From Archangium primigenium (GTDB lineage Bacteria; Myxococcota; Myxococcia; Myxococcales; Myxococcaceae), in assembly GCF_016904885.1 (NCBI RefSeq), contig NZ_JADWYI010000001.1, forward strand, positions 9,171,224-9,235,223: a DNA stretch of 64,000 bases. Reading direction: 5' to 3'. Each line of letters starts with the position of its first letter. Positions within the stretch are counted from its first letter, which is position 1. The translations under genes and the position numbers were made by a program. Positions 1 through 64,000 of the stretch are shown here, one piece after another. The notes under the pieces were generated by a model. It saw only the letters and a program-made list of their open reading frames with translations, did no database searches and was not told where the DNA came from.

Positions 1-621
1 CCACTTCACGGGTGAATTCGCCGCGACGTGCACGGCCGCGCGTCAGGGAGAAGAACGCGTCCAGCAACTCCGGGTGCTCCAGGAGACCCTTGAAGCCTTC
101 ACCCTGCTGTCGGCGCTGCGCCTTTCACTGCCCGCCTTGCCGCCATCCGCCCCCCTCGTGGTCGGCCAGGGCCTGGCCATGGGCACACCTGGCGTGATGA
201 TGGGCACACGAGTCGTCATTTCCGCCGAGTGGGTGGAAACCATGCGCCGACTCGTGCGAGCGGGAGTCCTGTCGCTGCCCGCCGTCGGCGCCGCCGTGCG
301 GCTCCAATCAGGCCAGGTCCAGATGATGGGGGCGCCTGAGGAACTCCCACGCGGAGTACGTGAGGCGCTGGGTGATGGACCCGAGGTGCGCGCGATGCAC
401 CCAACGGACAGGGCAGGCGCGGGAATGGCCGAGTCCCCGAGGCATCATGTCCTCCCTCGGGAACATCGCGAATGGTTCGAGCAGCGCGGCTTCACCGGCG
501 AGCTGAGCATCGACCGGTTCTGTGTCCGGATGGAGCAGGCGCACCATCAAGCCATTCATGGCGGTGGCGATTGGCGCTTGGGCCGCACGTGGCCCGGTGA
601 GTGGAACCGGATGATCATGAA
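1..621. repeat. Exact direct repeat, copy A (pairs with 2078-2698)
   Basis: Every base from 1 to 621 reads the same as 2078-2698 (offset 2077). Identity stops abruptly inside the toxin genes, 41 codons before their stops. The repeat probably extends further left, beyond the window. Confidence 0.95.
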
Positions 622-748
622 GGTCCTGCGTGAAACCGAACTCGACAATGGCCGCATGCTGACACGGAACGAGATTCTCGACCTCGTCGCGACGGCGATG
701 CGTCGTGACAGAATCCCCATGAACTTCATCCGAGGGAGCGGACGATGA
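1..748 (+). CDS. Polymorphic toxin-like lipoprotein, copy 1 (5' end outside window)
   Basis: Only the last 248 residues are present; the reading frame enters at base 2. The visible part is a helical body followed by a C-terminal domain that starts HHVLPREHREWFEQRG and continues with an IDRF segment, paired His residues (AHHQAIHG) and a WN motif. This spacing resembles His-rich HNH/His-Me-finger nuclease toxins found at the ends of myxobacterial TIGR02269-type lipoproteins; that family match is my recollection and nuclease activity is inference. The frame ends at 748 and overlaps the next gene by four bases (ATGA), so the two are translationally coupled. Bases 1-621 are identical to 2078-2698, so this is a duplicate of the downstream full-length gene. 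The two proteins differ only in the last 41 residues, where about 18 positions match. By comparison with the second copy, the missing N-terminus should carry a lipoprotein signal. Confidence 0.8.
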   Translation, partial: HFTGEFAATCTAARQGEERVQQLRVLQETLEAFTLLSALRLSLPALPPSAPLVVGQGLAMGTPGVMMGTRVVISAEWVETMRRLVRAGVLSLPAVGAAVRLQSGQVQMMGAPEELPRGVREALGDGPEVRAMHPTDRAGAGMAESPRHHVLPREHREWFEQRGFTGELSIDRFCVRMEQAHHQAIHGGGDWRLGRTWPGEWNRMIMKVLRETELDNGRMLTRNEILDLVATAMRRDRIPMNFIRGSGR

Positions 749-1215
749 GCCAGGGACATCCCTGGGAAGGGAACTGGAAGGCGCGTCTGTATGAGCGGGT
801 CCGAGCGCGGGGTCATGAATCGCTGACGGACTTCGCCGAAGCGCACCCCACCCTCCCGCTGGAAAAACTGGCCGATGCGTTGGGTGAGACGGACGTCACC
901 GCCGTGCAGGTGTTCAGCGGACTGGTGGCCGAGGCCGAGCGGAGCCGACGCGTCACCCGCCTAGTCCGCGGCCAATTGGTGCGCGAGCTCGCGGAGAGCA
1001 GTCCGGAGGGCTGGCCCGAGGTCATGGACGAAGCCCAGCGCTTCAAGATCGCCAAGGCACTCGGCCTGTGGTCCGCCTACACCCCGGAAACCCACGAGAA
1101 GCGCGTGGAACAGGCCAGGGCGGCGCTGCGCACCACCCCGCCCCCTCCTGGCTGGCGTCCGCTCGGCCCGGACGACCCGCTGTTGCTCACCCTCCTTCCC
1201 GATGAGGAGGCCTGA
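745..1215 (+). CDS. Candidate immunity protein for toxin copy 1
   Basis: A 156-aa, mostly helical soluble protein with no signal peptide. The ATG at 745 overlaps the toxin stop in an ATGA, the usual arrangement for a toxin and its cognate immunity gene. It shares with the protein at 2822 a central block around AVQVFSGLVAEAERSRRVT and a C-terminal block beginning PPPPGWRPLGPDDPLLL. The two differ in the N-terminal third and between the conserved blocks, the pattern expected if those parts read the variable toxin tip. I recall similar myxobacterial proteins being mis-annotated as NUDIX hydrolases, but no NUDIX box is visible. The immunity role rests on gene position and paired divergence, not on a recognised domain. 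Confidence 0.65.
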   Translation: MSQGHPWEGNWKARLYERVRARGHESLTDFAEAHPTLPLEKLADALGETDVTAVQVFSGLVAEAERSRRVTRLVRGQLVRELAESSPEGWPEVMDEAQRFKIAKALGLWSAYTPETHEKRVEQARAALRTTPPPPGWRPLGPDDPLLLTLLPDEEA

Positions 1216-1331
1216 GCCGAACTCTTAACGTGCGGGTGAACACCGCGCGGCGGCGATACTTCGAACCGTCCCTGACGCACCAGGCGAGCGTGGACGTATT
1301 CACAACTGAAGAGCAGGGCAGAACGACGGCG

Positions 1332-2825
1332 ATGACTCCATCCCAGCGCGCACACCCTATAGCCCGACTCGTCACATGGACAGGCCCGTGGATTACTGCC
1401 CTGCTGCTCTCCGGCTGTGGCGCGTACACGCCCCTCCACCAGGGAATGCGGCAACAAGCGGCCTTGCCCGCTCCGTCGTCGTCTCCATCGTCCGCGACCC
1501 CCTCGCTGCTGAACCGTCGTCACGGCACTCGGGACATGACAACGATGGCCGCCCCTCCCCACGGGGGCGAGACCGCATCGCGGCAAGTCCTCGCGGTTCA
1601 TCTGGCGGTCTCCGGCACGATGGCCGAGCTCTCACAAGCCTCGCGCCGCCTCTCCGGGGAACTCTCCAGGCTCAAGGCCAGCACCCAGGGCCTCTGCGGC
1701 GGAAACAGCGACGTCTTCGGCCGGTTCATCGAACAGGGCGAGCATCGACTGCGCTGGCTCGACACCGAGCTCGCCGCCGCCAGGCGACTGACGACCGCCA
1801 CCGCGGAGGTGCAGGACCCGGACATGCGGCTCGCCCTGCTACGGCTCGCGGGCCCACGGCTCGAGGCCGCCTTGCTGGGCGCGCCCCTGCTCGCCATGTG
1901 GCTCGATTTCCTCCACCTCGCCGACGTCCTGCTCACCCGTCGTCTCTACAGCAAGGAGCGTCTGTTCGTGGACCTGGAGCGTGTCCACGGGCGGCTCGAG
2001 CCCGCCATGACGGCCCTGTCTTCCCTGGAGCCAGGACAGATGCGAGCCGTGGCGGAAGACATGCCCGCGCTGCTGGGCCACTTCACGGGTGAATTCGCCG
2101 CGACGTGCACGGCCGCGCGTCAGGGAGAAGAACGCGTCCAGCAACTCCGGGTGCTCCAGGAGACCCTTGAAGCCTTCACCCTGCTGTCGGCGCTGCGCCT
2201 TTCACTGCCCGCCTTGCCGCCATCCGCCCCCCTCGTGGTCGGCCAGGGCCTGGCCATGGGCACACCTGGCGTGATGATGGGCACACGAGTCGTCATTTCC
2301 GCCGAGTGGGTGGAAACCATGCGCCGACTCGTGCGAGCGGGAGTCCTGTCGCTGCCCGCCGTCGGCGCCGCCGTGCGGCTCCAATCAGGCCAGGTCCAGA
2401 TGATGGGGGCGCCTGAGGAACTCCCACGCGGAGTACGTGAGGCGCTGGGTGATGGACCCGAGGTGCGCGCGATGCACCCAACGGACAGGGCAGGCGCGGG
2501 AATGGCCGAGTCCCCGAGGCATCATGTCCTCCCTCGGGAACATCGCGAATGGTTCGAGCAGCGCGGCTTCACCGGCGAGCTGAGCATCGACCGGTTCTGT
2601 GTCCGGATGGAGCAGGCGCACCATCAAGCCATTCATGGCGGTGGCGATTGGCGCTTGGGCCGCACGTGGCCCGGTGAGTGGAACCGGATGATCATGAAAG
2701 CACTGCTCGACACCGAAGCCAGGTCCGGTCGGATGTTGACCCCAAGCCAACTCTTGAAGATCGTCGCCGGATACATGAAGGAATACGACATCCCCATGAA
2801 CTTCATGATGTGGAGGGGACCGTGA
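1332..2825 (+). CDS. Polymorphic toxin-like lipoprotein, copy 2 (SitA/TIGR02269-like)
   Basis: A 497-aa lipoprotein. The start at 1332 was chosen because it places a hydrophobic signal (WITALLLSGC) at residues 20-29, with Cys29 as the lipidation site; an in-frame ATG at 1230 would add 34 residues with no signal character. Residues 30-400 are a helical, Ala/Leu-rich body. The C-terminal ~100 residues carry the HHVLPREH, AHHQAIHG and EWNRM motifs of a probable metal-dependent nuclease toxin. In Myxococcus, SitA lipoproteins are passed to neighbours by TraA/B outer membrane exchange and kill cells lacking the matching SitI; this gene fits that layout, but transfer is inference. The stop overlaps the next gene (GTGA). 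The last 41 residues are the only part that differs from copy 1. Confidence 0.75.
   Translation: MTPSQRAHPIARLVTWTGPWITALLLSGCGAYTPLHQGMRQQAALPAPSSSPSSATPSLLNRRHGTRDMTTMAAPPHGGETASRQVLAVHLAVSGTMAELSQASRRLSGELSRLKASTQGLCGGNSDVFGRFIEQGEHRLRWLDTELAAARRLTTATAEVQDPDMRLALLRLAGPRLEAALLGAPLLAMWLDFLHLADVLLTRRLYSKERLFVDLERVHGRLEPAMTALSSLEPGQMRAVAEDMPALLGHFTGEFAATCTAARQGEERVQQLRVLQETLEAFTLLSALRLSLPALPPSAPLVVGQGLAMGTPGVMMGTRVVISAEWVETMRRLVRAGVLSLPAVGAAVRLQSGQVQMMGAPEELPRGVREALGDGPEVRAMHPTDRAGAGMAESPRHHVLPREHREWFEQRGFTGELSIDRFCVRMEQAHHQAIHGGGDWRLGRTWPGEWNRMIMKALLDTEARSGRMLTPSQLLKIVAGYMKEYDIPMNFMMWRGP
2078..2698. repeat. Exact direct repeat, copy B (pairs with 1-621)
   Basis: Second copy of the 621-base identical segment inside the tandem toxin genes. 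No mismatch was found on reading both copies side by side, including at third codon positions, which implies recent duplication or gene conversion. Confidence 0.95.
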
Positions 2826-3292
2826 GCAATGGCCGTGCATGGCAGGGCGACGTGAAGGCGCGCCTGTATGAACGGGCTCGTGCGTGTGGCTACAATTCGC
2901 TCACAGCATTCGCGGAAGCGCGCCCCACCGCATCATTGGTGGCGTTGGCCGAGGAACTTGGTCAGGGCGACATCGCCGCCGTGCAGGTGTTCAGTGGATT
3001 GGTGGCCGAGGCGGAGCGCAGCCGTCGGGTCACACGATTGGTGCGCGGACAGCTCGTGCGAGAGCTGTCCCAACACCTTCCCCTCGGTTGGCCGCCCGTT
3101 CTGGACGGGGAAACCCGGTTCGATGTCGCGCATGCCCTTGCCCGCTGGGGGACCTACACACCCGACACGCACCAGGAGCGTGTCAGCCGCGTGGGGGATG
3201 CACTCATGAATACCCCACCCCCGCCCGGCTGGCGTCCACTCGGTCCGGACGACCCGCTGTTGCTCACCCTCCTTCCCGACGAGGAAACGTGA
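2822..3292 (+). CDS. Candidate immunity protein for toxin copy 2
   Basis: 156 aa, the same length as the protein at 745. It starts at a GTG that overlaps the toxin stop codon (GTGA), mirroring the ATGA overlap of the first cassette; an upstream in-frame ATG at 2678 lies inside the toxin gene and was rejected. Conserved with its paralogue are the centre (AVQVFSGLVAEAERSRRVT) and the C-terminus (PPPPGWRPLGPDDPLLLTLL), while residues 1-50 and 82-125 are divergent. Unlike the toxins, the two partner genes are not identical in DNA, so they escaped the homogenisation that affected the toxin body. No enzymatic motif is visible. The role as immunity factor is inferred from coupling and co-divergence. 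Confidence 0.65.
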   Translation: MSNGRAWQGDVKARLYERARACGYNSLTAFAEARPTASLVALAEELGQGDIAAVQVFSGLVAEAERSRRVTRLVRGQLVRELSQHLPLGWPPVLDGETRFDVAHALARWGTYTPDTHQERVSRVGDALMNTPPPPGWRPLGPDDPLLLTLLPDEET

Positions 3293-3308
3293 GTTACAGT
3301 CCGCGCCC

Positions 3309-5114
3309 ATGAGCGCGCCCGCCCCCAATCCCCTGCTCTCCGACCGCGACGTGGACTTCCAGCTCCACGAAGTGCTCGATGTCCAGGCCCTCTGCCGACT
3401 GCCCGCCTTCGCGGACCACTCGCGCGAGACCTTCTCGCTCTTCCTCGACAGCACGCGCCGCTTCGCCCGGGACGTGCTCGCCTCCAGCTACCGGCTCATG
3501 GACGCCGAGCCTCCCACCTTCCGGGATGGCCGCGTCCACACCCACCCGCTGATGCGCTCGCTCTACCCCCAGTTCGTGGAGATGGGCCTCCTGTCCGCCA
3601 CGCGGCCCGCCGAGGTGGGCGGGCAGCAGTTGCCCCTCACGGTGTACTCGGTCGCCTCGGCCTACCTCATGGCGGCCAACCTCAGCGCCTACGCCTTCAT
3701 CGGCCTCACCACCGGCGCCGCGCACCTGCTCGAGGCCTTCGGCACGCCGTGGCTCAAGGAGACGTTCATGGCGCCCCTGTACTCGGGCGAGTGGACGGGC
3801 ACCATGGCCCTCACCGAGCCCCAGGCGGGCAGCAGCCTCGCGGACGTGCGCACCCGGGCCACGCCCACGGACTCCGGCAGCTACCGCATCGCGGGCTCGA
3901 AGATCTTCATCAGCGGCGGAGACCAGGACTTCACCCAGAACGTGGTGCACCTCACGCTCGCGCGCATCGACGGCGCGCCCGCGGGCACGCGCGGCCTGTC
4001 CCTGTTCGCCATCCCCGCGCGCCGGCCCGAGGGCGGACGGCTCGTGGACAACGACGTGCGGGTGACGGGCGCCATCCACAAGATTGGCTGGAAGGGCATT
4101 CCCAGCCTGGCGCTCAACTACGGCGAGGGCGGGGACTGCCACGGCTGGCTCGTGGGGCAGGAGGGCAAGGGCCTCATGCACATGTTCCAGATGATGAACG
4201 AGGCGCGCATCATGGTGGGCCTCAACGGCGTGGCGACGGCCTCGGTGGCCTACCAGGAGTCGCTGGCCTACGCGTGCAACCGGCCCCAGGGGCGGCTCGC
4301 GTGGGAGAAGGACGCGGCGCGGCCCCAGCGGCCCATCGTCGAGCACGCGGACGTGCGGCGCATGCTGCTGCGCCAGAAGACGATCGTCGAGGGAGGCCTG
4401 TCCCTGCTCACCACGTGCTCGTGGTACGCGGACGTGGCGGAGCACGGGGCCACGCCCGAGGAGCGCGAGCGCGCGGGCCTGCTCGTGGATCTGCTCGTGC
4501 CGCTGGCCAAGACGTTCCCCGCGGAGAAGGGCTTCGAGGCCAACACGCTCGCCGTCCAGGTGCACGGCGGCTATGGCTACTCGACGGAGTACCTGCCCGA
4601 GGCGTGGCTGCGCGACCAGAAGCTCAACAGCATCCACGAGGGCACCACGGGCATCCAGGGGTTGGATCTGCTCGGGCGCAAGGTGGGGGCGGGCGGGGGC
4701 GCGGGCCTGCGTGCGTTCGCCGAGGAGGTGGCGACCACGGTGGAGCGGGCGCGCCGCGCGGGCGTGGAGGCCGCGTGGGGCGAGGCGCTGAACAAGGCCA
4801 CGGGCGAGGTGCTGGAGCTGACGACGGAGCTGGGCGCGGCGGGCATGACGGGCGACGTGGAGCGGATGCTGCGCCACAGCGCGGACTACATGGAGCTGTT
4901 CTCCGTGCTCGCGGTGGCGTGGCGGTGGCTGGAGCAGGCGGCGGCGGCGAAGGAGGGCCTCGCCCGGGGCCAGGGCGCGCCGGACTTCTACGAGGGCAAG
5001 CTCGCGGCGGCGCAGTATTGGATCCGCACGGAGCTGCCCCGGGTGAGCCTGCTGGTGGCGCTGTGCCGTACGGGCGAGGACTCGTACACGCGGATGAAGC
5101 CCGAGTGGTTCTGA
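3309..5114 (+). CDS. Acyl-CoA dehydrogenase, ~600-residue subfamily
   Basis: A 601-aa FAD flavoprotein that would oxidise acyl-CoA to the 2,3-enoyl-CoA in the cytoplasm. It has the family order: N-terminal helical part to about residue 160, a middle beta domain containing GTMALTEPQAGSS, and the C-terminal helical domain with YGYSTEYLPEAWLRD. The catalytic base region is HEGTTGIQGLDLLGRK, with Glu444 in the EGTTGIQ motif. The extra C-terminal ~130 residues match the acetyl-CoA-dehydrogenase-like C-terminal extension seen in 600-residue members such as DmdC-type methylthiopropionyl-CoA dehydrogenases; substrate cannot be read from sequence. It begins 16 bases after the second immunity candidate and is followed after one base by the next gene, so it probably forms an operon with 5116-5937. 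Confidence 0.92.
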   Translation: MSAPAPNPLLSDRDVDFQLHEVLDVQALCRLPAFADHSRETFSLFLDSTRRFARDVLASSYRLMDAEPPTFRDGRVHTHPLMRSLYPQFVEMGLLSATRPAEVGGQQLPLTVYSVASAYLMAANLSAYAFIGLTTGAAHLLEAFGTPWLKETFMAPLYSGEWTGTMALTEPQAGSSLADVRTRATPTDSGSYRIAGSKIFISGGDQDFTQNVVHLTLARIDGAPAGTRGLSLFAIPARRPEGGRLVDNDVRVTGAIHKIGWKGIPSLALNYGEGGDCHGWLVGQEGKGLMHMFQMMNEARIMVGLNGVATASVAYQESLAYACNRPQGRLAWEKDAARPQRPIVEHADVRRMLLRQKTIVEGGLSLLTTCSWYADVAEHGATPEERERAGLLVDLLVPLAKTFPAEKGFEANTLAVQVHGGYGYSTEYLPEAWLRDQKLNSIHEGTTGIQGLDLLGRKVGAGGGAGLRAFAEEVATTVERARRAGVEAAWGEALNKATGEVLELTTELGAAGMTGDVERMLRHSADYMELFSVLAVAWRWLEQAAAAKEGLARGQGAPDFYEGKLAAAQYWIRTELPRVSLLVALCRTGEDSYTRMKPEWF

Positions 5115-5115
5115 C

Positions 5116-5937
5116 GTGTCCGTTTCCTTCCACCTGTGCCAGCCCGGACGGGGCGCCTCGTGTGGCGCCTGCTGTGGCCTCTACAACTTCCGGGACCACT
5201 CCCGGGAGCGCCTCACCGAGCGCCTCGGCTTCCAGACGGACACCTTCCGCGCCCTGCCGCCCGAGCGCGAGACGTGGCACACCACGGCCGTCTCGCTGCT
5301 GGAGGCCCGCCGGGCGGGCCCGCCCCTGTTCCCCGCGGTGCGGGTGTGCCCGCTGCTGGGCTTCCTCGATGCCGAGCGCACGCGCGTGGGCTGCCTCGGC
5401 CACCCGAAGGTGACGGGGGGCGTGGACCTGCGCGACTGCGGCGTCTACCACGCCGAGCTGTGCGAGACGTTCACCTGCCCCTCGTTCACCTGGCTCACGG
5501 ACGCGCAGGCCCGGCTCGTCCAGGCGGCGTGCGCGGACTGGTACCTGTACGGCCTCGTCATCACCGACGTGGAGTTCGTGCGCGGCTGCCTGCGGCTGCT
5601 CGAATGGGAGCAGGCGGGGCCGGTGGACCTGGAGGCCCTCGTGCGCAACCCCGAGGCCCTCGCCGCGATGCGCCGGCTCTTCGCCTTGAAGGAGACGGCG
5701 CCGGACCGGGGCACCCACGCCGCCGTGTTCGGCCGCTTCACCCCCGATACCGAGGGCGAGCCCGTCTCCCGCATCCTCGACTACGCGGCCCTGGGTGCCC
5801 GGGCGGCCTCCGAGGACGACGTGGTGCTGTGTCTGGGTTATGCCCCGGGCACACGCGCGGAGTTGGAGCGGGCCCGACAGCTCGTGCGCGAGCACGTGAC
5901 GGTCGTGGCCCACGCCCTGACAAGCCCTGCCCCCTGA
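5116..5937 (+). CDS. Cysteine-rich protein, YkgJ-like metal-binding domain candidate
   Basis: 273 aa, starting at GTG one base after the acyl-CoA dehydrogenase stop, so almost certainly co-transcribed. The N-terminal half is cysteine-rich: C16-x2-CC at residues 16-20, then a CPLLGF, a GCLGHP and a segment DCGVYHAELCETFTCP. Clustered Cys of this kind suggest a bound Zn or Fe-S centre, as in the YkgJ-type family. The C-terminal half has no Cys cluster and no motif I recognise. No signal peptide or membrane segment is seen. A link to the neighbouring dehydrogenase, for example as an accessory or metal-handling protein, is inferred from spacing only. Confidence 0.7.
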   Translation: MSVSFHLCQPGRGASCGACCGLYNFRDHSRERLTERLGFQTDTFRALPPERETWHTTAVSLLEARRAGPPLFPAVRVCPLLGFLDAERTRVGCLGHPKVTGGVDLRDCGVYHAELCETFTCPSFTWLTDAQARLVQAACADWYLYGLVITDVEFVRGCLRLLEWEQAGPVDLEALVRNPEALAAMRRLFALKETAPDRGTHAAVFGRFTPDTEGEPVSRILDYAALGARAASEDDVVLCLGYAPGTRAELERARQLVREHVTVVAHALTSPAP

Positions 5938-6030
5938 GCAGGCGGGCAGGCGGGAACCGGGGGGCACGGGCCTGCCGAATCGGGGAATCGGACCCATCCT
6001 TTCCTGACCAACGAGGGATGGGGGGCACAC

Positions 6031-6615
6031 ATGAATGGACGGGGATGGGGTTGGGTGGCGTTGGGCTGTTGTGTCCTGGGGGTCACGGGCTGCCGGATGG
6101 AGTCCCGGACGGAGCCCACGGAGCCCGCCAAGGTGATTTCGACCACGACCACCGAGCAGGCACCGGTCGCGCGTCAGGAGATGCCCGCGACGCCGGTGGT
6201 TCCGGCCCAGCAGGTGGCCACCGCGCCGACGACGAACGGGGTGCCCGCCGGGCAGCCCGCGCGCGCGCAACCGCAGGGTCAGGCGGAGCGGGACGACCGC
6301 ATCTGGCTGAGTGAGTCGGCCGAGGCGGCGCGCGCGGGCAATCCGAACATCGATCCGAGCGTGGCGACCGAGGACATCACCATCGCCTCGGCGACGGTGG
6401 ACGGTCGGGTCAAGCGCGTGGGCAAGAGCACCATCGAGGTGAGCGACAACGAGGGCAACGTGTACGAGCTGCGCATCGACAAGCGCAGCCGGGGCCTGCG
6501 CCAGGGCCGTCGGGTGCCGCTGCAGCGCATCTCCGAGGGCACTCCGGTGCGCGCCTCGTTCGACCTGGTGGGCGCGGGAGACAGCCTCGCGCGCGACATC
6601 GTGCTGCGCCGCTGA
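6031..6615 (+). CDS. Lipoprotein of unknown function
   Basis: A 194-aa lipoprotein: hydrophobic stretch VALGCCVLGVTGC with the lipobox VTGC at residues 18-21. Residues 22-90 are a low-complexity Pro/Thr/Ala/Gln linker. The last ~75 residues form a compact, beta-rich domain (ATVDGRVKRVGKSTIEVSDN, then EGTPVRASFDLVG) that looks like a small OB- or SH3-like barrel of the 'DUF5666/BOF' sort; this is a shape judgement, not a family hit. A GA-rich stretch just before 6031 can serve as ribosome binding site. It is separated from the preceding gene by 93 bases and ends 9 bases before the convergent gene at 6625. Confidence 0.75.
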   Translation: MNGRGWGWVALGCCVLGVTGCRMESRTEPTEPAKVISTTTTEQAPVARQEMPATPVVPAQQVATAPTTNGVPAGQPARAQPQGQAERDDRIWLSESAEAARAGNPNIDPSVATEDITIASATVDGRVKRVGKSTIEVSDNEGNVYELRIDKRSRGLRQGRRVPLQRISEGTPVRASFDLVGAGDSLARDIVLRR

Positions 6616-6624
6616 GTCCCGAAG

Positions 6625-7098
6625 TCAGGGCCTGACGACGGGGAACCAGATCTCCATGTCGCCCAGGCCCGTCACCGGGTCGAAGCCCGGACCGTAGCGC
6701 TCGAAATCAGGAGACGCCGCCGACTTCCACCCGGAGGTCGGCAGCCATTCGTGAATGGCGGCCCAGGTCCGTCGCAACCCCGAGACGTGCCCCACGTGGG
6801 TGAACACCGCGTAGTGGGCCTCGGGGATCTTCATCCGGTCCAGGTCCTGAGGCAGACCGTCGAAGCGCTCGACCTCGGCCGCGGTCATGTACTCGAACCG
6901 CCGTGCGGCGACATCACCGCCACACATGACGCCGTAGTCCTGACGGCCCACCTGACCGGGAAGCGGGAGCAGGCGCGCGAACCGCGCCCACTGCGCCGGG
7001 ATGGCCGTGGCCGCCTCGTCATAGCCATGGTGGACACGAAGACCCGCCATCAGCATGGCGCGGCCGTTCTCGAAGCGCGGAGCGGTGATCTCGGACAT
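6625..7098 (-). CDS. Standalone GyrI-like / AraC effector-binding domain protein
   Basis: 157 aa, with a start at 7098 giving MSEITAPRFENG. It has the features of the SOUL/GyrI-like small-molecule binding fold: an N-terminal strand, a DYGVMCGG segment, PEAHYAVFTHVGHVSGLRRTW, then a W..FERYGPGFDP stretch and a C-terminal EIWFPV strand, the usual ending for AraC effector-binding domains. There is no helix-turn-helix, so it is a standalone binder rather than a regulator. Members of this group bind hydrophobic compounds or inhibit gyrase; which applies here is unknown. Its start region faces the lipoprotein remnant at 7155, leaving 56 bases for divergent promoters. Confidence 0.85.
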   Translation of the reverse strand: MSEITAPRFENGRAMLMAGLRVHHGYDEAATAIPAQWARFARLLPLPGQVGRQDYGVMCGGDVAARRFEYMTAAEVERFDGLPQDLDRMKIPEAHYAVFTHVGHVSGLRRTWAAIHEWLPTSGWKSAASPDFERYGPGFDPVTGLGDMEIWFPVVRP

Positions 7099-7154
7099 GC
7101 CCCAGTGTGGATCTTCATGAAACACGGCGCGAATTCCCACTACGGCCAATCGCC

Positions 7155-7302
7155 ATGCGGACGTGCGGCTTGGTGATGCTGTGGGTGCTCCTGGCCGGGT
7201 GTGGAACGGCGAGCCCGAAAGTGGCTGAGCGCCCAGTCCTATGCGGCCCAACGCGAGTTCGGGATACTGGCCATCCAGAACATTCGGAAGGGAAGCTGGT
7301 GA
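7155..7302 (+). pseudogene. Frameshifted remnant of a lipoprotein, possibly a toxin
   Basis: The ATG at 7155 opens a typical lipoprotein signal, VMLWVLLAGC, but the frame then runs into the DUF2019 gene instead of stopping. In the +1 frame, open from 7177, a sensible peptide appears (WLSAQSYAAQREFGILAIQN) and ends with TGA at 7300-7302. That stop shares its A with the ATG of the DUF2019 gene. A TGATG junction is a normal coupling signal, so the likely history is one lipoprotein gene that lost most of its body and its frame, leaving its two ends. The peptide tail is not one I can assign. By analogy with the cassettes at 1-3292 it may be a decayed toxin; this is inference. Confidence 0.5.
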
Positions 7303-7652
7303 TGAAGTTGGAGGCACTTGTCGAACGGTTCGCGCTGAACGTCGCGGCGCAGACCGAGGCCATCTGGCGAGGTGATGCCAAGACCGGCAACAAGCACGCC
7401 CGGAAGTATGGGGCCGCGGTCGACAAGCTCCTGGCCCATGGAGATACGGGACGAGACGCACTGCTCGTGTTGCTCGAGCACGAGCGAATGGATGTACGGG
7501 TCATGGCCGCCGCGCATCTGCTCCGCTATCGCACCACCGAGGCCAAGGCGGTTCTGGAGGAAGCAGCCAAGGGCCAGGGACTTGTTCCCTTCGAAGCAGG
7601 TGAGGCCCTGAAGCGCTGGGAGGAAGGCACCTGGGCCCTGGATCCAGGATAG
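7302..7652 (+). CDS. DUF2019 family protein, possible orphan immunity protein
   Basis: 116 aa from MKLEALVERFA. The domain is a HEAT-like helical repeat protein: ALNVAAQTEAIWRGDAKTGN, then DALLVLLEHERMDVRVMAAAHLL and a C-terminal ALKRWEEGTWALDPG. It matches the DUF2019 pattern familiar from Myxococcus, where such proteins commonly follow polymorphic toxin genes. A longer reading from 7155 would fuse it to a lipoprotein signal; I chose 7302 because the preceding frame ends there in a TGATG overlap and the family begins at this Met. If the upstream gene is dead, this is a left-over protective gene that could still confer resistance to toxin from relatives. Function is inferred from family and position. 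Confidence 0.8.
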   Translation: MKLEALVERFALNVAAQTEAIWRGDAKTGNKHARKYGAAVDKLLAHGDTGRDALLVLLEHERMDVRVMAAAHLLRYRTTEAKAVLEEAAKGQGLVPFEAGEALKRWEEGTWALDPG

Positions 7653-7693
7653 CCCTGTCGCTCGTGCCCCGCCGTCCCTCGAGGAGACCCTCC

Positions 7694-8890
7694 GTGCCCG
7701 TCGCCCCCCACCATCCCCGATCCGCCGTCGGGTGGATCGCCCTCGCGCTCGCGCTCCTGAGCGGGTGCGCCCACCGCCGCGCCGCTCCGGCCGAGCCCCT
7801 CCCGCCCCGCGTCACCCCCGAGCAGGCCCAGCGGCTGATGCCCCCGGACGTGAAGGACCGCGCGGGCTGGGCCGAGGACGTGCTGGCGGCGCTGGACGCG
7901 CACAAGCAGCACCCGTCCGTGGAGGCGGTGTGCGCGGTGTTCGCGGTCATCGAGCAGGAGTCCGGCTTCCAGGCCAACCCCCCGGTACCGGGGCTCTCGC
8001 GCATCGTGCGCCAGCGCCTGGACGCGTACGCGGAGAAGCTGGGCCCACTGGGTCCCCCCGCCCTGTCCGCCCTGCTGGGAGGTCAGGCCCCCGGCCAGTC
8101 GAAGAGCTTCGCCCAGCGCCTGGAGGCGGTGCGCACCGAGCGGGACCTGGATCGCATCTTCCGTGAGCTGCTGGAGTACTACGACACGGAGTTTCCCGTG
8201 ACGTACGCGGCGGCGCGGGTGGCCAGCTCGCTCTTCAAGAGCACGCGGCTCGAGGACCTCAACCCCATCACCACCGCGGGCTCCATGCAGGTGAGCGTGC
8301 GCTTCTCCGAGGAGCTGGCGGGGGACGACGAGCGGGCGCGGCGGCGGGTGCGCGAGGAGCTCTACACGCGCGGCGGCGGCGTCTACTACGGCACGGCGCG
8401 GCTGCTCGGCTACGAGGCGCACTACGACCAGCCCCTCTACCGCTTCGCGGACTACAACGGCGGCGTCTACACCTCGCGCAACGCGGCGCTCCAGGAGCAG
8501 GTCACCGCGCTCACGGGCATCGACCTCGTGCAGGACGGGGATCTGCTCGCCTACGACAAGCAGGGCGAGCCCGTGGACACGGACAGCAACTCCCTCAAGG
8601 CCCTGCTCGCCTTCCGCGCGCGCCACGCGCCGGACCTGAGCGAGCGGCGCGTGCGCAAGGACGCGCGCGAGGAGAAGACCCTGGCCTTCGAGGAGACGGA
8701 CACCTGGAGCGCCATCAAGAGCGCCTACCAGCGGGTGACGGGCAAGGCGCCCGCCTACGCGAAGCTGCCCACGGTGGTCATCCGCAGTCCCAAGCTCAGC
8801 GGGGACCGGTCCACGGCCTGGTTCGCCCAGTCCGTGAACAAGCGCTACCAGCGCTGCCTGGGGCGGGCCGCGCCGCCCGCTCCCAAGTAG
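7694..8890 (+). CDS. DUF1615 (YaiW-like) lipoprotein
   Basis: 398 aa starting at GTG 7694, preferred over GTG 7664 because a GAGGAG site lies seven bases upstream. The N-terminus carries a lipoprotein signal with the lipobox LSGC. The mature part contains AVCAVFAVIEQESGFQANPP, reminiscent of the catalytic Glu segment of lytic-transglycosylase-like folds, then long stretches including NPITTAGSMQVSV, YYGTARLLGY and YRFADYNGGVYTSRNAALQ, which are hallmarks of DUF1615. E. coli YaiW is a member: an outer membrane lipoprotein linked to peptide uptake with SbmA. Whether the domain cuts peptidoglycan is unknown. It converges on the M16 peptidase operon, ending 10 bases from it. Confidence 0.85.
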   Translation: MPVAPHHPRSAVGWIALALALLSGCAHRRAAPAEPLPPRVTPEQAQRLMPPDVKDRAGWAEDVLAALDAHKQHPSVEAVCAVFAVIEQESGFQANPPVPGLSRIVRQRLDAYAEKLGPLGPPALSALLGGQAPGQSKSFAQRLEAVRTERDLDRIFRELLEYYDTEFPVTYAAARVASSLFKSTRLEDLNPITTAGSMQVSVRFSEELAGDDERARRRVREELYTRGGGVYYGTARLLGYEAHYDQPLYRFADYNGGVYTSRNAALQEQVTALTGIDLVQDGDLLAYDKQGEPVDTDSNSLKALLAFRARHAPDLSERRVRKDAREEKTLAFEETDTWSAIKSAYQRVTGKAPAYAKLPTVVIRSPKLSGDRSTAWFAQSVNKRYQRCLGRAAPPAPK

Positions 8891-8899
8891 CGCCGGGGC

Positions 8900-10363
8900 T
8901 CAGGGCTTGGGAGCCTTCGGGGGCGGCGCGAAGAACGGATCCGCGATGCGCATCTCGGTGACGGGGCCGTACGTGCGCGCCACCTCGCGGATATCCGCCG
9001 CCTTGCCCACCATCACCACGGTGAGATCCTCGGGCGCGGGCACCCGGTGCTGGATGACGGCCTTGAGCCGCGCCGGGTCCACCTGGGACACGCGCCGGGC
9101 GTAGTCGTCCACGTCGCTCGCGTCCAGGCCGAAGAAGGCGAGCTCGGACCACTGCGCGGCGATCTGCGCGCCCGTCTCCAGCGTGGGCGGGAACTGCCCC
9201 AGCACGTACTCCTGGGCGGAGGCGAGCGTGGGCGCGTCCAGGCCCTGCTCGCGAAAGCGCGTGAGCACCTCCACGGTCAGGTCCATCGCCTGGCCAGTCG
9301 ACTCCGTCTTCGTGTACGAGGCCACGGAGTAGGCGCCGGCCCGCAGGGGTGTGCTCAGCCGCGAGGACGCGCCGTAGGTGAGGCCGGACTTGATGCGCAG
9401 CGCCGTGTTGAGCAGCGAGGTGAAGCGGCCCCCGAGCACGGTGTTGGCCACGCCCAGCTCCACGCGCTCGGCGTCCGTGCGGGAGATGCCGGTGTTGCCC
9501 AACGTGAAGTACGTCTGCGTGGCGTCCGGCTTGTCCACCAGCAGCACGCGCCGGCCCTTCGTGGGCGCGGTCGGAGGCGCCACGGGTGCCGGGCTGGATG
9601 CGCGGGCCCAGCCCCCGAGCGCCGCCTCCAGCCGGGTCGCGAGCTGCTTCGCGTCGAAGTCGCCCACCACCGAGAGGATGAGCCGGTCCCCACCGAGCTG
9701 CGCCTTCGCATAGGCCAGCACGTCCTCGCGCTGGAGCGGGGCGAGCGAGGCCTCGTTGCCGCCCACGGGCCGCGCATAGGGGTGCGCGCCGAAGTGGAAG
9801 GCCTGGAAGTACACGGGCATGAGCTGACGGAGGTCTCCGTCCTTCTCCGCCGCGAGCGTGGACACCATGCGCTCGCGCGTCTTGTCCACCTCGGCCTGCT
9901 CGAAGCGGGGCCGCTGGAGCAGGTCCGCGAGCAGCTCCACCATCAGGGGGATGTCGCGCGCCATGAACTGGCCGCGGACGACGAGCGCCTCGAGCCCCGG
10001 GGACACCTCGAGGGAGCCCCCCACCCCGTCCACGGCGTCGGCGAACTGGTTGGCGTCCCGCGCGCCCGCGCCCCGCTGCAGCAGCTCGGCGGTGAGCGCG
10101 GCCAGCCCCTCCTTGCCCGCGGGGTCACCCAGGGAGCCGCCCCGGACCCGCGCGCTGAAGGCCACGAGCGGCACGTCCCGCTTCTCCACCAGCAGCAGCC
10201 GGGCGCCGTTCTTCAGCGTCACCGTGCGCGCCGGGGGCAGGACCACCGCGTCACGCGTCGCGTCCCGGGTCACCACCGCCGGGCGCGGAGACTCGGCCGC
10301 CGGCGCCGCCGCCGCCGTCAGGCTCCACGCCGCGAGCACCACTCCCGCCTTGAGCCCCTTCAT
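8900..10363 (-). CDS. M16-family peptidase-like protein, non-catalytic partner
   Basis: 487 aa with a signal peptide ([18 protein letters not shown]) for export. It contains both halves of the pitrilysin/processing-peptidase fold, but the zinc motif HxxEH is replaced: the corresponding segment reads [13 protein letters not shown]. Gly-rich segments near the C-terminus ([20 protein letters not shown]) are well kept. In bacterial M16B pairs, one chain carries zinc and the other shapes the substrate chamber; this would be the second. Its start overlaps the stop of the catalytic gene in an ATGA, so the two are co-translated and probably form a heterodimer in the periplasm or cell envelope. Substrates are unknown. 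Confidence 0.9.
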
Positions 10364-11760
10364 CGCGCCGCCTCCTGCTTCGCATCCCCCGAGGCCTGCT
10401 CGGGCACCAGCACCCCCACGGTGCGGTTGTTGCGTCCAAACACCTGGGCGGCCACCTGCCGCACCTGCTCGCGCGTCACCGCCTCGTAGCGCTCCGGCGC
10501 CCCGAAGAGCGCCTGCCAGTCGCCGTGGAACACCTCGAAGGTGCCCAGCGCCTGAGCCCGACCACTGTTCGTCTCCAGGCGGCGCCAGAAGTCCGCCACG
10601 ACGATGTTCTTCGCCTTGCGCAGCTCCGCGTCGGTGATGCCCTCGGTGCTCACCCGCGCGAGCTCCGCGTCGAGCAGCGCCTCCACCCGGGTCGGGTCTC
10701 CCCCGGGCGGCAGATCCACGAGCACCCACGTGAGCGAGGGATCGAAGCCCGCGCCCAGGTAGCCGCCGACCGCGAGCGCCACGCGCTCCTCCTCCACCAG
10801 GCGCCGGTGCAGCCGCGACGAGTCGCCCTCGGTGAGCACCCGCACGAGCAGGTCGAGCGCGGGCATCTGCGCGTCCCGGGCGCGCGGGCTGTGGAAGGCC
10901 ATCTGCAGCAGGGGCGCCTGGGCCAGCTTGCGCACGGTGACGCGGCGCTCGCCCAGCTGCGGGGGCTCCTGGGTGCGCACGGGCTCCGGCTCGGGCTGGG
11001 CGGGAATGGGCGCGAGGTACTTCTCCGCGAGCGTGAAGATCTGCTCGGGCGTCACCGCGCCCACCACGATGAGGGTGGCGTTGTTGGGCGCGTAGTAGGT
11101 GCGGAAGTAGCGCTCCAGGTCCTCCTGCTTCCAGCTCTCGATGTCCGAGGGCCAGCCGATGGTGGGAATCTGGTACGGGTGCGCCACGAAGGCGGTGGAC
11201 TGCACCTGCTCCATGAGCAGGCCCGCGTTGTTGTTGTCCACGCTGGAGCGACGCTCCGAGTAGACGACGCCGCGCTCGCTCTCCACCACCTTGGGATCGA
11301 TGGCCAGGTGGCCGAGCCGGTCCGCCTCCAGGTCGAAGATGGTCTCCAGCGCCGAGCGCGGGAACCAGTCCTGGTACACGGTGACGTCCTCGGAGGTGTA
11401 GGCGTTGTTGCTGCCGCCGTGCGCCTCCATGACGCGGTCGAACTCACCGGGCCCGTACTTCTTCGCGCCGTTGAACATCATGTGCTCGAAGAAGTGGGAC
11501 AGGCCGGTGATGCCGGGCCGCTCGTTGCGGCTGCCCACGCGGAACCAGTTGTACAGCGCGACGCTGGGGTTGGCCGGCACGGGCCACACGATGATCTTCA
11601 ACCCGTTGGACAGCGTGCGGGTCCGCACCTGGGCGGACGCCGTCGCCGTGGCCTTCGCGGTCGTGTCCGCCGCCGCGGGCGCCTTCGCCGCGCGGCCCTG
11701 CGCACACGCCACCGTCCCCGCCAGCATCAGGCTGGCGATGAAACACTTCTGTCCGCGCAT
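10360..11760 (-). CDS. Zinc protease of the M16 family, catalytic subunit
   Basis: 466 aa. The start at 11760 gives an export signal ending TVACAQG; the lipobox is imperfect (Thr at -3), so lipoprotein or cleaved-signal processing are both possible. The zinc motif is intact: H89-F-F-E92-H93, followed about 70-77 residues later by the Glu cluster [10 protein letters not shown] that supplies the third ligand. The [17 protein letters not shown] stretch is also typical. A C-terminal M16 domain with [21 protein letters not shown] follows. The gene is first in a two-gene operon with its inactive partner. It probably degrades peptides or processes envelope proteins. Confidence 0.93.
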
Positions 11761-11807
11761 CCACCCTTCCCTTCCATGTCGAATGAGTTGCCCAGCCCCG
11801 CGTGCGC

Positions 11808-13445
11808 TCAACCCACCGAGGCACCGGCCCGGGCCGGCGGCGTCGTGGAGCGCAGGGGGCCCTGGATCCGCTGGCGCAGGGCCACGGACAGCCAGGACAG
11901 GTGCGAGCTGCGCACGGCCCCGAAGAGGTAGCGGTCCGGACGGAGCACCGCGATGTCCGCGTCATGCTGGTGGAACCAGGTGGCGAGCTTTCCCCCCAGG
12001 TCCGTCACCTCGCCCGCCTGGGCGGGCGTCTTGCGCGGCGGCACGAGGCGCACGCACGTGGCGCCCAGGCTGTCGGCGAGCACCTGCGCGGCCCGTGCCG
12101 AGGCTTCCGGGACGCCGTGGCGCACGATCACCGCGAAGCCCGGGCCCAGCACGTCGTCGAGCAGCACGGGCGCGCCGTCCGTCAGGGCGACCCGGGGCTG
12201 GGGGAAGTAGGTGCCCTCGGGCGAGAGGCGATGGCTGCGGCCGCCGCCCATCAGGAAGCCCCGGAGGATGAGGGGCCGGGGTTTGAACTCGAGGTCCCGG
12301 ATGAAGCGGTGCACGCGGGGGATGCGGTCCAGGGCGCGCACGAGCCGGTCGCGCATGAAGGCCACGGGGCGGCTGCCGGTGAGCACGAGCCGGCCCATGT
12401 TCACGCTCGCCTCCAGCATGGCCTCCGCGTGCGGACGACGCTCCTCCTCATAGGAGTCGAGCAGGGAGGGCTCCGCGTGGCCCTGCAGCACGGCCGCGAG
12501 CTTCCAGGCGATGTTGGCGCCATCGCGCAGCCCCGAGCACAGCCCCTGGCCGAGCACGGGCGGCATGAGGTGGGCCGCGTCGCCGAGCAGGAACAAGCGC
12601 CCGTCCCGCCAGCGCGCGGCCACGCGGCGGTTGAAGACATAGGTGGCGGCGCGCAGGATCGTGACGGTGTCCGGATCCACGTAGGGCGCGATGAACGCGC
12701 GCACGCGCTCGGGCTGGACCATGTCCTCGGGCTTCTCGTCCTCGCGGATCATCACCTCCACGCGCAGCTCGTTGCCCGCGCACCGGGCGACGAAGACGTG
12801 GCGGTAGGGGTCGCACACCATGCGGCTGACGGCCGGGGGCTCGTGGGGCAACAGGAGCGAGATGGCCACCATGCCCTCGTCATAGGTGGAGCCCACCATG
12901 TCGATGCCCGCGAGCTGGCGCAGCGTGCTGCGGCCCCCGTCACACGCCAGCACGTAGCGGGCGCGCACGGTGGACTCGGACCCGTCGCGCACGTCGCGCA
13001 CGGTCACCGACGCGCCATCCTCGTCCTGGGTATAGGCCTCCACCTGCTGGCCGAGCCGCAGCGTCACCGAGGCAAAGCGCGCCAGGCCCTCACGCAGCAC
13101 CCGCTCCACGAAGGGCTGGCTGAAGAAGCGCAGCGCCGGGTAGCCAAAGCCAAAGTCCGTGCTGCCCACGCCCAACCGGGCGAACACCTCCCCCGTGGCC
13201 CCCACGAGCTCCACCTCGGGGCAGGTGTACATGTGGGCGTCCAGCACGTCGGCGAGGCCCACGGACTGGTAGATGCGCAGCGCCTCGTCATCACAGGTGA
13301 TGGCCCGGGGCTGGTTGTGCTGCGTCAGGGAGCGCTCGAGCACGAGCGTCCGCACCCCGTACTGGCCCAGGAGGTTGGCCGTCAGCGCTCCCACCGGGCC
13401 ACACCCGACGATGAGCACGTCCGTCTCTTGCACCGATGGCGTCAT
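11808..13445 (-). CDS. FAD-dependent aromatic monooxygenase, MhpA/PheA-like
   Basis: 545 aa. The start at 13445 places the Rossmann dinucleotide motif VLIVGCGPVGALTANLL at residues 10-26. Other flavin-binding marks follow: the DG motif in YVLACDGGRSTLRQ and the GD motif in GRLFLLGDAAHLMPPVLGQG. This is the group of 3-(3-hydroxyphenyl)propionate hydroxylases and related class A flavoprotein hydroxylases that use NAD(P)H and oxygen on phenolic compounds. The C-terminal ~130 residues are a thioredoxin-like domain typical of this subgroup. No other aromatic-degradation genes lie nearby, so the substrate is open. The 216 bases upstream are shared with the chitin-module gene that starts divergently at 13662. 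Confidence 0.9.
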   Translation of the reverse strand: MTPSVQETDVLIVGCGPVGALTANLLGQYGVRTLVLERSLTQHNQPRAITCDDEALRIYQSVGLADVLDAHMYTCPEVELVGATGEVFARLGVGSTDFGFGYPALRFFSQPFVERVLREGLARFASVTLRLGQQVEAYTQDEDGASVTVRDVRDGSESTVRARYVLACDGGRSTLRQLAGIDMVGSTYDEGMVAISLLLPHEPPAVSRMVCDPYRHVFVARCAGNELRVEVMIREDEKPEDMVQPERVRAFIAPYVDPDTVTILRAATYVFNRRVAARWRDGRLFLLGDAAHLMPPVLGQGLCSGLRDGANIAWKLAAVLQGHAEPSLLDSYEEERRPHAEAMLEASVNMGRLVLTGSRPVAFMRDRLVRALDRIPRVHRFIRDLEFKPRPLILRGFLMGGGRSHRLSPEGTYFPQPRVALTDGAPVLLDDVLGPGFAVIVRHGVPEASARAAQVLADSLGATCVRLVPPRKTPAQAGEVTDLGGKLATWFHQHDADIAVLRPDRYLFGAVRSSHLSWLSVALRQRIQGPLRSTTPPARAGASVG

Positions 13446-13570
13446 GAAGTCCCTGGCCGCGGGGGGACCCAACCGTCGGGTGCGCGGCGCGGGCAATCTA
13501 TCGGATGCACGCGCCCCCACGGCGCATCTTCCGGGTCCGGTCGCGACGAGAAGTCGAGGGAAATGCGGGT

Positions 13571-13608
13571 TTGACCCGAAAAAAAAGGCTTCCTTCTCTT
13601 GCTGTTAT
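13571..13608 (+). promoter_or_regulatory. TTGACCCGAA element upstream of chitin-module gene
   Basis: TTGACCCGAA at 13571-13580, followed by an A-tract. The same 10-mer occurs upstream of two chitinases (17736-17745 and, on the minus strand, 22340-22349), with a 9/10 match before murQ (30737-30746). It could be a -35 region or an activator site. In the 13.57 and 22.34 kb copies a TCTT lies 16 bases after the element. The rest of the 216-base gap 13446-13661 shows nothing else I can name. Confidence 0.5.
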
Positions 13609-13661
13609 CTCGCTGGGGCCGATGTCGGTCCTCGGCCCACTCAGCATCGAGGAAGACTGGA

Positions 13662-15815
13662 ATGTTCTCCCCCTACTGGAAGGCTCCCGCCCAGGCCGTG
13701 TTCGCGGCCTCCGCGACGCTGTTCTTGAGCCTCGCGCCGAGCCTGGCGCTCGCCGCCAACCGCGGCGCCTGGGCCGCCAACGTCTCCTACGTCACCGGCG
13801 ACTTCGTCACCTACAGCGGCAAGGGCTATGACTGCCGCCAGACGCACACCTCGCTCACCGGCTGGGAGCCGCCCAACGTCCCCGCCCTCTGGCTGGAGGG
13901 CACCACGACTCCGCCCCAGGACACCCAGGCCCCCTCCACGCCGAGCGGCCTCACCTCCCCCAGCAAGACGGCCAACAGCGTCTCCCTCTCCTGGAACGCC
14001 TCCAGCGACAACGTGGCCGTCACCGGCTACGAGGTCTTCAACGGCTCCACCCTCGCCGCCAGCGTCTCCGGCACCTCGGCCACCGTCTCCGGCCTCAACG
14101 CCAACACCACCTATACCTTCACCGTGAAGGCCCGCGACGCCGCCGGCAACCGCTCCGCCGCCAGTTCCGCCTTCAGCACCACCACCTCCCCCACCTCCCC
14201 CGCCGACACCCAGGCGCCCTCCACGCCGAGTGGCCTGTCCTCGCCGAGCAAGACGGCCAGCAGCGTGTCGCTCGCCTGGAACGCCTCCAGCGACAACGTG
14301 GCCGTCACCGGCTACCTCGTCTTCCGCAACGGCACCCAGGTGGGCACGCCGACGGGCACCTCCTATACGGACAGCGGCCTCGCGGCCTCGACGGCGTACA
14401 ACTACACCGTCAAGGCGCGGGACGCGGCGGGCAACCAGTCCACGGCGAGCGCCACGCTGAGCGTCACCACGCAGGCGGGCACCACCAACCCGGACACGTC
14501 CTGGCGCCCGGGCTACGTGGCGCTGGGCACCGTGTACGAGCCCTTCACGGGCACGGACAAGTACTTCTCCAAGGTGAACCCGCAGTTCCCCTCGGGCAAG
14601 CGGCTCAACTACGGCTACCTGTATCTCAATGGCGGCTCGCAGATGTCCGAGTGGCATGACCGGACCGTGCGCCTGGCCACGAAGAGCAAGGAGCAGGGCA
14701 TGACGCCCATCTTCGTGGTGTATGGCATTGGCGGCAACACGGACGACCACGGGGTGGTGTGGAGCAACCTGCAGAGCGCCGGGTTCCTCAACGGCTACTT
14801 CAAGGGCATCAAGGACGTGGGCCAGACGGCCACGGGCATCATCGGCACGGGCCGCATCGGCTACGTCATCGAGCCCGACACGCTGGGCTACCTCATGCAG
14901 CACTACGCCTCGCAGTATGGCAATGACCCGACCCGGATCCCGGCGGCCACCTATGCCGCGTACGACTCGGGCGTGCTGCAGCGGGGCGTGGATCCCGCGT
15001 TCCCGGACACCCTGACGGGGCTCGTGCAGGCCATCAACTACACGCTGCGCAAGTACACCCCCAAGGCGTTCCTCGGCTGGCAGCTCAACCTGTGGGCGGC
15101 GTCGGGCGCGCCGAGCAACGGCATCATGCACGCCACGGAAGTGTGGGGCCTGGAGACGGGCAAGACGCGCATCCAGGAGAACGCGCGCGCCAACGCGGGC
15201 TTCGCCCTGAAGGCCGGCGTGAAGTATGGCAATGCCGAGTTCATCTCCATCGACAAGTACGGCCTGGACGGCGGCATCGCCGCGGGCGGCAACCCGGCGG
15301 ATCCGGCGAGCTCGCCGTGGTTCTGGAACGCGGACCTCTGGAACAACTACCTGCTCTTCTGCAAGACGTTGAAGGAGACGCTCAGCCTGCCCGTGGTGCT
15401 CTGGCAGATTCCCGTGGGCCACATCAACGGCACCCAGCAGTCGAGCCCCACGACCTACAACGCCTCGGGCACCTTCCCGGACCTCGACCACACCACGCAG
15501 CGCTACGAGGACTCCGCCTCCACGTTCTTCTTCGGCGACCGCATCACGCTGTCGGGCAACCGCCTGTCCTACTTCTCCAAGAACGTGTGGAACGACTCCA
15601 AGGTGTCGGTGAGCGGCAACGTCGTCACCTGGGGCTCGCACATCCAGGACGCGGCCAACGCGGGCATCGTCGCCATCCTCATGGGCGCGGGCGTGGGCAT
15701 CAGCACCCGTGGCATTCCCCAGCCGGGCGCCTACCCGGAGGATCAGCCCACGGACGCCTACTACTGGATCACCCGGGTGCAGCAGTACTACGCGAGCCCG
15801 GTGCTCGCGCCCTGA
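13662..15815 (+). CDS. Secreted chitin-binding protein with unassigned, GH6-like catalytic domain
   Basis: 717 aa; a GAGGAA ribosome site precedes the ATG. Order: signal peptide ending LSLAPSLALA (about 1-31); a CBM5/12 chitin-binding module with GAWAANVSYVTGDFVTYSGK and W-containing NVPALW (31-78); two fibronectin type III domains (about 87-178 and 182-272); then a ~430-residue domain. That domain is not GH18, GH19 or GH20. It has a barrel-like feel and the motif YVIEPDTLGY with Glu404 and Asp406, close to the EPDSL signature of GH6 cellulases, plus FISIDKYGLDGG and VVLWQIPVGH. It lacks the other GH6 signature. A new or distant glycoside hydrolase acting on chitin or an associated polysaccharide is the best guess. 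It lies 59 bases upstream of a GH18 chitinase and is probably co-transcribed. Confidence 0.8.
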   Translation: MFSPYWKAPAQAVFAASATLFLSLAPSLALAANRGAWAANVSYVTGDFVTYSGKGYDCRQTHTSLTGWEPPNVPALWLEGTTTPPQDTQAPSTPSGLTSPSKTANSVSLSWNASSDNVAVTGYEVFNGSTLAASVSGTSATVSGLNANTTYTFTVKARDAAGNRSAASSAFSTTTSPTSPADTQAPSTPSGLSSPSKTASSVSLAWNASSDNVAVTGYLVFRNGTQVGTPTGTSYTDSGLAASTAYNYTVKARDAAGNQSTASATLSVTTQAGTTNPDTSWRPGYVALGTVYEPFTGTDKYFSKVNPQFPSGKRLNYGYLYLNGGSQMSEWHDRTVRLATKSKEQGMTPIFVVYGIGGNTDDHGVVWSNLQSAGFLNGYFKGIKDVGQTATGIIGTGRIGYVIEPDTLGYLMQHYASQYGNDPTRIPAATYAAYDSGVLQRGVDPAFPDTLTGLVQAINYTLRKYTPKAFLGWQLNLWAASGAPSNGIMHATEVWGLETGKTRIQENARANAGFALKAGVKYGNAEFISIDKYGLDGGIAAGGNPADPASSPWFWNADLWNNYLLFCKTLKETLSLPVVLWQIPVGHINGTQQSSPTTYNASGTFPDLDHTTQRYEDSASTFFFGDRITLSGNRLSYFSKNVWNDSKVSVSGNVVTWGSHIQDAANAGIVAILMGAGVGISTRGIPQPGAYPEDQPTDAYYWITRVQQYYASPVLAP
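13741..14218. repeat. CBM5/12-FnIII module repeat, copy 1
   Basis: Nearly identical to 15957-16434 (offset 2216). It covers the end of the signal peptide, the chitin-binding module and the first FnIII domain of two adjacent genes. Only scattered base changes are seen, many at third codon positions. Confidence 0.9.
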
Positions 15816-15874
15816 GTGGCCTTGTCATTCACCCCTTCCCCATTCCTCGACTCATTCCTGAAAGGGATTCCCTG

Positions 15875-17695
15875 ATGCACACCTCGACTCGTTCGGGCCG
15901 CGCGGCGCTCTCCGTGCTGGTGGCCTTCGTCGCCCTGCTGTGGAGCCTCGCGCCGGGCCTGGCGCTCGCCGCCAACCGTGGCGCCTGGGCCGCCAACGTC
16001 TCCTACGTCACCGGCGACTTCGTCACCTACAGCGGCAAGGGCTATGACTGCCGCCAGAACCACACCTCGCTCACCGGTTGGGAGCCGCCCAACGTCCCCG
16101 CGCTCTGGCTGGAGAACTCCACGACGCCGCCCCAGGACACCCAGGCGCCCTCCACGCCGGGTGGCCTGACCTCCCCCAGCAAGACGGCCAACAGCGTCTC
16201 CCTCTCCTGGAACGCCTCCAGCGACAACGTGGCCGTCACCGGCTACGAGGTCTTCAACGGCTCCACCCTCGCCGCCAGCGTCTCCGGCACCTCGGCCACC
16301 GTCTCCGGCCTCAACGCCAACACCACCTATACCTTCACCGTGAAGGCCCGCGACGCCGCCGGCAACCGCTCCGCCGCCAGCTCCGCCTTCAGCACCACCA
16401 CCTCTCCCACCGCCCCCGCCGACACCCAGGCGCCCACGGCGCCCTCCAGCCTGCGCTCCACGGGCGTGAGCGGCAACAGCGTGTCGCTCGCCTGGACGGG
16501 CTCCAGCGACAACGTGGCCGTCACGGGCTACGAGGTGTTCACCGGCTCCACGCTCGCCACCACCGTCACCACGACGTCCGCCACGGTGTCGGGCCTCAAC
16601 GCCAACACCACCTACACCTTCAGCGTGAAGGCGCGCGATGCCGCCGGCAACCGCTCCACCGCCAGCAACAGCGTCTCCGCCACCACGACGAGCACGCCCC
16701 CGAGCAGCTCGAAGAAGATCATCGTCGGCTACTGGCACAACTTCGACAACGGCTCGACCAACATCCGCCTGCGTGACATCTCCACGAAGTACGACGTCAT
16801 CCAGGTCGCGTTCGCCGAGCCCGTGGGCGGCGCCGATACGGGCAACATGGTCTTCACGCCGTACAACGCGACGCAGGCCGAGTTCAAGTCGGACGTCGCC
16901 TACCTCAAGAGCCTGGGCAAGAAGGTCCTCATCTCCATCGGTGGCGCCAACGGCACCATCCACCTGGACAACACCACCGGCAAGGCGAAGTTCCTCTCCA
17001 CCATGCAGTCCATCATCGACACCTATGGTTTCGATGGCCTGGACCTGGACCTCGAGGGCAGCTCGCTCGCGCTCAACGGCGGCGACACGGACTTCCGCAG
17101 CCCCACCACGCCGAAGATCGTCAACCTGATCGACGCCACGCGCCAGCTCATCAACCGCTACGGCTCGGGCTTCGTGCTCACCATGGCGCCCGAGACGGCC
17201 TACGTGCAGGGCGGCTACTCCGCGTACGGCGGCCCGTGGGGCGCCTACCTGCCCGTTATCTACGCGCTGCGCGACCGCCTCACCTACCTGCACGTGCAGC
17301 ACTACAACACCGGCACCGTCACCGGCCTGGATGGCAAGTCCTACGCCCAGGGCACGCCCGACTTCCACGTGGCCATGGCGGAGATGATGATCCGCGGCTT
17401 CCCCGTGGGCGGCAACACCAACCAGATGTTCCCCGGCCTGCGCGCGGACCAGATCGTCATCGGCCTGCCCTCCTCGCCCCAGGCGGCGGGTGGCGGCTAC
17501 ACGACGCCGGCCAACGTGCAGAAGGCGCTCGACTACCTCATCAAGGGCAAGTCCTTCGGCGGCTCCTACGTGCTGCGTCAGGCTTCCGGCTACTCGGACT
17601 TCAAGGGGCTCATGACCTGGTCCATCAACTGGGACAAGTTCACCAACTTCGAGTTCTCCAACAGCCACCGCGCCTACCTGGACACGTACAAGTAG
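15875..17695 (+). CDS. GH18 chitinase with CBM5/12 and two FnIII domains
   Basis: 606 aa, secreted. The start at 15875 (MHTSTRSGR) gives a signal peptide ending LAPGLALA. The CBM5/12 module (32-78) and first FnIII domain are almost the same as in the upstream gene; a second, different FnIII domain follows (about 182-277). The catalytic domain runs from KKIIVGYWHNFDNGS to the end and carries the GH18 signature D387-G-L-D390-L-D392-L-E394, with Glu394 as acid. The DLDLE variant and short barrel resemble ChiD/ChiA-type bacterial enzymes in which the Trp of DxDWE is absent. It would hydrolyse beta-1,4-GlcNAc links outside the cell. It sits 59 bases after the GH6-like gene and is probably in its transcript. 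Confidence 0.95.
   Translation: MHTSTRSGRAALSVLVAFVALLWSLAPGLALAANRGAWAANVSYVTGDFVTYSGKGYDCRQNHTSLTGWEPPNVPALWLENSTTPPQDTQAPSTPGGLTSPSKTANSVSLSWNASSDNVAVTGYEVFNGSTLAASVSGTSATVSGLNANTTYTFTVKARDAAGNRSAASSAFSTTTSPTAPADTQAPTAPSSLRSTGVSGNSVSLAWTGSSDNVAVTGYEVFTGSTLATTVTTTSATVSGLNANTTYTFSVKARDAAGNRSTASNSVSATTTSTPPSSSKKIIVGYWHNFDNGSTNIRLRDISTKYDVIQVAFAEPVGGADTGNMVFTPYNATQAEFKSDVAYLKSLGKKVLISIGGANGTIHLDNTTGKAKFLSTMQSIIDTYGFDGLDLDLEGSSLALNGGDTDFRSPTTPKIVNLIDATRQLINRYGSGFVLTMAPETAYVQGGYSAYGGPWGAYLPVIYALRDRLTYLHVQHYNTGTVTGLDGKSYAQGTPDFHVAMAEMMIRGFPVGGNTNQMFPGLRADQIVIGLPSSPQAAGGGYTTPANVQKALDYLIKGKSFGGSYVLRQASGYSDFKGLMTWSINWDKFTNFEFSNSHRAYLDTYK
15957..16434. repeat. CBM5/12-FnIII module repeat, copy 2
   Basis: Partner of 13741-14218. 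Sequence similarity ends at the border between the first and second FnIII domain, so the duplicated unit is the binding module plus one linker domain rather than a whole gene. Confidence 0.9.
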
Positions 17696-17727
17696 GCCGC
17701 GCGACCCGCACGCCTCCGGACCCGAGC

Positions 17728-17780
17728 AAGACAGGTTGACCCGAAACGCCGCTCGCGGCGCTCTCTCTTCTGCCTGTCTT
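17728..17780 (+). terminator. Hairpin after GH18 chitinase
   Basis: Outer arms AAGACAGG (17728-17735) and CCTGTCTT (17773-17780) enclose a perfect inner stem CGCCGC-TC-GCGGCG (17747-17760). T-rich sequence follows (TTCCTCGTTTTC). It could end the two-gene chitinase transcript. The TTGACCCGAA element lies inside the hairpin, so termination and the next promoter overlap. Confidence 0.5.
17736..17745 (+). promoter_or_regulatory. TTGACCCGAA element upstream of GH18 lipoprotein chitinase
   Basis: Exact copy of the element at 13571, located 65 bases before the next chitinase start at 17811. A GGAGG ribosome site stands five bases before that start. Confidence 0.5.
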
Positions 17781-17810
17781 TTCCTCGTTTTCTCCTAATC
17801 CGGAGGCAGC

Positions 17811-19661
17811 ATGCGTCGGTCGTCCAAGTTCCTCATTCCTAGTCTGATGGGCCTGCTCGTCGCCTGTGGCGCCGAGCAGGAGCTGCCCGCCTCGGCCCAC
17901 GTCGAGAGCCTGGAGCAGGGCGCCGCGACCGCCGCCGGGCTCACCGCGACGTTCGCCCAGGCGTCCAGTTGGGGCGGCGGCTTCAGCGCCACCGTCACCA
18001 TCAAGAACACCACGGCCAGTGTCATCAATGACTGGGCCATCAACTTCAAGTTCAACGGCAGCGCCGCGGTGAGTGGCACGCCGTGGGGCGCGGGTGGCTC
18101 GGCCACCAAGGGTTCGGACGGCTCGTGGACCCTCCTGCCCAACTCCTGGGGCGGTGGCACGGTGCCCGCCAACGGCAGCGTGACGGTGACCTTCGAGGGC
18201 ACGGGCACCTACGGTGGCGTGAGCACCTGCAACATCAACGGCTATGCGTGCACCGGCGGCACCCCGCCCTCCAGCGACAAGACGGCGCCCACGGTGAGCC
18301 TGTCGGCCAGCCCCACCAACCTCACCAGCGCGGGCACCGTGACGCTCACCGCGCCCGCCAGCGACAACGTGGGCGTGGCCCGGGTCGAGTTCTACAAGAA
18401 CGGCGCGCTCTTGAGCACCGACACCACCAGCCCCTACAACGCCACGGACAGCTTCTCGTCCACCACCCAGAACGGCACCTACAGCTATACGGCCAAGGCG
18501 TTCGACGCCGCGGGCAACTCCGCCACGTCCTCCGCCGCCAGCGTCACCGTCAAGCTCACCACCAGCGAGCCCCCGCCCACCACGGGCGGCCGCATGTACA
18601 TCGGCTACGCGAGCAGCTGGAACACGAGCATCAACGACCTGACGACGGCCAACATCCCCAGCTACTACACGCACCTGAACCTGTCCTTCGTGCGCCCGGA
18701 CATGGCCTACACCCGCGGCTCGCTCGCGTTCGACCAGGCGGTGGCGGGCTTCGAGTTCTTCGAGGGTGCCGCGACCAACAGCGGCCAGAAGAAGTTCACC
18801 GCGGCCCAGTCCCAGACGCTCATCAACAACATCAAGGCGCTGCGCGCGCGCGGCACCCAGGTGTGGATCTCCGTGGGCGGCTGGAGCTACAGCCAGGGCG
18901 ACCAGTGGTCGCGCTTCAACGCGGGCCACGTGGTGGACCTGGCGCAGGACCTGGGCGCGGACGGCGTGGACATCGACTGGGAGTCGAGCGGCAGCAGCTG
19001 CAACAAGCTCGAGGAGTCCCAGTTCAGCTGCAGCAAGGACGGGGAGATCGCCAGCATCATCACCACCCTGGACAGCACCATCCGCTCGCGGGGCCTCAAC
19101 CTGGGCATCTCCATCGCGGGCTGGTCCACGGGCGCCTACTACGTGAAGGGCACGCCGTTCGAGGAGGGCAAGGTGCAGTGGGGCTCGCCCTTCGGTGGCA
19201 CCATGTACAGCGTGGTGAAGAACCACGGCTCCAAGCTGCGCCACATCAACCTCATGTCCTACGACGGCGGCGACTACTACGATCCGCGCGAGGGCTATGA
19301 GTCCTACCGGGCCATCTACTCGGGCCCCATCGCCATGGGCCTGGAGATCGCGCCCGAGGGCGCGGGCGGCGCCACGCTGCGGCTCAACGCCGACTCGGGC
19401 ACCGTCTACGACGCGGAGATGCTCACCGGGCAGAACAACATGGCGACGAAGTATTACAACGTCGAGACGCTCGCCACGTACATGAAGAACAAGGGCAAGC
19501 CCACCGACGGCATGATGGTCTGGCAGGTGTGGAAGGAGCGCGTGCACGCCGCGCCGCCGTCCGGGGCCGCGTCCGTGAATGCCACGGGCCAGAAGGTCTG
19601 CCAGATGCTCGGCATCACCAGCAACTGCAACCAGAGCATCCCCAGCCTGCCCAAGTACTAG
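17811..19661 (+). CDS. Lipid-anchored GH18 chitinase with CBM2-like and Ig-like domains
   Basis: 616 aa. The N-terminus is a lipoprotein signal (MGLLVAC, Cys at about 20), so the enzyme is expected on the outer membrane rather than free. Domain order: a CBM2-like beta-sandwich (GLTATFAQASSWGGGFSATV through CNINGYACTGG, with conserved Trp and a Cys pair, about 43-150), a bacterial Ig-like domain (VSLSASPTNLTSAG to ASVTVKL, about 160-250), then GH18. The catalytic motif is D384-G-V-D387-I-D389-W-E391, the classic DxxDxDWE, with GVWIS-type barrel strands (VWISVGGWSYSQ). An insert with Cys residues (SSCNKLEESQFSC) follows the acid strand. It has its own TTGACCCGAA element and a strong ribosome site. 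Confidence 0.95.
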   Translation: MRRSSKFLIPSLMGLLVACGAEQELPASAHVESLEQGAATAAGLTATFAQASSWGGGFSATVTIKNTTASVINDWAINFKFNGSAAVSGTPWGAGGSATKGSDGSWTLLPNSWGGGTVPANGSVTVTFEGTGTYGGVSTCNINGYACTGGTPPSSDKTAPTVSLSASPTNLTSAGTVTLTAPASDNVGVARVEFYKNGALLSTDTTSPYNATDSFSSTTQNGTYSYTAKAFDAAGNSATSSAASVTVKLTTSEPPPTTGGRMYIGYASSWNTSINDLTTANIPSYYTHLNLSFVRPDMAYTRGSLAFDQAVAGFEFFEGAATNSGQKKFTAAQSQTLINNIKALRARGTQVWISVGGWSYSQGDQWSRFNAGHVVDLAQDLGADGVDIDWESSGSSCNKLEESQFSCSKDGEIASIITTLDSTIRSRGLNLGISIAGWSTGAYYVKGTPFEEGKVQWGSPFGGTMYSVVKNHGSKLRHINLMSYDGGDYYDPREGYESYRAIYSGPIAMGLEIAPEGAGGATLRLNADSGTVYDAEMLTGQNNMATKYYNVETLATYMKNKGKPTDGMMVWQVWKERVHAAPPSGAASVNATGQKVCQMLGITSNCNQSIPSLPKY

Positions 19662-19704
19662 CGGGGACGTTCGGGCGTCGTGAAGTCAGGGAAGCGCGGG
19701 GCGG

Positions 19705-20316
19705 CTAGAGCAGCGCCTCCGCTTCCCGGTCCACCTGGCGGTAGAGCAACTCCCGCAGGTGCGCCTTGCCCAGACGCAACCGGCTGCGCACGGTCTCGAA
19801 GGGGACCTCCAGCTCCTCCGCCATCTCCGGCACGCTCATGCCCATCACGTGGTGCAGCAGGAGGGCGCGGCGCTGCTCCTCGGAGAGCTTGTCGAGCAGC
19901 CGCTCCATCTGCCGGCGCAAGAGACAGTCCTCGGGCTCGTCCCCGTCCGGCCGCGGCAGCTCCAGCTCCGCCCCTTCCTCCTCGGAATGCAGCAGCGTGC
20001 GCTCGGCGCGCGCGCGCTTCGAGGCGGCGAACGTCACCCGGCCCACGACCCGATCCGCCCACGACGCGAACGCGCCCTCGCCCCGGTAGGACGGCAGGCC
20101 CCGCAGGATGGCGATCAACGCATCCTGGGTGATGTCATCCACGTCCGAGTCGCCGCGCACCGTGTAGCGCACGAGGTTGCGCACCCGGGGCATCAGCCGG
20201 GCCACCAACGTCTCGGCGGACTCGTTCGGGCCGTCCAGGACGGCATGCAGGCGAAGCTCCTCCAGGGAAGCCCTCACCGGACGGCGGCATCGCGAATTGG
20301 CTTTCATCGTGGTCAT
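19705..20316 (-). CDS. ECF-type RNA polymerase sigma factor
   Basis: 203 aa. Region 2 includes LVRYTVRGDSDVDDITQDALIAILRG (core binding and -10 reading) and a YRGEGAFASWADRVVGRV segment; region 4 is the helix-turn-helix SVPEMAEELEVPFETVRSRLRLGKAHLRELL. An acidic linker of about 35 residues joins them. Start at 20316 is assumed; a second Met at 20307 is equally possible and neither has a good ribosome site. No anti-sigma factor is adjacent, unusual for the class. It lies between chitinase genes, 89 bases downstream of one on the same strand with a terminator in between, so it has its own promoter or depends on read-through. A role in chitinase expression is suggested only by location. Confidence 0.92.
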   Translation of the reverse strand: MTTMKANSRCRRPVRASLEELRLHAVLDGPNESAETLVARLMPRVRNLVRYTVRGDSDVDDITQDALIAILRGLPSYRGEGAFASWADRVVGRVTFAASKRARAERTLLHSEEEGAELELPRPDGDEPEDCLLRRQMERLLDKLSEEQRRALLLHHVMGMSVPEMAEELEVPFETVRSRLRLGKAHLRELLYRQVDREAEALL

Positions 20317-20352
20317 GGCGGGAAGAGGCAGGACACCGGTGTTTTGGATATG

Positions 20353-20388
20353 AAAAGGCCGGTGAAGGCGTGAGCCCGCACCGGCCTT
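20353..20388 (-). terminator. Rho-independent terminator of the minus-strand chitinase
   Basis: On the minus strand, AAGGCCGGTG (from 20388) pairs with CACCGGCCTT (to 20355) around a 14-base loop and runs straight into TTTT CAT. It lies 18 bases after the chitinase stop. Confidence 0.85.
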
Positions 20389-20405
20389 GGGAGGACCGCG
20401 CTCGA

Positions 20406-22172
<1,767 letters not shown>

Positions 22173-22339
22173 CATGGACCTCTCCAGATTGCTGGGGATG
22201 ACTTGAGGGGGGCGGGACCGCGCGGTGCAAGGTTTGTCGGGTGTCTGACACTCCAGCCACCCGCACATGACCGCGCCACACACGGCCAGCCGCACGAAGG
22301 CTCAGCGGAACCGCTGTCTAAGATTGTCCAAGGATGTGA

Positions 22340-22349
22340 TTCGGGTCAA
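22340..22349 (-). promoter_or_regulatory. TTGACCCGAA element upstream of ChiA-like chitinase
   Basis: Reading the minus strand, TTGACCCGAA runs from 22349 to 22340, 168 bases before the chitinase start. AATCTT follows 14 bases later and could be a -10. The 327-base gap 22173-22499 otherwise holds only the hexosaminidase terminator at its far end. Confidence 0.5.
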
Positions 22350-22428
22350 GCCCGTTTGCGCGGTTTTTCTCAATTTCTCTCGTCTTCCATGCATCCCTCT
22401 TAAGCGGGGCTGGAGAGGGATAGCCCGC

Positions 22429-22485
22429 AAAAGAAAACGGCGCCCGCCCCACGCCAGGCAAAGCCTGACGCGGAGCGTGCGCCGT
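22429..22485 (-). terminator. Rho-independent terminator of the hexosaminidase gene
   Basis: On the minus strand, ACGGCGC (from 22485) pairs with GCGCCGT (to 22437), with a further inner stem CAGGC-TTT-GCCTG, and is followed by TTTTCTTTT. It is 15 bases after the hexosaminidase stop. Confidence 0.85.
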
Positions 22486-22499
22486 CGGGAAAACCGGCC

Positions 22500-25265
22500 T
22501 CAGTTCAGCGTGGCGACACGGCTGGTGCGGCCATCGGTCGCGAGCGTGCGCAGCTGCACGCGGCCCGAGACATCCACCGGCGCCGTGTAGCGCTTCCAGG
22601 TCGCGCCGTTGTCCGTGGAGTACTCGATGACCATGCCCGGAAAGAGCACGTTCGCCGTGAGCTTGCCGCCGCTCACTTCCGCGCCCGGCAGGGGAATGCG
22701 GTAGTTCACGCCCACGGAATCCGGCAGCTCGCCGCGCGTGTCTACCGGCCGGTAGGTATCCAACCGCGGCAGGATGGATTGACCCAGGGCATTGGTGAAC
22801 TGCGCCCAGAGCGCGGGCATCTCCGCCTCGGCGGGCAGCTCGGGATTCCAGGCGCGCTCGGCCACGCCCAACATCTTCGGGAAGGCCAGGTACTCCATCA
22901 CCTCGGGCGTCTTCACGTTCTCGCTCCAGAGCAGACCGTGCATGCCGAGGATGTTCTTCTTGCCCTCGGCGGACAGGCGGACCTTGTCCTTCAGGTCGCT
23001 CGGAGAGATGGGATTGCCCATCCGGTTGTGGGTGGCGTTGGCGTAGATGTTGAAGGGCCGGTACTCGAACGTCTTCTTCACGTCCGTGAAGTTGGCCCAG
23101 TAGTAGCCGGGCTCGTCCGGATCCTTGTTGTAGGCCAGGTCCATGTAGAGGTTGGTCGAGTGGGAGAGGATGACCGAGTAGCCCTGGTTGGCGAACTTGT
23201 AGGCATCATCCTCGCGGCCCCAACCCCACACGTTGCTCCAGGGCATGGGAATGAAGCCCTCGAGGTCCAGACCGTTGTGAATCACATCATCCCAGCCGGT
23301 CATCTTCGCGCCGGTGGTGGTGATGATCTGGCTCCAGCGCTTGAAGAAGTGGTTGGCCAGCGCGATGTCGCCCAGATCCTTGGTCTCGGCGTTGGCCTTG
23401 CACAGGGGAGAGCCCTGCCACCAGACGTTGGACTGGACCGAGGGCAGCTCGTCGCCGCCGCCATGGATGGTCGTGAGCCTGGCGCCCGGGACCTTCGCGT
23501 ACCGCGCCGCGATCTCCTGGACGACCTTGGTCAGGAAGGCATACGAGGTCTCCAGGCAGGGATTGACGAAGTTGTCCGTGTAGCCCTGGACGCTCGTGTG
23601 CTTGGAGGTGTCGTTGGGATCGAAGAGCCGGTACTGGGTGGCCTTCTCCGGGTCCGTGTCCTTGTACTTGCGGTAGCGGTACTCCATGGACAGCACGGCG
23701 GCGCGCGCGTGGCCCGGCATGTCGATCTCCGGGATCACCTCGATGTGCCGCTCGGTGGCGTAGCGGAGGATCTCCTCGAAGTCCTGGGTCGTGTAGTAGC
23801 CGCTGCCCTTGCCCACGAAGTTGAGCATCTCCTGCTCGAACCCCTGGTAGGCCGGACGCACCGTCTCCGTGGCGCCGCGCCTGGCGGGCTTGAGCTCGAT
23901 GCGATCGCCCGTCTCCAGGTCGTTCGAGGAGCCCATGGCCGCGTGCATCATCTGGGTCTCGTCCGGATCGAACCCGCGGCGCGAGCCGTAGTCCGTCAGC
24001 TCCGGGATGCCCGGGATCTCCAGGCGCCACCCCTCGTCATCCGTGAGGTGGAAGTGGAACTTGTTGATCTTGTAGTAGGCGAGCACGTCCAGCAGCTTCT
24101 TGACCGTCTCCTTGGACTGGAAGTGACGGCCCACGTCCAGGTGCATGCCGCGGTAGGTGAAGCCCGGCGCGTCGGAGATGAGCACCGCCGGAATGGACAG
24201 CTCCGTGCGGCGGCCGCTCGGCTTCACCGCGGCGGCGTAGGCCTCGGTGGGGATGAGCTGGCGGAGCGTCTGCAGGCCGTGGAACACGCCGGCCGCGTCC
24301 GTGCCGGTGATGGTGATGCGGCCGTCCTTGGCGTCGAGCTGGTAGCCCTCGGCGTCCGCCTTGCCGTCCCCGTCGATGTCCAGGTCCGCCTGGATGCGCA
24401 GCTGGATGGCCTCGCTCCCCGTGGAGACGCGCGCGCCGATGCTGCCGGCCATCACGTCGCCGAGCGCCGAGACCAGGTAGCGGGCCTCGTTCTCGAGCGC
24501 CTCGGAGTGGCCCACCTGCAGGCCTTCGCGCAGCGTCACCTGACCCTCACGCGCCGTGACGGCGCGGGGCGACGGCAACAGCCGACGCTTGAGCTCCAGG
24601 TCGGCCAGGGCCGGGTTCTCCTGGAAGCGCAGGGCGGGGGTCTGCACCGGCAGCGTGTCGTCCTTGAAGCGCGAGGTCTGCTTGGGGTCCGCGGCGTCGA
24701 GCTTCGCCGTCGACGGCACGGCGTACGCGCGGTCGCTCTTGAACTGGCCGCCGGAGAACACGATGTGGAAGCCCGCGGGCCCGTCCGACTTGAGGATGGC
24801 CCAGTCGGTGGCCAGCACGTCCAGCGCCCGCCGCTCGCCCACCGCGATGGGCTTGAAGTCCGGCAGGGGCTCGAGCACGAAGTAGTCGCCGCTGCCCGCC
24901 CGGTCCGCCCGGGACACCTTCACGCCCTGTTTGGCGAGCTCCTGGTAGATGCGCAGGTCCTTGCTGCCCTCGCCCTCGTTGAGCACGCGGCGCACGAAGC
25001 TGAAGTAGAGCTTCCAGCCCTGGTTGCCCAGGGCCTCGGGGCCCTTGTTCTCCAGGGTGAAGGTGGAGCGGAAGAAGCCCGGCGCGCTCGGGAAGTTCTC
25101 CACGACCTGCCACTCCACGGAGAGCGCGGAGGAGGGCGTGGGGACCGGCTCGGGCTGGGGCTCACCGGGCTTGTTGGGCTCCGGGTTGGGAGTCGGCGAG
25201 TCTCCGCCAGTACATCCCGAGGCCAGCACCGCCATGATGGGAAGAGACGTCAGAAACCGCTTCAT
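22500..25265 (-). CDS. GH20 beta-N-acetylhexosaminidase (chitobiase), lipoprotein
   Basis: 921 aa. The start at 25265 gives a lipoprotein signal ending LASGC, then a Pro/Glu-rich spacer. Domains: CHB_HEX-type carbohydrate-binding domain (ALSVEWQVVENFPSAPG, about 48-220), the GH20b alpha/beta domain (RRLLPSPRAVTAREG to TDAAGVFHGLQTLRQLI, about 228-350), the GH20 barrel from FTYRGMHLDVGRHFQ, and a C-terminal Ig-like domain ending in YSTDNGATWKRY. The catalytic pair is Asp605-Glu606 in HGGGDELP, using substrate-assisted cleavage. It would split chitobiose and longer oligomers into GlcNAc for the PTS encoded next door. It is the last gene after murQ-nagF-nagE on the same strand, 124 bases downstream of nagE. 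Confidence 0.96.
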   Translation of the reverse strand: MKRFLTSLPIMAVLASGCTGGDSPTPNPEPNKPGEPQPEPVPTPSSALSVEWQVVENFPSAPGFFRSTFTLENKGPEALGNQGWKLYFSFVRRVLNEGEGSKDLRIYQELAKQGVKVSRADRAGSGDYFVLEPLPDFKPIAVGERRALDVLATDWAILKSDGPAGFHIVFSGGQFKSDRAYAVPSTAKLDAADPKQTSRFKDDTLPVQTPALRFQENPALADLELKRRLLPSPRAVTAREGQVTLREGLQVGHSEALENEARYLVSALGDVMAGSIGARVSTGSEAIQLRIQADLDIDGDGKADAEGYQLDAKDGRITITGTDAAGVFHGLQTLRQLIPTEAYAAAVKPSGRRTELSIPAVLISDAPGFTYRGMHLDVGRHFQSKETVKKLLDVLAYYKINKFHFHLTDDEGWRLEIPGIPELTDYGSRRGFDPDETQMMHAAMGSSNDLETGDRIELKPARRGATETVRPAYQGFEQEMLNFVGKGSGYYTTQDFEEILRYATERHIEVIPEIDMPGHARAAVLSMEYRYRKYKDTDPEKATQYRLFDPNDTSKHTSVQGYTDNFVNPCLETSYAFLTKVVQEIAARYAKVPGARLTTIHGGGDELPSVQSNVWWQGSPLCKANAETKDLGDIALANHFFKRWSQIITTTGAKMTGWDDVIHNGLDLEGFIPMPWSNVWGWGREDDAYKFANQGYSVILSHSTNLYMDLAYNKDPDEPGYYWANFTDVKKTFEYRPFNIYANATHNRMGNPISPSDLKDKVRLSAEGKKNILGMHGLLWSENVKTPEVMEYLAFPKMLGVAERAWNPELPAEAEMPALWAQFTNALGQSILPRLDTYRPVDTRGELPDSVGVNYRIPLPGAEVSGGKLTANVLFPGMVIEYSTDNGATWKRYTAPVDVSGRVQLRTLATDGRTSRVATLN

Positions 25266-25331
25266 GTTGCCTCCGGCGAACGGATTCACTTCGGTTGTGT
25301 GTTCTTGAGACAGAGTTCCCCCAACCCCCGA

Positions 25332-25357
25332 GGGAGTCTGGCGTTCACCAGACTCCC
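25332..25357. terminator. Hairpin between nagE and the hexosaminidase gene
   Basis: GGGAGTCTGG (25332-25341) and CCAGACTCCC (25348-25357) form a perfect 10-bp stem with a six-base loop. No U-tract follows on the minus strand, so it may only attenuate read-through or stabilise the upstream RNA end. Confidence 0.45.
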
Positions 25358-25389
25358 GGGGCCCTCCCCCACCCTGCGTGTTCGAGGCG

Positions 25390-27123
25390 TCAGCGCAGCA
25401 GCGCGCGCAGCTCGTCGGCCACCCGGTCCGCCGTGGGCCCGATGATGACCTGCACGGAGCCGGCGGCCGGCTTGACCACGCCGCGCGTGCCGAGCCCTCG
25501 CAGCGCCGCGTCATCCACGCGCTGATCGTCCACCACCACCAGCCGCAGGCGCGTGGAGCACAGGCCGATGTCCCGGATGTTCGAGGCACCGCCCAGCGCG
25601 ACGATCATGCCCTGCGCCAGGGTGCGCTCGGGGTTGACGGCCGCGGGAGCGACGGCCGGACCCGCGCGCAGCGCCTCGCGCACCTCGGAGGCCACCTGGT
25701 CGGCCTGCGGGCCGATGATGATCTGCACGCTGCCGGGCGCGGGCCGGATGATGCCGCGCGAGCCGAGCACCGAGGCGGCCTTCTCGTCGACGCGGGTGTT
25801 GTCCGCCACGTTCAGGCGCAGGCGGGTGGTGCAGGCGTCCACGACCTGGATGTTCGCCGCGCCTCCGAGCGCCTGGATCCAGGCCGCGCCCCGGGACAGG
25901 GCGGGCGCGGGCAGCGAGGCGCCATCGGCCGGAGCGGCCGAGGCGAGGTCGTCCTCCTCACGGCCCGGGGTCTTCAGGTTGAAGTGGGAGATGCAGAGGG
26001 TGAACAGGCCGTAATAGAGGCCGAAGTACACCGCGCCCACGGGCAGCAGCAGGACGGGGTTGGTGGCCAGCTTGTAGTTGAGCACGTAGTCGAACATGCC
26101 CGCCGAGAAGCCGAAGCCCAGCTTCACGTTGAGCACGTCCATGGCCACCATGGACACCCCCGTGAGCACCGCGTGCAGCAGGTAGAGCGGCGGCGCGAGG
26201 AACATGAACGCGAACTCGATGGGCTCGGTCACGCCGGTGAGGAAGGACGTGAGCGCCATGGACAAGAGCAGGCCGCCCACCTTGGCGCGGTTGCGCGGCA
26301 GGGCCGCCCGGTACATGGCCAGACACGCCGCCGGCAGGCCGAACATCATCACCGGGAAGAAGCCCGCCATCATCGCGCCCGCGGCGGGGTCACCCTTGAA
26401 GAAGCGGTTCAGGTCACCCGTGGCGCCGTTGTAGTCCCCGAGGATGAACCACGCGAGGTTGTTGAGGATGTGGTGCAGGCCGGTGACGAGCAAGAGCCGG
26501 TTGAACACGCCGTAGAGGAACAGACCCGCCCGGCCCGCGCTGAACACCGCGCGGCTGGCGCTGTCCAGGCCCGACTCGATGAGGGGCCAGCCAAAGCCGA
26601 ACACCAGCGCCACGCCCAGGCACGCCAGACCCGTGATGATGGGAACGAACCGGCGGCCACCGAAGAAGGCCAGGTACTCCGGCAGCTTGATGTCCTTGAA
26701 GCGGTTGTACAGCACCCCCGCGAGCAGGCCGGAGATGATGCCCGTGGGCACGCTGATCTTCGAGGCGAGGCGCGCCTTGTACCCGGACACCGCCAGGTCC
26801 TTGGCCGCGCCCACCAGCCCGTCGAGGACCGCGGGCGGCACCTGCACCAGGGCATCCGTGCCCTTGATGACGATGAAGTAGCCCACCGCGCCCGCCAGAC
26901 CCGCGGCGCCGTGGTTCTCCTTGGCGAAGCCCACCGCCACACCCACGGCGAACAACAGGCCGAGGTTGGCGAAGATGGCGTCTCCCGCCGCCGCGATGAA
27001 CGAGATGCCGAGCAGATCTGGTTGACCCAGACGCAGCAGCAGGCCCGCGATCGGCAGGACGGCGATGGGCAACATCAAGGCGCGCCCGAGCTGTTGTACT
27101 CCCGCGAACTTGTTGCTCACCAT
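25390..27123 (-). CDS. nagE: GlcNAc-specific PTS permease EIICB with two EIIB domains
   Basis: 577 aa. Residues 1 to about 370 are the glucose/GlcNAc-type EIIC membrane domain with about ten hydrophobic segments and the substrate-site region LVTGLHHILNNLAWF and LTGVTEPIEFAFMF. Two EIIB domains follow in tandem: the first with DACTTRLRL, the second with GLCSTRLRL, each with the phosphorylatable Cys and the GSVQ-IIIGP ending. Most NagE proteins have a single EIIB, so the duplication is unusual. EIIA is supplied in trans by the fused protein of the upstream gene, 29 bases away. The complex imports GlcNAc as GlcNAc-6-phosphate. The start at 27123 was chosen because upstream in-frame sequence is not conserved-looking. 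Confidence 0.93.
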   Translation of the reverse strand: MVSNKFAGVQQLGRALMLPIAVLPIAGLLLRLGQPDLLGISFIAAAGDAIFANLGLLFAVGVAVGFAKENHGAAGLAGAVGYFIVIKGTDALVQVPPAVLDGLVGAAKDLAVSGYKARLASKISVPTGIISGLLAGVLYNRFKDIKLPEYLAFFGGRRFVPIITGLACLGVALVFGFGWPLIESGLDSASRAVFSAGRAGLFLYGVFNRLLLVTGLHHILNNLAWFILGDYNGATGDLNRFFKGDPAAGAMMAGFFPVMMFGLPAACLAMYRAALPRNRAKVGGLLLSMALTSFLTGVTEPIEFAFMFLAPPLYLLHAVLTGVSMVAMDVLNVKLGFGFSAGMFDYVLNYKLATNPVLLLPVGAVYFGLYYGLFTLCISHFNLKTPGREEDDLASAAPADGASLPAPALSRGAAWIQALGGAANIQVVDACTTRLRLNVADNTRVDEKAASVLGSRGIIRPAPGSVQIIIGPQADQVASEVREALRAGPAVAPAAVNPERTLAQGMIVALGGASNIRDIGLCSTRLRLVVVDDQRVDDAALRGLGTRGVVKPAAGSVQVIIGPTADRVADELRALLR

Positions 27124-27152
27124 CTCGTGTTCTCCATGGGTAATGCCTTTCC

Positions 27153-29732
27153 TCAGAGACCCGGCCACGTGCTCGTCACGAGCGCGCGCACTTCGTCACC
27201 ATTCTCGAGTTCCAACGCCTGACGGGCGGTCTTCTCGCACTGGCTCATGGAGAGCGTGCGGATGAAGGCCTTGAGCCCGGGGATGACCGCCGGCGACACC
27301 GACAGCTCGTCGACGCCCAGGCCGATGAGCAGCGGCGCCGCCCGCAGGTCCGACGCGATGCCACCACACACCGCCACCGGCCGCGCGTGCTTGCGCGCCC
27401 CCTCCACCGTGCTCGCCACCAGGCGCAAGAGACCCGGGTGCAGACCGTCCAGTTGCGCCGCCACGTGCGGGTTGCCGCGATCCATGGCGAGCCCGTACTG
27501 GGTGAGATCATTGGTGCCAATGGACAGGAAGTCCGCCTCGCGCGCGATCCGGTCCGACAGCATGGCGGCCACCGGCACCTCGATCATCGCCCCCAGGGCC
27601 ACCGGCGTGGACACGCCCAGCGCCCGGCGCTCCTCCTCCAGCATGATGCGCACCGCGCGCATCTCGTGGGCGGACGTCACCATGGGCACGAGCACGCGGC
27701 AGACGCCCTCGGGCTTCACGCGCAGGATGGCGCGCAGCTGGGTGCGCAGCATGTCCGGGTGCCGCAGGGAGACGCGCACCCCGCGCAGGCCGAGCACCGG
27801 GTTCTCCTCGCGCGGCAGCGGCAGGTAGGCCAGGGGCTTGTCCCCGCCCACGTCCAGGGTGCGGATGACGAGCGGACGGCCGCCCAGCGCCTGGGCGATG
27901 TGCTGGTACTGCGCCGTCTGCTCCTCCTCGGTCGGCTCGGTGGAGCGCTCGAGGAAGAGGAACTCGCTGCGCAGCAGGCCGCAGCCCTCCGCGCCCTGCG
28001 ACGCCGCGGACGCCGCGTCCCCGGGACGGCCCAGGTTGGCGAAGATCTCCACGTGCCGGCCGTCCAGCGTGTGGCAGCCCTCGTGGGCCCGGGCCAGGTG
28101 GGCCTCGCGCCGGGTGGCCCGCTCCGCCAGCGAGCGCAGCGTGGCCGACTGGAGCTCGGCGCTCGGATGGACGTGGACCTCGCCCCGCTCGCCATCCACG
28201 ATCATCGCCGCGCCGTTGGGCACCCGCAGGGCCGCGTCGCCCGCAGCCACCACCGCCGGAATGCCCAGGCCCGCGGCCAGGATGGCCACGTGGGACGTGG
28301 GGCCGCCGTGCGCCGTGCACAGCGCCGCCAGCCGACCCGGGGGCACCGCCGCCAGGTCCGACGGCATCAGCTCGTCCGCCACGAGGATGGCGTTGTCGGG
28401 CAGGTTCTCGGGCACCCGCGAGCCGCTCTGCCCCGTGAGCAGGGCGACGACGCGCCGACCGATGTCCCGCAGGTCCCCACCGCGCTCGGCCAGCAGGGCG
28501 TTCTCCAGCCGCTGCAGCATGCCCACGTGCAGCTCGATGGCGCTGCGCCACGCCCACTCGGCGCTGTGGCCCGAGGAGATGGACTGCAGGGCGGCGTCAT
28601 TGAGGTCCGGGTCGTCCAACAGCACCAGGTGCGCCCGGAAGATCTCCGTGCGCGCCACGCCCGACTCGCCCTCGATCATCACCTCGATCTCCTGGCGCAC
28701 GCTCGTCAGGGCATGGGTGAGCCGGCGCTGCTCCTCGGCCTGTCCCTGGCCCCGCTGGGTCAGCTCCAGTTGCGTCTCGAGCACCCGGACGGCGATGCCC
28801 ACGGCGATGCCCGGGGCCGCCGGCGTGCCCTTGAACAGGGCGGGCGCGCCCGCCGCGTAGGGCGTGAGGGCCACGGGCGACGCGGCCCTGGGCGCGGGCG
28901 CGGTGGCCGCCGGCGCCTCGACGATGGGCTGGATGGGATCGCCCAGGCCGCTGGACACCAGGTCCACCAGCGCCTGCAGCCGCTGGCCCGCCTCGGCGCC
29001 CTGCACGGTGAGGGTCAGCGTGTCGCCATGCTTGGCCCCCAGGCCCATGAGCGCCACGACACTCTTGCCATTGGCGACGCGCCCGCCATGGGCCACGCTC
29101 ACCGACCCCGGGTGCATCCGCGCATGGCGGCTGAACACGGCGGCGGGACGGGCGTGCAGTCCATTGGGAATCAAGAGCCGCACGGCGCGCTCGGCCGTGG
29201 CACCCGCCGCGGCCTCCTCGGGCGCGCGCTCCCCGCCCTCGATCTCCAGCAGCGGCTCGCCCAGGGACACCGCGCGGTCCTGGCGCCGGCTCGCGATGCT
29301 GTAGCCCTCGCCGTTGACCACCACCATCACCGTCAACAGGCTGCGCGCCCGGCGCGCCAGCAAGTCCATGTCGAAGGAGATGAGCGGCTCGCCCGCCTTC
29401 ACCCGCTGGCCCTCGCGCACGCGCACGGTGAAGCCCTCGCCGCGCAGGTTCACGGTGTCCAGGCCGATGTGCAGGAGGATCTCCGCGCCCGTGGCGGCGC
29501 GCAGCGTGCAGGCATGCCCCGAGGCATGGATCGACACCACCACGCCGTCACACGGCGCCTGGAGCTCGGACGAGGTGGGGTCGACGGCGATCCCATCCCC
29601 CACCATCTTCTGGGAAAAGGCGGGATCGGGCACTTCCTCGAGCCGCGTGGCCCAGCCCGCGAGAGGTGCGATGAGTTTGAGCATGGACATGGTTCCCGGC
29701 TCCGTGGAAGAGACGAGACTCAACGTGGACAT
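27153..29732 (-). CDS. nagF: Fused PTS phosphotransferase EIIA-HPr-EI
   Basis: 859 aa with three PTS modules in one chain. EIIA of the glucose type (IAPLAGWATRLEEVPDPAFS to about 165) has the active His in EILLHIGLDTVNL. HPr (about 175-265) has the active His in IPNGLHARPAAVF. Enzyme I (about 300-859) has the active His in GGPTSHVAILAAGLGIP and the PEP-binding barrel marks GLLRSEFLFLER and FLSIGTNDLTQY. The fusion carries phosphate from PEP to EIIB without any other PTS protein, as in Pseudomonas NagF. The chosen start (29732) overlaps murQ by 13 bases; Met at 29690 is an alternative with a GGAG site. Second gene of the murQ-nagF-nagE series. Confidence 0.95.
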   Translation of the reverse strand: MSTLSLVSSTEPGTMSMLKLIAPLAGWATRLEEVPDPAFSQKMVGDGIAVDPTSSELQAPCDGVVVSIHASGHACTLRAATGAEILLHIGLDTVNLRGEGFTVRVREGQRVKAGEPLISFDMDLLARRARSLLTVMVVVNGEGYSIASRRQDRAVSLGEPLLEIEGGERAPEEAAAGATAERAVRLLIPNGLHARPAAVFSRHARMHPGSVSVAHGGRVANGKSVVALMGLGAKHGDTLTLTVQGAEAGQRLQALVDLVSSGLGDPIQPIVEAPAATAPAPRAASPVALTPYAAGAPALFKGTPAAPGIAVGIAVRVLETQLELTQRGQGQAEEQRRLTHALTSVRQEIEVMIEGESGVARTEIFRAHLVLLDDPDLNDAALQSISSGHSAEWAWRSAIELHVGMLQRLENALLAERGGDLRDIGRRVVALLTGQSGSRVPENLPDNAILVADELMPSDLAAVPPGRLAALCTAHGGPTSHVAILAAGLGIPAVVAAGDAALRVPNGAAMIVDGERGEVHVHPSAELQSATLRSLAERATRREAHLARAHEGCHTLDGRHVEIFANLGRPGDAASAASQGAEGCGLLRSEFLFLERSTEPTEEEQTAQYQHIAQALGGRPLVIRTLDVGGDKPLAYLPLPREENPVLGLRGVRVSLRHPDMLRTQLRAILRVKPEGVCRVLVPMVTSAHEMRAVRIMLEEERRALGVSTPVALGAMIEVPVAAMLSDRIAREADFLSIGTNDLTQYGLAMDRGNPHVAAQLDGLHPGLLRLVASTVEGARKHARPVAVCGGIASDLRAAPLLIGLGVDELSVSPAVIPGLKAFIRTLSMSQCEKTARQALELENGDEVRALVTSTWPGL

Positions 29733-30637
29733 GGACCGGCCTTCCCCTGGGAAGCGCGCTCCTGGAGCGCGGTGCGCAGATTGCCCCCCGAACGGGCGAG
29801 GAGGGCGTCGGCCTCGGCGGCGGAGCATCCGCTCAGCCCGAGGACGGCGCGTGGAATGTCCCCATGGGCGGCGAGGGCCTCGGCGGCGGCCTGCTCCCCG
29901 ACCTGGGCGATCTGGCGGATGATGTGGATGCAGCGCTGGCGCAGCTTGGTGTTGCCCGGCCGCACATGGCACATGAGGTTGTCGAAGACGAAGCCCAGGC
30001 GCGTCATGAGCGCCGTGGAGAAGAGGTTGAGCGCCACCTTCTGGGCCGTGCCCGCGCCCAGCCGCGTGGAGCCCGCGATCACCTCGGCCCCGGTGCGCAG
30101 CAGCACCCGGTGCTCCGCGGCGCGCATCAGCGGCGAGTCCTCCACGCTGGCCAGCGCGATCGTCAGCGCGCCCGCGTGCCGCCCCTCCGCCAGCACGCCC
30201 GTCGTGAAGGCGCTATGGCCGCTGGCGGACACCCCCACCACCACGTCCTGGGACCCGGGCCCGAACTCCGCCAGGCGCGCGCGCCCCGCCGCCGCGTCGT
30301 CCTCGGCGGGCCCGTTGATGCCCCCGGCCAGGTCCCGCCCCTCCGCCAGCAGGATGGCGAGCCGGGAGGAGGGCCAACCAAAGGTGCCCGCCAGCTCCAG
30401 CGCGTCCAGCTCGGCCAGCGCCCCCGAGGACCCCGCCCCCGTGTAGATGAGCCGCCCGGTGCCGCGCGCCAGCCGCTCGTGCGCCGCGCCCACCGCGCGC
30501 TCCAGCTCCGGCAAAACGGGCAGGCAGGCCGCCACCGCCCGGGACTGGCTCGCCCACAACGTCTCGAGGACCTCCCCGGTGCTCCAGGTGTCCAACCCCT
30601 TCAAGCGCTGGGGCGACCCTTCCGTTTCCCGCGACAT
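29720..30637 (-). CDS. murQ: N-acetylmuramic acid 6-phosphate etherase
   Basis: 305 aa. It has the SIS-domain sugar-phosphate fold of MurQ: GRLIYTGAGSSGALAELDA, then DVVVGVSASGHSAFTTGVL, and the C-terminal LMCHVRPGNTKLRQRCIHII, a conserved MurQ segment. It cleaves the lactyl ether of MurNAc-6-P to give GlcNAc-6-P and lactate, joining cell-wall sugar recovery to the GlcNAc pathway. It is the first gene of the minus-strand operon, overlapping nagF. In a predator that lyses other bacteria this would let peptidoglycan sugars enter the same route as chitin sugars. Upstream are the NagR-like operators and a near copy of the TTGACCCGA element. Confidence 0.93.
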   Translation of the reverse strand: MSRETEGSPQRLKGLDTWSTGEVLETLWASQSRAVAACLPVLPELERAVGAAHERLARGTGRLIYTGAGSSGALAELDALELAGTFGWPSSRLAILLAEGRDLAGGINGPAEDDAAAGRARLAEFGPGSQDVVVGVSASGHSAFTTGVLAEGRHAGALTIALASVEDSPLMRAAEHRVLLRTGAEVIAGSTRLGAGTAQKVALNLFSTALMTRLGFVFDNLMCHVRPGNTKLRQRCIHIIRQIAQVGEQAAAEALAAHGDIPRAVLGLSGCSAAEADALLARSGGNLRTALQERASQGKAGPCPR

Positions 30638-30657
30638 GTGGAGTCCCCTCGGCAGCG

Positions 30658-30692
30658 ACTGGTATTAGATTGGACTGGTGCACCATACCAGC
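30658..30692. promoter_or_regulatory. Candidate NagR operator, murQ side
   Basis: Nested symmetry: outer arms CTGGTAT (30659-30665) and ATACCAG (30685-30691), with a perfect inner palindrome TGGTGCACCA (30676-30685). TGGT/ACCA half-sites are typical of HutC-type GntR regulators of GlcNAc genes such as DasR. It lies 20 bases upstream of murQ. Confidence 0.6.
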
Positions 30693-30736
30693 ACCTTTCT
30701 CGATTTCAACGAGAATTTCACTTTGTGCGGTGGCGC

Positions 30737-30746
30737 ATCGGGTCAA
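30737..30746 (-). promoter_or_regulatory. TTGACCCGAT element upstream of murQ operon
   Basis: On the minus strand, TTGACCCGAT runs from 30746 to 30737, one base different from the element upstream of the chitinases. It stands about 100 bases before the murQ start in a comparatively A/T-rich stretch. Confidence 0.4.
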
Positions 30747-30830
30747 AAAAAACGACGGAAAGTGAAAACCTCGTGATTCCAAGGGGTTGAGTCGATTTAC
30801 AAGCACTCCCGGTTTGGATTCAGCCTTGCG

Positions 30831-30866
30831 TCATGGTCTCATAGTGGTATTATCATGGTCCTATCG
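30831..30866. promoter_or_regulatory. Candidate NagR operator, nagR side
   Basis: TCATGGTC occurs twice, at 30831-30838 and 30853-30860, 22 bases apart (two helical turns). AGTGGTATTA lies between them (30843-30852) and matches ACTGGTATTA in the murQ-side operator at nine of ten positions. Probable autoregulatory site in front of nagR. Confidence 0.5.
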
Positions 30867-30887
30867 CGGTCCGAAGGAACTGGAGCC

Positions 30888-31673
30888 ATGACCACCCCAC
30901 CGAGCGCATCGGAGCCCACGGAGCGGGACGCCCTGTCGAGCGACCTGCACCTGCCCCTCTACCTCCAGCTCGCGCGCCACCTCCGGGGACAGATCAACAG
31001 TGGCCGCTATGGCCACCGTGATGCCCTGCCCGGCGAGCGGGAGCTGGCCGAGCGCTTCGGCGTGTCGCGGGTCACCGTGCGCAAGGCGCTCAAGGAGCTG
31101 CTGGACGAGGGGCTGCTGCAGCAGCGCCAGGGGGCGGGCACCTTCGTCAACCGGGGGCCCATCGTGGAGCAGCGCCTGTCCACGCTCACGGGCTTCTCCG
31201 AGGACATGGGCTCGCGCGGACTGGCGGCCGGCTCGCTGTGGCTGCACCGGGCGGTCGCGCTCGCGACGCCCGAGGAGGCGCTGGCGCTCGGGCTGAGCCC
31301 GGGCACCCAGGTGAGCCGGCTGCAGCGCCTGCGCACCGCCAACGGCATCGCCATGGCGGTGGAGCTCGCGGTGCTGCCCACGCGCTTCCTGGCCGACCCC
31401 CACGAGGTCCAGGGCTCGCTCTACGACACCCTGCGCCGCAAGGGCGTCATCCCCTTCCGGGCGCTGCAGCGCCTGTCGGCCATCCAGCTCACGGTGGAGC
31501 ACGCCGAGCAGCTCGGGGTGCCCGAGGGCGCCGCGGCCCTCTACATCGAGCGCCGCACGCTGCTCGAGGACGGCACCCCCATGGAGTTCGTCCGCTCCCA
31601 GTACCGGGGCGACTCCTACGACTTCATCGTTGAATTGAACCTGGCCACCCCCGCCCGAGAGGTAACCCGATGA
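30888..31673 (+). CDS. nagR: GntR/HutC-family regulator of GlcNAc genes
   Basis: 261 aa. The start at 30888 was chosen for its GGAG site; an ATG at 30855 is inside the probable operator. Residues ~20-90 form the GntR winged helix (PLYLQLARHLRGQINSGRY, ELAERFGVSRVTVRKALKEL, GAGTFVNRG). The C-terminal part is a UTRA effector domain with SRLQRLRTANGIAMAVELAV and YIERRTLLEDGTPMEFVRSQ. NagR/DasR proteins bind GlcNAc-6-P or GlcN-6-P and leave their operators. It is the first gene of nagR-nagB-nagA and divergent from murQ-nagF-nagE, with TGGT/ACCA sites between, so it probably represses both operons and itself. Confidence 0.93.
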   Translation: MTTPPSASEPTERDALSSDLHLPLYLQLARHLRGQINSGRYGHRDALPGERELAERFGVSRVTVRKALKELLDEGLLQQRQGAGTFVNRGPIVEQRLSTLTGFSEDMGSRGLAAGSLWLHRAVALATPEEALALGLSPGTQVSRLQRLRTANGIAMAVELAVLPTRFLADPHEVQGSLYDTLRRKGVIPFRALQRLSAIQLTVEHAEQLGVPEGAAALYIERRTLLEDGTPMEFVRSQYRGDSYDFIVELNLATPAREVTR

Positions 31674-32731
31674 GCCTCGCTCCCCACCCCGTGAACCCTG
31701 GCGTCCCACCGGCCCCCGCGCTCGCCCGGGAGGCCGCCCAGTCGGCGGACGTCGCGCGCCTGCAGATCGAGCGCTGCGCGGGGCGCTTCGCCGAGCTGGG
31801 GGCGCGCCTGCGCCAGAACCCGCCGCGCTTCGTCGTCACCTGCGCCCGGGGCAGCTCCGACCACGCGGTGAGCTATGGCAAGTACCTCATCGAGACCACG
31901 CTGGGGCGCGCCGTCGCCTCCGTGGGGCCGAGCGTGGCGTCCGTCTACCAGACGCCCCACCTGGACCTGAAGGACAGCCTCTTCATCGCCGTGTCCCAGT
32001 CCGGCCGCAGCCCGGACCTGCTGCGGCTCACCGAGCGGGCGAAGGAGGCGGGCGCGCTCGTCGTCGGCTTCGTCAACACCGAGGACTCCCCGCTCATGCG
32101 CATGTGCGACGTGGGCATTCCGCTGTGCGCCGGTCCCGAGCAGAGCGTGGCGGCCACCAAGTCCTACCTCCTGTCGGGCCTGGCCTTCCTGCAGCTCGTG
32201 GCGCACTGGTCCGGTGAGGCCCAGTTGCACGAGGCCGTCCGCCGCCTGCCCGAGGCGCTGGAGGCCGCGCGGGAGCTGGACTGGGGCCCCACCCTGTCGC
32301 GGCTCACCGACGCGCGCAGCATCTACGTGCTGGGCCGGGGCAGCGGGCTGGGCGCCGCGCTGGAGATCGCGCTCAAGCTCAAGGAGACGTGCCGCCTGCA
32401 CGCCGAGGCCTTCAGCACCGCGGAGGTCATCCACGGCCCGCTCGCGCTCGTGGGGCCCGGCTTCCCGGTGATCGCCCTGGGCCAGGAGGACAACTCCGCC
32501 GAGAGCACCCGCACCGTGGTGCGCCGCTTCGTGGAGCTGGGCGCGGAGGTGCACTCGGCGCTCGCGGTGCCCGGCGCGCTGCCGCTGCCGAGCATCAGCG
32601 GCGCGCACCCCGCGATCGTGCCCCTGTGCCACGTGCAGAGCTTCTACATGGCCGTGCACCGGCTCGCCGTGGCGCGCCAGTTGGATCCCGACGTGCCCGT
32701 GCACCTGCGCAAAGTGACGGAGACCGTGTGA
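31670..32731 (+). CDS. nagB-II: Glucosamine-6-phosphate deaminase, SIS-domain type (NagB-II)
   Basis: 353 aa with two SIS domains and no glutaminase domain. Marks: FVVTCARGSSDHAVSYGKY, SLFIAVSQSGRSPDLLRLT, then in the second half IYVLGRGSGLGAALEIALKL and AEAFSTAEVIHGPLALVGPG. This is the GlmS-derived deaminase found in place of NagB in many proteobacteria; it converts GlcN-6-P to fructose-6-P and ammonia. Overlaps nagR by ATGA and nagA by TGATG, so the three genes are one coupled operon. A role as a GlmS-like synthase is excluded by the lack of the Cys1 amidotransferase domain. Confidence 0.9.
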   Translation: MSLAPHPVNPGVPPAPALAREAAQSADVARLQIERCAGRFAELGARLRQNPPRFVVTCARGSSDHAVSYGKYLIETTLGRAVASVGPSVASVYQTPHLDLKDSLFIAVSQSGRSPDLLRLTERAKEAGALVVGFVNTEDSPLMRMCDVGIPLCAGPEQSVAATKSYLLSGLAFLQLVAHWSGEAQLHEAVRRLPEALEAARELDWGPTLSRLTDARSIYVLGRGSGLGAALEIALKLKETCRLHAEAFSTAEVIHGPLALVGPGFPVIALGQEDNSAESTRTVVRRFVELGAEVHSALAVPGALPLPSISGAHPAIVPLCHVQSFYMAVHRLAVARQLDPDVPVHLRKVTETV

Positions 32732-33894
32732 TGGCACGCGTGCTCAGTGGGGCCCGGGTCTTCACGGGCGAGAAGCTCCTCGAGGGGCATGGCGTGGTGC
32801 TCGAGGGCGGGCACGTCCAGGCCGTGCTGCCCGAGGCCGAGGTGCCCGCGGGCGCCGAGCGGGTGCGCCTGCCCGGCGACGCCGTGCTCGCCCCGGGCTT
32901 CATCGACGCGCAGGTCAACGGCGCCGGGGGCGTGCTGTTCAACGAGACGCCCACCGTCGAGGCCGCGCTCGCCATCGCCGCCGCCGTGCGGCGCTCCGGG
33001 ACGACGGGGCTTTTGCCCACGTTCATCACCGACGAGCAGGCGAAGATGCGGCGCGCGTGCGAGGCCACCCTCCAGGCCCTGGCCCGGCCCGGCGGCGGCG
33101 TGCTCGGCATCCACCTGGAAGGCCCCTTCATCAGTGGCGACAAGCCGGGCGTCCACGAGCCGCGCTACATCCGCGCGCCCGACGCGCAGGACATCGAGTA
33201 CCTGCTCACCCTGCCCACGCGGCTGGCCACCCAGGAGGGCCGGCTGCTCATGACGCTGGCGCCCGAGCAGGTCGAGGACGCGCTCATCACCCGCCTGGCC
33301 TCGGCGGGCATCATCCTCTCGGCGGGCCACACGGCGGCCACCTACGAGCGGACCCACGCGGCCGTGGCCGCGGGCGTGCGCGGCTTCACCCACCTGTGCA
33401 ACGCCATGCCGGCCGTCAACAACCGGCAGCCCGGCCCGGTGCTCGCCGCGGTCGACACCGAGAACACGTGGTGCGGCATCATCGCCGATGGCATCCACGT
33501 GCACCCCGCCCTCTTGCGCCTGCTGGTGAAGAGCAAGGCGCCCGGCAAGGTGTTCCTGGTGACGGACGCCATGCCCCCGGTGGGCACCGACGCGCGCACC
33601 TTCCAGCTCTATGGGCAGACCATTCTGCGGCGCGACGGGCGGCTGGTGACGGAGAACGGCACGCTGGCGGGCGCCGACATCGACATGGCGGCCTCGGTGC
33701 GCAACTGCGTGAAGCTCCTGGGCTTGAGCCTCGAGGAGTCCTTGCGCATGGCCTCGCTCTACCCGGCGGGCCTGCTCGGACTGGAGCGGCAGCGGGGCCG
33801 GGTGGCCCCCGGCTACCACGCGGACCTCACGCTGCTCAGCCCGGACCTGTCGGTGCTCGGCACGTGGGTGGCGGGTCAGGCGCAGTGGTACTGA
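32731..33894 (+). CDS. nagA: N-acetylglucosamine-6-phosphate deacetylase
   Basis: 387 aa. The start at 32731 shares its A with the nagB stop. NagA marks are all present: GFIDAQVNGAGG near the N-terminus, GIHLEGPFISGDKPGVHEP (metal-binding Glu), SAGHTAATYE (His), FTHLCNAMPAVNNRQPG (His), GIIADGIHVHP and FLVTDAMPPVG (catalytic Asp). It removes acetate from GlcNAc-6-P to give GlcN-6-P for the deaminase next to it. The N-terminal residues carry no export signal, so it is cytoplasmic. Last gene of the nagR operon, followed by a perfect hairpin. Confidence 0.96.
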   Translation: MARVLSGARVFTGEKLLEGHGVVLEGGHVQAVLPEAEVPAGAERVRLPGDAVLAPGFIDAQVNGAGGVLFNETPTVEAALAIAAAVRRSGTTGLLPTFITDEQAKMRRACEATLQALARPGGGVLGIHLEGPFISGDKPGVHEPRYIRAPDAQDIEYLLTLPTRLATQEGRLLMTLAPEQVEDALITRLASAGIILSAGHTAATYERTHAAVAAGVRGFTHLCNAMPAVNNRQPGPVLAAVDTENTWCGIIADGIHVHPALLRLLVKSKAPGKVFLVTDAMPPVGTDARTFQLYGQTILRRDGRLVTENGTLAGADIDMAASVRNCVKLLGLSLEESLRMASLYPAGLLGLERQRGRVAPGYHADLTLLSPDLSVLGTWVAGQAQWY

Positions 33895-33897
33895 GCC

Positions 33898-33929
33898 CCG
33901 GGACCGTCCGCCCACGCTAACGGTCCCGG
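33898..33929. terminator. Perfect inverted repeat after nagA
   Basis: CCGGGACCGT (33898-33907) and ACGGTCCCGG (33920-33929), 10-bp stem with a 12-base loop, four bases after the nagA stop and before the convergent gene at 33946. No U-run, so the terminator role is likely but not certain. Confidence 0.6.
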
Positions 33930-33945
33930 AGGCATCGAACAGAGC

Positions 33946-34155
33946 CTAGCGGATGCAGTAGCAGCGGCCCATCTGGCACGCGCCGTTGCCCGTGCCGCCA
34001 CAGCGCGCATCACACTGCGAGTCCTTCGAACACTCCACGATGCCCGGCGCCTCCGGCGCCTGCGCCGCCGTGGAGGAAGCCCCCGCGGTGAAGCCCATTC
34101 CCAGGCCCAGCATCAACGCGCCCACCGCCCACAGACCCTTCGCCTGCTTCATCAT
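33946..34155 (-). CDS. Small secreted cysteine-rich protein
   Basis: 69 aa. A signal peptide (LWAVGALMLGLGMGFTAGAS) is followed by a mature peptide of about 40 residues with six Cys spaced C-x5-C-x3-C-x7-C-x4-C-x-C (ECSKDSQCDARCGGTGNGAC, then QMGRCYC). Six Cys in a short Gly-rich peptide suggest three disulphides, a knottin- or EB-like fold. Similar tiny proteins are common in myxobacterial genomes and their function is unknown; it could be a structural, inhibitory or toxic peptide. The start at 34155 begins with two Met codons. Confidence 0.75.
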   Translation of the reverse strand: MMKQAKGLWAVGALMLGLGMGFTAGASSTAAQAPEAPGIVECSKDSQCDARCGGTGNGACQMGRCYCIR

Positions 34156-34281
34156 GTCGTCGCTCCGTTCGAGTAAGTCCGGCGAGACCGGATAGGTTCG
34201 AACATACCGTGTTCTGGGGGTCCAAGGGCCATTTCTTGAGGGGTAGGATAAGACACGCCATCCCCCTCGAGACCCCACACC

Positions 34282-35019
34282 ATGACTGACTGGCCCCTCG
34301 CTCCGCTCGCCGCCGCGGCGCTGCTGTCCGCGCCCGCCCTGGCCGCTCCCCCCCCCTCGCCGCTCTCCGCCGACCTGGATGGCGATGGCAAGCCGGAGAC
34401 CATCGCCCTGCGGTGGACCGCGGACAATCCCCGCTTCACCCTCCAGGTGGGGGGCGCCTCCCTGCCGGTGGACACGGGGACGGGCACCCGCTTCGAGGTG
34501 GAGGTGGTGGACCTGGACAAGGGGGACACGTGGAAGGAGCTCGTCGTCTCGGCCACGGGCGAGGTCGACAGCGAGCACCGCGTCTACTTCTTCGGCTACG
34601 ACGGCAAGGCGCTCAAGCGCCTGGGCGACATCCACACCTTCGACCCCGAGAAGCTCGGCGGCAACGGCATCGTCCTCTCGGACACGTGGGAGGGATTCTG
34701 GACCCGGCGCAACAAGTACGTGCTGGACCGCAAGCAGTGGAAGCTGCGCGAGGTGCCGCAGGAGTTCTACGCCGTGGGCGTGGAGGCCACGGTGAAGCAG
34801 TCCTTCCCGCTCACCTTCGGCCGAGGCGCGGGCGCAAAGGAGACGACCCAGGTCGCCCTGCTGGCCAAGGACTCGCGCATCCAGGTGCTGCTCGCCGCGC
34901 CGTCCCCCCAGAAAGGCAAGGCGCCCGCCTTCCTCATCAAGTCCACGACGGGCCTGCTCGGCTGGACGACGCAGGCGGAGTTGGAACAGAAGACCGAGGG
35001 TCTGCCCTTCGCGGGCTGA
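34282..35019 (+). CDS. Secreted protein with FG-GAP/VCBS-like repeat start
   Basis: 245 aa. Residues 1-22 form a signal peptide (PLAAAALLSAPALAAP). Right after it comes SADLDGDGKPETIALRW, a calcium-binding DxDxDG loop typical of FG-GAP/VCBS beta-propeller blades, and further on VVDLDKGDTWKELVVS in the same style. The C-terminal ~80 residues (AKDSRIQVLLAAPSPQKG, FLIKSTTGLLGWTTQAELE) look like an SH3-type fold found in cell-wall and envelope proteins. Function unknown; probably periplasmic or surface. It is divergent from the small Cys-rich gene, with 126 bases between the starts, and convergent with the nucleotidyltransferase. Confidence 0.8.
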   Translation: MTDWPLAPLAAAALLSAPALAAPPPSPLSADLDGDGKPETIALRWTADNPRFTLQVGGASLPVDTGTGTRFEVEVVDLDKGDTWKELVVSATGEVDSEHRVYFFGYDGKALKRLGDIHTFDPEKLGGNGIVLSDTWEGFWTRRNKYVLDRKQWKLREVPQEFYAVGVEATVKQSFPLTFGRGAGAKETTQVALLAKDSRIQVLLAAPSPQKGKAPAFLIKSTTGLLGWTTQAELEQKTEGLPFAG

Positions 35020-35025
35020 AACCCG

Positions 35026-35802
35026 TCAGGCCCGCGCGCGCGCGAGGGCGTCCTGGACGCGCCGCACCAGGGCGCGCACGGCCTCGGCCTCCAGGGCGGG
35101 GCCCGGTAGACCCTCGCGCCGCGCGAGCGCGGCATCGATGAGGGAGGGATCCTCCAGCCGCGTGCGGGCCCAGAGCGCCGCTTGACGCTTGGTGCACCAG
35201 TCGCCCGCCTCCACGTGGCGCCAGGCGCGACAGGCATTGAGCACGTTGTTGGGGCTCACGGGCTCCTCGCGGGCATGCCAGGCGAGCAACGCGCTCAGGG
35301 CCTCGAGGATCCACGCCCGAGGCTGGGGCGCGAGCATTTCCCGCGCCGGAGGACCGAGGAGCGCGATCGCGTTCTCACGCGCGACGGCCAGGTCGAGCAC
35401 GAACCAGTGGCCCGGCTCGCCCTCGGGTCCTGGGCTGAAGCGGTGGCTCATGCCCGCGCCCGTATTGAAGTTCAGCTCGAAGCGCGGCTCGCGCGTGGGT
35501 GAGGCCACGGCGTCACGGGCATAGAGCACGAACTCCAACCCCCGCGCGGGACAGGGCAGCACGCGGTGGTCCAAGGCCGCCGCGATGGCCTGCTTCGTCT
35601 CCAATGGAAGCGGGGCCGCGCAGACGGCGATGACATCGATGTCACTGAGGTCGGACTCGTAGCCGCCCAGACTCGCCGAGCCGATGAGATAGACACCCAG
35701 GAGGGCCTCATCCAACAGAGATTGGAGGCGCGCGACGACGTGCGCCGCATAGGCCTGGAGTTCAGGAGCCACGGTCGCGGAAGGAACATGGGGAGAAGTC
35801 AT
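35026..35802 (-). CDS. Aminoglycoside adenylyltransferase-like nucleotidyltransferase
   Basis: 258 aa. The N-terminal nucleotidyltransferase domain has the motif GSASLGGYESDLSDID at 41-56, with Asp54 and Asp56 as metal ligands (GSx10DxD). The C-terminal helical domain (ALLAWHAREEPVSPNNVLNACRAWRHVE) corresponds to DUF4111, as in AadA/ANT(3'') streptomycin-spectinomycin enzymes. Chromosomal members with this layout sometimes confer resistance, but the substrate cannot be read here; the conserved catalytic Glu of AadA could not be placed with confidence. The gene has no mobile-element neighbours. The stop codon of a 46-codon minus-strand frame lies six bases upstream. Confidence 0.82.
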   Translation of the reverse strand: MTSPHVPSATVAPELQAYAAHVVARLQSLLDEALLGVYLIGSASLGGYESDLSDIDVIAVCAAPLPLETKQAIAAALDHRVLPCPARGLEFVLYARDAVASPTREPRFELNFNTGAGMSHRFSPGPEGEPGHWFVLDLAVARENAIALLGPPAREMLAPQPRAWILEALSALLAWHAREEPVSPNNVLNACRAWRHVEAGDWCTKRQAALWARTRLEDPSLIDAALARREGLPGPALEAEAVRALVRRVQDALARARA

Positions 35803-35808
35803 GGAGCC

Positions 35809-35949
35809 TCACGGAAGGAAGACAGGGTCGGTCGCCAGGCGCATCGTCTCCAGGGCCAACGACGTCACGACGTCCAGCGCCCGACGGAAGTCTCCCGGAG
35901 AGCGAGCGAGCGGGCGGCCGATGACGAGAAAAACATCCCACTCCCGCAT
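35809..35949 (-). CDS. Possible small protein or gene fragment before the nucleotidyltransferase
   Basis: A 46-codon frame starting MREWDVFLVIGRPLARSPGD and ending six bases before the nucleotidyltransferase start. Its composition (alternating hydrophobic segments, ALDVVTSLALETMRLATDP) looks more like protein than chance, and the frame stays open another 14 codons upstream without a Met. It could be a real small gene co-transcribed with its neighbour or the tail of a lost gene. Nothing identifies it. Confidence 0.2.
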   Translation of the reverse strand: MREWDVFLVIGRPLARSPGDFRRALDVVTSLALETMRLATDPVFLP

Positions 35950-36130
35950 AGGTCCCAGAGCCTGGGTATCGATTTGTGACCGCCCACAAAGTTAAACATT
36001 GCCCCTCAAACCACCGAAATTCCCATTCATTCACCCGGGGAAATGAAAGGGATTCACTCCAGGGTTGGAAGCCCCGTCGCGGATGCCATTGGCCTCGTCC
36101 GCGCCCCCAATCCACAGGAGTCGCATTCAC

Positions 36131-36991
36131 ATGACGAAGTTCTTCGCGGGCAAGACGTTGGCGGTTCGGTTGCGCATGTCTTCCATGGCCACCGGCCTGG
36201 GGATTCTCGCCAGTGTGGCGGGAGGGCTCTCGCTCCAGACCCAGGCCCGGGCCCAGGACAACCAGAGCCGGACGCTCATCACGAACGTGGACGTGGACAC
36301 CACCCAGCGCCTGATGTTCATCCATGGCCGTCAGTTCTCGACCACCACGGGCGCCGCCCCCGTCGTCCGGGTCGCGGAGATTGGCCTGACGGTCAAGACC
36401 TACGGCTCCTCGACCGTTGTGGTCGAACTGCCCCCCGCGTTCCTGCAGCCCGGCTCCTATCTGCTGACGCTGTCGACCGGTCCCAACCTGGATCAGAACG
36501 ACGCCTTCGACGTGACCATCGGAACGACCGGTCCAAAGGGAGACACGGGGGCACAGGGTCCGCAGGGCCCCAAGGGAGACACCGGGCCGCAGGGCTTCAA
36601 GGGAGACACCGGAGCGCAAGGTCCGCAGGGCCTCCAGGGACCCAAGGGAGACACCGGAGCGCAAGGCCCGCAGGGCGTCCAGGGCATTCAGGGGCTCAAG
36701 GGGGACACGGGGGCGCAGGGGCCCGCGGGAACGCCGCGGTCCTTCTCCTGCCGCTATCCCACCGGTGCCACGGTGAACAGCTACAGCTACCCCGGCTCCT
36801 ACGTGGGCTGTCTTCCCGGAGAGTTCCTGACGGGTGGGGCGTGCACCGTGCCGTCTGGCTCCCAGACGATTGGCGCGGAGGGCACGATCACGACGGTGAG
36901 TGGCAGCGTCGTCTATGCGTGCGTCCTGGCGGGCCCCTCGTCCACTACCGCCAAGGTCCGCGCCGAGGGCATCTGCTGCAAGATGTATTGA
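36131..36991 (+). CDS. Secreted collagen-like repeat protein
   Basis: 286 aa. Start 36131 gives a signal peptide ([20 protein letters not shown]). Residues ~45-130 form an IPT/TIG-like beta-sandwich ([20 protein letters not shown] to [10 protein letters not shown]). Residues 134-202 are 23 uninterrupted Gly-x-y triplets with repeated [12 protein letters not shown] units, the hallmark of bacterial collagen. The C-terminal ~80 residues contain Cys residues ([33 protein letters not shown]) and may trimerise or be disulphide-linked. Expected outside the cell as a rod-like trimer. The 181 bases upstream to 35950 are A/T-richer than the surroundings and probably hold the promoter, but no clear boxes were found. 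Confidence 0.88.
36530..36736. repeat. Collagen triplet repeat region
   Basis: 23 consecutive Gly-x-y codon triplets inside the collagen-like gene. A nine-base unit encoding GDTGAQ/GPQ recurs with small variations, so the length is likely to vary between strains. Confidence 0.9.
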
Positions 36992-37004
36992 GGCGTCGCG
37001 CGGG

Positions 37005-37040
37005 CAAAAGAAAAGGGCGTCAGACCGGAGTCTGACGCCC
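37005..37040 (-). terminator. Terminator of tRNA-Phe (bidirectional)
   Basis: GGGCGTCAGAC (37015-37025) pairs with GTCTGACGCCC (37030-37040) around CGGA. On the minus strand it is followed by CTTTTCTTTT, the classical form, so it ends the tRNA. It can also stop the collagen-like transcript coming from the left. Confidence 0.88.
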
Positions 37041-37059
37041 TCGAATTCTTCCTGCTGTG

Positions 37060-37132
37060 TGCCCAGGGGCGGAATCGAACCACCGACACGGGGATTTTCA
37101 ATCCCCTGCTCTACCAACTGAGCTACCTAGGC
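37060..37132 (-). tRNA. tRNA-Phe (GAA)
   Basis: 73 bases. The acceptor stem is GCCTAGG with CCTGGGC (one U-G pair), discriminator A, no encoded CCA. D-loop GGTAGCTCAGTTGGTAGAGC, anticodon stem-loop GGGGA-TTGAAAA-TCCCC with anticodon GAA, and T-arm GGTTCGATTCC. All cloverleaf parts are present. Confidence 0.96.
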
Positions 37133-37264
37133 GTGCCTCGCGACCGCTTGAAGCGAGAGACGGTTTACGGCGGCTGGGTCCTCGCGTCAAGCATCTTCTT
37201 CGCCCCGCCCCTTCCCTCCCCCGCCCGCCTCCGTTATCCCGGTCGCCCCCCTGGAGGGCGTCCC

Positions 37265-38161
37265 GTGAGCTGGCTCAACTACCACCACCTCCTCTACTTC
37301 TGGACCGTGGCCCGCGCCGGCTCCATCGCCAAGGCCAGCCAGGAGCTGCGCCTCGCCCAGCCCACCATCAGCGCCCAGCTCAAGCTGCTCGAGGACTCGC
37401 TCGGCCACAAGCTGTTCGAGCGCCAGGGCCGCCGCCTGGTCCTCACCGACGTGGGCCGCACCGTGCTGCGCTACGCCGACGACATCTTCCGCCTGGGCAA
37501 CGAGCTCACCCACGCCGTCAACGGTCTGCCCTCCGGCCAGCGCCTGCGCTTCGCCGTGGGCGTCACCGACGTGGTGCCCAAGCTCGTCGCCGAGAGCCTG
37601 CTCCACCCCGCCTTCGAGGCCTTTCCCGACATCCACATCACCTGCCGCGAGGGCCCCCTCCCCCAGCTCCTCGCCTCGCTGGCCCTGCACGAGCTCGACG
37701 TCGTCCTCTCGGACACGCCCTCCTCCGAGCCCGTCAGCGTCCGCTCCTTCAACCACCTGCTGGGCACCTGCGGCGTGTCCTTCTTCGCCGCCCCGCGCCT
37801 GGCGCCCCTCGCCCGGGGTTTTCCCCGCTCGCTCGAGGGCGCGCCCATGCTCCTGCCCTCCGAGGGGTCCTCGGCCCACCGCGCCCTCACCGCCTGGTTC
37901 GAGGCCCGGGGCGTGCGCCCCCTCATCGTCGGAGGCTTCGATGACAGCGCGCTGCTCAGCGCCTTCGGGCAGCGCGGCCACGGCGTCTTCGCCGCTCCGT
38001 CCGTCATCGAGGCCGAGGTCTGCCGCCAGTTCAACGTGTCCGTCCTCGGGCGCACCGGCGACATCGAGACGGGCTTCTACGCCATCTCCGTGGAGCGGCG
38101 CCTGCGCCACCCCGCCGTCGTCGCCATCGCCGAGCGCGCCCGCTCGCACCTCTTCGGATAA
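37265..38161 (+). CDS. LysR-family regulator, NhaR-like
   Basis: 298 aa from GTG 37265 (the protein begins at SWLNYHHLLYFWTVA, the canonical NhaR-type start). Residues 1-65 are the LysR helix-turn-helix: ARAGSIAKASQELRLAQPTISAQLKLLEDSLGHKLFERQG. The effector domain follows, with GVTDVVPKLVAESLLHPAFE and a C-terminal FAAPSVIEAEVCRQF. E. coli NhaR senses sodium and drives the antiporter gene nhaA; no antiporter gene is next to it here, so the targets are unknown. The region upstream to the tRNA (132 bases) is its promoter space. Confidence 0.92.
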   Translation: MSWLNYHHLLYFWTVARAGSIAKASQELRLAQPTISAQLKLLEDSLGHKLFERQGRRLVLTDVGRTVLRYADDIFRLGNELTHAVNGLPSGQRLRFAVGVTDVVPKLVAESLLHPAFEAFPDIHITCREGPLPQLLASLALHELDVVLSDTPSSEPVSVRSFNHLLGTCGVSFFAAPRLAPLARGFPRSLEGAPMLLPSEGSSAHRALTAWFEARGVRPLIVGGFDDSALLSAFGQRGHGVFAAPSVIEAEVCRQFNVSVLGRTGDIETGFYAISVERRLRHPAVVAIAERARSHLFG

Positions 38162-38169
38162 CGCCCGGG

Positions 38170-39888
38170 CTAGGGCGCCCGGTACACCTCGCGGCCGTCC
38201 ACCACCGTGGCCACCACCCGCGCGTCCACCAACGCCCGGGCGTCGTCCTCCACCGGGTCCACCGACAGCGCCGTGAAGTCCGCGTCCCGCCCCACCGCGA
38301 GCCGCCCGCGCCGCTCCTCCGCGAAGGACGCCCACGCCGGCCCTCCGGTGAAGCCCTCCAGCGCCCGCTCGGCCGTCAGCCGCTCCTCGGGCCGCCAGCC
38401 GCCCTCGGGCCGACCCGCCGCGTCCTGCCGCGTGCGCGCCGCGTACAGCCCCGCCAGCACGTCCGGGTTCTCGATGGGAAAGTCGCTGCCCAGCGCCAGC
38501 ACCGCGCCCGCCCGGCGCAGGCTCTCCCAGGCATACGCGCCCACGAGCCGCTCGGCGCCCAGCCGCGCCTCGGCCCAGCCCATGTCGCTCGTGGCGTGGG
38601 TGGGCTGCACGCTCGCCACCAGCTGCGCCGCGCCCAGCTTCTCGATGTCCTCGGGCCGGAGGATCTGCGCGTGCTCCACCCGGTGGCGCAGCGCCTCGGT
38701 GCCCGTCGCCTTCGCGGCGGCGATCAGCGTGTCCACCACCAGCGTGTTCGCCCGGTCCCCGATGGCGTGCACCCCCACCTGGAAGCCCCGCTCCATGAAG
38801 GCATGCACGCGCGCCGACAACTCCTCGGGCGCCATCAGGAGCAGGCCCGTCTCGCCCGGCGCGTCACTGTAGGGCGCGTGCATGGCGGCGCCTCGCGAGC
38901 CCAGCGCCCCGTCCAGCAGCAGCTTCACCGCCTTCATCTCCAGGAGCCGCCCGCTGTAGGGCCCCCGCTCCAGGTACTCGTGGCGCTCCGCGCCCTGGCC
39001 GTCCGCCATGGCGTACACGCGCACCGGCAGCCGACCCAACATGTCCCACGTCTGCAGGAGCCGGAACGTGCGCAGGTCCATGCCCGCGTCGTGCACGCCC
39101 GTGAGCCCCACCTGCGCGCAGCGCTCGAGCGCCGCCGACAGGCGCACCTGGAGCTGCTCGTCCGTGGGCGGCGGCACCACCCCCGCCACCGCGTCCATGG
39201 CGTTGTCCACCAGCACGCCCGTGGGCTCGCCCTTCGCGTCCCGGAGGATGCGGCCGCCCGCCGGGTCCGGCGTGTCCCGGGTGATGCCCGCGCGCCGCAG
39301 GGCCTCGCCATTCACCCAGGCGGCGTGGTGGTCCACCCGCGTGAGGTACACCGGCGTGGTGGGAAAGCGCGCGTCCAGCTCCGAGCGGCCCGGGAACGCC
39401 CCGCCCGGCCAGCCGTTCTGGTCCCAGCCCTTGCCCATGAGCCAGTCGCCCTGGAAGCTCGTGGCGGGCGCCGCGCCCAGCCGCTCGAGGACCTCCGCCA
39501 CCGAGCGCGCCCCCTCCAGCCGCGCCACCGTCAGGCTCTTGCCCAGGCCGCCCAGGTGCGCGTGCGCGTCCACCAGCCCGGGCACCACCACCGCGGCGCC
39601 CAGGTCCACCACCCGGGCCTCGTTCCCCGCGGCCTCGCGCACGTCCTTCTCCGCGCCCACCGCCACGAGCCGCCCCCGGCGCACCGCCAGGGCCTGGGCC
39701 TCGGGCCGCTCCGGGTCCAACGTCCGGATCCTCCGCGCCAGGTAGACCGTCGTCTCCATGCTCACATCCTCGGGCACTCTCCGGACACACGACGGCCCGA
39801 GCGCCAGCACCGCCAGCCCCAGGAGGGCGAGCCGTGCCACGCCTCGGGACCGGGCGGACGGAGGGGGTTGGGCTGAAAGGCGCCACAT
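38170..39888 (-). CDS. YtcJ-like metal-dependent amidohydrolase, lipoprotein
   Basis: 572 aa. The start at 39888 gives an N-terminal signal (LALLGLAVLALGPSC) with an imperfect lipobox; Met at about residue 44 would give a cytoplasmic form. The catalytic body matches the amidohydrolase_3 family: GLVDAHAHLGGLGKSL (HxH), GWDQNGWPGGAFPGRSELDA, TRVDHHAAWVNGEALRRAGI, LLLDGALGSRGAAMHAPYSD, GVHAIGDRANTLV (His), RHRVEHAQIL (His) and LGSDFPIENPDVLAGLYAA (Asp). Family members include N-substituted formamide deformylase; substrates are usually unknown. It converges with the LysR gene nine bases away. Confidence 0.88.
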   Translation of the reverse strand: MWRLSAQPPPSARSRGVARLALLGLAVLALGPSCVRRVPEDVSMETTVYLARRIRTLDPERPEAQALAVRRGRLVAVGAEKDVREAAGNEARVVDLGAAVVVPGLVDAHAHLGGLGKSLTVARLEGARSVAEVLERLGAAPATSFQGDWLMGKGWDQNGWPGGAFPGRSELDARFPTTPVYLTRVDHHAAWVNGEALRRAGITRDTPDPAGGRILRDAKGEPTGVLVDNAMDAVAGVVPPPTDEQLQVRLSAALERCAQVGLTGVHDAGMDLRTFRLLQTWDMLGRLPVRVYAMADGQGAERHEYLERGPYSGRLLEMKAVKLLLDGALGSRGAAMHAPYSDAPGETGLLLMAPEELSARVHAFMERGFQVGVHAIGDRANTLVVDTLIAAAKATGTEALRHRVEHAQILRPEDIEKLGAAQLVASVQPTHATSDMGWAEARLGAERLVGAYAWESLRRAGAVLALGSDFPIENPDVLAGLYAARTRQDAAGRPEGGWRPEERLTAERALEGFTGGPAWASFAEERRGRLAVGRDADFTALSVDPVEDDARALVDARVVATVVDGREVYRAP

Positions 39889-39936
39889 CGGCGGGCGCCA
39901 CTGTGCGCGAGTGGCCCGCGTCTGTCACCCGCGCCC

Positions 39937-40143
39937 TCAGTCCACGGGCGCCACCGGCGTGCCCCCGTCCCCGAACGTCAGGGGACCCGTGGGCCCGGGG
40001 GGATCCGCCGGCACGATGTTGCCGGGGTTCACGTCCCCCGCGCCCTGGATGGGGGTCGCGTACTCCGTGCCGGGCGGCTGCGTCGTCCGGCACGCCACCA
40101 GCCCCACCACCACTCCCACCACGACGAGCAGCCCACGGCGCAT
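39937..40143 (-). CDS. Small proline-rich lipoprotein
   Basis: 68 aa with a lipoprotein signal LLVVVGVVVGLVAC (Cys18) followed by about 50 residues rich in Pro and Gly with no predicted fold (PPGPTGPLTFGDGG). A chain this short and unstructured may be an envelope tether. It is 48 bases upstream of the amidohydrolase and on the same strand, and divergent from the MerR gene, with 181 bases between their starts. Confidence 0.7.
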   Translation of the reverse strand: MRRGLLVVVGVVVGLVACRTTQPPGTEYATPIQGAGDVNPGNIVPADPPGPTGPLTFGDGGTPVAPVD

Positions 40144-40261
40144 GCGTTCTCCTCTGGAAAGGACCTCGTCCCACCGTAGGAACGCCCCCCGCCCCTCGCA
40201 ACGCATGGCCCCCCGCGCCCTGTCCGGCTTCGTCCGACATCGGATGCAGGCCCCGGCAACA

Positions 40262-40319
40262 TGACAGTGACGATTCGACAGCGGCTTCTTGACACCTGAA
40301 CTGTCACAACCTACTGTCA
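40262..40319 (+). promoter_or_regulatory. MerR-gene promoter with three ACTGTCA sites
   Basis: A near-consensus promoter: TTGACA (40289-40294), 17-base spacer, TACTGT (40312-40317). ACTGTCA occurs at 40300-40306 and 40313-40319 in the same orientation, and inverted as TGACAGT at 40262-40268. The second copy overlaps the -10. The predicted start point (~40324) leaves almost no leader before GTG 40325. Confidence 0.65.
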
Positions 40320-40324
40320 GGTTC

Positions 40325-40786
40325 GTGAGCACGGCGAAGACACAGGTGGGATGGAAGCTCTCGGAGCTGGCCGAGGCGGTGGGCGTGAGCGCGCGGACCG
40401 TGCGCTACTACGTGCAGCGGGGGCTCTTGCCAGCCCCTCCCTTCAAGGGGCCGGACACGGTGTACGGGGAGGAGCACTTGCTGCGGCTCAAGGCCATCCG
40501 GGTGCTCCAGGCCCGGTTCCTGCCGCTCGACGCCATCCAGGCGGAGCTGGCGCGGCTGGACGAGCCCGCCCTGCGCGCGCTCGCCGAGAGCGACGCGGCG
40601 CCGCCGGCCCCCGTGCCGGGCCCCCCCGCGTCGGCCGCGCCCGTCGCGCCGCCCGAGCCGACGCGCTGGCGGCGCTGGGAGCTGGCCCCCGGCCTGGAGC
40701 TGCACCTGGCGGACACGGCGGACACGAAGACCCGGGACCTCGCGGAGCACCTGCGGGCCCTCATCCAGAAGACCGAGGAAAGGTAG
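40325..40786 (+). CDS. MerR-family regulator
   Basis: 153 aa starting at GTG 40325; the promoter just upstream makes an earlier ATG at 40289 untenable. MerR helix-turn-helix at residues ~10-75: WKLSELAEAVGVSARTVRYYVQRGLLP, YGEEHLLRLKAIRVLQ, FLPLDAIQAELARLD. Then a Pro/Ala linker and a short C-terminal segment (WELAPGLELHLAD) rather than a typical effector domain. Because transcription should start at or next to the GTG, the message is probably leaderless. Three ACTGTCA sites around the promoter suggest autoregulation. It ends four bases before the VIT/VWA gene, so the two form an operon and the regulator probably controls it. Confidence 0.88.
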   Translation: MSTAKTQVGWKLSELAEAVGVSARTVRYYVQRGLLPAPPFKGPDTVYGEEHLLRLKAIRVLQARFLPLDAIQAELARLDEPALRALAESDAAPPAPVPGPPASAAPVAPPEPTRWRRWELAPGLELHLADTADTKTRDLAEHLRALIQKTEER

Positions 40787-40790
40787 AGCC

Positions 40791-43313
40791 ATGCACGACG
40801 AGAAGAGTGGTCTGTATACGCGCGGCGGTGCCCAGGTCCCCCTGCAGGGGGTGGAGGTCTCCGGAGAGCTGTTGGGAGGCCATGCCCGCGTGCGCGTGAG
40901 CCAGCGCTATCGCAACACCGAGCGGGTCCCCGTCGAGGCCGTGTATGTCTTTCCCCTGCCCTCCGAGGCCACGCTCACCGCGTTCTCGCTCACGTGCGCC
41001 GGGCGGCGCGTGCAGGCCGTGATCCAGGAGCGCGACAAGGCCTTCCAGACGTACGACGACGCGGTGACGGCGGGCCATGGCGCGGCGCTGCTCGACCAGG
41101 AGCGGCCCAATGTCTTCACCGCCCAGGTGGGCAACCTGCTGCCCGACGAGGAGACGCTCGTGGAGGTGGAGTTCCTCCAGGCCATCCAGGTGGAGGAGGG
41201 CTGTGTGCGCTGGGCCCTGCCCACGCTCGTGGCGCCCCGCTACATCCCCGGCACTCCCTCGGGCGACCGCACCGCGCACGGCCACGCCGGGCCCACCGAC
41301 CGCGTGCCCGACGCGGACCGCATCACCCCGCCCGTGGGGGACGCACGCTATGGCCTCACCCTGGACCTGCTCATCGCGCTCGGCCGCGAGGTGGTGGTGG
41401 AGAGCCCCTCGCACGCGATCGCCCTGAGCCGTGAGCCGGGGGGCCTGCGCGTGCGGCTCGCCCGGCCCCACGTGGCGCTGGACCGCGACCTCGTGCTCTC
41501 CATCCGCGGCGCCGACCTGGACGTGCCCTTCACGCCGCTCGTCACCCACCGCCGGGGCGAGGAGCCGGGCACCTTCGCCCTCACCGTGGTGCCGGACCTG
41601 CTGGGCATGGCGCACGCGGGCAAGCGCCAGGAGGTGGTGTTCGTGGTGGACGTCTCGGGCTCCATGGACGGAGAGAGCCTGCCCCAGGCCCAGGGCGCGC
41701 TCAGGCTGTGTCTGCGCCACCTGCGCGAGGGGGACCGCTTCAACGTCATCGCCTTCTCCACCACCTTCACGCTCTTCTCCCCCGAGCCGGTCGTCTTCAC
41801 CCAGCAGACGCTGGAGCGCGCGGACCGCTGGGTGGCGGCCCTGCGCGCCAACGGGGGCACGGAGCTGCTCGAGCCCCTGCGCGCCGCGACGCGGGCGATG
41901 CCCGACGGCGTGGTGGTGCTGCTCACCGACGGGCAGGTGGGCAACGAGTCGGAGATCCTCCAGGCGGTGCTGGCCGAGCGCCGCACGGCGCGCATGTATT
42001 CCTTTGGCATCGGCACCAACGTGAGCGACGTGCTGCTCAAGGACTTGGCGCGGCAGACGGGCGGCGCGGTGGAGTTCATCCACCCCGGCGAGCGCATCGA
42101 CGACAAGGTGGTGGCCCAGTTCTCCCGGGCGCTCGCGCCGCGCGTGACGGACGTGGAGGTGCGCTTCGAGGGCGTGGAGGCCCAGGAGCTGGCGCCCGCC
42201 GAGCCGCCGTCGCTCGTGGACGGCACGCCGTGGAGCCTCATGGGCCGCTACGCCACGCCCGGCACCGGCCGGGTGGTGCTCAAGGGCCGCTCGGGCGCGG
42301 AGACGTTCTCGCTCACCATCCCCGTGACCTTCCCCGCGGCGAGCGATCGCCCCGCGGTGGAGAAGCTGTGGGCCGCCGAGCGCATCCGGAGCTGGCAGGG
42401 CGCCGCGCTCGTGGGCCGGCGCGCCGAGTCGCTCCAGACGCGCATCGTCCAGCTCGCGCTCGCGCATGGCCTGGTCACGCCCCACACCTCGTTCGTGGTG
42501 GTGGAGGAGCGCACCGGGGAGCGCCGCGCCTCGGGCCAGCCGCAGACCCGCGTCATCCCCGTCAACGCGCCCGCCGGCTGGGCGATGTTCGGCGCGTCCG
42601 CCGCCGAGAAGGAGATGGCCGACACCGCCGTCGCGCCCAAGCGCCGGGGCGTGCCCATGGCCAGCGCAGGCGCGCCGCCGCCTCCTCCCGCCCCGGCACC
42701 CGCCGCGGCGCCCGCGTCCGCGAAAGCCAAGGGCTCACTGCTCGGTGGGATGTTCAAGAAGTCCGCCGCGCCCCTGCCGCCCCCGGCCCCGCCCGGCGCG
42801 GCGGCCCCCGCGCCGGCGCCGGCGCTGGAGCAGACGAAGAACGTCCGGTCGAGGCGCGAGTCGTCCGTCGATCGCGTCAAGGACGAGGCGTTCGAGGCCG
42901 AGATGGCCGAGGTGGCCGAGGGCGGTATGGGCGCGAGCGGCGTGGACCTGCTCGGCCAGCAGCTCGCCAGCGGCCTGTGGGCCGGCCAGGGCGCGGGCCC
43001 CGAGCCCGTGCGGCAGGCCCGTGGCACCGCGCTCGCCCTGCTGGAGCTGCTGCGCCAGGGCATCACCAGCACGCACGCGCTGCACGGCGCGCAGGTGAAG
43101 AAGGCGGTGGAGGCGCTGCTCGCGCTCGTGCCCACGCTGGGCGGGGCGTCCGAGGTGGCGGAGCTGGCCCTGGGCGTGGCGTGGCTCGTGTCCTCGGGGC
43201 CGCGCACCCGGGGGCGCATCACCCAGGCCGCCCAGCCCCTGGCCGGCGTGTCCTCGCGGCTGGAGAACGAGGACGCGCTGCGCCAGCACGTGGAAGGGCT
43301 CGCCACGCGCTGA
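40791..43313 (+). CDS. VIT and von Willebrand A domain protein
   Basis: 840 aa. The N-terminal VIT domain (about 5-135: VEVSGELLGGHARVRVSQRY, VFPLPSEATLTAFSL, ERDKAFQTYDDAV) is followed by a VWA domain (about 280-450) with an intact MIDAS: D287-V-S289-G-S291, plus a downstream LLTDGQVGNES. A Pro/Ala-rich stretch (about 625-680) and a helical C-terminal region follow. This is the inter-alpha-trypsin-inhibitor heavy-chain-like architecture found in many bacteria; the protein should bind a divalent metal and a partner protein. No signal peptide is apparent. It is co-transcribed with the MerR gene. Confidence 0.9.
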   Translation: MHDEKSGLYTRGGAQVPLQGVEVSGELLGGHARVRVSQRYRNTERVPVEAVYVFPLPSEATLTAFSLTCAGRRVQAVIQERDKAFQTYDDAVTAGHGAALLDQERPNVFTAQVGNLLPDEETLVEVEFLQAIQVEEGCVRWALPTLVAPRYIPGTPSGDRTAHGHAGPTDRVPDADRITPPVGDARYGLTLDLLIALGREVVVESPSHAIALSREPGGLRVRLARPHVALDRDLVLSIRGADLDVPFTPLVTHRRGEEPGTFALTVVPDLLGMAHAGKRQEVVFVVDVSGSMDGESLPQAQGALRLCLRHLREGDRFNVIAFSTTFTLFSPEPVVFTQQTLERADRWVAALRANGGTELLEPLRAATRAMPDGVVVLLTDGQVGNESEILQAVLAERRTARMYSFGIGTNVSDVLLKDLARQTGGAVEFIHPGERIDDKVVAQFSRALAPRVTDVEVRFEGVEAQELAPAEPPSLVDGTPWSLMGRYATPGTGRVVLKGRSGAETFSLTIPVTFPAASDRPAVEKLWAAERIRSWQGAALVGRRAESLQTRIVQLALAHGLVTPHTSFVVVEERTGERRASGQPQTRVIPVNAPAGWAMFGASAAEKEMADTAVAPKRRGVPMASAGAPPPPPAPAPAAAPASAKAKGSLLGGMFKKSAAPLPPPAPPGAAAPAPAPALEQTKNVRSRRESSVDRVKDEAFEAEMAEVAEGGMGASGVDLLGQQLASGLWAGQGAGPEPVRQARGTALALLELLRQGITSTHALHGAQVKKAVEALLALVPTLGGASEVAELALGVAWLVSSGPRTRGRITQAAQPLAGVSSRLENEDALRQHVEGLATR

Positions 43314-43328
43314 GGCGCACGGCGAGGG

Positions 43329-43354
43329 CCCCGCTCAGCGGCCGCGGAGCGGGG
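43329..43354. terminator. Hairpin at the convergent VIT/VWA and DUF1232 gene ends
   Basis: CCCCGCTC (43329-43336) pairs with GAGCGGGG (43347-43354) across ten bases. It overlaps the end of the DUF1232 gene and has no U-run on either side. Confidence 0.35.
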
Positions 43355-43634
43355 TCCGTCCTCCCGACAGGGGCTCGGACACCGGCGTGGGCCACCCCGA
43401 GGGGCCCGGCTGGTAGTGCTCCAACTCGCGCATCATGAACCAGGCCGCCGCGGACACCACGCCCAGGTCATCCAGCCAGCCCACCAGCGGCAGGAAGTCC
43501 GGAATCACGTCCAGCGGGAAGAAGAAGTAGGCCACCGCGAACAGACCCGCGAACCGCCGCCAGCGGGGAATGCGCGGGTCGCGCACATACCGGAAGAAGC
43601 GCGTGCCGAGGACTCGAAGACCGGAGACGTTCAT
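43335..43634 (-). CDS. DUF1232 (YkvA-like) membrane protein
   Basis: 99 aa. Start 43634 begins MNVSGLRVLGTRFFRYV. The domain motif RWRRFAGLFAVAYFFFPLDVIPDFLPLVGWLDDLGVV is diagnostic of DUF1232 (here positions ~22-60), a short amphipathic or membrane-associated unit seen across bacteria. Function is unknown. The last 20 residues are a Pro/Ser tail. Confidence 0.88.
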   Translation of the reverse strand: MNVSGLRVLGTRFFRYVRDPRIPRWRRFAGLFAVAYFFFPLDVIPDFLPLVGWLDDLGVVSAAAWFMMRELEHYQPGPSGWPTPVSEPLSGGRTPLRGR

Positions 43635-43720
43635 GCCCCTGTCTACGCGGGGCGCCCCACCCCATTGCGCGGGGCGCCCGGGGCCGTCTGGCCGCCCGCC
43701 CGCCAGGCGGCCCTCGGGGC

Positions 43721-45205
43721 TCAGTGCGCGTCCCACTCCGGGGCGTCCGTGAAGCCCGGGGCCCCGTTGAGGTAGGCCTCCAGCACCAGCTTGCGCCGGG
43801 GCAGGAAGACGCCTTCCAGGGCCTCCGAGAGGGCATAACGGCGCCCGTGCGGCCCGATTTCATGGATGCGCTCGCTCACGTGGACGAACTCGAACGCGGA
43901 GGACTTGCGCGGCCACGTCACCCCGCCGCCCATGTTCACCCCGGTGCTGAACTGGTGGCAGCCCGCGCACGAGAGCGCCTGCACCCGGGCCGCCAGGTGC
44001 GTGGGCGTGAGCGCGCTGCCCGCGGTGTTCAGCGCGTCCTGGAGCCGCGTGCGCAGGGGGCTCTCGCCCTTGCCGAGCTGGTAGGTGTAGAGGTCGTCCG
44101 TGCCACTCGAGCGGCTCTGGCCGCCCCGGAAGCGCTCGGCCGTCACGAAGTTGAAGCCGAAGACGTCGTTGGTGGAGAGCCTGCCCACCTGCGACGTGAG
44201 CTGCTGGGCGAAGTCCTCCTGGAGCGCGTGCCCCATCTTGCTGCTGAAGAGGACGCCGGCGGGGCTGCCATTGACCGGGGCGGGCTCGAAGCGCAGCTGG
44301 CACGTCTTGCCCACGCACGCCTTGCGCACGCGGAACTCGCGCAGCGTCCACAACGCCTGCATGAACTGGTTGGTGCGCACCTGCCCCGTGGGGCGGTTCA
44401 CGCCATTGCCCAGGTTGTCGATGTGCAGGGCGGGCGGAAAGCCCGTGAGCCCCTTGAAGTAGAAGTCGTGCAGGTCGTCCGCGCGCTCGAGCGGATCCGC
44501 CTCCTTGGACAGGTTGGCCCAGAAGAGCGCCACGTCCTGACAGCCCTTGAGCCCCTTCTTGGGTTGGGGGTTGGGCAGCACGCTCTCGAAGGAGATGAGG
44601 TTGCGGCTCGTGTCCTGGGTCATCCCCGAGCGGCGCGCGAAGATGAGCCGGTACTCGCCGCAATCGCTCCCATCGCTCGCCGCCAGGTCGAAGCGGTTGA
44701 CGATCGCGATGGGCACGTACGCCGCGAGGCTCGTGTCGGACGAGGCGAAGGGGTCCTCCAGGGCCTGGTTGCCCTCGGCGCGCGGGCAGGCGTACGCGAA
44801 GCCATTGAGGCCCGGCGTGCCGTCCGCGAGCGGCTGCTCGTCACAGTGCAGCCCCCCGAGCCCCAGCCCCGGGGAGCGCCGCTGCGTGTCCCACCACTCC
44901 TGATAGAGCCGCAGGGGCGTGAGCTTGGCCAGGTTGGCCTGCTCCACCAGCCGGTTCATCACCTCCGCGAACGTGAAGCGCGCCAGGATGACCTCGTCCG
45001 TCACCACCAGCGAGCGTCGGGCATCCACCACATAGGTCTTCGCCGCCTCCTCCGGGGCCGACACCTCCAGCGGCAGGAGCCCGAGCCCCCGGCGCTCCGG
45101 ATGGGACACCTCCGCCGGCGCGGACTCGGACAGCAACACCTCGGGATCCAGACAAGCGCTGAGCACCGCGGCACCCGCCACGGCCAGAAGACACGAGACA
45201 CGCAT
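43721..45205 (-). CDS. Lipoprotein with a single CXXCH haem motif
   Basis: 494 aa from MRVSCLLAVAG; lipoprotein signal VAGAAVLSAC (Cys18). Residues ~60-320 are an unassigned region with MNRLVEQANLAKLTPLRLYQ and CGEYRLIFARRSG. Near the C-terminus is one CAGCH motif (Cys413, Cys416, His417) followed by QFSTGVNMGGGVTWP, as in c-type cytochrome domains of myxobacterial lipoproteins. One haem is possible, but the motif alone is weak evidence. It may be an envelope electron carrier or a protein with an unrelated metal site. There are no cytochrome-maturation genes nearby. Confidence 0.78.
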   Translation of the reverse strand: MRVSCLLAVAGAAVLSACLDPEVLLSESAPAEVSHPERRGLGLLPLEVSAPEEAAKTYVVDARRSLVVTDEVILARFTFAEVMNRLVEQANLAKLTPLRLYQEWWDTQRRSPGLGLGGLHCDEQPLADGTPGLNGFAYACPRAEGNQALEDPFASSDTSLAAYVPIAIVNRFDLAASDGSDCGEYRLIFARRSGMTQDTSRNLISFESVLPNPQPKKGLKGCQDVALFWANLSKEADPLERADDLHDFYFKGLTGFPPALHIDNLGNGVNRPTGQVRTNQFMQALWTLREFRVRKACVGKTCQLRFEPAPVNGSPAGVLFSSKMGHALQEDFAQQLTSQVGRLSTNDVFGFNFVTAERFRGGQSRSSGTDDLYTYQLGKGESPLRTRLQDALNTAGSALTPTHLAARVQALSCAGCHQFSTGVNMGGGVTWPRKSSAFEFVHVSERIHEIGPHGRRYALSEALEGVFLPRRKLVLEAYLNGAPGFTDAPEWDAH

Positions 45206-45382
45206 GAGAAAGGCCCCCCCTCCGTGGGCCATCGATGGCGGCCACTCTCCGCCTTGGACCCACAACCTAAGAATCCAAGCAAGTGCGGTGGGAGCGTCCA
45301 ACGCCCGACGCCCGCGGCGCGCCGGAGAACGGATATCGGGCAGACACGCCTCCCGCGAGGGCACCCGGGTCTCCGGACGCGG

Positions 45383-45423
45383 CGAGGGCCGGAGGGAGCA
45401 TCACGCTCCGGCTCCGGCCCTCG
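45383..45423. terminator. Long hairpin downstream of gyrA
   Basis: CGAGGGCCGGAG (45383-45394) pairs with CTCCGGCCCTCG (45412-45423), with an inner GGAGC-ATCAC-GCTCC. It lies 27 bases after the gyrA stop. There is no U-run, so its role is assumed from position. Confidence 0.55.
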
Positions 45424-45450
45424 TTCCCACGAAGCGAGACGTCCGTCGGC

Positions 45451-48225
<2,775 letters not shown>

Positions 48226-48415
48226 GATCTTGGGGTCGGGGGAGAGGCCCACCCGAGGGGACCTCTCTCATGAGGATAGGGGTACGTAACCCCCGGATTT
48301 TCCAGCGTCAACAATGCTGTCGCGGGGGCGTCGGGGGGCGGCCAGGAAGGCGACCCGAGGGGCACCCGGACGGGGGGTTCTGGACGTTCGGTCCGGCCCC
48401 CTTCCCCTCGGAGTC

Positions 48416-49060
48416 TCAGGGGGCTTCGTAGAAGAACAACGGCTCGATCAGCCCCCCGCCGTTGACCAGGAAGGAGCCCGTCGCGGGGGCGCCCTTGGGG
48501 GACGGCGTCATCGCCACGTCCACCAGGCGCAACCGCAGCGCTTTCACCGCGCCCGGGGGGAGGTTTCCCGGCCCCGTACCGGGTTCGGCATCGGCCATCG
48601 TGTCGATCCGGACCGTGCCGGAGGTGGAGACCCACTGCCCGTGCGTTCCAGCGCTCGTGCACACGTCCTGGAGCAGGAGGCTGGCGGTCTCCGGGGGGAG
48701 GCTCTTGGCGTCGAAATCCCTCGGCAGGATGGGCCACGCCTTGCCCGCCTCGGGTCGGGCGCTGACGGTGAGGATCACGGTCAGGCAGGCCGCGGAGCCC
48801 GACGCGGGATGGGAGCTGGTGCTCAGGAGGCTCAGCCCCGGAGCATACTGGCCCGAGCCGACATTCATCCGATGCGTGCCCATGCGGGCATTCGTCGTCT
48901 GGGGATCGGACAGGGTGAGCGTGAACTCCCGCGTCTCGGTGGGCTTGTCGCTGGGGGGCCCTTCACCGGAGGGCCCTTCCCCTCCCTCGGCGGGCGGCTC
49001 GGAACAACCCACGGCCGCGAGCAGGAGCAGACCACGACCCAACAGCGCGAGAGTGCGCAT
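48416..49060 (-). CDS. Lipoprotein of unknown function
   Basis: 214 aa. Lipoprotein signal LLGRGLLLLAAVGC (Cys19), then a Gly/Pro/Glu linker. The mature domain is beta-rich (REFTLTLSDPQTTNARMG, ACLTVILTVSARPEAGK, GTVRIDTMADAE, ALRLRLVDVAMTPSP) and has two Cys. Nothing identifies it. The gap to gyrA (48226-48415) is the gyrA promoter region; no box stands out. Confidence 0.72.
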   Translation of the reverse strand: MRTLALLGRGLLLLAAVGCSEPPAEGGEGPSGEGPPSDKPTETREFTLTLSDPQTTNARMGTHRMNVGSGQYAPGLSLLSTSSHPASGSAACLTVILTVSARPEAGKAWPILPRDFDAKSLPPETASLLLQDVCTSAGTHGQWVSTSGTVRIDTMADAEPGTGPGNLPPGAVKALRLRLVDVAMTPSPKGAPATGSFLVNGGGLIEPLFFYEAP

Positions 49061-49155
49061 CGGAAGACCTTTCAGTGCGAGCAGGCCCTCGATTCTACCT
49101 CACGGTGAGTGATGACAACCATCACCCCAGGTCTCGAATCCGTGCGCCGGGGTTT

Positions 49156-50256
49156 TCAGCCGAGCACGCCGCGCAGCCGCTGGACGAGCTCCACCAGACG
49201 GGGCGTCGACCACCAGGTGCGCGGGGAGCCCGTGCCCCCACCGTGCCGCGCGAGCAACTGGCGCAGGGCCTCGCGCAGGGCCTCGACGCCGGGAGTGTTG
49301 CGGGGCTCCTCGGCGCGCTCCGCCAGCCGCTCCAGCCGCACCCAGCGCGGGGTGTTCCAGCGCTCGTCCTCGGGCAGGTCCGCGCGCTGGGCATCCCACA
49401 GCTCGTAGGCCACCTCCAGCACGGCCGCGCGCGCCTCGGTGAGGCCCACCGTGGGCAGGAGCCGCACCTGGGGGGCGTACTCGCGCTCGAAGAGCCACCA
49501 CATCACCGTCAGGCACTCGACGGACGAGGGCTCCAGGGGCACGAGCCGCAGCCGCGCCATGCGCGTGAGCCGCTCGAGCGCCTCGCGGTACCAGAACGCC
49601 GTGTGCACCAGCCGCTCGGGCCCCGTGGTGGGCGCCCGGGGCGGGGCCTGGGTGGCGCGCGCGCGCAGCTCGGCCACCATGAGGCCCCGGGCGTCCACGT
49701 CCGACAGGCGGCGCCAGAGCGAGGCCAGGGCGGCCTCCCCTCGGGGCCAACCCAGGGCCAGCTCCTCGCGCCGCGCCAGGGAGAAGGGCAGTCGCCCCGA
49801 GAGCAGCAGGGGCGGGCCGAACAGGGACTCCAGCCGCTCGCCGAAGCGCCGGGCCTCGTGGAGCGCGGGCAGGGTGTCCGGCAGCAGCTCGCGCGCGGTC
49901 TCCTCGCGCAGGTGGGCGGGCACCTCGCGCGGCAGGGTGATGAGCCAGTCCTCCAGGGCCTCCATCAGCCGCGGCAGGGACTCGTGAGGGTCGCGCCCGA
50001 GCTTGCGCGCCACGTCCCGGACGAGCTGCTCGCGCAGGGACTCCACCTCGAGCACGTCCCGCGGCAGCGGGTGGCCCTCCGGCCAGGCCTCGGCCTCGAG
50101 CAGCGCGTCCAGGGCGGACTGGTGCGCGCGCACCTCGCGCAAGAGCGGCAGCTCGCGCCGCAGCCGCTCCTGCCAGCGGGACTCGGAGAGGACGAGCACC
50201 AGCCGGTAGTAACGCTCGCGCGCGGGGCCGAGCAGCGCCGGGAAGTCGTCACCCAC
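49156..50256 (-). CDS. Conserved hypothetical helical protein
   Basis: 366 aa, starting at GTG 50256, 11 bases after the TPR gene's stop, so co-transcribed with it. Rich in Arg, Leu and Glu, all helical (RYYRLVLVLSESRWQERLRR, EALRQLLARHGG); no domain recognised, no signal or membrane segment. The last gene of ung-TPR-this. Confidence 0.75.
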   Translation of the reverse strand: MGDDFPALLGPARERYYRLVLVLSESRWQERLRRELPLLREVRAHQSALDALLEAEAWPEGHPLPRDVLEVESLREQLVRDVARKLGRDPHESLPRLMEALEDWLITLPREVPAHLREETARELLPDTLPALHEARRFGERLESLFGPPLLLSGRLPFSLARREELALGWPRGEAALASLWRRLSDVDARGLMVAELRARATQAPPRAPTTGPERLVHTAFWYREALERLTRMARLRLVPLEPSSVECLTVMWWLFEREYAPQVRLLPTVGLTEARAAVLEVAYELWDAQRADLPEDERWNTPRWVRLERLAERAEEPRNTPGVEALREALRQLLARHGGGTGSPRTWWSTPRLVELVQRLRGVLG

Positions 50257-50267
50257 GGCGAGGGCCC

Positions 50268-51038
50268 CTACCCGGTCTGGGACGCGGTGCCCTTGGGCCG
50301 CAGCGGCGTGGCGAGCCGCTCGGCCTCGGAGCCCAGGGGGCCCTCCGGGTCCAACGCCTTGGCCTTCTCGAAGGCGGCCAGCGCGGCTTCCTTCTCGCCC
50401 TTGAGCTTGAGCGCCACGCCCACGTTGAGGTGCGCCCCCACGTTGTCCCGGTCCATGGTGAGCGCCTCGCGGAAGAGGCCCAGGGCCTCGTCCAGGTCCC
50501 CGTTGAGCAGGGCCTCCTTGCCCGCCTGCACGCGCTTGTCCGCGTCGTTGACGAACTCCACCTGGAGCAGGCTGCCGCCGGCCACGGTGAAGACGAGCGC
50601 GCGCAGGATGCCGCCCCAGTAGAACGTCAGGCCCTCGGCGGCGGCCACGGCGGCCACGGGCAGGTCCGGCAGCAGCTGCTTGCCCCGGAACTTGAAGCGC
50701 ACCTTGGTGTAGCGGCCCTTGTTCGCCCAGTGCATCGCCTCCTGACGCAGCTTCTGCAGCCCTTCCTCGATGCGCTTGGGATCGATCTCGAAGGGGAAGG
50801 CCATCTCCGGCTGGGGCTCGCCCGCGGGCAGGGCCTTGAGCGGGGGAGGAGTGGCCTCGTCGAGCGGATCCGGGGCCAGGGGCCCGCTCGGCTCGCGCAG
50901 GGGAAGGTCCACGGGCGCGGCGGGGCGCGGGCGCGAGCGTGCGGCCCGCGGGGGGGGCGCGGGCGGCGGGGCCTTCTTCTTCGGGGAGGCGGCGCTCTTC
51001 TTCGGGGGCGCCGCGCGGACGGCCTTCTTCTTCGCCAT
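50268..51038 (-). CDS. TPR-containing protein with basic N-terminal tail
   Basis: 256 aa. The first ~45 residues are a Lys/Ala/Pro/Arg-rich tail (MAKKKAVRAAPPKKSAASPK) like a histone H1 tail, suggesting nucleic-acid contact. A middle part (about 80-165) is followed by two or three tetratricopeptide repeats (DLDEALGLFREALTMDRDNV, EKEAALAAFEKAKALDPEGP). TPRs bind partner proteins. It sits between ung and the unknown gene, with gaps of 46 and 11 bases. Confidence 0.8.
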   Translation of the reverse strand: MAKKKAVRAAPPKKSAASPKKKAPPPAPPPRAARSRPRPAAPVDLPLREPSGPLAPDPLDEATPPPLKALPAGEPQPEMAFPFEIDPKRIEEGLQKLRQEAMHWANKGRYTKVRFKFRGKQLLPDLPVAAVAAAEGLTFYWGGILRALVFTVAGGSLLQVEFVNDADKRVQAGKEALLNGDLDEALGLFREALTMDRDNVGAHLNVGVALKLKGEKEAALAAFEKAKALDPEGPLGSEAERLATPLRPKGTASQTG

Positions 51039-51084
51039 GGTGCCGCGACTCTACCCAGTCACGCGGCGGCGCGCGCGGGGCGCG

Positions 51085-51768
51085 TCAGGCGGGCAGGCGC
51101 CAATCGACGGGCGCCTGGCCCCGCTTCTGGAGCTCCGCGTTGGCGCGGCTGAAGGGCTTGCTGCCGAAGAACCCCCGGGAAGCCGACAGGGGCGAGGGGT
51201 GCGGCCCCGCGAGCACCACGTGCCGCCGGGGGTCGATGAGCTTCTGCTTCTTCTGGGCGTAGGCCCCCCAGAGCACGAAGACCACGGGCTCCGGCTTGTC
51301 GCTCACCGCTCGGATGACCGCGTCGGTGAAGGCCTCCCAGCCCTGCCCCGCGTGCGAGTTGGGCGTGGCCTCGCGCACCGTCAGCACCGCGTTGAGCAGC
51401 AACACGCCCTGCTCGGCCCAGGGCACCAGCGAGCCGTCCCTGGGCACGGGCAGGCCCAGGTCGTCGTGCAGCTCCTTGAACATGTTCACCAGCGAGGGCG
51501 GCGGCCGGACTCCCGGGCGCACCGAGAACGCCAGCCCGTGGGCCTGTCCCGCCCCGTGGTACGGGTCCTGCCCGAGCACGAGCACCTTCACCTGCTCGTA
51601 GGGCGTCAGCCGGAAGGCGGAGAACAGGTCCTCCTCGGGCGGGTACACCGTGTGCCGCCGCCGCTCCTGCTCCACGTACGCCTGCAACCGGGTGAACGCC
51701 GGGTTGGCCAGCGCGTCCTGAAGCACCCGGCGCCATCCGGCCGGCAATTGGTCCTTCCACGGGCTCAT
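51085..51768 (-). CDS. ung: Uracil-DNA glycosylase, family 1
   Basis: 227 aa from the Met at 51768, preferred over 51783 because of a GGAG site five bases upstream. Family 1 motifs are intact: VLGQDPYHGAGQAHGLAFSV with the catalytic Asp, LLLNAVLTVREATPNSH, VFVLWGAYAQKK and LAGPHPSPLSASRGF with the catalytic His. It removes uracil from DNA as the first step of base excision repair. First gene of a three-gene operon. Confidence 0.96.
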   Translation of the reverse strand: MSPWKDQLPAGWRRVLQDALANPAFTRLQAYVEQERRRHTVYPPEEDLFSAFRLTPYEQVKVLVLGQDPYHGAGQAHGLAFSVRPGVRPPPSLVNMFKELHDDLGLPVPRDGSLVPWAEQGVLLLNAVLTVREATPNSHAGQGWEAFTDAVIRAVSDKPEPVVFVLWGAYAQKKQKLIDPRRHVVLAGPHPSPLSASRGFFGSKPFSRANAELQKRGQAPVDWRLPA

Positions 51769-51863
51769 CTCGTCTCCACGCATGTGTCCAGAGAGGTCCC
51801 GGCTCCTACCCTACTTTCGCGGTCATGCCCCAGGGGTTTCTTCCCAGGTCGTCCAAAACACCA

Positions 51864-51895
51864 CGGGCCCGAGGAGGAACTCCCTCCCGGGCCCG
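51864..51895 (-). terminator. Terminator of the Gly-rich small protein gene
   Basis: CGGGCCCG (51864-51871) pairs with CGGGCCCG (51888-51895), with inner GGAGG and CCTCC. On the minus strand, TGGTGTTTTGG follows. It lies 31 bases after the stop of the gene at 51927. Confidence 0.65.
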
Positions 51896-51926
51896 CGTGA
51901 CGACGTCCTGTGTGAGACGGTGGGGA

Positions 51927-52346
51927 CTAGCGCACCAGGGTCTGCGCCATGCGCTGGGCGGCGAGCTCCGCGGCGTTGTTCAGGCCCAGCTGGCTCAGGT
52001 TCTTGCCGGCCACGCTCTTGAAGAGGTCGCCGAGCACGTTGGTGATGCCGCCCTTGCCCTTGGCCAGGTTCAGCGCGCCGCTCAGCAGGCTGTTGCCGCC
52101 CGCGCCATCCAGCAGGCCGCCCAGGGCGCCGCCGCCGAACTTGCCCAGCAGGTTCTTGAAGATGCCGCCCCCGGGGATGAAGCTGGTGGCCGCGCCCATG
52201 AGCGACTGCAGGGGATTCTTGCCGCTGGCCAGGTCGCCCGCGAGCTTGACGGCCGCGCCGGCCAGGGGGTTGATCATCGAGACGATGGGAGCCGCGATGC
52301 TCGCGATCTTGCCGATGGCCTTGCCGAGACCCTTGAGGAAACCCAT
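51927..52346 (-). CDS. Small amphipathic Gly/Leu-rich protein, bacteriocin-like
   Basis: 139 aa from MGFLKGLGKAIGKIA (start 52346). It has almost no acidic residues, lots of Gly, Ala and Leu, and amphipathic Lys-bearing helices (AGAAVKLAGDLASGKNPL, GIFKNLLGKFGGGALGGLL). There is no signal peptide and no cysteine. The overall look is of a membrane-active peptide or a small secretion or phage-tail accessory, with no family I can name. It stands alone with a clean terminator. Confidence 0.65.
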   Translation of the reverse strand: MGFLKGLGKAIGKIASIAAPIVSMINPLAGAAVKLAGDLASGKNPLQSLMGAATSFIPGGGIFKNLLGKFGGGALGGLLDGAGGNSLLSGALNLAKGKGGITNVLGDLFKSVAGKNLSQLGLNNAAELAAQRMAQTLVR

Positions 52347-52502
52347 GGTGAAATCCTTTTCGTGAGGGGTCCGCTGTGCGGCCCTGTGTGCTGCTGACAA
52401 AAGGATTCTCGGGCGGCGGGGTTATTAGTTTCCTGATCCCGCGAAAAAGGCCGCACGCCCCGTGCGCTCCCTTGGTTGCCCACCGGTGGTCGCCCCCCGG
52501 GC

Positions 52503-52943
52503 TCAGCCCTTGAAGTTCGAGTCCTTCTTGAGGCCCAGGTCCTGCTCGGCGGGTTTGGCCTTCGCGCCCTGGAGGTCGTCCGCGCTGCCGAGCGCCGCGC
52601 CGTAGCGATCCGCCGGCTCCTTCGCGTGGAAGCCATCGGGCTGGTGCGCCGGATTGACCACGACCTCGCCGCTGACCACCTTCTGCAGGTAGGTCTCGAT
52701 CTCCGCCACCGTGGGGGCCTGGGGATCCTGCTGCTTGAGCGCCTCGTCCGGGACGATCATGATCGCCGGGGGCTTCTCCGGGTGGAGGGCGTAGTCGAGG
52801 ATCTTCTCCACGTACTTCTCCACCGGCAGCTTGAGCAGACGCGCCTGCTCCTTCACGTCCGCGTCGGCCAGCAGCTCGGCGCGAACCTCTTCCACGGGAC
52901 GGCGCAGCTTCTTGCCCTCGGAGGGGCTGGGGGCATCGGACAT
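52503..52943 (-). CDS. Conserved hypothetical protein
   Basis: 146 aa (start 52943, MSDAPSPSEGKK). Charged helical N-terminus (RRPVEEVRAELLADADVKEQ), central VEKYVEKILDYALHPEKPPAIMIV, C-terminal tail disordered. No motif recognised; probably cytoplasmic. Divergent from the first WGR gene with 120 bases between starts. The long open frame that runs antisense through the WGR gene in the same frame is a composition artefact. Confidence 0.65.
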   Translation of the reverse strand: MSDAPSPSEGKKLRRPVEEVRAELLADADVKEQARLLKLPVEKYVEKILDYALHPEKPPAIMIVPDEALKQQDPQAPTVAEIETYLQKVVSGEVVVNPAHQPDGFHAKEPADRYGAALGSADDLQGAKAKPAEQDLGLKKDSNFKG

Positions 52944-53063
52944 GGGGCGGACTCTCCAGGGAAACCCGGGGACCTCGGGCGCTTCCGTCTTGCTAGCCCA
53001 ACCCCCCGGCGGATTGCAAAGCGCGGGTGCGCTAGGGTGGGGCCTCCTTTCACGGAGCCGAGC

Positions 53064-56000
53064 ATGCGTCGTTTCGAGTTCGCCGAGGGTAGCTCGCGGA
53101 AGTTCTGGGAGATCGCGCTGGAGGGCACGGGCTTCACCGTCCGCTGGGGTCGCCTGGGCACCGACGGCCAGACCCAACAGAAGACCTTCCCCTCCGCGCA
53201 GAAGGCCCAGACCGAACACGACAAGCTCATCGCCGAGAAGGTCAAGAAGGGCTACGCGGAGGCCGGCAGCGCCCCGGCGCCCACCCCGACGCCCGCCCCG
53301 GTGACGGCCGCCGCTCCAAAGCCCAAGCCCGTCGCACCCGCGCCCGTCGCGCCGTCCCCGGAGCCCACGCCCACGGGCCCCATCTTCTGGACCGAGGACC
53401 TGCTGCGCCGCGTGCACCCCCGGCGCGGCGGCGTGGCCGTGCCCGTGCGCGCCCTCGCGAGCCCCAAGAAGGCCTGGGCCCAGGCGCGCGAGGACTTCCA
53501 GGCGCGCATCAAGGACGTCGTCCCGGACACCGAGCCCGGCCTCCTCACCGCCGAGACCCAGGCCCTCGCCGAGCGGCTCAAGCGCGCCGAGCCCACCCCG
53601 GGCACGCCCGAGGAGGACGCCGTCCTGCTCACCGTCCTGCAGCACCGGGACGACTGGAACCACCACCCCCGCGGCGAGCCCGGCATCGACCTGCTGTTCG
53701 CGCTCGCGGGCCCCGCGCACACCACACGCGCCACGCTGCTGTCCCTGGACATGCACGTGACGGAGGACACGCCCCCCCGGGTCCGCCGAGGCACGTCCTC
53801 CAATTCGCGGTCGGCACGACTCCAACGCCTCGCCTACGGCGGTCTGCACGGCCTGCCTCGCCTGCGCGCCCTGCTCGCCACCCAGGCCGACGACGCCGGC
53901 TACCAGGCCGCGCGCGAGGCCGCCTCCGCGCTCCGTCTCACCTCCGAGCAGCGCGCCGCCTCGGCCTTCCTCTTCCCCACCGAGGCCGACTGGGTGCTCA
54001 CCGAGGCCCAGGGCACCCACGACGAGCTCCCCACCTACCTGGTGGCCAGTGTCTCCACGCTCGAGGCCCTCACCCCCTTCCTCCCCGGCGTGAAGCCCTA
54101 CCATCTGATGCAGGGCGACACCGGCCTCCTCCCCTCGCTGCTCGACGGCATGGGCCTGGCGAGCTTCGCTTTCTTCCAAGACATCATCCAGCGCAGCTAC
54201 CTCAGCACGGAGTTCCTCCGGGAGTGGGCGGACCACCTCGCGCGCCTCGACTCCGACGAGGCCTTCTCGCTCCTGCTCGAGCGGTCCGTGGAGCACGGCA
54301 AGGAGATGATGGCCTCGCTGCTCGAGGCGACCGCGCGCGCCCCCCACCGCGCGCTGCGACTGCTCGCGCCCCGGGCCAGCACGCGGGGCAAGGAGGGTGA
54401 GGCCGCGCGCAGCGTCCTCACCCACGTGCTGCGCCGCCAGGGCGACGCCTTGCCCGCGCTGCTCGTCGGCCAGTCCGCGGACGTGGTCCAGCTCGTCACC
54501 CGCCTCCAGGAACAGGCGGGAGGACCGGACGCGCCCGACGCCACGCCCGAGCAACTGCCGCCCGTCCTCGCCCGTCCGCCCTGGGCGTCCGGCCGCCCCA
54601 CGGAGCCCCCGCCCGTCCTCACCGACGTGGTGCCCCCCGCCCTGCCGGATGCCCTCGCGTGGAACGAGCGCGAGCGCGAGGCGTGGCAGCGGCACAAGGG
54701 CTACGCGGCCCAGCAATACGAGCACCACACCGAGGCGCAGTGGCGGGACTTCGCCCAGCAGAACTTCTCGGGCAAGCCCCGGACGGAGCGGTACGCGGGC
54801 TACCACGACCCCATCTTCTTCGCCCTCGCGCCCGAGTCCCTCGCGCGCCCGCATCTCGAGTACCTGTTCACGTCGCAATCGGGGCTGCTCAACAACTGGA
54901 TGCCCCGCATCCTCGCGAACCTGGGGCTCGCCGCGCTGCCCGTCTTCCTGAAGGAGTTCGAGCAGAACAAGAACGACCTCTTCCCGCTGGTCATGCCCCT
55001 CGCCCTCCAGGGGCTCGCGCCGTCCATCGCCGAGGCCTACGCCTCCAAGAAGTTCCGCGCCTCCGCGCGCGAATGGCTGCTGCGCCACCCCGCGCACGCC
55101 ACCGCCGGCCTGCTCGTGCCCGCGCTCGGCAAGCCGGGCAAGGCCCGGGACACCGCCGGCGCCGTCCTGCGCCTGCTCGCCGCCGAGGGCCACGAGGCCA
55201 CCGTGCTCGACATCGCCGCGCGCGCCTCGCCCCAGGCCCGCGAGGCCCTCGTCCGCGTCCTCGCCCAGGATCCGCTCCAGCTCTACCCGGCGAAGCTCCC
55301 CAAGCCGCCCGCCACGCTCGGCATCGGCTCGCTGCCCGCGCCCCTGCTCGCCGACCGCTCCGCGAAGCTGCCTCCCAGCGCCGTCGAGGCCCTCGCCACC
55401 CTGCTGGCCTTCTCGCCCCTCGACGAGCCCTATGCTGGCCTCGCCCAGGTCAAGGCCGCCTGTGACCGCCCGAGCCTCGCCCGCTTCGCCTGGGCCCTCT
55501 TCGAGGCGTGGCTGCTGGCCGGCGCCCCCAGCAAGGAGGGCTGGTGCCTCCTGGCACTCGGTCACCTGGGCGATGACGACACCGCGCGCAAGCTCGCGCC
55601 CCTCATCCGCCAGTGGCCTGGCGAGGCCGCCCACGCCCGCGCCGTCACCGGCCTGGACGTGCTCGCCACCATCGGCACCGACGTCACCCTCATCTACCTC
55701 AACGGCATCGCCGAGAAGGTCAAGTTCAAGGGCCTCCAGCAGAAGGCCCAGGAGAAGATCGCCCAGATCGCCGAGACGCGTGGCCTCACCCGCGAGGAGC
55801 TGGCCGACCGGCTGGTGCCGGACCTGGGCCTGGACGAGACAGGCTCGCTCGCGCTGGACTTCGGGCCACGCGCCTTCACGGTGGGCTTCGACGAGCAGCT
55901 CAAGCCCTTCGTGCGCGACGCCGATGGCACCCCGCTCAAGGACCTGCCCAAGCCCACCCAGAAGGACGACGCGGAGAAGGCCACCGCCGCCAGCGAGTCG

Positions 56001-56738
56001 TGGAAGGCGCTCAAGAAGGACGCGAAGACGGCGGCCAGTCTGCAAATCCTCCGGCTGGAATTGGCCATGTGCGCGCGCCGCCGCTGGAGCGCGGACGTGT
56101 TCCGCCAGTTCTTCGTCGAGCACCCGCTGCTCATCCACGTGGTGCGCCGCCTCGTCTGGGGCACCTACTCGCCCGAGGGCGCGCTCACCGCCACCTTCCG
56201 CGTGGCCGAGGACCGCTCGCTGGCGGACGCGAACGACGACACGTGGTCGCTGCCCGAGGGTGCGCTGGTGGGTCTGCCCCACGCCCTGGAGTTGGACACC
56301 GCGACCGCGGGCGCCTGGGGCCAGGTCTTCGCCGACTACCAGTTGCTCCAGCCCTTCTCCCAGCTCGGCCGCCCCATCTACGCCATGACCCCGGCCGACA
56401 AGGACGCCAAGAAGCTGGACCGCGTGAAGGGCGTCAAGCTGCCCACGGGCAAGGTGCTCGGCCTGGAGGCGCGGGGCTGGCGCCGGGGAGCGCCACAAGA
56501 CGGAGGCGTGGCGTGCTGGATGGAGAAGCCCCTCGGCCCCGAGCGCGTGGCCTACCTCGACCTGGACCCCGGTCTCTTCACCGGCATGCTCTCCGAGTCA
56601 CCCGAGCAGACGCTCGGCGAGGTGATGCTCAACTCGCAGTCCTTCTGGAACACCGAGGGCGCCCAGCCCTTCGGCATCCTCGACCCCATCCTCTTCTCCG
56701 AGCTGGTGCGCGACCTGGAAGGGCTGCGCCCCGCATGA
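53064..56738 (+). CDS. WGR-DUF4132 protein, copy 1
   Basis: 1224 aa. Residues 1-75 form a WGR domain (MRRFEFAEGSSRKFWEI, VRWGRLGTDGQTQQKTF), a nucleic-acid-binding fold known from PARPs and E. coli MolR. A Pro/Ala linker (about 80-115) follows, then ~750 residues of helical HEAT-like sequence, and the C-terminal DUF4132 domain (about 950-1224) with RQFFVEHPLLIHVVRRLVWG and FRVAEDRSLADANDDTW. The role of MolR-type proteins is unsettled. It is paralogous to the gene at 58448, with DNA almost identical over 55321-56258. Its stop overlaps the dioxygenase start (ATGA). Confidence 0.9.
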   Translation: MRRFEFAEGSSRKFWEIALEGTGFTVRWGRLGTDGQTQQKTFPSAQKAQTEHDKLIAEKVKKGYAEAGSAPAPTPTPAPVTAAAPKPKPVAPAPVAPSPEPTPTGPIFWTEDLLRRVHPRRGGVAVPVRALASPKKAWAQAREDFQARIKDVVPDTEPGLLTAETQALAERLKRAEPTPGTPEEDAVLLTVLQHRDDWNHHPRGEPGIDLLFALAGPAHTTRATLLSLDMHVTEDTPPRVRRGTSSNSRSARLQRLAYGGLHGLPRLRALLATQADDAGYQAAREAASALRLTSEQRAASAFLFPTEADWVLTEAQGTHDELPTYLVASVSTLEALTPFLPGVKPYHLMQGDTGLLPSLLDGMGLASFAFFQDIIQRSYLSTEFLREWADHLARLDSDEAFSLLLERSVEHGKEMMASLLEATARAPHRALRLLAPRASTRGKEGEAARSVLTHVLRRQGDALPALLVGQSADVVQLVTRLQEQAGGPDAPDATPEQLPPVLARPPWASGRPTEPPPVLTDVVPPALPDALAWNEREREAWQRHKGYAAQQYEHHTEAQWRDFAQQNFSGKPRTERYAGYHDPIFFALAPESLARPHLEYLFTSQSGLLNNWMPRILANLGLAALPVFLKEFEQNKNDLFPLVMPLALQGLAPSIAEAYASKKFRASAREWLLRHPAHATAGLLVPALGKPGKARDTAGAVLRLLAAEGHEATVLDIAARASPQAREALVRVLAQDPLQLYPAKLPKPPATLGIGSLPAPLLADRSAKLPPSAVEALATLLAFSPLDEPYAGLAQVKAACDRPSLARFAWALFEAWLLAGAPSKEGWCLLALGHLGDDDTARKLAPLIRQWPGEAAHARAVTGLDVLATIGTDVTLIYLNGIAEKVKFKGLQQKAQEKIAQIAETRGLTREELADRLVPDLGLDETGSLALDFGPRAFTVGFDEQLKPFVRDADGTPLKDLPKPTQKDDAEKATAASESWKALKKDAKTAASLQILRLELAMCARRRWSADVFRQFFVEHPLLIHVVRRLVWGTYSPEGALTATFRVAEDRSLADANDDTWSLPEGALVGLPHALELDTATAGAWGQVFADYQLLQPFSQLGRPIYAMTPADKDAKKLDRVKGVKLPTGKVLGLEARGWRRGAPQDGGVACWMEKPLGPERVAYLDLDPGLFTGMLSESPEQTLGEVMLNSQSFWNTEGAQPFGILDPILFSELVRDLEGLRPA
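55321..56258. repeat. Conserved 3' segment shared by the two WGR genes, copy 1
   Basis: Pairs with 60681-61618 at a fixed offset of 5360, no indels seen. Long stretches are identical including silent sites; both flanks are much more diverged, which suggests gene conversion. Confidence 0.85.
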
Positions 56739-57526
56739 GGGTGCGCGCGGAAGCCGAGCGGATGGACATCCAGGAGCCGCTCGCTCAGTTGGAGACGGAC
56801 GGCTACGCGCGGCTCGGGCGGGTGCTCTCGGACGAGGGGCTCGCCGCGCTGCGCGAGCGCTCGGAGGACCTGATGCTCGGGCGCGTCCCCGACCCCGGGC
56901 TCTTCTTCCAGATGGATGCCCGCACGGGCCAGTACGACGACACGGGGCTCGGCTGGCGGGGCCCCTCGCTCGCGTACCGGAAGATCGAGCGGCTGGAGAA
57001 GGACGAGCGTTTCCTCGCGTGGATCTCCAACCCCCTGTTCGAGCGCGTGGCGCGCGCGCGCATCGCCGGGGGCGTCGTGCTCTACCGCGCCATCCTCTTC
57101 AACAAGGGCGAGCCGGGCGGCGGCGCCATCCGCTGGCACCAGGACGGCGGGACGCTCTGGGGCCTGAGCCAGGAGCCGGAGCTGCAGATCTGGACCGCGC
57201 TGGATGACGCCCCGGTGGACGGCGGCTGTCTGGAGGTGATTCCGGGCACCCACCGTCAGGGGCTCGCGCGGCCCATGGGCGGCGTCATTCCGGACGAGCG
57301 ACTGGTGGCGGAGCGGGCCGAGGAGCGGGCCGTGGCCCTGCCCGTCCAGGCCGGCGAGGTGGTGCTGCTGCACAACCAGCTCTGGCACCGCTCGGGGCCG
57401 AGCCGCGAGGGCCAGCGTCGGCGCGGCTTCTCCATCTGTTACATGAGCGCCACCACGCGCTGCCTGCGCAAGAAGCACACCCCCCGCGTCTTCTTCCCCG
57501 TGTTCGCGGAGCGGCCCGGCCCGTGA
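56735..57526 (+). CDS. Phytanoyl-CoA dioxygenase-like non-haem iron oxygenase
   Basis: 263 aa. The start at 56735 overlaps the WGR gene's stop; Met at 56762 is an alternative. Iron ligands are visible as His135-Q-Asp137 ([12 protein letters not shown]) and His218 ([13 protein letters not shown]), the 2-His-1-carboxylate triad; the 2-oxoglutarate Arg is probable in the following [12 protein letters not shown]. Motifs [19 protein letters not shown] are typical of PhyH. Substrate is unknown. Fully coupled with its neighbours: it overlaps the next gene by GTGA. Confidence 0.9.
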
Positions 57527-58419
57527 CGACCAACCAGGGCCATGCCTACCGCGAGCAGCTCGGTCCCGAGGCCCGGGGCGGCAGCACGCTCGACTACCTC
57601 GTGCGGACCTATGCCCACTCCACGCCCGAGGTGTGGCGCGAGCGGCTGGCCCGGGGCGAGGTCCTGCTCGACGGCGTGACCGCGACGGGCGAGGAGCGGC
57701 TGGAGTCCGGCCAGTGGCTCGTGTGGAACCGGCCCCCGTGGGAGGAGAAGCCCGCGCCGCGCGACTACACGCTCGTGTACGAGGACGCGTCGCTGCTCGC
57801 GGTGGACAAGCCGGGGGGCCTGCCCACGGTGCCCGGAGGCGGCTTCCTCGTGAACACGCTGCTCGGCGTCGTGCGCGAGCGCTTCCCCGAGGCCAGTCCC
57901 CTGCACCGCCTGGGACGGGGCACCTCGGGCCTGGTGCTGTTCGCGCGCACGCACGACGCGGCCTCCAAGCTGTCCCGGGCCTGGCGCGAGCACACGGTGG
58001 ACAAGCGCTACCGGGCGCTCTCCCACGGCGTGGCCGCCCAGGACACCTACGACATCACCGCGCCCATCGGCGAGGGGCCCCACCCCGTCATGGGCCGCGT
58101 GCCCATGGCCTCGCCCACCGGCAAGGCCTCGCGCAGCCTCGCCCGGGTGCTCCAGCGGCACGCGGCGAGCACCCTCTTCGAGGTGGACATCCAGACGGGC
58201 CGCTCCCAGCAGATCCGCATCCACCTGGCCTTCATCGGCCACCCCCTGGAGGGAGACCCCGTCTACGTCGCCGGGGGCGTGCCCCATGCCGAGCACCCGG
58301 GACGGCTCGGGGACAGTGGCTATCTGCTGCACGCCGAGCGCCTGGGCTTCGAGCACCCCCTCACCGGCGAGCGGCTGGTCCTCCACGCCCCGCCCCCGGA
58401 GGGACTCCGAGTGAAGTAG
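57523..58419 (+). CDS. RluA-family pseudouridine synthase-like protein with altered active site
   Basis: 298 aa from GTG 57523, overlapping the dioxygenase stop. RluA fold: [26 protein letters not shown], then [26 protein letters not shown], and the final [24 protein letters not shown]. In RluA the motif is HRLDxxTSG with an essential Asp; here it is HRLGRGTSG, with Gly131 in the Asp position. I recall this LGRGTSG variant in a subgroup including plant enzymes, so it may be a real subfamily rather than a mutation. Whether it isomerises uridine is open. Confidence 0.85.
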
Positions 58420-58447
58420 AACCCTCTCCATTCCATTGGAGACAGCC

Positions 58448-61400
58448 ATGCGTCGCTTCGAGTTCATCGACGGCTCCTCGCAGAAGTTCTGGGAGATCTC
58501 CCTCGCGGGCACGGACTTCACGGTGCGCTGGGGCCGCATCGGCACCGAGGGCCAGACGCAGCACAAGTCCTTCCCCTCCGCCGCCAAGGCCCAGGCCGAG
58601 CACGACAAGCTCGTCGCCGAGAAGCAGAAGAAGGGCTACACCGAGGGCACGCCCGCCAGCGCCGCCCCGAAGCCGCCCCGGACGAAGACCCCCGCGCCTC
58701 CGCCCGCGCCGGCCCCGCCGCCCGCCGCGCCACCCTCCGGGCCCATCGCCTGGACGCCCGAGCTGCTCGACGCCGTGCACCCCCGGCGCGGGGGCGTCCC
58801 CGTGTCCGTCCGCGCGCCGCTCGAGCCCAAGAAGGCCTGGGCCCTGGTGCGCCAGGACTTCAAGAAGAAGGGACCCGACCCGGAGGCCAAGGACAAACAC
58901 AAACACAACCTCATGGCCCGCTCCCGGGCCGTCCTCGCGCGCCTCCAGGAAGACACCCCGCGCCTCGGCACGCCCGAGGAAGACGCCCTGCTGCTCGGGT
59001 GCCTCCAGCATCGGACCCAGTGGCGCGAGAAGACCCGGGTGGATCCCGCCATCGACCTGCTCTTCGCGCTGGGCGGGCCCGTCCACGCGACCCACGCCGC
59101 GCTCCTGTCGATGGACCTCCACGTCGTGGAGCTCGCCCAGCAGCGCAAGGCCGTGCGTCAAGGTCCGCCCCGGGACACGTATTACAACGGCATGCAGCAC
59201 GGGAACCTCGGGGGACTGCCCCGGCTGCGCGCCCTGCTCGCCACCCAGACCACGGACAAGGACTACCGGGCCGCCCGGGACCTCGCCGCCTCCCTGCGCG
59301 AGACCGAGGAGGAGCTCCGCTCCGCCGCCGCCTACCTCTTCCCCACGGAGGCCGCCTGGGTGCACGCCGAGGCCCAGGTCTTCGCCCAGAAGAAGGGCGA
59401 GCCCTTCATCCTGTACAGCCTCTCGGACCCCCGCGCGCTCGACACGGTCGCGCCCCACGTCGATCTGGAGCTGCTGCTGACGTTCGAGGACAGCCCCCTG
59501 GCCTCGCTGCTCGATGGCGTGGGCCCGCGGCTCGCCGGCTTCCTCGGCGCCCTGTTGACCCAGACCCAGGAGAAAGAGGAGCCCCTCGAGCGCGCGGCCC
59601 TGCGCCTCTGGGCCGGGCTCGTCTCCCGCATCGACTCGGACGAGGCGATGACCCTGCTGCTCGAGCGGTCGGAGAAGGAGATGCTCCCCCTGCTGCGCGA
59701 GCAGTGCCTGCGTGTGCCCTCGCGCGCCGCGCGCCTGCTGCCCCGCTGGGCGCTGCTGCCGGGCAAGGACGGTGCCGGGCCCCGGGAGCTGCTCGGACTG
59801 CTGGCCGCGCGCCACCCCGAGGCCCTCCAGACCGCGCTCCCCGAGTTGTCCGAGCCGGAGCGCGCCGTCCTCCTCCGGCTCCAAGGCCAGGCGGCCCAGG
59901 AAGTCCCCGAGGCGCCCGCCGCGCGTTTGCCCCCGGTGCTCGCCACCCCGCCCTGGCGCTCCGGCCGGCCTCCCGAGGCCCCGCCCGTGCTCAGCGGCGT
60001 CTCGCCCCCGGCCCTCGCCGACGCCCTGGTCTGGCGGGAGGGTGAGCGCGAGGCATGGCTGGGACGCGGGGGCCCGTCCTACGAGTCCTACCCGTCCTTC
60101 ACCGCGTCCCAGTGGAGCGCCCTGGAGAAGAAGCTCGCCCAGGCCAAGCCCAAGGTCCGCGAGCAAATGCTGGATGGCGAGTTCTTCGCCCACGCCCCCG
60201 AGGCCCTCGCGTCGAAGTACCTGGACACGCTCGGGTTCGACTACGACACCCTGCGCTGGATGCCCCGCATCATCGCCCACCTGGGCCTGGCCACGCTCCC
60301 CGCCGTGGAGCGCGGCGTCGCCGAGAAGGGCGGCAACACCCTCTCGCTGCTGATGCCCTTGGGCGCCAGCTCGCTCGCGCCGCGCATGGCCGAGGCCCTG
60401 GGTGGCAAGAAGTCGCGGAGCGAGGCCCAGGACTGGCTCCTGCGCCACCCCGCGCACGCCACCACCGGTCTGCTCGCGCCCGCGCTCGGCAAGCCGGGCA
60501 AGGCCCGGGACGCCGCCCTCGCCGCCCTGCGCCTGCTCGCCGCCCAGGGACAGAGGACCACGGTCCTGGACGTGGCCCGGAAGACGTCCCCCGAGGTGCT
60601 CGCGGCCGTCCAGCGGGTGCTCGACTTCGATCCGCTCCAGCTCTTCCCGGCCAGGCTGCCCCAGCTTCCCGCCGCGCTCGGCATCGGCGCGCTGCCCGCG
60701 CCCCTGCTCGCCGACCGCTCCGCGAAGCTGCCTCCGGCCGCCGTCGAGGCCCTCGCCACCCTGCTGGCCTTCTCGCCCCTCGACGAGCCCTACGCCGGCC
60801 TCGCCCAGGTCAAGGCCACCTGTGACCGCCCGAGCCTCGCCCGCTTCGCCTGGGCCCTCTTCGAGGCGTGGCTGCTGGCTGGCGCTCCCAGCAAGGAGGG
60901 CTGGTGCCTCCTGGCGCTCGGCCACCTGGGCGATGACGACACCGCGCGCAAGCTCGCGCCCCTCATCCGCCAGTGGCCTGGAGAAACCGCCCACGCCCGC
61001 GCCGTCACCGGCCTGGACGTGCTCGCCACCATCGGCACCGACGTCACCCTCATCTACCTCAACGGCATCGCCGAGAAGGTCAAGTTCAAGGGCCTCCAGC
61101 AGAAGGCCCAGGAGAAGATCGCCCAGATCGCCGAGGCCCGGGGACTGACACGGGAAGAGTTGGGCGACCGATTGGTACCGGACCTGGGACTCGATGCACA
61201 GGGTTCACTCACCCTGGACTTCGGGCCACGTGCCTTCACGGTGGGCTTCGACGAGCAACTCAAGCCCTTCGTGCGCGGCGCCGATGGCAGCCCGCTCAAG
61301 GACCTGCCCAAGCCCACCCAGAAGGACGACGCCGACAAGGCCCAGGCCGCCGCCGCGCAATGGACGGCGCTCAAGAAGGACGCGAAGACGGCGGCCAGCC

Positions 61401-62098
61401 TGCAAATCCTGCGGATGGAGTTGGCCATGTGCGCCCGGCGCCGCTGGAGCGCGGACGTGTTCCGTCAGTTCTTCGTCGAGCACCCGCTGCTCATCCACGT
61501 GGTGCGCCGCCTCGTCTGGGGCACCTACTCCCCCGAGGGCGCGCTCACCGCCACCTTCCGCGTGGCCGAGGACCGCTCGCTGGCGGACGCGAACGACGAC
61601 ACGTGGTCGCTGCCCGAGGACGCGCGCGTGGGCCTGCCCCATGCCCTGGAGCTGGACGCCCGGACCGCCGGGCTCTGGGGCCAGGTCCTCGCCGACTACC
61701 AGTTGCTCCAGCCCTTCCCCCAGCTTGGCCGCCCCACCTACGCGATGACGCCCGCGGAGAAGACCGCCACGAGCCTGGAGCGCGTGAAGGGCCTCAAGCT
61801 GCCCGCGGGCAAGGTGCTCGGCCTGGAGAAGCGCGGCTGGCGCCGGGGAGCGCCCCAGGACGCGGGCGTGGTGGAGTGGATGGAGAAACCGCTGGGCGGG
61901 GCGCTCCAGGCCGAGCTCGAGCTCGATGAAGGCCTCTACACGGGCATGATCTCCGAGTCGCCCGAGCAGACGCTCGGGAGCGTGGTGCTCCGGACGCGTC
62001 AGGGCTGGGAGCAGGGAGAGCCCCAACGCCTGGGCCCGCTCGACCCCATCCTCTTCTCCGAGCTGGTGCGCGACCTGGAGGGCCTGCGTCCGGGGTGA
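58448..62098 (+). CDS. WGR-DUF4132 protein, copy 2
   Basis: 1216 aa. The Met at 58448 matches the start of copy 1 (MRRFEFIDGSSQKFWEIS). WGR domain (1-75), Pro-rich linker with Lys/Thr (about 78-110), helical HEAT-like middle, DUF4132 C-terminus (WSADVFRQFFVEHPLLIH, AEDRSLADANDDTWSL). The middle third (about 100-600) is clearly diverged from copy 1, while about 745-1057 is almost identical. It ends the four-gene run WGR-dioxygenase-RluA-WGR, with a 28-base gap to the RluA gene. Confidence 0.9.
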   Translation: MRRFEFIDGSSQKFWEISLAGTDFTVRWGRIGTEGQTQHKSFPSAAKAQAEHDKLVAEKQKKGYTEGTPASAAPKPPRTKTPAPPPAPAPPPAAPPSGPIAWTPELLDAVHPRRGGVPVSVRAPLEPKKAWALVRQDFKKKGPDPEAKDKHKHNLMARSRAVLARLQEDTPRLGTPEEDALLLGCLQHRTQWREKTRVDPAIDLLFALGGPVHATHAALLSMDLHVVELAQQRKAVRQGPPRDTYYNGMQHGNLGGLPRLRALLATQTTDKDYRAARDLAASLRETEEELRSAAAYLFPTEAAWVHAEAQVFAQKKGEPFILYSLSDPRALDTVAPHVDLELLLTFEDSPLASLLDGVGPRLAGFLGALLTQTQEKEEPLERAALRLWAGLVSRIDSDEAMTLLLERSEKEMLPLLREQCLRVPSRAARLLPRWALLPGKDGAGPRELLGLLAARHPEALQTALPELSEPERAVLLRLQGQAAQEVPEAPAARLPPVLATPPWRSGRPPEAPPVLSGVSPPALADALVWREGEREAWLGRGGPSYESYPSFTASQWSALEKKLAQAKPKVREQMLDGEFFAHAPEALASKYLDTLGFDYDTLRWMPRIIAHLGLATLPAVERGVAEKGGNTLSLLMPLGASSLAPRMAEALGGKKSRSEAQDWLLRHPAHATTGLLAPALGKPGKARDAALAALRLLAAQGQRTTVLDVARKTSPEVLAAVQRVLDFDPLQLFPARLPQLPAALGIGALPAPLLADRSAKLPPAAVEALATLLAFSPLDEPYAGLAQVKATCDRPSLARFAWALFEAWLLAGAPSKEGWCLLALGHLGDDDTARKLAPLIRQWPGETAHARAVTGLDVLATIGTDVTLIYLNGIAEKVKFKGLQQKAQEKIAQIAEARGLTREELGDRLVPDLGLDAQGSLTLDFGPRAFTVGFDEQLKPFVRGADGSPLKDLPKPTQKDDADKAQAAAAQWTALKKDAKTAASLQILRMELAMCARRRWSADVFRQFFVEHPLLIHVVRRLVWGTYSPEGALTATFRVAEDRSLADANDDTWSLPEDARVGLPHALELDARTAGLWGQVLADYQLLQPFPQLGRPTYAMTPAEKTATSLERVKGLKLPAGKVLGLEKRGWRRGAPQDAGVVEWMEKPLGGALQAELELDEGLYTGMISESPEQTLGSVVLRTRQGWEQGEPQRLGPLDPILFSELVRDLEGLRPG
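60681..61618. repeat. Conserved 3' segment shared by the two WGR genes, copy 2
   Basis: Partner of 55321-56258. Small differences cluster around 61130-61215; the rest is nearly the same. Confidence 0.85.
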
Positions 62099-62122
62099 CG
62101 CGGTGGGGGCGCCGACTCCGCC

Positions 62123-62581
62123 TCACGCCCCGCCGTCGCCGTCGCGCAGGGACTGGACCATGCCGCGCAGGAGCTTGAGCGCCATCGCCTGCTCCTCCTG
62201 CGTCATGCCCCCCAGCATCCGCACCTCCACGGAGCGCACCGCGACGGTCGCCTTCTCGAGGAGCCGTCGACCCCGCGCGGTGAGCCGCGTGGGCAGGACT
62301 TTCCCGACAGGGGCCTCCTCGGGCCGGGTCACGTAGTCGTCTCGTTCCAAACCTTGCAGCAGCACGTTCATCGATTGCCGGGTCACGAACGCGCCTCGCG
62401 CGAGCTCGGAGTTCGACAGGCCCGGACGCTGCGCCAGCAGCTCCAGGCAGGAGTACTGCGTCACGGTCAATCCGAGCGGCTCCAGCGCGGCCTCCATCGC
62501 CGCGCGCAAGGCGCTCGACGCCTCCTTGAGCAGGTAGCCCAGTGACGTCTTCAGGTCGATGCCGTCTCCATCTTGACTCAT
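62123..62581 (-). CDS. MarR-family regulator
   Basis: 152 aa from MSQDGDGIDLK (start 62581, with an AGGA eight bases upstream); an ATG at 62590 would add three residues. Winged helix-turn-helix: PLGLTVTQYSCLELLAQ, LSNSELARGAFVTRQSMNVLLQGLERDDYVTR, and a wing around KVLPTRLTARGRRLLEKA. Its start codon lies inside a perfect palindrome and a second palindrome lies in the divergent promoter, so it probably represses itself and the VOC gene. Confidence 0.93.
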   Translation of the reverse strand: MSQDGDGIDLKTSLGYLLKEASSALRAAMEAALEPLGLTVTQYSCLELLAQRPGLSNSELARGAFVTRQSMNVLLQGLERDDYVTRPEEAPVGKVLPTRLTARGRRLLEKATVAVRSVEVRMLGGMTQEEQAMALKLLRGMVQSLRDGDGGA

Positions 62582-62598
62582 GTCAGGCATCCTGACAT
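62580..62598. promoter_or_regulatory. MarR operator 1
   Basis: Perfect palindrome ATGTCAGG-CAT-CCTGACAT, overlapping the MarR start codons. Confidence 0.85.
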
Positions 62599-62608
62599 AC
62601 CTTGAGCC

Positions 62609-62626
62609 GTGTCAGCAAACTGACAT
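62609..62626. promoter_or_regulatory. MarR operator 2
   Basis: GTGTCAG-CAAA-CTGACAT, a second copy of the TGTCAG half-sites, 21 bases before the VOC gene start. Its centre is 28-29 bases from that of operator 1. Confidence 0.8.
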
Positions 62627-62646
62627 CCCCCCAAAGGAGCAGCCCC

Positions 62647-63015
62647 ATGCCCGTGACCGGCCCCGACTTCATCTCCCTCCAGGCGCGCGACCTCGACGCG
62701 TCGCGGGCGTTCTACGAGCGCTACCTCGGCCTCGTGCGCTCTCCGGCGGGCCCGCCCCATGCCGTCGTCTTCCAGACGAAGCCCATCGCGTTCGCGCTGC
62801 GAGACATCATGCCCGGCACGGATCTGGCGTCCGTGGCTCAGCCCGGCATCGGAGCCGCGATCTGGCTGCACGCCACGGACGTCCAGGCCATTCACGACAC
62901 GCTCGCGGCCGATGGGCACACGATCGTCCGGGCTCCGGTCGACGGCCCCTTCGGCCGCACGTTCACCTTCGCGGACCCCGACGGCTACCAGATCACCCTC
63001 CACGATCGCGCCTGA
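62647..63015 (+). CDS. VOC-family (glyoxalase/dioxygenase superfamily) protein
   Basis: 122 aa. Start 62647 has an AGGAG site seven bases upstream. The single VOC module (PDFISLQARDLDASRAFYERY, AIWLHATDVQAIHDTLAADG, GRTFTFADPDGYQITLHDR) is typical of small stand-alone members that detoxify electrophiles or bind antibiotics. It is divergent from the MarR gene with two palindromic operators between, so expression is probably induced when the MarR protein binds a ligand, perhaps its own substrate. Confidence 0.92.
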   Translation: MPVTGPDFISLQARDLDASRAFYERYLGLVRSPAGPPHAVVFQTKPIAFALRDIMPGTDLASVAQPGIGAAIWLHATDVQAIHDTLAADGHTIVRAPVDGPFGRTFTFADPDGYQITLHDRA

Positions 63016-63074
63016 ATTCGCGACCGCCCGCCAAGCCCCGGAGGTCACCGCCCCAGTCCCACCGACAGGGTCTC

Positions 63075-63599
63075 TCAGCGCAGGGTGATGTCGATGTAGG
63101 GATCCCAGTAGTAGTAGCCAAAGGTGTTGCCCTGCTCGTCCAGGAGCTTGAAATAGAGCTGGTAGGTGACCGTGCCCGTCGCCTGGGCATCCGTCTCGAA
63201 ATAGAACTCCGGGTAGCGCTGTGTGTCCGGGGGAAACGACAGCTGGCCCTTGTCATTGAACGTCGGCAGGGGCGCCTTCACCCAGGCCTCGACGGGGGTG
63301 ATGCCGTCGGTGAGGGCGCCGTTCTGCGAGGCGTTCCAGCGGTAGAGCAGCGCGCTGTTGTGTGTGTTCAGCGTCAGCGAGGTGGCCCGCCAGCGCAGGG
63401 TGTCTTCCGTGGACACCTTGACCCGCAGCTCGTAGTTCGCCTCGAGTCCCTCCACACGGTCTCGCTTCACGAGCATGAAGATGTATTTCCGGGCGTTGTC
63501 TCCGAGGAACACCGGGGAGGACTGCGTGCCTCGATTCGAGCCGTAGTCGCTCATGAGGCTCTGCGCATCAATCACCGTGAGGATGTCGATAATGGCCAT
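63075..63599 (-). CDS. AidA/PixA-family inclusion-body-like protein
   Basis: 174 aa, from MAIIDILTVIDAQSLMSDYG. It has the PixA/AidA family layout (IDAQSLMSDYG, VFLGDNARKYIFMLVKR, DTLRWRATSLTLNTHNSALLY, FYFETDAQATGTVTYQLYFKL and YYYWDPYIDITL at the end). Such proteins form intracellular crystals in Photorhabdus/Xenorhabdus or are quorum-regulated in Burkholderia; biochemical role unknown. First of a tandem pair; the second runs off the window. Confidence 0.85.
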   Translation of the reverse strand: MAIIDILTVIDAQSLMSDYGSNRGTQSSPVFLGDNARKYIFMLVKRDRVEGLEANYELRVKVSTEDTLRWRATSLTLNTHNSALLYRWNASQNGALTDGITPVEAWVKAPLPTFNDKGQLSFPPDTQRYPEFYFETDAQATGTVTYQLYFKLLDEQGNTFGYYYWDPYIDITLR

Positions 63600-63646
63600 G
63601 GGGATGTCTTTCCTGTGTCTGCGAAGCGCGGGGCCTGGGGCGGAAC

Positions 63647-64000
63647 TCAAGAACTCGTCAGGGAGGGATCCCACGTGAAGAACCCACGCGGCGCGCCGTC
63701 GATGTTGGTGATGGCGAAGGTGTACGTGTAGACGATCCGTCCCGTCCCCGTGACCGTGGCCCGGAAGAGGAAGTCCTTGATGACCTGCTTGTCCGGCTCG
63801 CCTTGGATGGCGCCGTTCTCGACGTGGGGAACCTCGACGTAGCGCTGGACCGCGAGGTGCTTCGGAGGAGACTCGAGCAGGTTCGCGCCCTGGGCGATGT
63901 CACACGCGGCGAGCATGATGCTGTACTCGGTGTTCATCGACAGGGACGTGGCCCGCCAGCTCACGACGTCATTGGGCCGGACGCTGACGGTCAGGTTCGA
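63647..64000 (-). CDS. AidA/PixA-family protein, partial (start beyond window)
   Basis: The last ~117 residues only. WRATSLSMNTEYSIMLAACDI and the closing YTYTFAITNIDGAPRGFFTWDP match the neighbour at 63075 in the same order, so it is a diverged tandem copy. 47 bases separate them; both are transcribed leftward and are probably in one operon. The start lies outside the window. Confidence 0.85.
   Translation of the reverse strand, partial: SNLTVSVRPNDVVSWRATSLSMNTEYSIMLAACDIAQGANLLESPPKHLAVQRYVEVPHVENGAIQGEPDKQVIKDFLFRATVTGTGRIVYTYTFAITNIDGAPRGFFTWDPSLTSS

What the first reader, a model, noticed from the sequence alone, without database searches (positions are those of the whole stretch)
13571..30746. 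A shared TTGACCCGA(A/T) element marks the chitin genes
The 10-mer TTGACCCGAA occurs upstream of two plus-strand and one minus-strand chitin genes (13571, 17736, 22349), and TTGACCCGAT upstream of murQ (30746). All are in gene-start regions and in the direction of transcription. I noticed no other copy in the window. An ECF-type sigma factor with no adjacent anti-sigma lies among them. It may define a chitin regulon.
Basis: partly seen in the sequence, partly recalled or inferred. Interest (0 to 1): 0.65.

Follow-up and report, generated by a model that had tools for sequence, protein, structure and literature searches.

The report
Chitin-regulon promoter of ECF sigma factor
The short DNA element in front of three chitin-digestion units is one half of a two-part switch that is very probably read by the sigma factor encoded beside it, and the same switch sits before most of this soil bacterium's chitinase genes and, in relatives, before other enzymes of the kind that digest fungal walls.

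Summary
The four ten-mers are real, exact and unexpected (4 found, 0.11 expected). Comparison with relatives turns three (13571, 17736, 22349) into a bipartite promoter, TGACCCGAA-N15-CTC[TC] (ATCT at 22349). The murQ copy (30746) lacks the second half and is absent from all six murQ orthologs aligned, so it does not belong. In this genome the element precedes, exactly or with one mismatch, 7 of 8 GH18 genes (one as second gene of a unit), a chitin-type AA10 LPMO gene and a paralogous ECF gene. Over nine genomes N15 dominates a spacer sweep (64 of 150 matches tallied). Targets in relatives also include GH19, GH64, GH30 and alpha-1,3-glucanase genes. The ECF family has the element before its own gene in 34 of 51 loci. 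The sigma factor at 19705-20316 belongs to a supported clade; in 19 of 19 clade loci compared it lies just downstream of GH20, or of the GH18 gene that here follows GH20. Best reading: an ECF without neighbouring anti-sigma directs an extracellular chitin/fungal-wall regulon. Its input may be the GntR-linked GlcNAc operon; that step is inferred, and a strong terminator-like hairpin stands against it. Nothing was tested in cells.

The parts
13571..13599 (+). ECF-type promoter TTGACCCGAA-N15-CTCT before the CBM5/12-Fn3 gene 13662 and GH18 gene 15875
   Evidence: same element before the orthologs in G001, G002, G003, G017
17736..17764 (+). ECF-type promoter TTGACCCGAA-N15-CTCT before GH18 17811
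   Evidence: same element in G001, G002, G003, CTGACCCGAA-N15-CTCT in G010; none within one mismatch before the G017 ortholog
22321..22349 (-). ECF-type promoter TTGACCCGAA-N15-ATCT before GH18 20406 and ECF1
   Evidence: orthologs in G001-G003 have TTGACCCGGA-N15-CTCT; the G010 ortholog has TTGACGCGAA without CTC
30737..30746 (-). TTGACCCGAT before murQ: rejected as a member (no CTC at N15; absent in 6 of 6 orthologs)
19705..20316 (-). ECF1, 203-aa ECF sigma factor (sigma2 and sigma4 regions only)
13662..15815 (+). CBM5/12-Fn3 protein with signal-like N-terminus (by eye)
15875..17695 (+). CBM5/12-Fn3-GH18 protein, second gene of the 13571 unit
17811..19661 (+). CBM2-Big7-GH18 protein, lipoprotein-like N-terminus (by eye)
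20406..22175 (-). CBM5/12-Big7-GH18 protein, directly upstream of ECF1
22436..22486 (-). terminator-like hairpin with T-rich tail after GH20 (81-nt fold -49.6 kcal/mol, z -4.56)
22500..25589 (-). GH20 beta-hexosaminidase (open frame; homology begins further in)
25390..27168 (-). GlcNAc-type PTS EIICB (nagE-like)
27153..29972 (-). EIIA-HPr-EI fusion (open frame; homology begins further in)
29720..30637 (-). murQ-type MurNAc-6-P etherase
30675..30691 (.). GntR-type operator-like CTGGTAT-N5-ACCAG; CTGGTAT half kept in 6 of 6 orthologs, ACCAG half varied
30682..30709 (-). sigma-70-like TTGAAA-16-TATGGT before murQ (one such match in the region, 0.9 expected by chance, but TTGAAA and GGTAT kept in the orthologs)
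30855..31673 (+). GntR/UTRA regulator, divergent from murQ
31670..32731 (+). NagB-II-like deaminase (328 bits, below the curated cut-off of 430)

Best explanation
TGACCCGAA-N15-CTC[TC] is the -35/-10 promoter of an ECF sigma factor family of Myxococcota. The orphan member at 19705-20316 (ECF1) uses it to switch on an extracellular chitin-degrading regulon: GH18 chitinases and a chitin-type LPMO here, plus other wall-active hydrolases in relatives. By site 22349 it also drives the chitinase gene just upstream of itself and so probably itself (positive feedback). ECF1 has no anti-sigma gene beside it; its level is probably set by transcription, starting from the GntR-linked GlcNAc operon (murQ, EIIA-HPr-EI, nagE-like, GH20), at whose 3' side it lies. 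Shown by computation: the element, its fixed spacing, its targets, its recurrence before the ECF family's own genes, and ECF1's conserved place. Inferred: that ECF1 rather than only its paralog reads the sites, and that GntR is the upstream switch.
For: Spacer N15 is 64 of 150 tallied matches in a sweep N5-N25 over 9 genomes, next best 11. TGACCCGRA-N15-MTCY gives 9, 17, 16, 19, 18 and 7 hits in G000, G001, G002, G003, G010 and G017, reversed pattern 0 in each. Of 53 strict sites in G000, G001, G002, G010 and G017, 47 by hand tally start a gene: 27 GH18/GH19/AA10/CBM5-12 or orthologs of gene 13662, 7 other carbohydrate-active or lectin-like, 6 DUF7910, 6 paralogous ECF or its neighbour lipoprotein, 1 amidohydrolase. 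GH18 genes with the element: 7 of 8 in the window genome (one by operon, one with a mismatch), 8 of 10 in G002, 5 of 8 in G010. 34 of 51 ECF-family loci carry TGACCCGNN-N15-CTCY before the ECF gene; no other spacing exceeds 7. Sites per genome: ECF1 present, mean 6.35 (n=20); paralog only 1.22 (n=37); neither at E<=1e-40, 0.26 (n=39). G010 and G041 have ECF1 as their only hit at E<=1e-40 and hold 16 and 14 sites.
Against: No transcript or binding data. ECF1 and paralog sites look alike, so they cannot be assigned to one sigma factor. G016 has ECF1 but no standard site (AACCCGAA variants at two genes of its chitin cluster); G071, with ECF1 and two paralogs, has 1; five genomes of g39 (Myxococcus by the tree) with ECF1 have only 2-4; G019 and G049 have 1. 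The G017 ortholog of 17811 and the G010 ortholog of 20406 lack the element. The ECF-less sister G039 has just 1 GH18 gene, so the contrast within genus g8 (14, 13, 16 against 0, 0, 0) is joint loss rather than independent proof. The hairpin between GH20 and chitinase-ECF1 may uncouple ECF1 from the GlcNAc operon here. 6 of 53 strict sites do not start a gene. Where ECF1 follows GH20 directly (e.g. L222) no element was seen before ECF1.
Confidence: 0.85

Rival explanations
1. The promoters are read mainly by the paralogous ECF (ECF2: own promoter, overlapping TPR-protein gene as candidate anti-sigma), and ECF1 is redundant or minor.
For: ECF2-type genes carry the element before themselves in many Myxococcota; in a Myxococcus xanthus record a variant, TAACCCGAA-N15-CTCT, precedes the GH18 gene that lies two genes upstream of ECF2; the window genome has both.
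Against: G010 and G041 have only ECF1 yet 16 and 14 sites; paralog-only genomes average 1.22 sites.
Confidence: 0.2
2. The element is an operator for a transcription factor next to ordinary sigma-70 promoters.
For: TTGACC resembles a sigma-70 -35 hexamer, and CGGGTTTGACCCG at 13571 is near-palindromic.
Against: Strict two-block spacing, one orientation towards the gene and the repeated place before ECF genes fit a promoter; a sigma-70 consensus scan of 13000-32000 finds one match, at murQ, which is also the number expected by chance.
Confidence: 0.08
3. Shared promoters are inherited by duplication of chitinase genes and mean nothing more.
For: Several targets are GH18 paralogs.
Against: Unrelated target families (AA10, GH19, GH64, GH30, ECF) carry it with unalike spacer sequences.
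Confidence: 0.04
4. The ten-mer cluster is chance.
For: 13 copies occur genome-wide; 8 of the 9 outside the window lack the second half.
Against: 0.11 expected in the window; the element recurs before orthologs in other species.
Confidence: 0.02

Closest known systems
Transcriptionally controlled ECF sigma factors without anti-sigma (HrpL/ECF32, SigE and SigQ/ECF39; review PMC8999054, passages seen)
   Same: Two-domain ECF, no adjacent anti-sigma; its place suggests control of its level by a separate regulator
   Different: Predicted regulon is chitin and fungal-wall hydrolysis; the suspected regulator is a GntR/UTRA protein of a GlcNAc operon; promoter TGACCCGAA-N15-CTC[TC]
SigI/RsgI biomass-sensing sigma factors of Clostridium thermocellum (PMC6056542, abstract seen; PMC10766802, passages seen)
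   Same: Alternative sigma factors that switch on secreted polysaccharide hydrolases
   Different: Different sigma family (recalled); RsgI is an anti-sigma with a carbohydrate-binding part (recalled), while ECF1 has no such partner beside it
NagR/DasR control of chitinase genes (Bacillus thuringiensis NagR, PMC6141813, abstract seen; Streptomyces DasR, PMC4398421, search listing)
   Same: GntR/HutC-type regulator at a GlcNAc PTS locus tied to chitin use
   Different: Here the only perfect CTGGTAT-N5-ACCAG in the window is at murQ, not before the chitinase genes; a sigma factor would pass the signal on
Chitinophaga pinensis locus for chitin and beta-glucans of fungal walls (PMC10449523, search listing)
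   Same: Joint deployment of chitin- and glucan-degrading enzymes
   Different: One polysaccharide utilization locus in Bacteroidota, against a dispersed sigma-factor regulon here

Membership tests
ECF (group 4) sigma factor | sigma2 and sigma4 regions without other sigma domains | tested here: met
   Pfam Sigma70_r2 37-93 and Sigma70_r4_2 135-187 in 203 aa; TIGR02937 over its cut-off
ECF sigma factor with adjacent membrane anti-sigma | anti-sigma gene next to the ECF gene | tested here: not met
   Immediate neighbours of ECF1 in the window are GH18 genes on both sides; in 19 of 19 other ECF1-clade loci the gene upstream is GH20 or GH18. The TPR-protein partner of ECF2 is not found at E<=1e-6 in G041, G016 and G019, only weakly in G010. 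Small unannotated frames were not scanned for anti-sigma domains
Transcriptionally regulated ECF without anti-sigma | sigma gene transcribed under a separate regulator | tested here: inconclusive
   Colinear with the operon that has the GntR-type operator, but a strong hairpin lies between
Transcriptionally regulated ECF without anti-sigma | loss of the regulator changes sigma expression | not testable with these tools
   needs mutants and RNA data
Autoregulated ECF, wider family | sigma gene lies behind a promoter of its own type | tested here: met
   34 of 51 loci have TGACCCGNN-N15-CTCY before the ECF gene
Autoregulated ECF, ECF1 itself | sigma gene lies behind a promoter of its own type | tested here: inconclusive
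   In the window and G001-G003 the site lies before GH18, the gene upstream of ECF1; where ECF1 follows GH20 directly no site was seen before it (L222)
Numbered ECF phylogenetic group | match to a group profile of the ECF classification | not tested
   no group profiles available; the NCBIfam equivalogs among the 25 best shown are all below cut-off
NagR/DasR regulon | GntR operator before the chitinase genes | tested here: not met
   One perfect CTGGTAT-N5-ACCAG place in the window, at murQ; matches with up to 3 mismatches are fewer than chance (11 against 25). Chitinase genes elsewhere in the genome were not scanned

The most novel reading that the evidence does not exclude
Myxobacteria related to Cystobacter, Archangium and Hyalangium command their fungal-wall arsenal (chitinases, LPMO, and beta- and alpha-glucan hydrolases) through one anti-sigma-less ECF sigma factor that rides at the end of a GntR-controlled GlcNAc operon, so that uptake of wall sugar feeds forward into attack enzymes with positive feedback.
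Probability: 0.5. Interest if true: 0.75.

Novelty: new member of a known kind. Interest (0 to 1): 0.62.

Why it matters
No regulator of myxobacterial chitinases of this sort turned up in the papers searched (open-access library only, listings mostly). A defined promoter and a named sigma gene make the regulon directly testable, point to unknown wall-active proteins (for example the DUF7910 proteins), and offer a promoter/sigma pair for enzyme production or biocontrol work.

Tried and rejected
murQ as a regulon member: rejected. Ten-mer as the full signal: rejected, because 8 of the 9 copies outside the window lack the second half. Sigma-70 reading of the element: not supported. Chance: rejected for three copies. 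The genus g8 contrast as clean proof: weakened by joint loss of chitinases. G016 as a refutation: two genes of its chitin cluster have AACCCGAA variants (one at N15, one at N14), but AACCCGAA-N14/15-CTCY is not in excess genome-wide there (10 against 8 control); it is in G071 (18 against 3) and G010 (8 against 1), not in G000, G039 or G040 (3/4, 4/5, 7/6), and only slightly in G002 and G069 (5/3, 7/5).

Technical dead ends and dropped rows. A first tree (61 rows) was wrong because some loci were translated on the wrong strand; it was rebuilt with 51 rows, leaving out 10 (L185, L187, L189, L191, L228, L235, L253, L259, L020, L272). One search used 51 of the 75 loci (the closer ones, L222-L271 and L290); some are near relatives of each other. 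One search profiled 67 of 83 sites; 16 loci with no gene start or inside frames were dropped, so its base frequencies describe and do not test. In G003 only 7 of the sites outside the cluster were fetched, so G003 is not in the tally of 53. In one search the G016 list was incomplete (3 of 7 matches, the listing being cut), and one -35 block can count at more than one spacing. Site counts were typed; ECF1/paralog labels rest on the tree for most genomes, on identity or on having two hits for G049 and G091, and G069 was put with paralog-only unproved. marks one TGA inside the G071 ECF1 match; the translation shows no internal stop. Of the four further matches, two (C1:8210061, 8210889) seem to lie inside one coding frame and two (4051419, 9292924) were not examined. 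Signal peptides and membrane helices were judged by eye.
Full report
OBSERVATION. Dinucleotide shuffles give a mean of 0.11 copies, largest 1; with one mismatch allowed the excess is weak (8 found, mean 4.01; 4 of 100 shuffles reach 8). The genome (9.49 Mb, 3 contigs) has 13 exact copies, 4 of them in this 17 kb; the reversed control pattern has 5. The ten-mer is however not the whole signal: of the 9 copies outside the window, only the one at C1:7992625 lies before a chitinase gene (GH18) with the second element described below.

THE ELEMENT IS BIPARTITE. The chitin cluster is syntenic in three same-genus genomes (G001-G003) and recognisable in G010, G016, G017 and G019. Reading these regions shows a second block at fixed distance: TTGACCCGAA-N15-CTCT before the orthologs of 13662 (G001-G003, G017) and of 17811 (G001-G003; CTGACCCGAA in G010), and TTGACCCGGA-N15-CTCT before the orthologs of 20406 (G001-G003). 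The G017 ortholog of 17811 and the G010 ortholog of 20406 lack it. In the window the three sites read TTGACCCGAA-N15-CTCT twice and TTGACCCGAA-N15-ATCT. A sweep of TGACCCGAA-N5..25-CTCY over nine genomes gave 150 matches that I could tally, 64 at N15, 11 at the next best spacing (the last genome's list was cut). TGACCCGRA-N15-MTCY found 9, 17, 16, 19, 18, 7, 4, 2 and 0 sites in G000, G001, G002, G003, G010, G017, G019, G016 and G018; the reversed pattern found 0 in the first seven, 5 in G016 and 1 in G018.

TARGETS. In the window genome RACCCGAA-N15-MTCY has 14 matches (reversed control 5). Ten lie before genes: the three in the window; a GH18-CBM5/12 protein (L009); an AA10 LPMO with GbpA_2 domain (L112); a DUF7910 protein (L111); a protein with a GH18 hit and, by eye, ricin-lectin-like repeats (L196); a protein with a GH18 hit and, by eye, CBM5/12 and Fn3 parts (L204); a paralogous ECF gene; and its neighbour, a DUF7305 protein (L077). 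Of the 8 GH18 places in this genome, 6 carry an exact site (one as second gene of the 13571 unit), one a site with one mismatch (L308), one none (L309). In G002 it is 8 of 10 and in G010 5 of 8. Over G000, G001, G002, G010 and G017 there are 53 strict sites. By hand tally 47 start a gene: 27 are GH18, GH19, AA10, CBM5/12 or orthologs of the window's 13662 gene; 7 are other carbohydrate-active or lectin-like (GH64 twice, alpha-1,3-glucanase, GH30, PL14, CBM6, ricin/thaumatin); 6 DUF7910; 6 the paralogous ECF or its neighbour; 1 amidohydrolase. The remaining 6 do not start a gene. Nearly all non-ECF products look secreted by eye. Chitinases together with GH64, GH30 and alpha-1,3-glucanase suggest fungal cell wall as substrate; that is inference from family names. 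Predicted starts lie 0-105 nt after the second block in the 67 sites profiled (first possible start codon), and 145 nt for 22349 if the ATG at 22175 is the true start.

WHICH SIGMA FACTOR. The gene at 19705-20316 encodes a 203-aa two-domain ECF sigma factor. Its relatives fall into a supported clade (ECF1; 20 of 51 rows, 100/98) and several other lineages (ECF2-type). Of 51 loci encoding the wider family, 34 have TGACCCGNN-N15-CTCY upstream of the ECF gene itself; other spacings reach at most 7 loci. Among 116 TGACCCG elsewhere in those loci, 12 have this spacing and at most 6 any other, some of the 12 being other sites of the regulon. The 34 include Myxococcus, Corallococcus, Pyxidicoccus, Hyalangium, a Sandaracinus record and unnamed Myxococcota. 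This ties the promoter to the ECF family independently of chitin. Among 96 genomes of the same family rank, counts of TGACCCGAA-N15-CTCY are: ECF1 present, mean 6.35 (n=20, range 0-16); only paralog, 1.22 (n=37); neither at E<=1e-40, 0.26 (n=39). Genomes are related, so the Mann-Whitney p of 7e-10 (ECF1 against neither) is nominal. G010 and G041, whose only hit is ECF1, have 16 and 14 sites. Three sister genomes without the family have 0, but the one examined (G039) also has only one GH18 gene, so the regulon and its reader vanish together.

RESULTS AGAINST. G016 has ECF1 and no standard site; two genes of its chitin cluster have AACCCGAA before CTCT, at N15 and at N14, without genome-wide excess (10 against 8). 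G071 has ECF1 and two paralogs but one standard site; AACCCGAA forms are in excess there (18 against 3). Five genomes of g39 (Myxococcus by the tree) with ECF1 have only 2-4 sites, G019 and G049 have 1. These suggest drift of the -35 block and variable regulon size, or that my definition is too narrow.

MURQ. The copy at 30746 is followed by no CTC at N15 and is absent from the aligned upstream regions of six orthologs. What is conserved there is TTGAAA, CTGGTAT with a varied ACCAG partner, and a further ATACCAGT, next to a divergent GntR/UTRA regulator. The sigma-70 scan calls TTGAAA-16-TATGGT there; one such match is also what chance gives, so its conservation is the better argument. The copy is best taken as coincidence.

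HOW IT IS PROBABLY CONTROLLED. murQ, EIIA-HPr-EI, GlcNAc PTS, GH20, GH18 and ECF1 are colinear on the minus strand. In 19 of 19 other ECF1-clade loci compared, ECF1 lies within about 240 nt downstream of GH20, or of the GH18 gene that in the window follows GH20, on the same strand. In Hyalangium versicolor (L222) the gap to GH20 is under 30 nt. ECF1 has no anti-sigma gene beside it, whereas ECF2 genes overlap a gene for a TPR protein with one membrane-helix-like stretch, a candidate anti-sigma. I therefore infer two-tier control: GlcNAc-type signals relieve the GntR regulator, the operon brings up ECF1, and ECF1 turns on the secreted enzymes and, through 22349, itself. The weak step is the strong hairpin with T-rich tail between GH20 and the chitinase in the window (-49.6 kcal/mol, z -4.56); G016 also has a hairpin between GH20 and ECF1 (z -2.04). 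Either may stop read-through. I put this upstream step at about 0.45-0.5 and the promoter/regulon claim at about 0.85.

KNOWN OR NEW. ECF sigma factors that lack an anti-sigma and are controlled by their own transcription are a described class (PMC8999054, passages), and sigma-factor control of polysaccharide hydrolases is known in clostridia and Bacteroides (PMC10766802, passages; PMC6056542, abstract). NagR control of a chitinase gene is known in Bacillus thuringiensis (PMC6141813, abstract). I found no paper on an ECF sigma factor for chitinases in myxobacteria, within an open-access library only. The numbered ECF group was not determined. Nearest solved structures by sequence are sigma-E type ECFs, best E 2.6e-13. 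I file it as a new member of a known kind: a new ECF regulon with its own promoter and an uncommon placement of the sigma gene.

ORGANISM. The genus itself was not determined; Cystobacter- or Archangium-like is my guess.

Noticed in passing
25390-27168: The GlcNAc PTS protein carries EIIC followed by two EIIB stretches, the second matching beta-glucoside and sucrose EIIB models.
   Followed up: no
27153-29972: EIIA, HPr and EI are fused in one protein within the GlcNAc operon.
   Followed up: no
L077:6824-7648 and L230:8597-9469: A TPR protein with one membrane-helix-like stretch (by eye) overlaps the end of ECF2-type genes: a candidate anti-sigma factor of unrecognised type.
   Followed up: partly
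L230:4749-8600: In a Myxococcus xanthus record a GH18 gene with TAACCCGAA-N15-CTCT before it, an unknown gene and ECF2 follow each other on one strand.
   Followed up: partly
L226: A record titled Comamonas sp. KCTC 72670 groups inside Myxococcus in the ECF tree; probably mislabelled or mixed.
   Followed up: no
L111, L117, L134, L140, L151, L157: DUF7910 proteins recur behind this promoter, some fused to GH18 or to a lytic-transglycolase-like DPBB domain; perhaps wall-binding.
   Followed up: partly
L118:484-3225 and L153:1504-4245: A Cache-HAMP-PAS-GAF histidine kinase lies behind a TTGACCCGGA-N15-CTCT site in G002 and G001 (Pfam run on L118 only): possible link to sensing.
   Followed up: no
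G019:C36:80174-81449: Three TTGACCCGAA copies exactly 633 bp apart, apparently a long tandem repeat.
   Followed up: no
37060-37132: A tRNA gene on the minus strand, the only Rfam match at gathering threshold in the window.
   Followed up: no
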